A DNA stretch of 36,634 nt, from positions 3,692 to 40,325 of the forward strand of contig JAUMWT010000019.1 of NCBI GenBank assembly GCA_030529505.1, read 5' to 3'. Below are positions 1 to 36,634 of this stretch, piece by piece (position 1 is the stretch's first letter; every line of letters begins with the position of its first letter). Under the pieces are notes generated by a model that was not told the DNA's origin, ran no database searches, and worked only from the letters and a program-made list of their open reading frames with translations. The stretch comes from Allobrachymonas sp. (lineage in GTDB: Bacteria; Pseudomonadota; Gammaproteobacteria; Burkholderiales; Burkholderiaceae_C). Both the position numbers and the translations under genes were made by a program.

Positions 1-54
1 TCGCCACATCCAAGCTAGACGCGGCCTGCGTCGCACTTTCTTTTCTCCAACCCC

Positions 55-106
55 AACTGTCAAGCGCCACTTGACAGTTCAGTTGTCAACGATTGCTTGA
101 CAACTG
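55..106. promoter_or_regulatory. Two tandem long palindromes (candidate phage operators or RNA hairpins)
   Basis: Seen directly: AACTGTCAAG (55-64) is the exact reverse complement of CTTGACAGTT (70-79), with a 5-nt spacer. CAGTTGTCAA (80-89) is the exact reverse complement of TTGACAACTG (97-106), with a 7-nt spacer. All four arms share the core TTGACA/TGTCAA. The position upstream of an early phage operon fits repressor or Cro operators. Because a terminator follows at once, the same DNA could instead be read as two RNA hairpins ending an upstream transcript. Binding is not shown. Confidence 0.7.
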
Positions 107-110
107 CCCA

Positions 111-133
111 GCCGCCCCCCGAGGCGGTTTTTT
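111..133 (+). terminator. Rho-independent terminator before the first phage gene
   Basis: CCGCC (112-116) pairs with GGCGG (123-127) and is followed by six T residues (128-133). It sits between the tandem palindromes and the first gene of the operon. It either ends a transcript entering from left of the window or acts as a leader terminator that the phage must read through. Confidence 0.7.
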
Positions 134-153
134 GTTGCGCGAAGGCAAATCTG

Positions 154-244
154 TAGCAAATTTACAAAAAGAAACAAAATAAAGTAGCAAAAAGCTAGGA
201 TTCCCCTAGCAATTTACTAGCAATACGCTAGAATAGCTCCTAGC
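154..244. promoter_or_regulatory. Array of GCTAG/CTAGC half-sites with candidate promoter
   Basis: Inverted half-sites are iterated: GCTAGG (194-199) with CCTAGC (205-210) at 5-nt spacing, CTAGC (217-221) with GCTAG (227-231) at 5-nt spacing, and CTAGC (240-244). TAGCAA also recurs at 154, 185, 208 and 219. A -10-like TAGAAT (229-234) overlaps the half-site at 227-231, so a bound repressor would cover it; the -35 match is poor. The cognate repressor gene would lie left of the window. Confidence 0.6.
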
Positions 245-271
245 GATTCGATAACAACCACGGAGCGACAG

Positions 272-685
272 ATGCTGGACACAACCCCCGACTACGGCCT
301 GCACATCCAAGAGCGGGCCGCGCAAGAAGAACAGGCACGACAAGACCTCAACGAAGAGGCAGGCCGCGTTTTCGCCGCCCTTCGCAGCCTTTTCTACACC
401 TCGGCCCTGCGCGGGCAGATGGGCGCCCCCGCAGAGTGGGCACCACTGGTAACGGCCTGGGAAAAGGGCAAAGACGCCAGCGGCAGATACCCGCGCCGCA
501 ACCCGACCGTCGGCGAGCTGATGCAAGAAAGCATTGAGTACGCAGGCGGCCCGACTTCCGAGGACGTGTTCAAGGTTTTGAGCGCCGCAGCGATGGGCCA
601 AGACGTGGGCCAGCAGGCAAGGGGCTTGCTTCAGCGCATGGCTGATGTGTGGGCAGAGCGCAATCTCGACGAGGTGATGGCATGA
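272..685 (+). CDS. Phage early-region protein of unknown function
   Basis: A 137-residue, charged, mostly helical-looking soluble protein with no motif I recognise. It is the first gene of the rightward operon. The start is supported by GGAG ten bases upstream of ATG and by its position just after the half-site array. Its stop overlaps the next start (ATGA at 682-685). Function is unknown; early expression is inferred from position only. Confidence 0.75.
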   Translation: MLDTTPDYGLHIQERAAQEEQARQDLNEEAGRVFAALRSLFYTSALRGQMGAPAEWAPLVTAWEKGKDASGRYPRRNPTVGELMQESIEYAGGPTSEDVFKVLSAAAMGQDVGQQARGLLQRMADVWAERNLDEVMA

Positions 686-852
686 AACCCGCCCGCAATG
701 AGATCGAGGCATGGCAGCAGATGGCCTACGCCCCGCCACCCACGCACGAAGACATGCGCCCCGAATACGGGCGCGGCCCCGGATGGGTGGGGCTGATCTT
801 TGCCATCGGCCTAGCTGTTGGCTTTGTGCTGTTGATGAACTTTGTGAAGTGA
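682..852 (+). CDS. Small single-pass membrane protein
   Basis: This 56-residue protein has a hydrophilic N-terminus of about 30 residues and then one hydrophobic helix (about 33-53, including the run GLIFAIGLAVGFVLLMNF) ending in VK. The start at 682 is chosen because it gives an ATGA overlap with the preceding gene. It may be a phage membrane protein acting with the next gene, also a small membrane protein. Function unknown. Confidence 0.65.
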   Translation: MKPARNEIEAWQQMAYAPPPTHEDMRPEYGRGPGWVGLIFAIGLAVGFVLLMNFVK

Positions 853-859
853 GGGAGCC

Positions 860-1135
860 ATGAACCAAGCCTTTTTCCCGCGCCGCTGGTGGCCCATTGT
901 CCCTTGGCTGGTAGCCGCACTGATCGCCCTGGCAGTAAGTGCAGCCCCCGTGTACATGGGGGGGCCCAGCCCCGACGACGAGGCCACGGCCACAGCCGCC
1001 AGCGTGGCAGATGCCCAGCGCAGCGCCCGCCTGCAAGCGGCCATTGACCGCGAATGCACCGATCACCCCGACCCGATGCGCTGTGCATTGCGTGTGGTGC
1101 AGCAGCAAGAACCGCAAAACTGGAGTGGGACATGA
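860..1135 (+). CDS. Small membrane-anchored phage protein
   Basis: A 91-residue protein with one hydrophobic segment at about 11-33 (PIVPWLVAALIALAVSAAPV) and then a soluble tail holding two cysteines in a CTDHPDPMRC arrangement. The segment could be an anchor or an uncleaved signal. GGGAG precedes ATG. The stop overlaps the next start (ATGA, 1132-1135). Function unknown. Confidence 0.65.
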   Translation: MNQAFFPRRWWPIVPWLVAALIALAVSAAPVYMGGPSPDDEATATAASVADAQRSARLQAAIDRECTDHPDPMRCALRVVQQQEPQNWSGT

Positions 1136-1245
1136 GCCGCATCAAAGACTTGATCGACGTGTATCGGCTGTACGCCCGGCATCACAGCCCGATCTATGCC
1201 TTTCGCATGGCGTGGGGCATCGCCATCAAAGGGCTGCCATTTTGA
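1132..1245 (+). CDS. Very small phage protein (37 aa)
   Basis: This 37-residue basic, aromatic-rich ORF starts within the ATGA overlap with the gene before it and ends 18 bases before the ERF gene. Only coupling and position support it; no family is recognised. It could be a genuine small early protein or simply spacing DNA. Confidence 0.5.
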   Translation: MSRIKDLIDVYRLYARHHSPIYAFRMAWGIAIKGLPF

Positions 1246-1263
1246 TTTACTCAAGGAGAAAGC

Positions 1264-1815
1264 ATGAAAGCAATCGCAGCGGCGTTTGTTAGGGCGCAGA
1301 AAGAGTTTGCGCCCGCACTCAAAACGAGCACCAACCCTCATTTCAAAAGCAAATACGCCGCGCTGGATGCCTGCATTGAAGCAGTGATCGGCGCGCTCAA
1401 CAACAACGGCATCGCGCTGATGCAGCCCACCCATGAATGCAGCGATGGCGTGTTGGTGGAAACCGTGTTCCTGCACGAATCGGGCGAGCAGATTAGCGCA
1501 GGCAAGTTGCATGTGCCAGCCACAAAAAAGGATGCGCAAGGCTATGGCTCCGCCCTCACTTATGCACGCCGCTACAGCCTCATGGCCGCCTGCGGCATTG
1601 CGCCAGAGGATGACGACGGCAACGCAGCATCCGTGCCTGCGCCCGCCCCCGACATGAAAGCCATCCTGCGCGGCATCGCCACAGCGGCAACAGAGGAATC
1701 GCTTAAAGGACATTTCTCGGCAGCCTGGCAAATGCTCGATGGCGCAAACCGCGACAAAGCGAAAGCCGCCTACGACAAGCGTAAGGAAGAACTCACCCAA
1801 GGAGCAGCAGCATGA
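1264..1815 (+). CDS. ERF family single-strand annealing recombinase
   Basis: A 183-residue protein with the hallmarks of the ERF superfamily of phage annealing proteins: an N-terminal part with NPHFKSKYAALDACIEAV (about 24-41), then GYGSALTYARRYSLMAACGI (about 93-112) followed by an acidic EDDDG. Such proteins anneal complementary single strands during phage recombination, here probably with the SSB encoded next (ATGA overlap at 1812-1815). AAGGAGAA lies just before the ATG. The C-terminal part is helical and charged. No exonuclease partner is visible in the window. Confidence 0.88.
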   Translation: MKAIAAAFVRAQKEFAPALKTSTNPHFKSKYAALDACIEAVIGALNNNGIALMQPTHECSDGVLVETVFLHESGEQISAGKLHVPATKKDAQGYGSALTYARRYSLMAACGIAPEDDDGNAASVPAPAPDMKAILRGIATAATEESLKGHFSAAWQMLDGANRDKAKAAYDKRKEELTQGAAA

Positions 1816-2195
1816 ACAACATCACCATCACAGGCAATCTGGGCCGCGACATCGAAATCCGCCACCTGTCCGACGGCACGCCAATCGGCAGCTTTAGCGT
1901 GGCAGATAGCCAAGGCAAAGACAAACCAGCCATTTGGTGGAACTGCGGCCTGTACGGCAAGCGGTGCGAATCACTCGCCCCCTACCTGCAAAAGGGCCAG
2001 CAAGTAACCGTCATTGGCAACGTCACTGAGCGCGAATGGACGGACAAGAGCGGCCAGCAGCGCAAGTCAGTGGATGTGCGCGTCATCGACATTGCGCTGC
2101 AGGGCGGCAAACCACAGCAAAACACGGCGGCCAAGGCCGCACCGGCGCAAGCAAGCGGCGGCATCGCCGATATGCACGACGACTGCCCCTTCTAA
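1812..2195 (+). CDS. ssb: Single-stranded DNA-binding protein (phage SSB)
   Basis: A 127-residue SSB with an N-terminal OB fold (about 1-97; NNITITGNLGRDIEIRHL, later WWNCGLYGKR and QKGQQVTVIGN), a short Gln/Ala-rich linker and the acidic tip DDCPF, like the DDDIPF tail by which SSBs recruit partners. It is shorter than chromosomal SSBs (about 150-180 residues) because the linker is short. Translational coupling to the ERF gene (ATGA) suggests the two act together in phage replication and recombination. Confidence 0.92.
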   Translation: MNNITITGNLGRDIEIRHLSDGTPIGSFSVADSQGKDKPAIWWNCGLYGKRCESLAPYLQKGQQVTVIGNVTEREWTDKSGQQRKSVDVRVIDIALQGGKPQQNTAAKAAPAQASGGIADMHDDCPF

Positions 2196-2204
2196 GGAAC
2201 CATC

Positions 2205-2702
2205 ATGAGCAACACCATCACCCTGTTCGACGCTGCGCAAGACGTGCGCAACAGCTTCATCGTTGACCCTGAAACTGGCGAGATCGACGCCAGCTATGCC
2301 AACAGCCTGGCCTTCTTCAAAGCCAAGGGCGGCAACTGCATCGCCTACCTCAAAGACGAGGACGCGGCCATTGCCGCGCAAGAGAAAGTGCTCGAAGCCG
2401 CAGCCAAGCACGTAGCCACTCGCAAGGCCGCGCGTGATCGCTTCAAAGGCTACGTCGCGGACAGCATGAAAGCCGCAGGCGTCACCAAGCTGCAAACGGC
2501 TGACGGACTGTTCACCGCCACGCTTTCCCCTGAATGCGTGGAAGCCGTTGAGATCGACGAAGGCGCGACCTTCCCGCCTGAGCTGTGCAACGAGCCGCGC
2601 CCGCCAGCGCCCAGCAAAACCAAGATTGCCGCTGCCATCAAGGCGGGCCAGCCCATCAAAGGGGCGCGCATTGTGCGGCGTGATCGCTTCGTGATTCGGT
2701 GA
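2205..2702 (+). CDS. Siphovirus Gp157-like protein
   Basis: This 165-residue protein matches the Gp157 pattern of temperate siphophages as I know it: an N-terminal part, a helical central stretch (about 38-90) rich in Ala, Lys and Glu with KAARDRFKGYVADSMKAAG, then a beta-rich C-terminus that ends in a KIAAAIKAG helix and a GARIVRRDRFVIR strand. The family is usually found beside ERF and SSB genes, as here. Its molecular role is not settled; a link to phage resistance has been proposed for the family. AAGGAACC precedes ATG. Confidence 0.75.
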   Translation: MSNTITLFDAAQDVRNSFIVDPETGEIDASYANSLAFFKAKGGNCIAYLKDEDAAIAAQEKVLEAAAKHVATRKAARDRFKGYVADSMKAAGVTKLQTADGLFTATLSPECVEAVEIDEGATFPPELCNEPRPPAPSKTKIAAAIKAGQPIKGARIVRRDRFVIR

Positions 2703-2706
2703 GGCC

Positions 2707-3030
2707 ATGACAGCAGCCGACACATTCCCCACCGTCCACAACAAGAAGTGGACACAAGAACACACCAGGCGCGTTGTCAAGCTGCGCGAAAAGGGTTTGA
2801 CGTACACAGCCATCGCCCGCGAGCTTGGGTTTTCGCAGTCCACGGTGTGCAGAAACGTTCAGGGCGTGCCCGTTGGCGGTAAGCCAAAGAAGAAAGAGCC
2901 GCCGCCAAGCGTCGCAGCGCCCCGCCGAATCATGAACAGCGCGAGCTATGAGCCATACGTCCCAAGCTGGGAAGCTCCCCCGCGCCCCGGCGCAATGGAC
3001 TACGCCGCTGTGCGTAGCCGGGGGATTTGA
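2707..3030 (+). CDS. Helix-turn-helix phage DNA-binding protein
   Basis: This 107-residue protein has one helix-turn-helix near the N-terminus: WTQEHTRRVVKLREKGLTYT (14-33), then AIARELGFSQSTVCRNVQGV, which resembles the Hin/resolvase or Trp-repressor-type HTH. The rest is basic (KPKKKEPPP) and apparently unstructured. It starts 5 bases after the Gp157-like gene. It may be a small regulator within the operon; the target is unknown. Confidence 0.7.
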   Translation: MTAADTFPTVHNKKWTQEHTRRVVKLREKGLTYTAIARELGFSQSTVCRNVQGVPVGGKPKKKEPPPSVAAPRRIMNSASYEPYVPSWEAPPRPGAMDYAAVRSRGI

Positions 3031-3058
3031 TTTTTAACCAACTACCAGGAGACCAACC

Positions 3059-3307
3059 ATGCAACTCAACATCGACACCCTCAACATCCACATCCACCTG
3101 CACAAAGAGCCTGCCTTTGGCGCGGCGCTGGTTAAAGCTGCGCCGGCGGAGAAAGAGCAACCAGCAGAGCAGCCCACAGAGGCACTTGCTGAAACGCCCG
3201 AATGCGAAGCCAAGTGCAGCGTGACTTCTATCGAACTGCCGCCCGCCGTGGCTGCGCTGTTGGCCGGGGAGCTGGAAGCGAGCAAGGGGCAGAAGGCCGA
3301 TGCATAA
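3059..3307 (+). CDS. Small phage protein of unknown function
   Basis: An 82-residue protein with an alternating N-terminal strand (MQLNIDTLNIHIHLHKE) and an Ala/Glu/Pro-rich middle with two cysteines (CEAKC). CAGGAG lies 9 bases before ATG. The end overlaps the methyltransferase start by 8 bases (ATGCATAA, 3300-3307). No family recognised. Confidence 0.6.
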   Translation: MQLNIDTLNIHIHLHKEPAFGAALVKAAPAEKEQPAEQPTEALAETPECEAKCSVTSIELPPAVAALLAGELEASKGQKADA

Positions 3308-3767
3308 GGCCGTGCTCGACCCCTGCTGCGGCAGTCGCATGTTCTGGTTCGACCCGGCCCGCCAAGACGTGCTCTTCGGCGACATCCGCAGCGAACGCCA
3401 GAACCTCTGCGACGGGCGGCTGCTGGAAGTCCTGCCCGACATGCACATGGACTTCCGCAGCCTACCGTTCAGGGACGAGAGCTTCCAGGTGGTGGTGTTC
3501 GACCCGCCACACCTGGTACAGGCGGGGCCTAAAAGCTGGCTGGCCGCCAAGTACGGCAAGCTGGGCAGCGACTGGCGCAAAGACCTGCGCAAAGGGTTTG
3601 CAGAGTGTTTCAGGGTTCTGAAAACAGGCGGGATTTTGATTTTCAAATGGAACGAGGTTCAAGTTCCCGTGAAAGAGATTCTGGCATTGGCCGATGTTCA
3701 GCCATTAATCGGCCACAAATCAGGCAAGCGAATGGATACGCATTGGATTACTTTTTTGAAGGATTAA
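3300..3767 (+). CDS. Small DPPH-motif SAM-dependent methyltransferase
   Basis: A 155-residue compact methyltransferase: an N-terminal VLDPCCGSRMFWF motif (about 5-17; the position of the SAM-binding DPxxGxG loop), then VVVFDPPHLV (about 64-73; motif IV of amino-methyltransferases), followed by GFAECFRVLKTGGILIFKWNEV, typical of the Rossmann fold. DPPH/DPPY motifs occur in N6-adenine and N4-cytosine DNA methylases, so phage DNA modification is the likely role, but it lacks a target-recognition domain and is much shorter than Dam-like enzymes. RNA or protein substrates cannot be excluded. The start overlaps the previous gene. Confidence 0.75.
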   Translation: MHKAVLDPCCGSRMFWFDPARQDVLFGDIRSERQNLCDGRLLEVLPDMHMDFRSLPFRDESFQVVVFDPPHLVQAGPKSWLAAKYGKLGSDWRKDLRKGFAECFRVLKTGGILIFKWNEVQVPVKEILALADVQPLIGHKSGKRMDTHWITFLKD

Positions 3768-3771
3768 CAAA

Positions 3772-4203
3772 ATGACAACACCACGCGCGCACGCCGATAT
3801 GGCGAACCTGTTTTACTCCGATGGCGAAATGAAATGCTGGTACTGGCTGCCTGGAGAGGGCAGGTGGATTGAAACAGACTCTCCAACTTTTACTCACATG
3901 GCCACTTTCCACGTCGGCAAAGAAGCACCCACCGAGCCGCCGCCAGTTATGTGTGAATTGGCAGGCGTGAAGTTTCCGATGCCGGCGCAAAATGCGCCGG
4001 GTAGGGGGTGCGATTACTACTTGCCAAACATTTGCGAGCCGGTGCGCCCCGCGATTGAAACTTGGGACAATGTGGAATTTGATTACGCAGCTCTGGATTT
4101 TGGGATGGTACAACTTACTACCGAAGGTGCTACCGAACAGGCGCGAGCAATGGCTGCGGCACTGAAACAAGCCATCGAAAAAGCCAAGGAGCAAATGAAA
4201 TGA
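3772..4203 (+). CDS. Phage protein of unknown function
   Basis: A 143-residue protein rich in aromatic residues at the N-terminus (NLFYSDGEMKCWYWLPGEGR) with a C-terminal Lys/Ala-rich helix. No family recognised. It begins 4 bases after the methyltransferase stop and overlaps the next gene by ATGA (4200-4203). An 8-bp perfect inverted repeat with an AAA loop lies inside it (3982-4000). This gene and its neighbours to about 4785 are visibly less GC-rich than the ERF-SSB part, suggesting a mosaic block. Confidence 0.65.
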   Translation: MTTPRAHADMANLFYSDGEMKCWYWLPGEGRWIETDSPTFTHMATFHVGKEAPTEPPPVMCELAGVKFPMPAQNAPGRGCDYYLPNICEPVRPAIETWDNVEFDYAALDFGMVQLTTEGATEQARAMAAALKQAIEKAKEQMK

Positions 4204-4544
4204 GCAAGCACACACCGGGGCCGTTCCGTGTCGATATTCGATCTGGCTGCGCGGGGGTAAAAAGCAGTGATGAAGACTCATCCCCAGGGATGGGGCATGA
4301 CTACCCAACAAACCTGCTTTGCTACACAGTGCGCGGCGCCAAGTATGAGGATGACCGCTGGTCGTTGCCGGAAGAAACGATTGCGAATATGCATTTATTT
4401 GCCGCAGCGCCTGAATTACTTGAGGCATTAAAGGTGTGCTCGGCTGAATTATTCGCGCAATGTGCCGATCATCCGCGGGCCATGCAGTATGTGGAACAGG
4501 CCCGTGCAGCGATTGCAAAAGCAGAAGGGGAAACAAATGAATAA
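4200..4544 (+). CDS. Phage protein of the 'HTPGP...AAAPELLEAL' type
   Basis: This 114-residue protein has the shape of a widespread, uncharacterised phage family: an N-terminal SKHTPGPFRV, a variable middle, then ANMHLFAAAPELLEALKVC (about 64-82) and a terminal helix ending in ARAAIAKAEG. Function is not known for the family; members are common in early-region gene clusters of prophages. It is coupled on both sides by overlapping start and stop codons. Confidence 0.7.
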   Translation: MSKHTPGPFRVDIRSGCAGVKSSDEDSSPGMGHDYPTNLLCYTVRGAKYEDDRWSLPEETIANMHLFAAAPELLEALKVCSAELFAQCADHPRAMQYVEQARAAIAKAEGETNE

Positions 4545-4785
4545 CCCGGCAGCATTCCCATTAATTGAAACAGCGCCCAACGGCTCGGTATCTATCGAGC
4601 CGGGGATGGCCCTGCGCGATTATTTTGCGGCACATGTTTTGCCCGTGATTTACAAGCAGACCGCCGATGATTACGACGAGGGAAAAATCAACTCAAAGGA
4701 CGCTGATCCGAAGTGCATGGCGCATGAGGCGTACAAGATTGCCGACGCCATGCTGGCCGAGCGGGAGAAAGGAGCAAACAAATGA
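4537..4785 (+). CDS. Small phage protein with 'MALRDYFAA' motif
   Basis: An 82-residue protein. The segment EPGMALRDYFAAHVLPVIY and the C-terminal KCMAHEAYKIADAMLAER match a small uncharacterised phage family often encoded beside the HTPGP-type protein. The start at 4537 overlaps the previous stop by 8 bases and follows GAAGGGG. Function unknown. Confidence 0.7.
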   Translation: MNNPAAFPLIETAPNGSVSIEPGMALRDYFAAHVLPVIYKQTADDYDEGKINSKDADPKCMAHEAYKIADAMLAEREKGANK

Positions 4786-5102
4786 AACTATTTGCCAAAC
4801 ACCAACCCGAATTTGCCGAGCAGTGGGAACTGGCTCGTCTTCGCGACCGCGTGCACACCTTGGAAAACGACCTGAGAGCCTTGCGGCGTGAAACAACTTG
4901 CGTAGAGGGTGAATCGATGGGTGGGGTTGAGTTTTGCGGCCTCGACTTCCGTCCGCGCGTCAACCTCAAGTCCGTTGTGCTGGCCTTGGCCGAGCACTTG
5001 GGCATGGACATCAAAGTGGAACCCGCCAAACCGCCCAGCGCAAGAGTGGAGCCGAAAGAAAAAGGCTATGTGGCCGAGCGGGAGCGTGGGGGCGGGAAAT
5101 GA
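4782..5102 (+). CDS. Phage protein with N-terminal coiled-coil segment
   Basis: A 106-residue protein. Residues about 13-40 (EQWELARLRDRVHTLENDL and on) have heptad-like spacing and probably form a coiled coil; the rest holds a VNLKSVVLALAEHLGMDIKV helix-strand unit and a charged tail. AGAAAGGAG precedes ATG; the start and stop both overlap neighbours (ATGA). No family recognised. Confidence 0.65.
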   Translation: MKLFAKHQPEFAEQWELARLRDRVHTLENDLRALRRETTCVEGESMGGVEFCGLDFRPRVNLKSVVLALAEHLGMDIKVEPAKPPSARVEPKEKGYVAERERGGGK

Positions 5103-5389
5103 ACGTTGAAGAAATGCTCGCCCAATACGCAACGGAGCTCGGCGCAGACTTGGGCCGCGTGCGCGAGTGGCATCAGAAGAGCCGGGGCAATTGCAAACGA
5201 TGTGGCGCCTCAATGCGACACGGCATCGCCATCGAGCAAACCTACACGGCAGGCGAGCCGGATTTTCCAAGTGACCGCGGTGACCCGAACGCCATTGTCA
5301 CCCTGTCCCCCGGCGGGCCGGGCAAGCTGATCGAATGCCTCAAGTGCCCGCAGTGCGGGTGGAGTGTCACAAAGGAAACGAAAGAATGA
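5099..5389 (+). CDS. Zinc-ribbon phage protein
   Basis: A 96-residue protein with two CxxC knuckles: CKRCG near residues 32-36 and CLKCPQCGW near residues 80-88, the usual pattern of a small zinc ribbon split by a beta-rich insert. Start chosen at 5099 because it forms an ATGA overlap with the previous stop and follows GGCGGG. It may bind nucleic acid or act as an adaptor; no specific family recognised. Confidence 0.65.
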   Translation: MNVEEMLAQYATELGADLGRVREWHQKSRGNCKRCGASMRHGIAIEQTYTAGEPDFPSDRGDPNAIVTLSPGGPGKLIECLKCPQCGWSVTKETKE

Positions 5390-5592
5390 GAACAGCACAC
5401 CGCAAAGCAGCCAGGCACAAGCGCGAGCAGCGCGATGCCTACGACGTGCCCCTGATTGGCTTCGGCCTCACCTTTGACATTGCCCAGGGCCGCGCGCGCA
5501 ACTGGTATCAGGATGCGGGCGGGGTGAAGAGATGGGCCGATAACGATGAGCCTATAGAAGACGAACGCACAGCAGAGATGGAGCAGCAATGA
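5386..5592 (+). CDS. Small basic phage protein
   Basis: This 68-residue protein has a strongly basic N-terminus (RTAHRKAARHKREQR) and an acidic C-terminus. The start at 5386 sits in an ATGA overlap with the zinc-ribbon gene, and the stop overlaps the next start in the same way. No family recognised. Confidence 0.6.
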   Translation: MRTAHRKAARHKREQRDAYDVPLIGFGLTFDIAQGRARNWYQDAGGVKRWADNDEPIEDERTAEMEQQ

Positions 5593-5876
5593 CCGGACAG
5601 CAGATAATCTTGACAACGCCCGATGAACTGGCCGCCGTGATGCGCAAGGTGCTGGCCGAGCATCAAGCGATGCAGGCGCGCAAATCACAGCGCCCCATGA
5701 CCGCAGATGATCTGGCCAAGCACTACGGGTGCAGCACGTCCACGATCTGGCGCAGAGTGAGAGAGGGGCGGCTGCCGCAACCGATAGGCCGACGGTGGAC
5801 AGAGGGGCAGATTGCCCGCTGGGACAATGATCGAGCGCCCCAATTTGCGCCCCACAATGCGCCGCAGACCTCATGA
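5589..5876 (+). CDS. Excisionase-like helix-turn-helix protein
   Basis: A 95-residue protein whose residues about 37-72 (MTADDLAKHYGCSTSTIWRR, then VREGRLPQPIGRRWTEGQI) form the AlpA/MerR-type winged helix-turn-helix used by phage excisionases and small regulators. It is the last solid gene of the operon; in lambda-type pL operons xis holds this place just before int. The role as excision factor is inferred from fold and position. An AlpA-like regulator of another gene is the alternative. No integrase follows. Confidence 0.75.
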   Translation: MTGQQIILTTPDELAAVMRKVLAEHQAMQARKSQRPMTADDLAKHYGCSTSTIWRRVREGRLPQPIGRRWTEGQIARWDNDRAPQFAPHNAPQTS

Positions 5877-6067
5877 AATCTGGATTGGCTGTCACCTGTC
5901 GGTGGTGCCACAGCTCCATCCGAGATCATCCGATACCGTCCGAAAGCCCGCATGTTTCCTGGCATCACGGGCTTTTTGTTGTCCGGTATAGTCCGGCAGA
6001 TCGCAACGAGATACCGTCAATTTGGCGGTATTTTGACGGCACGCCGCATGCCTTGTGCGTTGACTGA
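5873..6067 (+). CDS. Doubtful 64-aa ORF at the prophage boundary
   Basis: This ORF begins in an ATGA overlap with the excisionase-like gene, which is why it is listed. It runs through a terminator-like hairpin and short repeats, and its composition (many Ser, His, Pro and Trp) does not resemble an integrase or any family I know. It may be the 5' remnant of a lost phage gene read on into non-coding DNA. Confidence 0.25.
   Translation: MKSGLAVTCRWCHSSIRDHPIPSESPHVSWHHGLFVVRYSPADRNEIPSIWRYFDGTPHALCVD
5930..6036. other. Repeat-rich phage-host boundary (possible att/arm region)
   Basis: Short repeats cluster here. TCCGATACCGTCCGA (about 5930-5944) and TCCGGTATAGTCCGG (about 5981-5995) match at 11 of 15 positions. 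GATACCGTC recurs near 6010. An inverted pair CCGTCAA and TTGACGG surrounds a 12-nt centre near 6014-6039. Position after an excisionase-like gene and before unrelated host genes suggests an attachment or integrase-arm region. No second copy of a core site is visible, so this is inference. Confidence 0.35.
5943..5979 (+). terminator. Terminator at the end of the phage operon
   Basis: AAAGCCCG (5943-5950) pairs with CGGGCTTT (5968-5975), with a 17-nt loop and a short T run. It would end the rightward phage operon just after the excisionase-like gene. Confidence 0.6.
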
Positions 6068-6086
6068 ACGACTCAACAGGCCCAGA

Positions 6087-6123
6087 GAAAAAAGCCCAAC
6101 CTTTGCCAAGGCTGGGCTTTTTC
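6087..6123. terminator. Bidirectional terminator for the efflux operon
   Basis: GAAAAAAGCCCA (6087-6098) faces TGGGCTTTTTC (6113-6123). The GC stem is flanked by A runs on one side and T runs on the other, so it can work in both directions. It lies 50 bases past the stop of the leftward outer-membrane factor gene and also separates it from the prophage. Confidence 0.85.
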
Positions 6124-6173
6124 ATTCAGTGCATTCCTGCATTCAGCGCATGTGGCGCTGCGGCGGTTGTGCG

Positions 6174-7880
6174 TCAAGGCTGTGCCGCAGCCGATGCGGG
6201 AGCATCGCTGGGCGCAGCAGCACCGGCAGCGCTTGTTTGCGCCGGAGCCGTCCAACCACCACCCAGCGCCTTGTACAGCGTGACCTGGTTCAGGCGTTGC
6301 AGCAGGCGGGTTTGCACCAGGGCTTGCTCGGTGCTGAACAAGGTGCGTTGCGCATCGAGCAGGTGCAGGTAGCTGGCGATGCCGTTGCGGTAGCGCAGTT
6401 CGGCCAGGCGGTAGCTGTCGCGGCTGGCTGCGGCTTGGGCTTCGAGCGCGGCCAGTTGCTCGCCCAAGGTGGCGCGGCCCGCCAGGGCATCGGCCACTTC
6501 ACGAAAGCCTGTTTGGATGGCCTTTTCGTATTGCGCCAAAGCGATGTCGCGGCCCGCTTCTGAGGCCTTGAGGTTGGCGCGCAGCCGCCCCCAGTCAAAA
6601 ATCGGCAGGGTGATTTTGGGCATGAAGGCCCAGGCGCGCGTGGCGCCGCCGCTGAACAGGTCTGCCAGCTCGGGGCTGACGTTGCCGTAGTTGCCCGTGA
6701 GCGTGATGCGCGGGAAGAAGGCCGCCCGCGCCGCGCCGATGTTGGCGTTGGCGGCGATCAATTGCTGCTCGGCCGCGCGAATGTCGGGGCGGTTCAGCAG
6801 CACGTCCGATGGCAAGCCCACGGCCACGTCGGCAAATTGCGCCAACGTGTTGTGCCGCGATGCGGTGGGGATGGCCGCCTGCGCCGCCGATGCCGCTGTG
6901 CCATCTGCCGCGCCGTTGGCGGCATGGTTTGGCACGGCCCTGGCCTTGCGCCCTTTGACTTTTGCTTGGGCGGCCTGCATGGGCTGGGCAATAGATGCGC
7001 TTTGCTGGGCGGCAGGCAGCGCCAGCGCATCCGGTGCAGGCGGCAGATGCTCTTCGCCCAGGGCTTGGCCCACGAGCAGGGTGAGCAGATTGATGTCTTG
7101 CTCGCGCAGGCGGCGTTGCTGGGCCACGGCGGCCTGGGCGGCTGCGCTCAAGGCTTCGGCCTGGCGCATGTCGAGCGCGGACGAAACACCCGCATCCAGC
7201 CGCAGCTTGGTCAGGGTTTGCGATTGCTCGCGCGTGCTCAAGGTGCGCTCGGCCAGGGCCAGCAATTCGTTGTTGGCTTGCAGGCTGAGCCAGGCGCTAG
7301 AAACAGCCCCCACCAGGCTGATTTGCGCGGTTTTGCGCGCTTCTTCGGTCGCCAGGTATTTGTTCAGGGCGCTGTCGCTCAAGGCGCGCAGGCGGCCAAA
7401 CAGATCAATCTCCCAATCACTGATGCCCAGCCCCGCCGTGTAGCTGCTGGCCACGCTGGGCGCGCCGGGCCGGGGCGAGGTGTTGGAGCTGCTGCGCGTG
7501 CCGCTGGCCGATGCGCCCAGGGTGGGGCCCAGGTCGGCGCGGCTGATGCGGTATTGCGCCTGGGCCAGTTCGATGTTTTTGATGGCGATGCGCAAATCGC
7601 GGTTGTTGGCCAGGGCCAGCTCGATCACGCTGCGCAGGCGGGCGTCTTGCACAAAGTCTTGCCAAGGCAGGGCCGATGCGCTCTGCCCTGCCGCGGCCGA
7701 TGCAGCCCCGGGCACAGCCGGCCAATGCGCCGCAACGGGCGAGGCGGGGCGTTCGTATTGGGGCGTGAGCGAGCAGCCCGCCAGCACGCTGGCCGCCAGG
7801 GCCGCGGCCAGGCCCAATGGATGCTGGCGCGGGCGCCATGCAAGCTGCGGCCCCGCATGCGATGTGGATGGCGTCTTCAT
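6174..7880 (-). CDS. Outer-membrane efflux lipoprotein (OprM/NodT family)
   Basis: This 568-residue protein is the outer-membrane channel of the RND pump encoded upstream. Signal peptide with lipobox LAGC, lipidated Cys36, then the typical SLTPQYERP. Two outer-membrane-efflux-protein repeats follow, with LALANNRDLRIA in the first and VLLNRPDIRAAEQQL in the second. The start is fixed by AAGGAGG ten bases before ATG and by an ATGA overlap with the pump gene (7877-7880). Two oddities: an Ala/Lys-rich insert of roughly 60 residues between the repeats, where relatives have a short link, and an Ala/Ser-rich C-terminal tail. These make it about 80-100 residues longer than OprM. Confidence 0.92.
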   Translation of the reverse strand: MKTPSTSHAGPQLAWRPRQHPLGLAAALAASVLAGCSLTPQYERPASPVAAHWPAVPGAASAAAGQSASALPWQDFVQDARLRSVIELALANNRDLRIAIKNIELAQAQYRISRADLGPTLGASASGTRSSSNTSPRPGAPSVASSYTAGLGISDWEIDLFGRLRALSDSALNKYLATEEARKTAQISLVGAVSSAWLSLQANNELLALAERTLSTREQSQTLTKLRLDAGVSSALDMRQAEALSAAAQAAVAQQRRLREQDINLLTLLVGQALGEEHLPPAPDALALPAAQQSASIAQPMQAAQAKVKGRKARAVPNHAANGAADGTAASAAQAAIPTASRHNTLAQFADVAVGLPSDVLLNRPDIRAAEQQLIAANANIGAARAAFFPRITLTGNYGNVSPELADLFSGGATRAWAFMPKITLPIFDWGRLRANLKASEAGRDIALAQYEKAIQTGFREVADALAGRATLGEQLAALEAQAAASRDSYRLAELRYRNGIASYLHLLDAQRTLFSTEQALVQTRLLQRLNQVTLYKALGGGWTAPAQTSAAGAAAPSDAPASAAAQP

Positions 7881-10800
7881 GGCTGGATGACCTCCTTGTG
7901 CGAATCGGATGAAAGCTGGGCAACGGCTGGCCCGCCCGAAGCGGGTGTTGCAGGCGACGCAGGCGTTTGGGCCGGGCCGCCCTTGAACAGGCTGCGCACC
8001 ACCAGGTAGAACACGGGCACCAGCAAGAACAGCAAAATGGTGCCGATGCCCATGCCCCAAACCACGCCCGTGCCCACGGCGCGCTGGCTGGCCGCGCTGG
8101 CGCCCGTTGCCATGTACATGGGCAGCACGCCCAGCACGAAGGTGAGCGAGGTCATCAGCACCGGCCGCACGCGGGATTGCGCGGCTTGGAGGGTGGCATC
8201 GAGCAGGCTCAGGCCCTGGTCTTGCAGTTCCCTGGCAAATTCCACGATCAGGATGGCGTTTTTGGCCGAGAGCGCAATCACGGTGATGAGGCCGATCTGG
8301 AAATAAATGTCGTTGGCCATGCCACGCAGATACACGCCCAGCAGCACGCCCAGCACGCCCAGTGGCACCACCAGCACGACCGAGAGCGGAATCGTCCAGC
8401 TTTCGTACAACGCCGCCAGACAGAGGAAGACGGCCAGAATCGCCAGGGCGTACAGCATCATCGACGAAGAGCCGGCCTTTTTCTCGTCCAGCGACAGGCC
8501 GGTCCACTCGTAGCCAAAGCCTACGGGCAGTTGGGCGGCGATGCGTTCCATTTCGCTCATGGCATCGCCCGTGCTGTAGCCGCGCTTGGCCTGGCCGGTG
8601 ATGCTCATCGACGGATAACCGTTGTAGCGTTGCAGTTGCATCGGGCCGGTGACCCAGCGGGTGCTAACCATGCTCGAGAGCGGCACCAACTGGCCCGCGT
8701 TGTTGGGCACTTTCAGGCGCAGCACGTCTTCGGGCTGCATGCGGTGGGCGGCGCCGGCCTGCACGGTCACGCGCTGCATCTGCCCCGCGTTGGGAAAGTC
8801 GTTGACGTAGCTCGACCCCAGCGCCGTGGCCAGCGTGCTGGCCACGGCCGACAGGTTCACGTTCTGCGCGTACACCGCATCGCGGTTGATGGTGATTTGC
8901 CATTGCGGGGCGTCTTCAATGCCTTCGGGCCGCAGGCCGGTGAGGATGGGGCTTTTGGCCGCCATGCCCAGCAACTGGTTGCGCGCGGCCAGCAGCGCCT
9001 CGTGCCCCGCCCCGCTTTTATCGAGCAGGCGGAAGCTGAAGCCGTTGGAGTTGCCCAACTCCATGATGGCCGGCGGCTGCATGGTGATGACGAAACCGTC
9101 CCTGATCTGGCTCAGCGCCCTCATGGCGCGGCCCGCCACCGATGCGGCATCGCTGCCCGGTTTTTTGCGCTCGCTCCAGTCCTTGAGCGAAACAAAGCCG
9201 AAGCCCACGTTCTGCCCCTGGCCGATGAAGCTGAAGCCCTGCACGGTGATGACGTTTTCCACCTCGGGCTGCTGCAACATGTATTGCTCGGCCTCGCCCA
9301 GCACGGCCAGCGTGCGCTCGCGCGTGGCGCCGGGCGGCAGTTGCGCCATCAGGAAGATGGAGCCCTGGTCTTCGGTCGGCAAAAAGGAAGTGGGCAGGCG
9401 CACATACATCAGCGACATGCAGGCGATGATGGCGCCGTACACGCCCAGCATCAGCAGGCTGCGCTTGAGCAGCTTGCCCATCAGCCCTTCGTAAGCGCGG
9501 GTGCCGCGCCCCAGCATGCGGTTGAACCAGTTGAAGAAGGGGCCGAAAAAGCCTGTTTTTTGTTCGTGCGTATGCCCTTTGGGAATGGGCTTGAGCATGC
9601 TGGCGCACAGCGCGGGCGTGAGCGTGAGCGCAAAAAAGCCCGAAAAGCCGATGGACACCGCAATCACGATCGAGAACTGGCGGTAGATGTTGCCCGTGGT
9701 GCCACTGAAAAAGGCCAGCGGCAAGAAGGCGGTGATCACGATCAGCGTCATGCCCACGATCGCGCCCGAAATCTGGCTCATGGCCTTGATCGTCGCCTCT
9801 TTGGGCGACAGGCCCTCTTTGGCCATGATGCTTTCGACGTTTTCGACCACCACGATGGCATCATCCACCACCGTGCCGATGGCCAGCACCATGGCAAACA
9901 TCGAGAGGATGTTGATCGAAATGCCCATCCACAGCATCACGATGAAAGTGCCCAGCAGCGAAATCGGCACCACGATGGTGGGAATGGCCGTGTAGCGCCA
10001 GTTCTGCAAGAACACGAACATCACGATGAAGACTAGCAGCACGGCCTCCACCAATGTGCGCACCACCTGCCCGATCGAGATGGAAACGAAGGTGGAGGTG
10101 TCGTAAGGCACCAGCCATTCCACCCCGCCGGGCAGGAAAGGGGCCAGCTCGGCCAGCCGCGCTTTCACGGCCGCGGCCGTTTCCAGCGCATTGGCCGTGG
10201 CATTGAGCTGAATGCCGACCACCACGCCGGGCTGCCCGTTGATGTGAGCCGTGTTGGCATACGATTCCGAGCCCAGCTCCACCCGCGCCACGTCGCGCAG
10301 GCGCACGGCAGAGCCATCGGCGCGCGCGGCCAGCACGATGTTTTCGAACGCTTCAACGCTGCTGAGCTGCCCCGGCACGCTGATGGTGGCCGTCATCGTC
10401 TGCCCCGGCACATGGGGCGTATCGCCCAGCGAACCGGCCGAAATTTGCAGGTTCTGCGCACGGATGGCGCTGCTCACGCTCGCGCCCGACAAGCCATAGC
10501 CTTCGAGCTTGGCCGGATCGAGCCAGATGCGCATGGCGCGCCCTGAGCCGAACAGCTGCGCATTGCCCACGCCCGGCACACGCTGCAATTCGGGCAACAC
10601 GTTGCGGTTGACGTAATCGGCCACGTCCTCGCTGCTGACTGATTCGCCGTTGCTGCGAAAGGCCACGGCCATCAAGAAGTTGGCGTTGGATCGCTGCACC
10701 TGCACGCCGATCTGCTTGACCGTATCGGGCAGACGCGGCTCCACGCGGGCCAGGCGGTTTTGCACGTCCACCTGCGCCAGGCGCTCGTCGGTGCCCGGCT

Positions 10801-11083
10801 CAAACGTCAGGGTGACGGTGCCCGCGCCCACGGCCAGCGCCGAAGACGACATGTGCATCAAACCATCCAGCCCGTTCATTTCGCGTTCGATCAGCGAGTT
10901 GACGGTGGCATCGATGGTTTGCGCATCGGCCCCCGGATAGGCTGCGCTGATGCGAATCGTGGGCGGCGCCACAGACGGGTAGGCCGCCACCGGCAGCAGG
11001 CGGATGGAAATCACGCCAGCCAGAATCACGAAGATTGCAATCACCCAGGCAAAGATCGGGCGGTGAATGAAAAACTTGGCCAT
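7877..11083 (-). CDS. RND multidrug efflux pump, inner-membrane transporter (HAE1 family)
   Basis: A 1068-residue AcrB/MexB-type proton-drug antiporter. It starts MAKFFIHRPIFAWVIAIFVI; the start at 11083 is preferred because this is the canonical N-terminus. The proton-relay pair is present (D407, D408 in GTVVDDAIVVVENVE), as is the TM10 lysine region (LSAKNAILIVEFA). Two porter and docking halves and 12 membrane helices are expected from the length. It is transcribed after the membrane fusion protein gene (14-bp gap) and overlaps the outer-membrane gene by 4 bp. Substrates cannot be read from sequence; drugs, solvents and bile-like compounds are typical. Confidence 0.95.
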   Translation of the reverse strand: MAKFFIHRPIFAWVIAIFVILAGVISIRLLPVAAYPSVAPPTIRISAAYPGADAQTIDATVNSLIEREMNGLDGLMHMSSSALAVGAGTVTLTFEPGTDERLAQVDVQNRLARVEPRLPDTVKQIGVQVQRSNANFLMAVAFRSNGESVSSEDVADYVNRNVLPELQRVPGVGNAQLFGSGRAMRIWLDPAKLEGYGLSGASVSSAIRAQNLQISAGSLGDTPHVPGQTMTATISVPGQLSSVEAFENIVLAARADGSAVRLRDVARVELGSESYANTAHINGQPGVVVGIQLNATANALETAAAVKARLAELAPFLPGGVEWLVPYDTSTFVSISIGQVVRTLVEAVLLVFIVMFVFLQNWRYTAIPTIVVPISLLGTFIVMLWMGISINILSMFAMVLAIGTVVDDAIVVVENVESIMAKEGLSPKEATIKAMSQISGAIVGMTLIVITAFLPLAFFSGTTGNIYRQFSIVIAVSIGFSGFFALTLTPALCASMLKPIPKGHTHEQKTGFFGPFFNWFNRMLGRGTRAYEGLMGKLLKRSLLMLGVYGAIIACMSLMYVRLPTSFLPTEDQGSIFLMAQLPPGATRERTLAVLGEAEQYMLQQPEVENVITVQGFSFIGQGQNVGFGFVSLKDWSERKKPGSDAASVAGRAMRALSQIRDGFVITMQPPAIMELGNSNGFSFRLLDKSGAGHEALLAARNQLLGMAAKSPILTGLRPEGIEDAPQWQITINRDAVYAQNVNLSAVASTLATALGSSYVNDFPNAGQMQRVTVQAGAAHRMQPEDVLRLKVPNNAGQLVPLSSMVSTRWVTGPMQLQRYNGYPSMSITGQAKRGYSTGDAMSEMERIAAQLPVGFGYEWTGLSLDEKKAGSSSMMLYALAILAVFLCLAALYESWTIPLSVVLVVPLGVLGVLLGVYLRGMANDIYFQIGLITVIALSAKNAILIVEFARELQDQGLSLLDATLQAAQSRVRPVLMTSLTFVLGVLPMYMATGASAASQRAVGTGVVWGMGIGTILLFLLVPVFYLVVRSLFKGGPAQTPASPATPASGGPAVAQLSSDSHKEVIQP

Positions 11084-11096
11084 GCATCGCCCCCGT

Positions 11097-12404
11097 TTAT
11101 TGTGCTGCCGAAGCTGCAGCCGATGCGCTGGAAGACGCTGCTTGCATGACTGCACCGGATGCAGCAGGTGCAGGCTGCTGCCCTGGCCCGGCGGCAGATG
11201 CAACGGCCGCTCCACCTGCACCAGCCCCCATGCCTGCGCCCGCTTTCACGCCTGTCTTCTCACCCGCAAGCACCGGGCGCACTTGCTTCACACCCGGGCG
11301 CAGCCGCATGAAGCCATCCACAATCACCCGCTCACCAGGCTGCAAGCCGCCCAGCACCACCCAGTTGCTGCCTTGCGCCTGGCCGATCTTCACGGGGCGC
11401 GGGGCAAAGCTGTTGTCGGGCCCCACCACCATGACGATATCGCCTTTGCTGCCGCGCGTCACGGCTTGCTGCGGCAGCAGCACGGCATTGTGCACCTCGG
11501 CCTGCTGCACGCGCACGCGCACATACATGCCGGGCAGCAGCAGGCGCTCGGGGTTGGGCACCTCGGCGCGCAGCTGCACCTGGCCGGTTGCGGGGTCCAC
11601 ACTCAGATCGGTGAACAGCAGGCGGCCCGCATGCGCATAGCTTTGGCCGTTTTCAAACAGCACCTCCACGCGCGCAGCCTCGCCGCCCGCTGCCGAGGCC
11701 AGCTGCCCGGCCTGCAAGGCCTGGCGCAGTTGCAACACCTCGTTGGCCGATTGGGTCAGGTTGATGTACATGGGATCCACTTGCTGAATCGTGGCCAGAT
11801 GCGTGGCCACGCCCTGCCCCACCAGCGCGCCTTCGCTCACCAGCTCGCGCCCGATGCGCCCGGCAATGGGCGCCGTCACCCGCGTGTAGCCCAGGTTGAT
11901 GCGCGCCGTTTCCAGCTGCGCGCGCGCCGCTGCCGCGGCGGCTACAGCAGCGTCGTATTCCTGTTTGCTCACGGCATTGGCTGCCAGCAAGGGCTGATAG
12001 CGTTTGACCAGGGCGCTGGCTTGCGCGTGGTTGGCCTGCGCGCTGCTGTAGGCCGCGCGGTAGGGGCCTGCATCAATCGTGAAGAGCGTTTGCCCGGCCT
12101 TGACCGTGCTGCCTTCCTGAAAGTGGCGCTTGAGCACAATGCCCGCCGCACGCGCGCGCACTTCGGCCACGCGCGAGGCTTCAAGCCGGCCCGGCAGCTC
12201 GGTGCCCAGCGTCACCGTGCCCGGCTGCACGCTCACCACGCCCACTTCGGGCGCCTGGCCTGCTGCCGCTGCAGCGGCGGCCTTGGCGGCCTCCTGCTTG
12301 TTGCCGCCGCAAGCGGCCAAAGCCGTTGCCAAGGCCAAGCCCAGCCAAAGCGCCGGCCTGCGCCGCACCGATTTGGAAGAAGGTGAACACTGTGTTGACA
12401 TCAT
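11097..12404 (-). CDS. RND efflux periplasmic adaptor (membrane fusion protein)
   Basis: An AcrA/MexA-type adaptor of about 435 residues that links pump and channel. Basic N-terminus, hydrophobic helix and lipobox LAAC (Cys at about 31-32) give a lipoprotein. The lipoyl halves (RAAGIVLKRHFQEGSTVKAG and later RVTAPIAGRIGR) flank an alpha-hairpin rich in Ala (YSSAQANHAQASALVKRYQ). A beta-barrel and a membrane-proximal domain follow, then an Ala/Gly/Ser-rich tail. Two adjacent ATG codons (12404, 12401) are possible; the first is 8 bases from AAAGG. It is the first gene of the operon. Confidence 0.93.
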   Translation of the reverse strand: MMSTQCSPSSKSVRRRPALWLGLALATALAACGGNKQEAAKAAAAAAAGQAPEVGVVSVQPGTVTLGTELPGRLEASRVAEVRARAAGIVLKRHFQEGSTVKAGQTLFTIDAGPYRAAYSSAQANHAQASALVKRYQPLLAANAVSKQEYDAAVAAAAAARAQLETARINLGYTRVTAPIAGRIGRELVSEGALVGQGVATHLATIQQVDPMYINLTQSANEVLQLRQALQAGQLASAAGGEAARVEVLFENGQSYAHAGRLLFTDLSVDPATGQVQLRAEVPNPERLLLPGMYVRVRVQQAEVHNAVLLPQQAVTRGSKGDIVMVVGPDNSFAPRPVKIGQAQGSNWVVLGGLQPGERVIVDGFMRLRPGVKQVRPVLAGEKTGVKAGAGMGAGAGGAAVASAAGPGQQPAPAASGAVMQAASSSASAAASAAQ

Positions 12405-12709
12405 GATCTGCGCCTTTCTCGGCAAACAAACGATAGGGGCAAGCGCCGCATTGGCCGCGGCGCGCACACAAGAAAACGCTTTCCATCAAGCTCATGCCTT
12501 GCCAGCATAGGTTTTATTCGGCACGACCCACGCGCGCCGTTCGCTGCCGGCAAGGCATGCCGCCCATTCGATCAGCCCGCATCGGCCGAACTGGTGAACA
12601 GCAGTCCTTCACGGCACACACAGCCAGCAAGAGCATGGTGCGCTGCCCAAACCGCAAGCCCAATCAACTGGCGCTGGAAAGTCAATGCGCGCTATTACAT
12701 CACAAATTC

Positions 12710-12725
12710 AATCAAACGATTGATT
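12710..12725. promoter_or_regulatory. Operator-like palindrome upstream of the efflux operon
   Basis: AATCAA (12710-12715) and TTGATT (12720-12725) are exact complements around ACGA, in an AT-rich pocket of otherwise GC-rich DNA, about 300 bases upstream of the adaptor gene. Such symmetric sites are typical for TetR-type regulators of RND pumps. No regulator gene is found beside it. Confidence 0.4.
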
Positions 12726-12859
12726 TACACAAAATCCATGTGCGTTCATGGCTGATGTTTGTGGCTGATTTTGCGCAAACCCGCCCGCGTTGCTTCGGCA
12801 CAAAACCCAAAGGGGCGCCGTGAAATGACAGGCAAGGCGCATGCGGCAACAAGCCCTGA

Positions 12860-13051
12860 GAGCTTGTTCACCATCTCCTCACAAACAAACGCTTGAAAGT
12901 GGAGTCGGGCAGTCTGCTGCGTTGCAAATCTTGTCGATCATCTTGCGCATGTCGCACGGGCCATGCGCTTCGCCCATGTGCTTTGATGTGCGCCTTGCAG
13001 CCCATCCCGCCCCATATCCAATCGCCTCGCATTGAAATCGTGAAAAGGCTC
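12860..13051. mobile_element. MITE copy A (192 bp), IS5-type ends
   Basis: This non-coding element runs from GAGCTTGTTCACCATCTC at one end to a reverse complement of GAGCCTTTTCACGATTTC at the other, between direct repeats TGA (12857-12859 and 13052-13054). The interior is homologous, in opposite orientation, to 18291-18466: both share stretches such as GAGGCGATTGGATATGGGGC. The ends match the IS end at 36367. It carries no gene and is presumably moved by the IS transposase. Confidence 0.75.
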
Positions 13052-13054
13052 TGA

Positions 13055-13338
13055 GACCCCGTGGCCCTGATCCACCTGGGGCTTGATTGGGGCAAGCAAT
13101 GGGCAAGGCAGGCCACAAGAGCCGCGCTTTCAAAACCCGCCCCTGCATGCGCCATGCCTGCACAGGCTCGGCTTGGTGCGGGCTGCCCAAAGCGGCTGAT
13201 GCTTGAGCACAAGCAGCAGGCACATGCCAAAAATAGCGTGAGGGCACGCAGCGGCCTTGTTCGTGGCAATGACCACCCTGCCACAGTGCCCGAGAAGAAG
13301 CAACCCAAGGGCGTGCCCTGTGCCCTGTGCCCTGTGCC
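13055..13338. other. Non-coding stretch with heptad tandem repeat
   Basis: No credible gene was found. Four tandem copies of GTGCCCT (the last one GTGCCTT) occupy 13313-13340 and touch the stop codon of hemE (13339-13341). Such short tandem repeats can change length by slippage; here that would alter only the 3' end of hemE or its trailer. Confidence 0.5.
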
Positions 13339-14565
13339 TTATGCCGCTCTGCCGGATCTGCCCTTGCCCGCCGGCTGATTCGACTGGCGCATTTGCCGCG
13401 AGTGGCTGTGCACGGCTTCGACCAGCACGGCCACATGCTCGGGCGGGGTGTTTTGTTTGATGCCGTGGCCCAGATTGAAAATGAGTTGGCAACTTCGCCG
13501 GCCATTCTCATGCTGGCCATTTTCGTTTGTGTCGGGCACGCCAAAGGCAGCCAGCGTGCGCTGCACTTCGGCCTCAATGACAGCAGGCGGGGCAAAGAGC
13601 ACGGCAGGGTCGAGATTGCCTTGCAGTGATTGCTGAACCGGTTGCGCTTGGCGCTCATCGCTGGCGGCATGACTTTGCAACAGCGCGCGCGCTGCGCCCA
13701 GGTTCACCGTCCAGTCCACACCCAGCACATCGCAATCGAGCGTGCGCATGGCGGCCAGCCACTGCCCGCCGCCTTTGGTAAAGACGATGCGCGGCACCGT
13801 TTGCCCATCCGCCCCCGTGCGCTGCAACTGCTGCAGCACGCGCGCGGTGTAGGCGAGGCTGAAGGTTTGAAAGGCCCCATCGGCCAGCACCCCGCCCCAG
13901 CTGTCAAACAGCATCAGGGCCTGCGCGCCCGCGTCGATTTGCGCGTTGAGGTAGGCGGCCACGCTGTCGGCATTGATGGCCAGGATGCGGTGCAGCAGAT
14001 CGGGGCGGCTGTAGAGCAGGGTTTTGATGGTGGCGTAATCGGCGCTGGATCGCCCTTCCACCATGTAGCAGGCCAGCGTCCAGGGGCTGCCGGCAAAACC
14101 GATCAGCGGCACGCGCCCTTGCAGCGCGTGGCGGATGCTGCGCACGGCATCGAACACATAGCGCAGGCGATCCATATCGGGCACGGTCAGGCGGGCGACG
14201 TCGTCTTCATGGCGGATGGGGTGGGCGAATTGCGGCCCCTCGCCCGTCTGGAAAGACAGGCCCAGGCCCATCGCATCGGGCACGGTGAGGATGTCGCTGA
14301 ACAAAATGGCCGCATCCAGCGGGTAGCGCGCCAGCGGTTGCAGCGTCACCTCGGTGGCCAGATCCGGCGAGGTGGCCAGCCCCATGAAGCTGCCCGCCTG
14401 CGCGCGCAGGGCGCGGTATTCGGGCAGGTAGCGCCCGGCCTGCCGCATGAGCCAGACGGGGGTGTAGTCCGTGGCTTGCCCCAGGCAGGCGCGCAGAAAA
14501 GTGTCGTTGCGCAGGGGCGCAAAAGCGTTGGAAGCAGAAAGGGAAGAGGGGCTGGAATCCGTCAT
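13339..14565 (-). CDS. hemE: Uroporphyrinogen III decarboxylase
   Basis: HemE removes four acetate carboxyls from uroporphyrinogen III to give coproporphyrinogen III in haem synthesis, in the cytosol, without cofactor. Signatures: [15 protein letters not shown] (37-51), the catalytic-aspartate segment [14 protein letters not shown] (D91), [16 protein letters not shown] and the C-terminal FNLGHGI. At 408 residues it is some 40-50 longer than most bacterial HemE. The extra length lies in a polar insert before FNLGHGI ([16 protein letters not shown]), where relatives have a short turn, and in a basic C-terminal tail. No strong ribosome site is seen. Confidence 0.95.
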
Positions 14566-14892
14566 GGGAAGAAGGCTTCTTGAAAAGCGAGCTTGGAACT
14601 TTGCACGGAGCTTTTTTCAGCACGTGACTGCGCTCTGTTGGTGCGATGCACATTGACATGGCGCATGGGGCGAAGCGGTGGCGCCAAGCAGTTGCTGATT
14701 CGGCATGGAATCTGCGCCCGTTTCAGTACGGGTTGCCGTATCCGTTCGGTAACAGCCGCACATTGTGCGCAAGGCGCGCTTGGTTTGCAGCGGGTAGTTG
14801 CCATGCACCCGAAAGCAGGCTGGCTATTGTGGAATGGGTAGCGCTTGAAACAGTGGTGTGGCTGCGGGTATTGCCGCAGCACGATGCAGGCA
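14566..14892. other. Intergenic stretch between murJ and hemE
   Basis: No gene supported. It begins with an inverted repeat around GAAGAAGGCTTCTTG just upstream of hemE, probably part of its leader. Scattered short similarity to the MITE interior (for example CATTGACATGG followed by GGGGCG) is too weak to call a copy. Confidence 0.4.
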
Positions 14893-16452
14893 TCAACGCC
14901 GAATCTGCTCCAGCAGCTTGAAGCCACCTGCCCACAGCGCGCCAAAGTACACCACGGCCGCGCCCAGGCACACCAGCACGAACTGCGCCAGGCGCTGCAT
15001 GCGGCTGGCGGTGATCCACTGCAGGCTTTCATCTGCCCACAGCAAAAAGGCCATGAGCAGCAGCGTGGCCGCCACCACTTGCAAGGCGAAGTGGGCCCAG
15101 CCTTTTTCGGGCGTGTAAATGCCGCGGCGCAGCAGCAAGAACAAGAGCATGCCCGCATTGACGAGCGAAGCCAGCCCGATGGATAGCGACAAGCCGCCCG
15201 CAGCCAGACGCGGCACAAACACCAGGTTCATGAGCTGGGTGGCGATGAGCACGCCAATGGCCACCATCACGGGCGTTTTGATGTCTTGCCGCGCGTAATA
15301 GGCGGGGCCCAGAATCTTGATCGCAATCAGCCCCACCAGGCCCACGCCATAGCCCATGAGGGCCGATGCCGTTTGCTCCACATCGCGCGCGCCAAATGCG
15401 CCGTGCTGGTAAAGCACGCTCACCATCGGGCGAGCAAAGGTCAGCAGGGCAGCCGCGCAAGGCACGGCAATGAGCGTGACCGAACGCAGCGCCCAATCCA
15501 GCATCGACGAGTAACGCGCCTGGTCGCCCGCCGCCTGCGCCGCGGCGAGTTGCGGCATGAGGACAGACGCCATCGCCACACCCAGCAGCGCGGTGGGAAA
15601 TTCCATCAGCCGGTCGGCATAGCTCAGCCAGCTCACGCTGCCCGCGGCCAGGTGCGAAGCGATTTGCGTGTTGATGAGCAGCGAGATTTGCGCAACGCTC
15701 ACGCCCAGAATGGCGGGCACCATCAGCGCGCCGATGCGGCGCGTGTGCGGGTCAGCCAGGGCTTGTTGGATGGCCGGCAGCGTCAGCCCGATGCGCGGCA
15801 GCATGCCGATGCGGCGCAGCGCCAGCAGCTGCGCGCCCAGCTGCAGCAGGCCGCCGCTCATCACGCCGATACACAGGGCATACACGGGCTGCCAGCCCCA
15901 GCGGCCAAACAGCGGCGCGCCCAGCCAGGCCGCCAGAATCATCGTGATGTTGAGCAGCACGGGCGAAACCGCCGGCACGGCAAAACGCTTCCAGGTGTTG
16001 AGTACACCGGCAGCCAGCGCCACCAGCGACATGCAGCCAATGTAGGGAAAAATCCAGCGCGTCATCACCACCGCAGCGGCGTAACCTTCGGGGTGGCGCT
16101 TCAGGCCGCTGGCCATGAGCCACACCAGCAGCGGTGCGCCCATCACGCCCGCCAGGCAAACCAGCACCAGCAACCAGAACAAGACGGTGGCCACGCGGTT
16201 GAGCATCTGGCGCGTGGCGTCGTCACCTTCTTGCTCGCGCGTGGCGGCCAACACGGGCACAAAAGCCTGGCTGAACGCGCCTTCGGCAAACAGGCGGCGA
16301 AACAGATTGGGGATGCGAAAGGCGACGTTGAAGGCGTCGGTGAACTGGCTGGCGCCAAACATCGAGGCGATCAGCAGCTCGCGCACCAGCCCCAGCACGC
16401 GCGAGGCCAGAGTCAAGAGAGAAACGATCGATGCCGATTTGAACAGGCTCAC
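14893..16452 (-). CDS. murJ: Lipid II flippase MurJ (MviN)
   Basis: A 519-residue multipass membrane protein of the MOP superfamily that moves lipid II across the inner membrane for peptidoglycan synthesis. The N-terminus SLFKSASIVSLLTLASRVLG is canonical, with the essential-arginine segment GLVRELLIASMFGAS and FRIPNLFRRLFAEGAFSQAF following. About 14 hydrophobic helices are expected and the length is normal for the family. The start is GTG at 16452, chosen because any other start would disrupt the conserved N-terminus. It stands alone, leftward. Confidence 0.95.
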   Translation of the reverse strand: MSLFKSASIVSLLTLASRVLGLVRELLIASMFGASQFTDAFNVAFRIPNLFRRLFAEGAFSQAFVPVLAATREQEGDDATRQMLNRVATVLFWLLVLVCLAGVMGAPLLVWLMASGLKRHPEGYAAAVVMTRWIFPYIGCMSLVALAAGVLNTWKRFAVPAVSPVLLNITMILAAWLGAPLFGRWGWQPVYALCIGVMSGGLLQLGAQLLALRRIGMLPRIGLTLPAIQQALADPHTRRIGALMVPAILGVSVAQISLLINTQIASHLAAGSVSWLSYADRLMEFPTALLGVAMASVLMPQLAAAQAAGDQARYSSMLDWALRSVTLIAVPCAAALLTFARPMVSVLYQHGAFGARDVEQTASALMGYGVGLVGLIAIKILGPAYYARQDIKTPVMVAIGVLIATQLMNLVFVPRLAAGGLSLSIGLASLVNAGMLLFLLLRRGIYTPEKGWAHFALQVVAATLLLMAFLLWADESLQWITASRMQRLAQFVLVCLGAAVVYFGALWAGGFKLLEQIRR

Positions 16453-16497
16453 GCCAACCCCGTGTCAGGAGAAAACAAGCTGCCTAGTGTAGGGCTT

Positions 16498-16680
16498 GTT
16501 CACGTTTCTTTGAAGGAGGTCAGCTGCATCGAAAGAGCTGTTCGAAAAATCACTCGTCAAGGCGCCATCTACTGCGTGCAACATTCGACCAAGGCCAGGC
16601 AGATGAAGGCCTGTGTTGCGATTGACATGGGGCGCTTCTCGCCGGAAATTCGTTTGCTGGAAAGGCAGTGAATACATGAT
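16498..16680. repeat. Probable decayed MITE copy E
   Basis: GGGCTTGTTCACGTTTC at 16497 resembles the end of MITE A. Further in, TCTACTGCGTGCAACATTCG aligns with TCTGCTGCGTTGCAAATC of the better copies, and ATTGACATGGGGCG recalls their ATTGGATATGGGGCG. The far end and target duplication cannot be located, so the right limit is approximate. No gene is supported in 16453-16842. Confidence 0.35.
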
Positions 16681-16842
16681 GGGTGCCTATCGGCCATTGC
16701 CTGGCATGCGCTGTGGACTTGTGGCAGGCTGAGGACGGGGGGTGTTTCATGTCAGGCGGTAGGCGCTTGCGAGTGAGCCCGTGTGGGCGCATTGATGGCG
16801 TGACGTGGGTTGCATCCCACAAGGCGTGCCAAGATTTGCCCC

Positions 16843-16855
16843 GACAATGCGGCCC
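16843..16855 (+). promoter_or_regulatory. -10-like hexamer 7 nt before ATG (leaderless start candidate)
   Basis: GACAAT (16843-16848) is followed by GCGGCCC and then ATG at 16856. A transcript starting 7 bases after a -10 box would begin at the ATG itself. The same layout and nearly the same bases occur at 35781-35796. Confidence 0.45.
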
Positions 16856-18139
16856 ATGCGCACTTCCTATCCTGCAGCCCCTCCTCTCATGGCATCTTCT
16901 GTTGCCACCTACCCACCCAATCATGCCCTGACGGCGCATATCCGGCAGGCCATTGCGCAGGCCGGTGGCTGGCTGCCTTTTGATCGCTTCATGCACCTGG
17001 CGCTGTACACGCCGGGCCTGGGTTATTACGCGCGCAGTGATGCGCAATTGGGGCGCGGCTTGCGGCGTGATGAGGGCAGCGATTTCGTCACTGCGCCCGA
17101 ACTCAGCCCCCTGTTCGGGCGCACGCTGGCCGCGCAAGTGGCCGAAGCCTTGCAACGCAGCGGCACGGCCGAGGTGTGGGAATTTGGCGCGGGCAGCGGC
17201 GCGCTGGCTGAGCAGGTGCTGGATGCCTTGGCGGCACAAGGAATCAAGCTGCAACGCTACACCATCGTGGATGTATCGGGCAGCCTGCGCCAGCGCCAGC
17301 AGCGGCGGCTGGCACGCTTTGGCATGCAGGTGCAATGGCGCAATGCCTTGCCCGAAACCCTGCACGGCGTGCTGCTGGGCAATGAAGTGTTGGACGCAAT
17401 GCCCGTGCAATTGCTGCACCGCGTGGGCGGCGTGTGGCACGAGCGCGGCGTGGCCGTGCAGACTGTGGGCACGGAAAACGTGAGCGTGCCAAACACGGCT
17501 ATGCCAGCTGGTGCCGCGATTGAAACAGCCCCAGCCGCGAACGAAACCCGCCCAGCGCATACGGCGCATGCCGATGTGGCGGCAACGGCAAACGCCTTCG
17601 GCTTTGTCTGGCAAAACCGGCCCACCGCATTGCGCCCGCCCGTTGAAGTGGCGGGCGATCACGACTACCTCACCGAAATCCAGCCGCAGGCGCAAGCCTT
17701 CATCCGCACCGTGGCTGCGCGGCTGCAACAAGGCGCGGCCTTTTTCATCGACTACGGCTTTGGCGAACGCGAGTACTACCACCCCCAGCGCCACATGGGC
17801 ACCCTCATGTGCCACCGCGGCCACCGGGCCGATGCCGAGCCGTTGCACGCCGTGGGCGACAAGGACATCACCAGCCACATCGACTTCACCGCCGTGGCCG
17901 TGGCCGCGCAAGAGGCCGGCGCACACCTGCTGGGCTATACCAGCCAAGGGCGCTTTTTGCTCAACTGCGGCCTGGCCGAACACATGGCCGCAGCCGACCT
18001 GCCCGCGCGCACCCTGGCACACAAACTGGTGCTGGAGCACGAGATGGGCGAACTCTTCAAAGTGCTGGGCTTTTGCGCGGGCCTTGACCCCTGGCCCGCC
18101 CGCGGTTTTGCGGCAGGTGATCGGCTGCACACGCTGTGA
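16856..18139 (+). CDS. SAM-dependent methyltransferase of the MidA/NDUFAF7 family
   Basis: A protein of about 427 residues related to NDUFAF7/MidA, which in mitochondria symmetrically dimethylates an arginine of complex I subunit NDUFS2. The bacterial role is not established. Motifs: PFDRFMHLALYTPGLGYYAR near the N-terminus, SAM-binding VWEFGAGSGALAEQVL, LLGNEVLDAMPVQLL, FFIDYGFGEREYY and HRGHRADAEPLHAVGDKDIT. The middle carries an Ala/Thr-rich insert of about 40 residues (after GTENVSVPNTAMP). Start is uncertain: 16856 is taken for its -10-like box; ATG at 16847 and 16889 are alternatives and none has a ribosome site. Confidence 0.85.
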   Translation: MRTSYPAAPPLMASSVATYPPNHALTAHIRQAIAQAGGWLPFDRFMHLALYTPGLGYYARSDAQLGRGLRRDEGSDFVTAPELSPLFGRTLAAQVAEALQRSGTAEVWEFGAGSGALAEQVLDALAAQGIKLQRYTIVDVSGSLRQRQQRRLARFGMQVQWRNALPETLHGVLLGNEVLDAMPVQLLHRVGGVWHERGVAVQTVGTENVSVPNTAMPAGAAIETAPAANETRPAHTAHADVAATANAFGFVWQNRPTALRPPVEVAGDHDYLTEIQPQAQAFIRTVAARLQQGAAFFIDYGFGEREYYHPQRHMGTLMCHRGHRADAEPLHAVGDKDITSHIDFTAVAVAAQEAGAHLLGYTSQGRFLLNCGLAEHMAAADLPARTLAHKLVLEHEMGELFKVLGFCAGLDPWPARGFAAGDRLHTL

Positions 18140-18290
18140 AGCACGCCTTGCCGCATGCGCTAAAGGGAACAGCCAAAAGGAGCAGTCAGTAGCATGCTCC
18201 TGCGCTTCTTGCGCGATGCGCGAAGATCCTTTGCATGATGTGCCTGCTCAAAAAGCGAGCATCTATCCGGCCTTTTCCGCATTCCTCTCA

Positions 18291-18466
18291 GAGCCTGTTC
18301 ACGATCTCGACGCGAGGCGATTGGATATGGGGCGGGATGGGATGCAAGGCGCACACATCAAAGCATATGAGCGAAGGGCATAGCCCGTGCCATGGACGAG
18401 ATTTGCAACGCAGCAGACCGCCCGACTCCGTATTCAAGCGCCCGCGAGGAGATTGTGAACAGACGC
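18291..18466. mobile_element. MITE copy B (176 bp), IS5-type ends
   Basis: GAGCCTGTTCACGATCTC at the left end is identical to the IS end at 36367 over its first 17 bases. The right end, read on the other strand, is GCGTCTGTTCACAATCTC. TCA flanks both sides (18288-18290, 18467-18469). The interior matches copy A in inverted orientation, with a short internal deletion near the middle. Non-coding. It lies between the MidA and MgtC-type genes; the rest of 18140-18509 shows only a 7-bp hairpin AGGAGCA/TGCTCCT near 18179. Confidence 0.78.
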
Positions 18467-18509
18467 TCAATGGCCTGTTGCTTGATCAACAAGCCACAGC
18501 AACAGTCGT

Positions 18510-19205
18510 TTAGAAACTGAAGGAAACGATCCGCGGGTGCTTGAGCAGAAAGTCCTCCAGCGCCTGAAGCTGCGCGGCTTCGACCTTGATGTCTAAATGC
18601 ATGAAGAATTGGCCGGCGGGCGACTTTTCCAGCTTGCTCAGCTCCTGGTAATCGGTATAGCTTTGCAGCTCCTGCAACAGGGCATGGCGCTCTAAAGCGT
18701 GTTGCTGCGCCACTTCGACGACGAGGCTGCGGTGGTTGTAATTGGGGCTGTAGGCTTTCACCATGCGCCCGAAAAAGTAGATGATGACCAGGTCGCAAAG
18801 CAAGAAGATCAGGGCGATGTACACCTCGCCAAAACCAATGGCCATGCCCACCGCTGCGGCCACCCAAATCACCCCGGCCGTGGTCAGGCCGTAGATGGTG
18901 ACGCCCTCTTTATAGATCACGCCAGCACCCAGAAAGCCGATGCCGCTGATGATGCCGGCGGCGATGGAAAAGCTGTCGCCCTCGCCCATGAAATTTTGCG
19001 AAAGGCTGGCATAGATGGTCGATCCCAGACAGATCAGCGCAATCGTCTTGAGGCCAGCCGAATTGTTTTTGACTTCGCGCTCGTAACCGAGGACGCACCC
19101 CGCCAGCAGCGACAAAACGGCTTTCAGAATGTCGTCGTAATGAAAAGAGGGATTGATGTGCTGGAACAAATCATTCATGGCGTTCATGGCTCTGTCTGCA
19201 TCCAT
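18510..19205 (-). CDS. MgtC/SapB family membrane protein
   Basis: A 231-residue inner-membrane protein. The N-terminal domain holds four to five hydrophobic helices with the family motifs LAGCVLGYEREVKNNSAGLK, ALICLGSTIYASLS and GIGFLGAGVIYKEG, then GLTTAGVIWVAAAVGMAIG. A soluble C-terminal ACT-like domain follows from about 155 to the end. MgtC proteins are linked to survival at low magnesium and to ATP synthase control in pathogens; environmental members are uncharacterised. ATG 19205 is taken; ATG 19187 is a possible shorter start. TTGACA (19226-19221) may be part of its promoter. Confidence 0.9.
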   Translation of the reverse strand: MDADRAMNAMNDLFQHINPSFHYDDILKAVLSLLAGCVLGYEREVKNNSAGLKTIALICLGSTIYASLSQNFMGEGDSFSIAAGIISGIGFLGAGVIYKEGVTIYGLTTAGVIWVAAAVGMAIGFGEVYIALIFLLCDLVIIYFFGRMVKAYSPNYNHRSLVVEVAQQHALERHALLQELQSYTDYQELSKLEKSPAGQFFMHLDIKVEAAQLQALEDFLLKHPRIVSFSF

Positions 19206-19366
19206 TTAGATTCTAGATATTGTCAACCTGTTCACGGCCCTGGCTTGCGCTGGCCGCAGCAACTGCCCGGCCAGTCTGCGTTTGGCGCCGGGCCGCCATG
19301 CGCCCCATCGGCAGCGACCTTGCACAGCCAGGCGCCGAACAACGCGTTGCCTGCGGCGCAAGAGCG

Positions 19367-19414
19367 GCCATCCTGCCGCAAATCGCGGCGCGGCATTTGT
19401 CACGGATTGCGCGC
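19367..19414. repeat. 48-bp direct repeat, copy 1
   Basis: This 48-bp unit starts GCCATCCTGCCGCAAA and ends with TTGTCACGGATTGCGCGC. It equals 20969-21016 except at two positions, both in the loop of an internal hairpin GCCGC/GCGGC. The two copies, in the same orientation, bracket the GNAT, VOC and DUF1428 genes. Confidence 0.8.
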
Positions 19415-19475
19415 GGGAACAGAAAGCAGGTTTTATCCGCTCATATTCTGTTTGGCAAACCCGGGGGTTCATCAA

Positions 19476-19946
19476 TCAAAGTCCGCGAATCATGATGCAG
19501 TCCTCTTCATTTTCGCGAGCAACTTCAAAACCCAGTTTTTCATACATCCGCACCGCAGGATTGGCCTTTTGAACCGACAATGAAACCTGCCTGTATCCCC
19601 GCCCTTTCAAAGTCAAAATGATTTGCTTCATGAGCGCCGTGCCAATACCCAAATTTCTATATTCCTTGAGAAGCGAAATGGAAAGGGATGGGGTTTCATC
19701 ATCAACATGGGCGTAATCATTGATCATGCGCGTCCATACCGCCCCTACCACCTTACCCTCGACTTCCGCCACATAACAGACATCATCTTTTTTGCCAAAA
19801 TCCGCAACATATTTCTGCAAATCAGGGTGCTTTACGATATCTCTGGGCGGCGCTTGCGCTCCCTCGGGGATAAAAATCGCTTCATACAGAAATTCATCCA
19901 ATAACGGTATTTCGCACGATTTTAATTCTCTTATTTTATAATTCAT
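19476..19946 (-). CDS. GNAT family N-acetyltransferase
   Basis: A 156-residue acetyltransferase with the GNAT fold: CYVAEVEGKVVGAVWTRMIN, the acetyl-CoA loop LKEYRNLGIGTALMKQII (motif A, Q/RxxGxG/A), then SLSVQKANPAVRMYEKLGFE. Substrate unknown. The start at 19946 is preferred over 19985 because GAGG lies 6 bases upstream and the protein then begins MNYKIREL. Base composition is clearly more AT-rich than every neighbour, with AT-ending codons and a run of T/A around the start, so it is probably a recent horizontal acquisition. Confidence 0.88.
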   Translation of the reverse strand: MNYKIRELKSCEIPLLDEFLYEAIFIPEGAQAPPRDIVKHPDLQKYVADFGKKDDVCYVAEVEGKVVGAVWTRMINDYAHVDDETPSLSISLLKEYRNLGIGTALMKQIILTLKGRGYRQVSLSVQKANPAVRMYEKLGFEVARENEEDCIMIRGL

Positions 19947-20119
19947 GTCGACCTCAGTTTGATCCCATTGAGCCTTGAACGCCATGCCAAATCCGCAAGA
20001 CTTTCAGCTTTTTGATGGCGCAAACTCGTTTTGAAATGGGCAAGAGATTGATTGGAAGCCATCGAATCAGCGCGGCTGCCTGAAGCAGTTTCAGGCAGCC
20101 GCGCCGCTCATGACTACGC

Positions 20120-20557
20120 CTATTCGTCGCGCAGTTCGGCGTTCACCATCCACGGAGTGCCGAAGCGGTCGGTGACGATGCCGAAGCCCTTGGCCCAGAA
20201 GGTTTCGGCAAAGGGCATCTGCACCTGCCCGCCTGCGGAGAGCGCGTCGAAGATGCGTTTGCCCTCGGCCACGCTGTGCACGCCGATTGATACCTGAAAG
20301 CCTTGCATGGGCTTGAAGCCGTCTTCATCGCAAAACATCGGCAGGGTGTCGCTGGCATAGAACAGAGGCTTGCCGTCTTTCAGCAGCTCGCTGTTCGCCA
20401 CCTTGCGCTTGTCGGCTTCGGCGAGCAGCGGCATGTCGGGGTCGGACGGCATTTGCGCATACGTCATGATTTGCGCTTCCGCGCCGAGCAGTTCGGCGTA
20501 AAAGGCCACGGCTTCGGCGCAATCGCCGTTGAAATATAGATAGGGGCTGAGTTGCAT
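20120..20557 (-). CDS. VOC-fold protein, PhnB/glyoxalase-like
   Basis: A 145-residue protein of the vicinal-oxygen-chelate superfamily, PhnB-like branch: QLSPYLYFNGDCAEAVAFYA at the N-terminus, then SDTLPMFCDEDGFKPMQGFQ and the C-terminal AETFWAKGFGIVTDRFGTPW typical of the group. Members are often annotated as methyltransferase-like, but activity is generally unknown. AAGGAG precedes the ATG. It lies 36 bases downstream of the DUF1428 gene, probably in one operon. Confidence 0.9.
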   Translation of the reverse strand: MQLSPYLYFNGDCAEAVAFYAELLGAEAQIMTYAQMPSDPDMPLLAEADKRKVANSELLKDGKPLFYASDTLPMFCDEDGFKPMQGFQVSIGVHSVAEGKRIFDALSAGGQVQMPFAETFWAKGFGIVTDRFGTPWMVNAELRDE

Positions 20558-20593
20558 GGGGTTCTCCTTGGGTGAATGCGCCTCTGGCGCGGG

Positions 20594-20941
20594 TCAGTCC
20601 AGCAGCATGAAGCCGCCGACGATGGCGCGTTGGCCGTCAAACGGAAAGTTCCAGGGCGTGCGCGGGTCGGCCTTGATGGCCTGCCAACCGGCCTCGCGCG
20701 TGGCCTTGTCCGGCCAGACGAACCAGGAGCAGACCACGGTTTCGTCCGGCTGGCATTGCACTGCCAGCGGCAGCAAGGTGCGCTGGCTGCTGGGCACGTC
20801 CTCACCCCAGCACTCCACCACCTGCAACACACCGTGCTGTTCGACTTCGGCGGCCACTTCGGCCGCGTGCTGACGGCAGGCTTCGCGATTGGCCGTGGGC
20901 ACGGCAGCGATGCACAGGTCGATGTAGCGCTCGGATGGCAC
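20594..20941 (-). CDS. DUF1428 family protein (GTG start)
   Basis: This 115-residue protein is like the small DUF1428/YbaA proteins of dimeric alpha-beta-barrel type: RYIDLCIAAVPTANREACRQ at the N-terminus, VVECWGEDVP, then VVCSWFVWPDKATREAGWQA and the C-terminal FDGQRAIVGGFMLLD. Function unknown. The start is a GTG at 20941, 6 bases after AAGGAG. The longer reading from 20998 would run into the 48-bp repeat and has no ribosome site. It leads a two-gene operon with the VOC protein. Confidence 0.82.
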   Translation of the reverse strand: MPSERYIDLCIAAVPTANREACRQHAAEVAAEVEQHGVLQVVECWGEDVPSSQRTLLPLAVQCQPDETVVCSWFVWPDKATREAGWQAIKADPRTPWNFPFDGQRAIVGGFMLLD

Positions 20942-20968
20942 GGGCGGCTCCTTGAAAATGGCAGAGCC

Positions 20969-21016
20969 GCCATCCTGCCGCAAACAGCGGCGCGGCATTT
21001 GTCACGGATTGCGCGC
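20969..21016. repeat. 48-bp direct repeat, copy 2
   Basis: Matches 19367-19414 at 46 of 48 positions. The two differing bases fall in the loop of the GCCGC/GCGGC hairpin, so the stem is intact in both copies. It lies immediately upstream of the DUF1428 start. Confidence 0.8.
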
Positions 21017-21087
21017 AGCCCCATGCAGCCGGGCGATCGTGCCTGCCCCAGGTGGCGATCAAGCGGACTTGAGCAGAAGCAATGGCT

Positions 21088-21717
21088 TCAGCGAGGCTTG
21101 CGCCCAACGAAGCGGATCACCGAGCCGACGCCGTTGTGGAACAAGCCTTCGTTCAGGGTGATTTCCTGCTCTTGCAAAGTCAGCACGTCAAAGCCCTGAA
21201 AGTCCTCGCGAATTTCTTCTTCCGAAAACAGTGATGCCAGATCGGCCGGGCCGCCTACCCGGCTGTCTTGCTGGCGGTAGGCCAGATGGTTTTTGGAGAA
21301 GGCCTCGAATATCACCGTGCCGCCGGGGCGCAGCAAGCCTGCCAGATGCCGGTTGTAGCCAGATCGCAGATGCGGCGGAAAGTGGGCGTAGATCAGGGCC
21401 AGGGCATCAAATGGTGCGGCATCAAAGCGCAAATCGGGCAGTTCGCCCACCTGGTAGTTGATGTCAACGCCTGCATCGGCCGCGAGCCGCAGGGCCTTGT
21501 TTTTGCCTGCTTCGCTGATGTCGAAAGCGCACACCTGCCAGCCCTGGCGGGCGGCATAGACGGCATTGCGGCCTTCGCCTTCGGCGGCCAGCAGAATGCG
21601 GCCGGGGCTGAGTTTGTCAAGCTCTTGCTTGAAAAATGCGTTGGGCTGCGTGCCGTACACATATTCCGGGCGCTGGAAGTTGCTGTTCCATTTGTCCAGC
21701 CACTGTTGTTCGTTCAT
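21088..21717 (-). CDS. Class I SAM-dependent methyltransferase (TehB-like)
   Basis: A 209-residue cytosolic methyltransferase. N-terminal WLDKWNSNFQRPEYVYGTQP, the SAM loop ILLAAEGEGRNAVYAARQGW (the GEGRN form typical of TehB and thiopurine-like methyltransferases), ALIYAHFPPHLR and LRPGGTVIFEAFSKNHL. Related proteins act on tellurite or small thiol/selenium compounds; the substrate here is unknown. The start is supported by AGAGGAAA 6 bases before ATG. It appears to be a single gene; the 48-bp repeat lies 70 bases past its stop. Confidence 0.87.
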   Translation of the reverse strand: MNEQQWLDKWNSNFQRPEYVYGTQPNAFFKQELDKLSPGRILLAAEGEGRNAVYAARQGWQVCAFDISEAGKNKALRLAADAGVDINYQVGELPDLRFDAAPFDALALIYAHFPPHLRSGYNRHLAGLLRPGGTVIFEAFSKNHLAYRQQDSRVGGPADLASLFSEEEIREDFQGFDVLTLQEQEITLNEGLFHNGVGSVIRFVGRKPR

Positions 21718-21804
21718 GCTGCTTTCCTCTGTTGGCCAAACGGGCTATTGTGGCCTTGGTTGCAAACTGGCCAGATGCGTTGCTGCCAGCCGCTTGCCGC
21801 ATCA

Positions 21805-22010
21805 GAAGCGGCTCATGATTCTGTCGCACGAAGCGATGGGATGGGATTCGGAATAAAGGGCCAGGCGAGCATTCAAATAGATGCACAACGCAGCGCCCGC
21901 GCCATATGGCTCGGGAGAACAAGATGGGCAAGGCCGCAGAGCGCCTCGTCCACGCTTCCTACGCTGCAAGCCATGATTCAAATGCCTGCGAGAAGATTTT
22001 GAACAGCTTC
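21805..22010. mobile_element. MITE copy C (206 bp), diverged
   Basis: Bounded by TCA on both sides (21802-21804, 22011-22013), with complementary ends GAAGC and GCTTC. Its right end GAAGCTGTTCAAAATCTTC (minus strand) resembles the IS end, and parts of the interior follow copy B with many substitutions. The right-hand TCA is, on the minus strand, the TGA stop codon of the AraC-type gene, so the insertion used a stop codon as its target and left the protein intact. Confidence 0.6.
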
Positions 22011-22793
22011 TCAGCCCTTGCGCAGATAGTCGAACAGCAGCTTGGGCAGGTTGACGGTAATCGGCGGGTCGCTCGCTTGCAAAGGGCGCAGTTGCAAATC
22101 GATGGTGCTGGGCGCGGCCATCGGAAAGCGGATGGCCTGCCCATGCATGCCGCGCGGGCAATGGTCGAGGCGAAAGTAATGCAGCGGGTTGCGGCTGGGC
22201 GCCATTTCGCAGCCCAGCAGCCAGTAGCTGCCGTTGGGCACGGCATCGATGCTGAACCGCCGACAGCCAAACAAGGCCGCGCCTGCCACGGGCACGCCAC
22301 GCGGAATCGGCTCTGCAAACAGGCCGGCAAACACCACATGGCGCGGGTGGCTGCCGCCGCTGATCTGCACCGTGAGCGCATGCGCTTGCGGATGCTGGGC
22401 GGGGTTGAAGCTGTGGTGCATCCATACGCGCTGGCGATCATCGGCCAGTTGCTGGCTGAGGGTGCTGCCCCAACTGGCGGCTTGCGCGCGATAGTCGCGC
22501 GGGCTTTGCCCAGTGTGGGCGCGAAAGCGATGGGCATAGGTGGCGGCGCTGGCATGCCCTGCTTCCAACTGCGAATCGATGATGGGCTGGCCCTCAACCA
22601 AGGGGCCAATGCCTTGCTCGATTTTCAGTGCGGCGATGTAATCGCGCAGGCTCAGCCCGGTTTGCGCGCGAAACCAGCGGCTGAGCCTGAAGCGGTTGAT
22701 GCCGAAATGCACGGCGATTTCGGCGGGGCGGGGATTTTCGTGCAGATGCGCGCGGATGTGGGCGGCGATGGCATCCAGATCGGGGGCAGGCAT
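22011..22793 (-). CDS. AraC family transcriptional regulator
   Basis: A regulator of about 260 residues with the DNA-binding domain first: DLDAIAAHIRAHLHENPRPA, then FGINRFRLSRWFRAQTGLSL and the second HTH AGHASAATYAHRFRAHTGQS ending PRDYR. The remaining 150 residues form a beta-rich domain (HVVFAGLFAEPIPRGVPVAG; VPNGSYWLLGCEMAP), presumably for effector sensing, which I cannot assign to a family. Start uncertain: 22793 is taken; 22865 is possible. Its stop codon coincides with the MITE C target site. The target genes are unknown. Confidence 0.82.
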   Translation of the reverse strand: MPAPDLDAIAAHIRAHLHENPRPAEIAVHFGINRFRLSRWFRAQTGLSLRDYIAALKIEQGIGPLVEGQPIIDSQLEAGHASAATYAHRFRAHTGQSPRDYRAQAASWGSTLSQQLADDRQRVWMHHSFNPAQHPQAHALTVQISGGSHPRHVVFAGLFAEPIPRGVPVAGAALFGCRRFSIDAVPNGSYWLLGCEMAPSRNPLHYFRLDHCPRGMHGQAIRFPMAAPSTIDLQLRPLQASDPPITVNLPKLLFDYLRKG

Positions 22794-22928
22794 GGGCAAT
22801 GGGGTCAGGCGGCGTTGTGTTGGCGTATTTTTGCGCGGCTGCCCAAGATGCTGAAGGCGCGGCAAGACGTTGCGAATGCCTGCAGCAAAGGCCTCTGCTC
22901 AACTCACGCAGTCATGCTTCATAAAAAA

Positions 22929-24128
22929 TCACGCTGCGGCATCGCGCCAGCCGTCGCCCGGCATGATGCGTTTCATGAAGGCATCGAACATGGGCACGGT
23001 AAAGGCCGTGTCGCCGTGCGTGGGGCTCCAGACCATGCCTTTGGCGATCAGCGTGCTGCGCGTGGGCGCCAGGGAAGAGACTTTTTGCCCCAGGCAATCA
23101 GCGATGTCGCCCGAGCGGTGCGGGCCTTCTCCCAACTCGGCCATGGCACGCAGGTAGCGGCGCTCCTTGGGGGTGCAGCGGTCAAAACGCACGCGGAAAA
23201 AACCCTCGTCCAGGCTGGCGATGGCCATGACTGTGGCGCGCTCAACGTCTTGCAGCGTGATGGGGCTTTGCTTGGCTGCCAGCCAGGCCTGTTGGCCCCA
23301 GGTTTGCAAAAAATAGGGGTAGCCGCGCGTGATGTGCACGATTTGCTGCAAGGCCGCTTCTTCGATTTGCACGCCCTCGCTGGCCAGCGGCCTTTCAATG
23401 GCCTGGCGCGCCTCATCCGGCGTGAGCGGACCGATGAAGGGAAAGTCAAACAGGCGCTCGGCATAGGATTTGGCATCGCCCATTTGCCCGCGCAACTGCG
23501 GCAGGCCCGCGCCCGCCATCACGACCGGCAAGCGACGTTGCGCCACACGGTGCAGCGCGGTGATCAAGGCGGCCAGTTGCTCCTCGGGCACGTATTGCAA
23601 TTCGTCGATGAACAGGGCCAGCGCCGTGTCTGCAGCCTGGGCCGCCAGGCCGACTTGCTCCATCAGCGCCTGCAAATCGTGTTCCAGATCGCCGTTATCG
23701 GCCAGGCCGGGTTCAGGCTCGTGGTCGATACCGACTTCGATGTCGCCGTACTTCACCTTCAGGCCCTTGGCAAAGCCGGCCAAGGCCCGCAAACCGCGAA
23801 TGGCCAGCGCCTTGGCGGTTTCGGTTTGGCTCAAGCGCAACAGAGTCTGGCGCAACTGGGGCGCCAGCAGGGCGGGCAAAGATCGGTTTTCGGGGGCTTC
23901 CAGGCGGATGGCGTGGATGCCTGTGGCCTCAGCGTCCTGGCGGATGCGATCCAGCAACACGGTCTTGCCCACGCCGCGCAGCCCGATCAGGATGACGCTT
24001 TTGGCGGGGCGGCCCGCGCGGGCGCGCTGAAGGGCTACCAGGGCAGATTGCAGTACTTGCTCGCGCCCCACCAAATCGGGCGGCGGCGTGCCGGCACCGG
24101 GGGCGAAGGGGTCTCTGAGTGCGTCCAT
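22929..24128 (-). CDS. AAA ATPase with C-terminal winged-helix region (ORC/Cdc6-like)
   Basis: A 399-residue P-loop ATPase. Walker A GLRGVGKT (49-56), Walker B LALFIDELQYV (D175, E176), a sensor-1-like VVMAGAGLPQL, then RGYPYFLQTWGQQAW and a C-terminal region with RRYLRAMAELGEGPHRSGDI that looks like a winged helix. This layout resembles the archaeal-type ATPase/Orc1-Cdc6 group, found in bacteria as accessory genes of unknown role. The upstream DNA is strikingly AT-rich. It is a single gene; function cannot be named. Confidence 0.82.
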   Translation of the reverse strand: MDALRDPFAPGAGTPPPDLVGREQVLQSALVALQRARAGRPAKSVILIGLRGVGKTVLLDRIRQDAEATGIHAIRLEAPENRSLPALLAPQLRQTLLRLSQTETAKALAIRGLRALAGFAKGLKVKYGDIEVGIDHEPEPGLADNGDLEHDLQALMEQVGLAAQAADTALALFIDELQYVPEEQLAALITALHRVAQRRLPVVMAGAGLPQLRGQMGDAKSYAERLFDFPFIGPLTPDEARQAIERPLASEGVQIEEAALQQIVHITRGYPYFLQTWGQQAWLAAKQSPITLQDVERATVMAIASLDEGFFRVRFDRCTPKERRYLRAMAELGEGPHRSGDIADCLGQKVSSLAPTRSTLIAKGMVWSPTHGDTAFTVPMFDAFMKRIMPGDGWRDAAA

Positions 24129-24141
24129 GCCGCCCAGTATA
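24129..24141 (-). promoter_or_regulatory. -10 box 7 nt before the ATPase ATG
   Basis: On the minus strand TATACT (24141-24136) is followed by GGGCGGC and ATG (24128). TTTACT lies 19 bases upstream as a weak -35. No Shine-Dalgarno sequence precedes the ATG, so a leaderless mRNA is likely. Confidence 0.55.
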
Positions 24142-24164
24142 GTGAATTTATAGCGGAATTAGTA

Positions 24165-24187
24165 AAGTTATGTTTTTCTAATAACTT
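24165..24187. promoter_or_regulatory. AT-rich palindrome upstream of the ATPase gene
   Basis: AAGTTAT (24165-24171) and ATAACTT (24181-24187) are perfect complements with a 9-nt centre, just upstream of the ATPase promoter box. It could be an operator. The very low GC content here contrasts with the flanks. Confidence 0.45.
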
Positions 24188-24278
24188 GAATAATTTCACT
24201 TGATTTGCCGCACGAAAGAGGCCTTTTTCCCGCTCCGTCAGGCTGATGATGGCAGGACTAGGCGCATCCAGCACCTGA

Positions 24279-25499
<1,221 letters not shown>

Positions 25500-25639
25500 T
25501 CAATGGCTGCAACAACGAGGCAGCATCGGTACTCACTTCCATGACAGCAGAAAGCCCCGTCTTGCGCGCCAGAAAAGCATGTGGCAAGCCATGCACAAGC
25601 AGTAAATGGCGAGCAGCCGAAGGGTCTGCTCATCCCGCC

Positions 25640-25834
25640 AGACAACATATGAGCATGCAACAAAAATGTTGGCGCCATCGAAAAACCAGCTCAAAGTCTT
25701 TGCACCGTGCCTGCTGCTCCGCAGAAGAGACAAGCACAAGGCGCAGGCGAGCCGAGCACTCGGCAAGCATTTGCACACGGCAGATGCCGCCTTGGCGAAA
25801 CGAGTCGAGTCCCAACGGGATTTTGAACACCCCT
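25640..25834. repeat. Probable decayed MITE copy F
   Basis: CAAGCATTTGCACACGGCAG (about 25762-25781) aligns with CAAGATTTGCAACGCAGCAG of MITE A, and GGGATTTTGAACACCCCTG at the right end shares TGTTCAAAATC (minus strand) with copies C and D. The left boundary is a guess from the usual element length; no target duplication is visible. No gene is supported in 25468-25845. Confidence 0.35.
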
Positions 25835-25845
25835 GCCCTCTGCAC

Positions 25846-27015
25846 TCACTCGCCGTCGGCGGCCTTACCCTCACCGTGCTTTGCATCGGGCACGCTGGAC
25901 TGGGTCGCATCGCCTGTTCGACGGGCGCGCGGATGGGCCGCGTCGTACACCTTGGCCAGGTGCTGAAAGTCCAGCCGCGTATAAACCTGCGTGGTGCTGA
26001 TGTTGGCGTGGCCCAGCAGCTCTTGCACCGCCCGCAAATCGCCGCTGCTTTGCAGCAAATGGCTGGCAAAAGAATGGCGCAGCATGTGCGGGTGCACGGC
26101 CACCGGCAGGCCCGCCTGTTGGGCGCGGCGGCGCAGTTGCTGCCAGATGGACTGGGCCGTGAGCCGCGTGCCGTTGCGGCCCGCCAGCAAAGCCGGCGTA
26201 TGCGCCAGCGCAGGCACCGTGGCGCGCACGGCCAGCCACTGCCGGGCGCGTTCCAGCGCCACGCGCGAAAGCGGCACGCTGCGGCGCTTGCTGCCCTTGC
26301 CCAGCACGTGGGCCATGCCGTCGTCCAAGTCGAGCCAGCCACGCGCCTGGGCGCTGGCCTGCGCGTCCAGCCCCACCAATTCGCCCACGCGCAAGCCGCT
26401 GCCGTAAAGCAGTTCCACCATCAGTTGATCGCGCACTTCCATCCACGCCGCATCGGCCGCCCGTTTACCGCCTTGGCGGCCGCGGCCACGCCGGTCAGCG
26501 CCATCGGTTGATGCACGGAAATCAGCCAGCTGCACGGCGGCATCCACGGGCAAGGCTTTGGGCAAGGGCTTGGCCGCTTTGGGTGCGCGCACACCGTCGA
26601 GCGGGTTGTGCTGCAGGCGCTGCGTTTGCGCCAGCCAGCGGTAAAAGCCGCGCCAGCCCGAGAGGATGAGCGCAATGCCCCGCGCACTGCGACCCTGGCT
26701 GTGCATCTGGGCAATCCACTGCCGCATGTGCGCGGCCTGCACCTGCGCCAGGCTCACGCCCGCCTGTTGTGCATGGCGCTGCAGGCGCTGCAAATCGGCC
26801 GTGTACAGCGCCACGGTACGTTCGGCCAGGCGCTTTTCGTGTTGCACGTGCGCCAGATAGGCCTGCACCCAGGCTTGATCGTTTGTTTCTGTGTTTTTGC
26901 CTGCAGCGTTGGGGGCGTTGGTTGGCGCTGCGTTCATGGCGGCATCTGGCGCAGGCGCCGCTGCGGCAGACTGATCGGACTGATTGCTACGGGTGGACGG
27001 CAGATGGGCAGACAT
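25846..27015 (-). CDS. xerC: Tyrosine recombinase XerC
   Basis: A 389-residue tyrosine recombinase that with XerD resolves chromosome dimers at dif. All catalytic residues are present: R209 (GSGLRVGEL), K240 (GKGSKRR), H310 and R313 (HPHMLRHSFASHLL), H336 (LGHANISTTQ) and Tyr345 (VYTRLD). The N-terminal SAM-like DNA-binding domain begins near residue 46; the preceding 45 residues are an unusual Ala/Asn-rich extension, so a start at the internal ATG (residue 27) is possible. A Gly/Arg/Lys-rich loop at about 170-190 is also longer than usual. Third gene of the dapF operon, so it is the host XerC and not the missing phage integrase. Confidence 0.95.
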   Translation of the reverse strand: MSAHLPSTRSNQSDQSAAAAPAPDAAMNAAPTNAPNAAGKNTETNDQAWVQAYLAHVQHEKRLAERTVALYTADLQRLQRHAQQAGVSLAQVQAAHMRQWIAQMHSQGRSARGIALILSGWRGFYRWLAQTQRLQHNPLDGVRAPKAAKPLPKALPVDAAVQLADFRASTDGADRRGRGRQGGKRAADAAWMEVRDQLMVELLYGSGLRVGELVGLDAQASAQARGWLDLDDGMAHVLGKGSKRRSVPLSRVALERARQWLAVRATVPALAHTPALLAGRNGTRLTAQSIWQQLRRRAQQAGLPVAVHPHMLRHSFASHLLQSSGDLRAVQELLGHANISTTQVYTRLDFQHLAKVYDAAHPRARRTGDATQSSVPDAKHGEGKAADGE

Positions 27016-27049
27016 GGCGCAACTAGGCAGAAGGCCACCCGGCAGCGGC

Positions 27050-27811
27050 TTATTCGGCCGCGGGGTTGGCAGGCGTAGCCGCTACGCCTGTTGCAGCAGC
27101 AGGCTGCGGCGCAGAAGCGGATGCTGGTGCAGTCACCAGCAGGCGCGAGAGCGCAGCGCTGGCCATTTGGCCGATGTGCTCCAGATAGTCGGTGGCCATA
27201 TCGTCTTGGTAGCGGCTGGCATCGGGCGAGGCCAGCACCAGCAGGCCAAAGGCGCTGGCCGTGTCTTTGGCTCGCAGCGGAATCAGCGCCAACGAGGCGG
27301 CCAGCAGCGGCTCCTTCAGCCAACGCACGGCTTCCACGCTCACGTGCACGCCGCAGTAGGGGGTGCTCAAGGACGAGGCAAAGCTCTTGGTGTCGCTGCT
27401 CACGCCCTGGGCGAAGGGCGCATCGACATATGGCGGGGCCACGTTCCACACGCGAATGGCCACCTGCGGCACCACGAACTGCTCGCGAATGTCGTCGCAG
27501 ATCTTTTGTGGCAGCGCGGCGGGGTCGTGTTCCAGATGCAGGCCCATGGCCCAATGCAGCAGGCGGTTGGTGGTGACGCTGTTTTCGCTGCCGTGGCGGA
27601 TCATTTCAACCAGGCGGGTTTCGAGTACCTTGATTTTTTCGCGCAGCATTTCAGCCTGACGCTCGTGCAGGCTCACCACGCGCTGACCGTGGGCGCTGCC
27701 CAGTTGCAGATCGGTGAGCAGCTCGGGGTTGCGCTGGAAGAAGCCGGGGTTTTGAATCAGGTACTCGGCGAGGTCGCGCTCGGTCAGCGGGGCAAGGTCG
27801 TTGCTGTTCAT
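27050..27811 (-). CDS. DUF484 family protein (YigA-like)
   Basis: A 253-residue protein with the DUF484 pattern: LTERDLAEYLIQNPGFFQRN, then ELLTDLQLGSAHGQRVVSLH and a coiled coil (ERQAEMLREKIKVLETRLVE) leading to a GAF-like domain (SLALIPLRAKDTASAFGLLV, DYLEHIGQMASAALSRL). It sits between dapF and xerC exactly as yigA does in enterobacteria; its function is unknown. AGGAG lies 9 bases before the ATG at 27811. Confidence 0.9.
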   Translation of the reverse strand: MNSNDLAPLTERDLAEYLIQNPGFFQRNPELLTDLQLGSAHGQRVVSLHERQAEMLREKIKVLETRLVEMIRHGSENSVTTNRLLHWAMGLHLEHDPAALPQKICDDIREQFVVPQVAIRVWNVAPPYVDAPFAQGVSSDTKSFASSLSTPYCGVHVSVEAVRWLKEPLLAASLALIPLRAKDTASAFGLLVLASPDASRYQDDMATDYLEHIGQMASAALSRLLVTAPASASAPQPAAATGVAATPANPAAE

Positions 27812-27844
27812 GGCATGGAACTCCTGGAAATTTGGGGGCTGCAC

Positions 27845-28762
27845 TCACGCGGGTGCGCCGGGCAGATGAGGCAAGGCGGGCCAATCGGGCAAAGGGTGAT
27901 CGGGCAATTCGATTTCGCCGCGGTACACGGTCACGGCTGGTCCGGTCAGCAGCACGGGGGCATTATCCCCCGCCCAATCGATGCGCAAGATGCCGCCGCG
28001 CGCATCGACTTGCACCGAAGCATCAAGCAGCCCCAGGCGCATGCCGCACACGGCGGCCGCGCAAGCGCCCGTGCCACAGGCCAGCGTTTCGCCCGAGCCG
28101 CGCTCGTACACGCGCAGGCGAATGTGCCCGCGATCAATGATCTGCATGAAGCCCACGTTGACGCTGGCCGGAAACTGCGGCAGCGCCTGAATCGCCGCGC
28201 CCCATACGGCCACGGGGGCAGCGTCCACATCCGCCACTTGCAACACGGCGTGCGGGTTGCCCATGGAGGCCACGGCCACCTCGCTCAGCGGCGTTTGCCC
28301 GCAGCCCACGGGCAGCGCCCACAGCTCAGCCGCGCCTTGCTGGCGGTGCGCCAGGCCCTCGGTCACGAAAGGCAAGGCCGCTGGCACGAAAGCAGGCGCG
28401 CCCATATCGACCGTGACCAGGCCATCTGCACGCGCATGCAAGGTGATGCAGCCGCGCTGCACCGCCACGCGGATGCTGGCCTTGTCGCTCAGCCCCTGTT
28501 CGTGCACAAAGCGCACGAAGCAGCGCGCGCCGTTGCCGCAGTGCTCCACCTCGCCGCCATCGGCGTTGTGGATGCGGTAGGAAAAATCCACATCCGGCGC
28601 GGGCGCTGGGCCTACGCTCAGGATCTGATCGGCCCCTACGCCAAAGCGGCGGTCGGCCAGAAAGCGGTAATGCGCAGGCTGCAAGCCCAGCGGGCCGCGC
28701 GTTTCGTCGAGCACGACAAAGTCATTGCCCGCCCCTTGCATTTTGGTAAACGGTATGCGCAT
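27845..28762 (-). CDS. dapF: Diaminopimelate epimerase
   Basis: A 305-residue cofactor-independent epimerase that converts LL- to meso-diaminopimelate for lysine and peptidoglycan. The two catalytic cysteines are C75 ([15 protein letters not shown]) and C229 ([15 protein letters not shown]). The N-terminus [19 protein letters not shown] is canonical, which fixes the start at 28762. First gene of a leftward operon with DUF484 (33-bp gap) and xerC. The region 28763-28984 upstream shows no gene. Confidence 0.96.
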
Positions 28763-28984
28763 GCTGGTGATCCCCCCGGTTGCGTGGACGTGCAAGTATG
28801 CGACGTGTTCAATATGCGGCATGCTCAATACGCGGCCTGCGCAGGGCGTTGGCCGCCCTGCCCTGGCTCCAGCCCGCCGCTCTGTCGCCAGTCGCGGGCC
28901 GAGCGAGCAGCCGGCCCTTGCGGGTGGCACGGTTGGCGCCCGCACGTTTCGCTTGCGGCTTCAACCGCTGCCGCCAACAGCGGC

Positions 28985-29842
28985 TTATTCAAACACCACG
29001 GTGCGGCTGCCGTTGAGCAGCACGCGGTGTTCGCTGTGCCATTTCACGGCGCGGGCCAGCACCTGGCTTTCGGTGTCGCGGCCGATGGCCGTGAGGTCTT
29101 CGACCGAATGGCTGTGGTTCACGCGGGCCACGTCTTGTTCGATGATGGGGCCTTCGTCCAGATCGGAAGTCACGTAATGCGCCGTGGCGCCGATGAGCTT
29201 GACGCCCCGGTCATGCGCCTGGTAGTAAGGCCGCGCCCCCTTGAAGCTGGGCAAGAAGCTGTGGTGGATGTTGATGATGCGCCCGGGCATGGATTGGCAC
29301 ACGCTGTCGCTCAGGATCTGCATGTAGCGCGCCAGCACCACCAGTTCGGCCCCTTCGCACTGGATGATTTCCATCATGCGGCGCTCGGCCTGCTCGCGCT
29401 TGTCGCGCGTGGAAGGCACGTGGTGAAACGGCACGTTGTAGCCCGCCGCCATTTGATAAAAGTCGCGGTGGTTGCTGATGACGGCGCGCACATCGATGGC
29501 GAGCAAGCCGCTCTTCCAGCGGAAGAGCAAGTCGTTCAGGCAGTGCCCCTCTTTGCTGACCATGATGATGGTTGGCACGGGCGCATGCGCCACGTGCAGC
29601 TGCGTTTGCATCTGGTAGGGCGCGGCAAATTCGGCCAGCTTGTCGCGCAAGGCGGCCAAATCGGCCTGCGGCGTGCTGAAGTCGATGCGCATGAAAAACA
29701 GGCCCGAATCCAGATCGCTGAATTGCGCGATCTCTTCCATATTGCCTTCGTTCTGCAGCACGAAGCCGGAAACGGCGTGCACCAGCCCTTTGCGGTCGGG
29801 GCAAGAGAGGGTGAGGATGTAGCGGGAAAGAGGTGTCGTCAT
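28985..29842 (-). CDS. purU: Formyltetrahydrofolate deformylase
   Basis: A 285-residue enzyme that hydrolyses 10-formyl-THF to formate and THF, balancing the one-carbon pool and supplying formate for purine synthesis. N-terminal ACT domain (about 6-85; LTLSCPDRKGLVHAVSGFVL) and a C-terminal formyltransferase-like domain with catalytic N191, H193 (RIINIHHSFLPSFKGA) and D229 (VTSDLDEGPIIEQDV). The length is normal. It is the only one-carbon gene here, lying between the dapF operon and the BMP importer operon. Confidence 0.95.
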   Translation of the reverse strand: MTTPLSRYILTLSCPDRKGLVHAVSGFVLQNEGNMEEIAQFSDLDSGLFFMRIDFSTPQADLAALRDKLAEFAAPYQMQTQLHVAHAPVPTIIMVSKEGHCLNDLLFRWKSGLLAIDVRAVISNHRDFYQMAAGYNVPFHHVPSTRDKREQAERRMMEIIQCEGAELVVLARYMQILSDSVCQSMPGRIINIHHSFLPSFKGARPYYQAHDRGVKLIGATAHYVTSDLDEGPIIEQDVARVNHSHSVEDLTAIGRDTESQVLARAVKWHSEHRVLLNGSRTVVFE

Positions 29843-30220
29843 GTGCCACTCAGCTCGTCAAAAAGAAAAAGGCCCGTCAGATGCGGGGCGGTGGGTATGA
29901 GGTGCTTACAGCTGCCTCGGATGCGGCGCCGGATATCGGCCCAGCCATGTTCATCAAGCACGGGCATCAGATCAGGTGCAGGCAGCCGATGCAAACGGCA
30001 CGGTTGCCAGCGGCAGCGGCTCGACGGGCGGGCAAGTGGCAGGACCGCTTGTGTGGCCCCACCTCGCCCTACCACCACAGCACTTGTTACCGGAATCGCG
30101 GCCAGGCTGAGCCCTGGATTTGGGGCGGGCGATGCAAGCGGCGTTTCTGCCGCGAAACCTGCAAAGCTTGGGCATCGCCAAGCCCTCGTCTCCAGTACGC
30201 CAGCCCAGCCGGTGTACCGC
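29843..30220. other. Intergenic stretch without supported gene
   Basis: No reading frame here resembles a protein. A 6-bp stem GCTTGG/CCAAGC near 30168-30185 lies about 35-50 bases beyond the stop of the BMP gene but has no T run, so it is at best a weak terminator. Nothing else stands out. Confidence 0.4.
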
Positions 30221-31417
30221 TTACTTGGCGCCGGGCACCGTGCCTTCCACGCCTTGCACGTAGAAGTTGATGCCTTGCAGGAATTTATCGTCGGCCACCT
30301 GGTCTTTGGCCAGCACTTCCTTGCCGGATTGATCCAGGATCGGGCCTTTCCAGATGGTGAAGCTGCCATCTTTCAGGCCGGCCTTGACGGCTGCCAGTTT
30401 TTCGGTTGCGGCTGGCGGCACATCACTGGCAACGCCCACCAGGTCGATCGCGTCTTCTTTCACGCCCCACCAGGATTGATTGGGCTGCCATTTGCCATCG
30501 AGCACGTCACGCACGGTCTTGACGTAATAGGGGCCCCAGTTGATCACGGCCGAAGCGATGTGCGCCTTGGGGCCGTATTTGCTCATGTCCGAATCCCAGC
30601 CGAAGCCGCGCTTGCCCATTTTCTCGGCGGTTTGCAGCACGGCTGATGAGTCGGTGTTCTGGAACAGCACGTCGGCCCCGCCGTTGATGAGGGCCGTGGC
30701 CGCTTCGGTTTCCTTGGGCGGATCGAACCAGTTGTTGACCCAGACCACGCGCGTTTTGATGTTGGGGTTGGTGCTTTGCGCACCCAGCGTGAAGCTGTTG
30801 ATGTTGCGAATCACCTCGGGGATGGGCACCGAAGCCACCACGCCCAGGGTGTTGGTTTGGGTCATGTGGCCCGCCAGCACGCCCGCCATGTAGGCGCCTT
30901 CGTAAGTGCGGCTGTCGTAGTGGGCGAAGTTGGGCGCGGTTTTGTAGCCGGTGGCGTGCTCGAACTTCACGTTCGGAAAGTCTTTGGCGGCCTTGAGCGT
31001 GGGATCCATGAAGCCAAAGCTCGTGGCAAAAATCAACTGGTTGCCCTGGCCGGCCAGGTCGCGCGCCACGCGCTCGGCGTCGGGGCCTTCGGGCACGCTT
31101 TCGACGATGCTGGTTTGCACCTTGTCGCCAAATTCGGCTTCCACGGCTTTGCGGCCATTGTCGTGGGCATAGGTCCAGCCGCCATCGCCCACCGGCCCCA
31201 CGTAGATGAAGCCGATTTTGAGCGGGCCGCTGGCCGTACCAGCCGCGTTGCCGCCAGCCGCAGCAGCAGATGCCGACGCTGCAGCATCAGCCGCGCCAGC
31301 CTTGTCAGCCGAAGGCGTGTTGGGCGAGCAAGCGGCCAGCGCAGCCGCAGCCAGTGCGCCACCAGCCGCGCGCAGCCAGCGGCGCTTGTTCAGATCAGGG
31401 GTATTCAACAGATTCAT
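30221..31417 (-). CDS. BMP family ABC-transporter substrate-binding lipoprotein
   Basis: A 398-residue periplasmic binding protein of the Bmp/PnrA/Med family. The signal has a Tat-like KRRWLRAAGG followed by lipobox LAAC (Cys30), so a lipoprotein is likely. An Ala/Gly-rich linker leads to LKIGFIYVGPVGDGGWTYAH, then IFATSFGFMDP, KFEHATGYKTAPNFAHYDSR and GVLAGHMTQTNTLGVVAS, all typical of the family. Homologues bind nucleosides or purines. Start 31417 is preferred over 31423 because GAGGAA lies 6 bases upstream of it. Last gene of the importer operon, after a 184-bp gap. Confidence 0.93.
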   Translation of the reverse strand: MNLLNTPDLNKRRWLRAAGGALAAAALAACSPNTPSADKAGAADAAASASAAAAGGNAAGTASGPLKIGFIYVGPVGDGGWTYAHDNGRKAVEAEFGDKVQTSIVESVPEGPDAERVARDLAGQGNQLIFATSFGFMDPTLKAAKDFPNVKFEHATGYKTAPNFAHYDSRTYEGAYMAGVLAGHMTQTNTLGVVASVPIPEVIRNINSFTLGAQSTNPNIKTRVVWVNNWFDPPKETEAATALINGGADVLFQNTDSSAVLQTAEKMGKRGFGWDSDMSKYGPKAHIASAVINWGPYYVKTVRDVLDGKWQPNQSWWGVKEDAIDLVGVASDVPPAATEKLAAVKAGLKDGSFTIWKGPILDQSGKEVLAKDQVADDKFLQGINFYVQGVEGTVPGAK

Positions 31418-31601
31418 GGTCATTTCCTCAAGGCAGTAAAAACAAACAACAAGCAAAAACAATTCACCACAGGCCATCTACATGGCATTCGAAAGCCATC
31501 CTCTTCGGCCCTGCCCGTATCAGCCACCGCTGCCGAGCCTGCATCGCTTGCGCCAATGGCCCGCATCAAGGTGCGGAGCCCAGCGCCTGCTACGCAAACG
31601 C

Positions 31602-32507
31602 TCAACCCGGATGAAAAGGCTGGCCCAGCGCCGCCGGCCGGTTCACGCGAATCCAGGTCGGGTTGCGCGAAATCAGCATCAGCACCACGATGATGACCAG
31701 ATAGGGCAGCATGGTCAGCAACTGGCTGGGCACATCCACGCCCTGGCTTTGCAGCCAGAACTGCAACATCGTCACGCCGCCAAACAGCCACGCGCCCAGC
31801 AGCACGCGCAAGGGCCGCCAAGTGGCAAAGGTGGTAAGCGCCAGCGCAATCCAGCCTTTGCCGGCCACCATGCCCTCGACCCACTGCGGGGTGTACACCA
31901 GCGACAGATAAGCCCCGGCCAGCCCGCACAGGGCACCGCCTGCCAGCACCGCCAGCAGGCGAATGCGCCGCACGGGGTAGCCCAGGCCGTGAGCCGACGC
32001 GGGCGCCTCGCCCACACCGCGCAGCACCAGCCCGGCCCGGCTGCGATCAAAAAACCAGAGCAGAAACACGGCCAGGGCCACGCTCAGATACACCATTGGA
32101 TGCAGGGCCGAGAGCCACTGCCCCAGCAGCGACGATTCACCGGCTGCCGCAGCGTTGCGGGTAGGCAAGGCCTCTTGCGTGTAGGGCACGCCCACAAAGG
32201 CCGATAGGCCCGCGCCCAGCAGCGACAGCGCCAGGCCCGTGGCCGATTGGTTGGTGTTGAACCAGATCACCAGTACGCCCAAAGCGCCGGCCAGCACTGC
32301 GCCCGCAGCCATGCCTGCGGCAAAGCCCAGCCATACGCTGCCGGTGTGCACGGCTGTGGCGTAACCAGCCAAGGCGGCACAGAGCATCATGCCCTCGGCC
32401 CCCAAGTTGATGACGCCTGCTTTTTCATTGATGAGCAAGCCCAGCCCGGCCAGCGCCAGCACCGTGCCCGCGCTGAAGACCGACAGCAGCAGCCCGATGT
32501 CGTTCAT
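31602..32507 (-). CDS. ABC transporter permease, BMP-type operon (second permease)
   Basis: A 301-residue integral membrane protein of the RbsC/NupQ-like group: NDIGLLLSVFSAGTVLALAG, LINEKAGVINLGAEGMMLCA (the conserved EGM loop), SATGLALSLLGAGLSAFVGV and VAGKGWIALALTTFATWRPL. About eight to nine helices. Its start overlaps the stop of the other permease by ATGA (32504-32507), so the two are made together as the heterodimeric channel. Confidence 0.93.
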   Translation of the reverse strand: MNDIGLLLSVFSAGTVLALAGLGLLINEKAGVINLGAEGMMLCAALAGYATAVHTGSVWLGFAAGMAAGAVLAGALGVLVIWFNTNQSATGLALSLLGAGLSAFVGVPYTQEALPTRNAAAAGESSLLGQWLSALHPMVYLSVALAVFLLWFFDRSRAGLVLRGVGEAPASAHGLGYPVRRIRLLAVLAGGALCGLAGAYLSLVYTPQWVEGMVAGKGWIALALTTFATWRPLRVLLGAWLFGGVTMLQFWLQSQGVDVPSQLLTMLPYLVIIVVLMLISRNPTWIRVNRPAALGQPFHPG

Positions 32508-33862
32508 GGGGTGTTGTCCTCCTGCTCGTTCGGCGTGGTTGGTGCAGTTGTAGCCACTGCAGTAGCCGCCGCGCTGGCAGCGCCTGGGGCAAGGGCATGG
32601 CTGGCGTGATGGGCCTCACCCTTCGCAGATGCAGGTGCGCGCGCGCTTGCAGATGCCGCAGCAACAGCCATATCGCCTGTGGCGCCCCCCTCTGTTGCAA
32701 GAGCGGCACGCGCCGGAGCGACAGCGGCTACGGCAGAAGGAGCCTGCATCTCTTCTCCTGCCTCTTTTCTAGCCCCTTCTTCAGATCCTTTGGACACACG
32801 CCCACCCACACGCCGCCAGTGCGAATGGATCAAGGTGTCGCAAGCCAAGAGCGTGAACAGCAGCAACCCCTGAAACACCAGGCTGATCGACTTGGGCAGG
32901 CCCAGGCGCGATTGCGCCAGTTCGCCGCCGATGTAGAGCATGCTCATCAGAATCGACGAAAACACCACGCCCACCGGATGCAGGCGGCCCACAAAGGCCA
33001 CGATGATGGCGGCAAAGCCGTAGCCTGCGGGCAGGCTCAGCGTCAGTTGCCCGATGGGGCCAGCCACTTCCAGCGCGCCGGCCAAACCGGCTGCGCCGCC
33101 TGATACCAGCAGCGCCAGCCACAGGGCGCGGCGCGAAGAAAAGCCCGCATAACGTGCCGCCGCCGGGGCCATGCCGCCCACCTGCTGGGCAAAGCCGCCG
33201 CGCGTGCGAAACAGATACAGCCACAGCAGCACCGCGCCCAACAGGGCCAGCAGCAAGCCAATGTTCACGCGCGAACCGGCCACCAGCTTGGGCACGGCCG
33301 TGGCCGCTTCAAACAATTTGCTCAGCGGAAAGCCATAACCATCAGGATCTTTGAGCGGGCCGCTGACCATATAGCCCAGGAACTGCTCGGCCACATAAAC
33401 CAGCATCAGGCTCACGAGGATTTCGTTGGCGTGGAAATGATCGCGCAGCCAGGCCACCACCGCGCCCCAGACCATGCCGCCGGCCATGCCCGCCAGCAGC
33501 ACGGGCAGCACCATCCAGCGGCTGCTCTCGGGCCCGGCCATGAGCGCCACGGCGCCAGCGGCCACCGCGCCCATGATGAATTGCCCCTCGGCCCCGATGT
33601 TCCACACATTGGAGCGAAAGCACAGCGACAAGCCCAGCCCGATCAGCAGCAGCGGCGTGGCCTTGAGCAGCAATTCGCCCCAGGCGTAGCCGTTCTTGAT
33701 CGGCTCCCAGAAAAACACTTGCAAGCCCTGCACGGGGCTTTTGCCCAGCGCAGCAAACAAGAGCGAGGCCAGCCCCACGGTGAGCAGCAACGCCAGCAGG
33801 GGCGAAGCCAAGCTCCAGAAACGCGAGGGCTGCTGCCGCTGCACCCATTGCCAGCGCCTCAT
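32504..33862 (-). CDS. ABC transporter permease, BMP-type operon (first permease), with long tail
   Basis: A 452-residue NupP-like permease. The membrane part (about 17-345) shows LLIGLGLSLCFRSNVWNIGA then EGQFIMGAVAAG, SLMLVYVAEQFLGYMVSGPL and AGYGFAAIIVAFVGRLHPVG. From about residue 350 it carries a hydrophilic then Ala-rich tail of some 100 residues not usual in the family, ending in NEQEDNTP and overlapping the next gene. The tail may be cytoplasmic. Its start overlaps the ATPase stop (33859-33862). Confidence 0.92.
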   Translation of the reverse strand: MRRWQWVQRQQPSRFWSLASPLLALLLTVGLASLLFAALGKSPVQGLQVFFWEPIKNGYAWGELLLKATPLLLIGLGLSLCFRSNVWNIGAEGQFIMGAVAAGAVALMAGPESSRWMVLPVLLAGMAGGMVWGAVVAWLRDHFHANEILVSLMLVYVAEQFLGYMVSGPLKDPDGYGFPLSKLFEAATAVPKLVAGSRVNIGLLLALLGAVLLWLYLFRTRGGFAQQVGGMAPAAARYAGFSSRRALWLALLVSGGAAGLAGALEVAGPIGQLTLSLPAGYGFAAIIVAFVGRLHPVGVVFSSILMSMLYIGGELAQSRLGLPKSISLVFQGLLLFTLLACDTLIHSHWRRVGGRVSKGSEEGARKEAGEEMQAPSAVAAVAPARAALATEGGATGDMAVAAASASARAPASAKGEAHHASHALAPGAASAAATAVATTAPTTPNEQEDNTP

Positions 33863-35490
33863 CTCATGCTCCCTTCCGTGGTCTGCGCGGCTGTTGCCGG
33901 CATCTGCTCAGATGCAGCAGAGGGCGCAGGCTGGGCTGGGGCTGCAGCATCGGCTGCGCTGGCAACATCCGACACAGCCGCGGCAGGTTCGTCCCACAGG
34001 CCGCTCATCCACAGGCCGATGCGCTCCACCGTGGCTTCGGCCACAGGCAAAGCGGGTGACAAGCGCCCGCGCGCCATCACCACCAGCCGGTCGCTCAAGG
34101 CCAGCAGTTCGTCCAGTTCTTCGCTCACCACCAGCACGGCGCAGCCTGCATCGCGCAGGGCCATGATCTCGTGGTGGATTTGCGCGGCTGCGCCCACATC
34201 CACACCCCAGGTGGGCTGCGCCAGAATCAGCAGCTTGGGCTGGGCGCCGATTTCGCGGCCCACGATGAATTTTTGCAAGTTGCCGCCCGAAAGCGACTGC
34301 GCGGGCGCATCCACCCCACGCGCCTTCACGCCAAAGCGCTGCATCACTTGCTGCGCTTGCGCGCGCAAGGCAGCCATGTCGATCCAGCCGCTGCGGCGCA
34401 CGCTTTCGGTGCGCGTGAGCAGCATGTTGTGCATCAGGCCCAAGGCAGGCACGGCCCCGCGGCCCAAGCGCTCTTCAGGCACGAAGTGCAGGCCCGCGGT
34501 GCGGCGGCGCGCCGGGCCTCTGCGGCCAATGGATTGGCCCAGCAGGGTGATGGCGTTGGAAGGCGCACGCCGGTCTTCGCCCGAAAGGGCTTGCAGCAGC
34601 TCGCTTTGCCCGTTGCCGGACACACCGGCCAAGCCCACGACTTCGCCCGCGCGCACTTGCAGCCAGATGTTTTGCAAATCCACGCCAAAAGGGTCGCGCT
34701 TGGGCAGCGACAAGTTGTGCACGCCCAGCACCACCTCGCCCGTCTGGTGCGTGCGCGGCGGCAGCGCGGGTGGCTCCGCACCGATCATCATGCGGCTGAG
34801 GGTGGCATTGCTTTCTTGCCGCGGATCGCAATCGCCCGTCACGCGCCCGCCGCGCAGCACCGTGCATCGATGACACAACGCGCGAATTTCGTGCAATTTG
34901 TGGCTGATGTAAAGAATGCTGCAGCCTTCGGCCGCCAATTGGCGCAGCACGGCAAAGAGGCCCTCTACCGCCTGCGGGGTGAGCACCGAAGTGGGCTCAT
35001 CCAGAATCAGCAAGCGCGGGTTGGCGAGCAGGGCACGGATGATTTCGACCCGCTGCATTTCGCCCACGCTCAGCGTGTGCACCAAGCGTTGCGGATCAAT
35101 CGGCAACTTGTAGGCGGCGGCCTTTTCGGCCACCATCTGTGTGACTTCGGCCAGGGTATGCCGCGCCTGCAGGCCCAGCCACACGTTTTGCGCCACGGTG
35201 AGCGACTCAAACACATTGAAGTGCTGAAACACCATGGCAATGCCCAGTGCCCGCGCCTGCTGCGGGTTGGGCATGTGCACCACGCGCCCGTCCACGGCGA
35301 TGGTGCCGCTGTCGGGCTGGGTGGCGCCGTAGATGATCTTCATCAGGGTGGATTTACCCGCGCCGTTTTCGCCCAGCACGGCGTGGATTTCGCCGGGCTC
35401 TACCCGCAAATCGACCGCGTCATTGGCCACCACGCCCGGATAGGCCTTGGTGATGCGCGACAGTTGCAGGCGGGATGGTGTGGCAGACAT
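33859..35490 (-). CDS. ABC transporter ATP-binding protein with two ABC domains (BMP-type operon)
   Basis: A 543-residue sugar/nucleoside-type ATPase made of two fused ABC domains. Domain 1: Walker A GENGAGKST (40-48), signature LSVGEMQRVEI, Walker B LLILDEPTS. Domain 2: a degenerate P loop GLAGVSGNGQSELLQAL and Walker B LLILAQPTWGVDV in which the usual acidic Asp-Glu is replaced, but signature LSGGNLQKFIVGRE is kept. This asymmetry is normal for RbsA/NupO-like proteins. An Ala/Pro-rich tail closes the protein. First gene of the operon; start 35490 is chosen by homology, as no clear ribosome site is seen. Confidence 0.93.
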   Translation of the reverse strand: MSATPSRLQLSRITKAYPGVVANDAVDLRVEPGEIHAVLGENGAGKSTLMKIIYGATQPDSGTIAVDGRVVHMPNPQQARALGIAMVFQHFNVFESLTVAQNVWLGLQARHTLAEVTQMVAEKAAAYKLPIDPQRLVHTLSVGEMQRVEIIRALLANPRLLILDEPTSVLTPQAVEGLFAVLRQLAAEGCSILYISHKLHEIRALCHRCTVLRGGRVTGDCDPRQESNATLSRMMIGAEPPALPPRTHQTGEVVLGVHNLSLPKRDPFGVDLQNIWLQVRAGEVVGLAGVSGNGQSELLQALSGEDRRAPSNAITLLGQSIGRRGPARRRTAGLHFVPEERLGRGAVPALGLMHNMLLTRTESVRRSGWIDMAALRAQAQQVMQRFGVKARGVDAPAQSLSGGNLQKFIVGREIGAQPKLLILAQPTWGVDVGAAAQIHHEIMALRDAGCAVLVVSEELDELLALSDRLVVMARGRLSPALPVAEATVERIGLWMSGLWDEPAAAVSDVASAADAAAPAQPAPSAASEQMPATAAQTTEGSMR

Positions 35491-35556
35491 GGACAAGAAA
35501 GGGCTTGCGCAGGCCAGGCCGCTGCCGTTCTGTGCAAACGGAGCAGCACTCTGCTT

Positions 35557-35600
35557 GAAGCTGTTCAAAACCGCCTCACGTTGAGATTTTGAACAGCCTC
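35557..35600. repeat. 44-bp palindromic element D (two IS/MITE ends back to back)
   Basis: GAAGCTGTTCAAAACC on one side faces a reverse complement of GAGGCTGTTCAAAATCTC, with only about a dozen bases between them. Both arms match MITE C ends. It lies upstream of the importer operon, within 35491-35780, where no gene is supported. Confidence 0.6.
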
Positions 35601-35780
35601 CAAGGCATGCGCCAGAGAATCCGCGATTTTAAGGCGTTACGCCCTGCCATGCTGGCCGCGCCCGCCAAGGCAGCCGCTTTCCGGCACAAACCCTGATGCC
35701 CCTTGCCCACGAAGCTGTGATTGACCGCCAGCGGCCCTGCCCGCCGCAAGGGCTCTGCCCACAAATGACTTGCAAGCCGC

Positions 35781-35793
35781 CACAATGCGCCCC
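35781..35793 (+). promoter_or_regulatory. -10-like hexamer 7 nt before the hemerythrin ATG
   Basis: CACAAT (35781-35786), then GCGCCCC and ATG at 35794. The 15-base stretch from ACAAT through ATG differs at one position from the one before the MidA-type gene. No ribosome site is seen. Confidence 0.45.
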
Positions 35794-36300
35794 ATGAAAC
35801 CCATTGCCTTGACCGAACCCGCATCCCACCGCCGCCAGCCTGCCGAGGCCGCCAGCTTTGACGAACCACTCACCTTGTTGCACGCCTGCCACGACCGCGT
35901 GCATGAACGCTGCGCCCTGCTGCAAAAGCTCTGGCAGCACATGGCCACGCACGGCGCAGACACCCAGGCACAAGACGCTGCCGCCAACATCCTGCGCTAT
36001 TTCGACGTGGCCGCGCCACACCACCACGAGGACGAGGAACGCCACGTCTTTCCCGTGCTGCTGGCCAGCGGCGACGCCCAACTGGAACAGTGCGCACGCA
36101 CGCTGCTGCAACAGCACCAGGACATGGCCGCCACCTGGCAGCAACTGCGCCCCTTGCTGCAAGCGGCGCAACAGGGCCAAACGCCTGATCTGGCCGCGCA
36201 TGCGGGGCTGATTGAACAATTTTTGGCGCTGTACGAGGCGCACATCGCGCTGGAGGAGGAAGTGGCCTTTCCCGCCGGGTTTGCCGCCATGCCCGCCTAG
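35794..36300 (+). CDS. Hemerythrin-like HHE domain protein
   Basis: A 168-residue four-helix protein with histidine and acidic iron-ligand motifs: LLHACHDRVHERC, HHHEDEERHVFPVLLASGD, LLQQHQDMAATWQQL and LALYEAHIALEEEVAFPAG. Such HHE proteins bind a di-iron centre and may sense or store oxygen or respond to NO or redox stress; the specific role here is unknown. ATG 35794 is chosen because it follows the -10-like box and gives the usual start; upstream ATG 35785 is in frame. Confidence 0.85.
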   Translation: MKPIALTEPASHRRQPAEAASFDEPLTLLHACHDRVHERCALLQKLWQHMATHGADTQAQDAAANILRYFDVAAPHHHEDEERHVFPVLLASGDAQLEQCARTLLQQHQDMAATWQQLRPLLQAAQQGQTPDLAAHAGLIEQFLALYEAHIALEEEVAFPAGFAAMPA

Positions 36301-36366
36301 GCGCAAGCACAAGCGGGCGATGAAATGGCCGCCCGTCGCGGAGCCACAAGGGTGCCACTTGCCTAA

Positions 36367-36634
36367 GAGCCTGTTCACGATCTTTTGAGGACAAGAGCCA
36401 GGAAAGCAAGGTGGATGAACTGCAAGCTGGTGTTCAGCAGCCTCTCGCAGTTCTTCCACAACCTTCTGCTCTTCTCCAGCCAGGCAAAGCTGCGCTCAAC
36501 AATCCAGCGCTTGGGCATCACCTTGAACGTGTGCAACTCACTGCGCTTGGCCATCTGCACCTGGACGTGCTCTCCCAGTATGGTTTGTACGCCCTGTGCA
36601 AAGGGCTTGCCCACATAGCCACTGTCACACAGCA
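36367..36634 (-). mobile_element. End of an IS5-family insertion sequence (cut by window edge)
   Basis: The element end GAGCCTGTTCACGATCT starts at 36367, next to TAA (36364-36366), a TNA-type target. The transposase gene runs leftward to within 8 bases of this end. The other end is outside the window. The terminal sequence is shared with MITE copies A-D. Confidence 0.85.
36375..36634 (-). CDS. IS5 family transposase, C-terminal part (5' end beyond window)
   Basis: The visible 86 or so residues are the end of a DDE transposase: LCDSGYVGKPFAQG (the catalytic-Asp region), then KRWIVERSFAWLEKSRRLWK with the catalytic glutamate in WIVERSFAWL, and LLNTSLQFIHLAFLALVLKR. The reading frame continues past 36634, so the gene is incomplete only because of the window. 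The stop codon lies inside the terminal inverted repeat. Confidence 0.9.
   Translation of the reverse strand, partial: LCDSGYVGKPFAQGVQTILGEHVQVQMAKRSELHTFKVMPKRWIVERSFAWLEKSRRLWKNCERLLNTSLQFIHLAFLALVLKRS

Follow-up and report, generated by a model that had tools for sequence, protein, structure and literature searches.

A MITE family sharing the ends of a resident IS5-family element carries a folded core that recurs within other ends in many Pseudomonadota

The window, a 36,634-nucleotide stretch of DNA (contig C60, positions 3692–40325) from a draft assembly of Allobrachymonas sp. (2.39 Mb in 100 contigs, completeness 83.5%), holds one end of an IS5-family insertion sequence (IS) and four copies of short repeats, none of these five features being assigned to a strand. 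The IS starts at 36367, where it is preceded by TAA (36364–36366), and is truncated by the contig end at 36634. Three of the repeats are miniature inverted-repeat elements (MITEs) with short TNA-type target duplications: copy A (192 bp, 12860–13051) lies between two TGA triplets (12857–12859 and 13052–13054), copy B (176 bp, 18291–18466) between two TCA triplets (18288–18290 and 18467–18469), and the decayed copy C (206 bp, 21805–22010) likewise between TCA triplets (21802–21804 and 22011–22013). The fourth repeat, D (35557–35600), is a 44-bp palindrome of MITE ends without an interior, flanked by CTTG and CAAG in place of a TNA duplication, and looks like two consensus ends whose interior was lost. 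All five positions had been reported in a first-pass annotation made from the letters of the window, and we verified them, together with the duplications on both sides of A, B and C and the TAA to the left of the IS, whose right side lies beyond the contig end.

The visible part of the IS encodes the C-terminal part of a transposase on the minus strand (36375–36632), which matched the profiles DDE_Tnp_1_2 (E = 9e-12), DDE_Tnp_1 (E = 1e-9) and the IS5-family profile NF033580 (E = 1e-20, under the full-length cut-off). NF033580 was matched by all three transposase pieces, one of which passed the full-length cut-off, and profile matches assigned DUF4096 to the first frame and DDE_Tnp_1 to the second. 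These profiles and the ends in common support the view that the IS belongs to the IS5 family and shares its ends with the MITEs, as the first-pass annotation had proposed. Eight of the ten strongest copies of the IS end lay no more than ~420 bp from a contig end. A copy on contig C73 has both ends, with differing outer triplets (TCA and TTA). Its far end, GAGCCTGCTCAAGATC, matches with two mismatches, so the difference at the far side that the first-pass annotation had named as grounds for doubt was not found.

The C73 copy also hosts a nested MITE with TCA on each side. The same site is empty in the aligned IS copies on C14, C71, C95 and C81, these sister copies having diverged such that the unoccupied site is aligned rather than identical, and in the IS copy on C51 that position is taken up by a MITE end. 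The nested insertion and the empty sister sites suggest that this IS5-family transposase may mobilize the MITEs in trans. We used this nested copy as empty-site evidence because the downstream flanks of B and C are not conserved in congeners, where no empty site for either was demonstrable: the gene upstream of B is kept in seven of eight congeners (72–82% identity), the stretch after B is not kept, and none of seven such congener loci that were checked has matching MITE ends.

Searching the whole draft for the 16-bp end, much as the first-pass annotation had called for with a 17-bp end, gave 421 matches at up to three mismatches, far above the 17 found with a reversed control. A degenerate form of the end, allowing one mismatch, was found 343 times in the same genome, 0–1 times in seven of eight congeners, 25 times in the eighth (G007), and 117 times in G056, a genome from another family. 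For a detailed survey we used 824 kb of the genome (the window and a further 787 kb), in which the ends formed 75 pairs. Most of these (53) spanned 150–199 bp, ten spanned 240–289 bp, four spanned 44 bp, and eight had other sizes and include chance pairs. Extrapolation from the 824 kb puts the copy number in the genome at about 200. The elements measured 158–282 bp, and those in the window have no transposase-sized frames. Clustering by sequence grouped 52 elements (~158–199 bp) into one family and a further 11 into another. The proposal of an IS with its MITE family stands as claimed but was incomplete, further classes existing at 44 bp and at ~250–282 bp. Identity of the 52 copies to their own consensus ranged from 0.66 to 0.91, a spread that fits more than one wave of insertion and would to that extent agree with the repeated bursts proposed earlier.

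The 66 pairs that were 150–420 bp long had TNA beside them 47 times on the left and 42 times on the right, compared with 3.9% of positions between predicted genes, and 27 of the 66 had identical 3-bp duplications (TNA-type or other triplets). The triplet often lay within CTNAG, with CTNA on the left of 27 elements, TNAG on the right of 28, and both at 12; the background density of CTNAG between predicted genes was 1.6 per kb. Because intact elements start with G and end with C, insertion into CTNAG regenerates CTNAG on both sides, and three abutting element pairs in the 824 kb, each with one TNA in common, fit such regeneration. Nearly all of the elements (64/66) lay between predicted genes, with one inside a gene and one at an edge, whereas 57% of random placements fell inside. 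These figures rest on a simple codon-usage gene caller, whose 567 genes at a coding fraction of 0.77 are an incomplete set.

We then turned to the interior of the elements. The first-pass annotation had noted that the interior is conserved between A and B, and indeed long arms of the two match in opposite orientation (inverted arms of 70, 49 and 40 nucleotides at 88–93% identity). It had also noted that the interior does not resemble the visible part of the transposase, which holds, and had left its origin open, a question now partly answered in that the interior contains a conserved folded core whose occurrence extends beyond the IS. The consensus of the 52 copies is 173 bp long and folds over its full length. 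Within it lies a module of ~75 nucleotides, 5′-..GCAAGGCGC-N4-CGCAG-(apical hairpin)-CAAG-N4-GCAACGC..-3′, in which CAAGGCGC and GCAACGC hardly vary among 84 sequences, whereas the intervening arms change in a compensating manner.

To find the core we used three covariance models, R1 (from 22 sequences), R2 (without Neisseria sequences) and R3 (from 84 sequences, on the folding strand defined below), all calibrated on only 0.2 Mb such that their E-values are rough. In copy A the core lies at 12907–13009 with the minus strand as the wobble-pairing strand (R3, 39.2 bits, E = 1.7e-7; R2, 42.3 bits on the opposite strand), and in copy B, whose fold z-score was −8.9, it lies at 18333–18423 on the plus strand (R3, 38.8 bits, E = 2.3e-7; R2, 43.4 bits on the opposite strand). 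The decayed copy C had no significant core match (R2, 14.5 bits, E = 0.14) and a fold z-score of −0.5. Within the 824 kb, R3 found 69 cores at E ≤ 0.01, three of them inside predicted genes. Nine close pairs of R3 cores occurred in the genome, six of them inverted and 33–34 bp apart and one in the same order; elements of the ~280-bp class contained five of the six inverted pairs, and inverted two-core elements were frequent in further genomes.

Two alignments and one set collected by pattern alone were used to examine the fold. Alignment A2 comprised 64 sequences found by R1 or blast and filtered by a motif that placed no constraint on the arms; of 107 cores, 43 had been excluded because they nearly duplicated others or were unsuitable in length or register. 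Alignment A3 comprised 84 sequences, with 15 of 97 candidates removed by hand and two copies from the Allobrachymonas genome added. In A2, 88.3% of cells were paired (64.2% when shuffled) and 369 cells were changed on both sides (113 when shuffled), and one of five measures, that of further pair types, was no better than its shuffles. In A3, 88.7% of cells were paired (64.8% when shuffled), both-side changes numbered 521 (164 when shuffled), and the covariation score was 0.612, compared with 0.166 for shuffled alignments and 0.124 for the best slid control, with all five measures above all shuffles. The rows of these alignments are related, and the shuffle tests therefore overstate the excess; because relatedness alone can yield a covariation excess, we attach greater weight to the slid controls and to the use of all four pair types. 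The pattern-only set comprised 81 cores, whose arms occurred in 52 different combinations; Watson–Crick pairing accounted for 171 of 208 arm pairs, compared with 67 in shuffles, and the arms were perfect in 22 of the 52 combinations, compared with 0.8 in shuffles. Together, these results show that the core is under selection to fold.

The mismatches in the arms point to a strand. On what we call the folding strand, which is the complement of the strand first written, the pattern-only arms contained 23 G.T mismatches and no A.C (as first written, 23 A.C and no G.T). When every one of the 25 pairs of A3 was counted, G.T outnumbered A.C by 65 to 7 in its 40 pattern-only rows and by 130 to 28 in the full 84, and at the pattern-only loci the bias was mild in the outer stem (64 to 42) and strong in the inner stem (60 to 13). 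The variable helix of A2 favoured neither strand (as written, 10 G.T and 12 A.C). Because R1 had scored wobbles on the opposite strand, we trusted the pattern-only set over A2, which is a judgement, and we take these counts as evidence, with A2 as one discordant set, that a single strand of the core is probably the one that folds. As a separate observation on the replication strand, the folding strand lay on the C-rich strand in 36 of 58 cases, on the G-rich strand in 20, and was unclear in two (p ~0.04, uncorrected), to which we give no weight.

The core was also found in other genomes, and there it often lay within other ends. A blast search with copy B matched 10 of 60 genomes, including its own, often over just a 45-bp stretch, and in 9 of 59 relatives the core lay within different ends. 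Five genomes had GGCAACGCTGAACAAGTC or a near variant, further ends were GAGGCTGTTTGCAAAA, GAGCCTGTTTACGCTC, GAACGTGTCTACGATC and GTGAAACCTCTGCATAAC, and G026 had 267-bp elements with the ends GAACCTGTTCACGATC. By our reading, about a dozen or more end types appear to surround the core, a count made by eye since clustering by single linkage merged distinct types (35 groups from 120 rows) and included some rows that are chance repeats inside genes. At the level of the class, R1 matched 83 of 370 genomes at E ≤ 1e-4 (79 of the 363 good ones), and at the level of the phylum R3 matched 59 of 299 at E ≤ 1e-5 (56 of the 292 good ones), both counts including the Allobrachymonas genome and 27 of the 59 lying outside the class. 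A sequence pattern that is blind to structure, run over genome contigs, found at least 117 stretches, for which 80 loci were listed; among the matches listed were Stutzerimonas, Pseudomonas, Thioalkalivibrio, Wenzhouxiangella, Nitrosomonas, Nitrosovibrio, Thiobacillus, Methylobacillus, Propionivibrio, Sideroxydans, Nevskia and others, with labels mostly of beta- and gammaproteobacteria, several of Proteobacteria or Pseudomonadota only, and one of a Bacteroidetes MAG. One contig in IMG/VR matched the core pattern, and in plasmid records copy B had one 31-bp match (Cupriavidus) and another element, L190, had none. No Rfam family matched the core at its gathering score (34 loci, E ≤ 1), sub-threshold overlaps being to MIR1437, M23, MIR1151 and CC0196 (at L141, L186, L188 and L175, respectively), and we met no description of a core shared across such MITEs in the open-access literature searched.

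Some elements have CTAG at their ends and resemble IS630-type insertions (TA inside CTAG). A second transposase family, DDE_3, was considered as the source of these ends and rejected, as we found no IS with a MITE's own ends: a DDE_3 search gave matches in five of nine genomes, the MITE ends near DDE_3 at two loci (L259 and L262) were part of a neighbouring or interrupted MITE, and a DDE_3 element in G235 (L261) had CTAG ends that were similar but not identical.

Correia elements (CREE or NEMIS), known since the 1980s, are among the known repeats closest to those described here: short palindromic MITEs that lie between genes in Neisseria, are present in many copies and have inverted ends around a directional core. 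R2, whose input contained no Neisseria sequences, aligned along the whole length of the Correia core, with eight matches at E ≤ 0.05 in each of two Neisseria-type genomes (G661 and G409) and none at that threshold in G631 and G056. Correia ends flanked 13 of these 16 matches on both sides (six in one genome and seven in the other), each end of one of them carrying a mismatch; the remaining three had no Correia ends, two of them showing other inverted ends. The ends themselves differ, TATAGTGGATTAA in Correia elements (as given in PMC5039591) and GAGCCTGTTCACGATC in the MITEs of the window; a Correia element has 26-bp ends beginning TATAGTGGATTAA, and the window ends are of the GAGCCTGTTCACGATC type. 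A search of 300 genomes of the order with the published Correia ends found them in three, with 222, 9 and 1 matches, and the Allobrachymonas genome had none. The core matches in Correia elements were weak (23–28 bits, E 0.002–0.05 per genome), with the variable helix paired only in part, and G409 gave no match in the phylum search with R3 (E ≤ 1e-5). Because of the low scores and this absence, we regard kinship as probable rather than proved: Correia elements are probably relatives with the same module.

Three further kinds of repeat were compared. The elements here are like known IS5-family MITEs with a TNA target in having the ends and target of a resident IS5-family element, and unlike them in an interior that does not come from the visible part of the IS and that occurs in MITEs with other ends. 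ERIC sequences of Enterobacteriaceae are also imperfect palindromic intergenic repeats; as a relative they were rejected when R3 found no match at E ≤ 10 in one 851-base Kosakonia stretch matching an ERIC-like 51-mer. REP and REPIN hairpins, which go with RAYT transposases and often form inverted pairs, resemble the inverted two-core elements, but a GTAG-type tag was not noted in the core elements, and R3 had no match in 108 kb of K-12 DNA (at E ≤ 5 over 100 kb of E. coli K-12), in stretches that may lack REPs.

The reading that we favour, with a probability of roughly 0.6, is that these are MITEs with IS5-type ends that insert at TNA and carry a folded core serving the element, with one folding strand and with Correia elements as probable kin. 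Copies A, B and C are non-autonomous elements with the 16-bp ends of an IS5-family transposon, inserted at TNA (often CTNAG), which they duplicate; the IS5-family transposase would be what mobilizes them. The core would form its hairpin either in an RNA copy or in single-stranded DNA, and the transposition machinery or some factor of the host might recognize it; most likely it would serve the element itself rather than an adjoining host gene, and the fold would have been retained while the ends were exchanged. A bolder version, in which the core is a selfish structured passenger (RNA or single-stranded DNA) that depends on a conserved factor and spread through Pseudomonadota with exchanged ends and transposases, Correia elements being one branch, is a tentative proposal that we consider somewhat more apt to be wrong than right.

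The existence of core-less 44-bp copies counts against the favoured reading, and it is what one would expect if the repeats were an ordinary MITE family whose interior is neutral filler, spread by descent and horizontal transfer, with ends that diverge or recombine. Copies that range down to the heavily decayed, such as C, also fit neutral filler, and the avoidance of genes described above is what any tolerated insertion would show. However, neutral filler would not be expected to keep CAAGGCGC and GCAACGC near-invariant in 84 sequences with compensating changes in the arms that they enclose, nor to tolerate wobbles on one side only in the pattern-only set, and we consider it unlikely, though the strongest of the competing accounts. 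The core could instead be a host regulatory RNA, for instance a processing site in untranslated regions. Its strand-specific fold agrees with such a role, as does the cleavage of Correia-bearing mRNA by RNase III described in PMC2649163 and PMC10969869. Yet in gaps between co-directional genes the folding strand of single cores showed no orientation bias (19 opposite to the genes, 15 the same), core pairs in such gaps divided 5 opposite to 3 the same, the types of gap holding elements were like the background, and the scarcity of the ends in seven of eight congeners also speaks against a host function, leaving this an improbable account. More doubtful still is a cruciform or other double-stranded DNA signal without a preferred folding strand: many elements are nearly complete palindromes, the long outer stem has only a mild bias, and the variable helix of A2 has none, but the excess of G.T over A.C in A3, among the pattern-only rows and all rows alike, is contrary to it. 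That G+C-rich hairpins were merely caught by short-calibrated models built from related sequences, with rough E-values, we discount almost entirely, given that the structure-free pattern recovered its stretches with arms that paired unasked, that R3 had no match at E ≤ 5 in the 100 kb of E. coli K-12 DNA, and that the majority of genomes tested had none.

To return to the favoured reading, of MITEs with IS5-type ends around a core that serves the element, part of what it describes is of a kind already known, namely an element of the IS5 family together with a numerous family of MITEs. What is unusual is a conserved fold common to MITEs with different ends in much of Pseudomonadota. Bacterial MITEs are usually taken to be decayed insertion sequences whose interior has little meaning; here the interior would be the conserved part and the ends the exchangeable part. 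If this is true, MITE families each described from a single genome, probably including Correia elements, would be branches of one superfamily defined by its core, and why such elements keep their interior would become a testable question.

Core elements and Correia ends did not always occur together: at three loci in the Neisseria-type genomes G661 and G409 (L218, L219 and L220), the core lay in elements that lacked Correia ends, and those at L218 and L220 had inverted ends of another type. In genome G056, MITE/IS ends of the window's type were matched 117 times, and a search with R2, the covariance model of the core built without Neisseria sequences, returned no match at E ≤ 0.05. G056 possibly harbors an IS or MITE family that has window-type ends and no core. 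The window also contains a 54-nt direct repeat, whose two copies (19361–19414 and 20963–21016) are 94% identical and bear no relation to the ends of the MITEs.

Three two-core elements of genome G235 (L236, L237 and L240), all located close to contig ends, carried an identical 22-nt insert exactly at conserved core positions. The insert was present in both arms of L240, and in L237 the apical hairpin was lost. These elements might represent a natural subfamily, a hairpin-specific event or an assembly artefact.

In genome G023, a core element (L136, 1454–1615) lay within a tRNA gene cluster, between tRNA-Cys (1117–1197) and tRNA-His (1667–1743), and was bordered by tRNA-like half sequences, for which ARAGORN made no call.

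In contig C95 of the window's own draft genome (L079, 1–1077), an IS5 piece was joined to another stretch, whose minus-strand frame at 68–367 may resemble an IS1595-type transposase. Two further IS copies, one in contig C73 (L075, 906–1921; outer triplets TCA/TTA) and one in an Aromatoleum plasmid (L234, 1201–1693; TGA/TTA), had outer triplets that differed between the two sides, which suggests deletion or recombination between copies.
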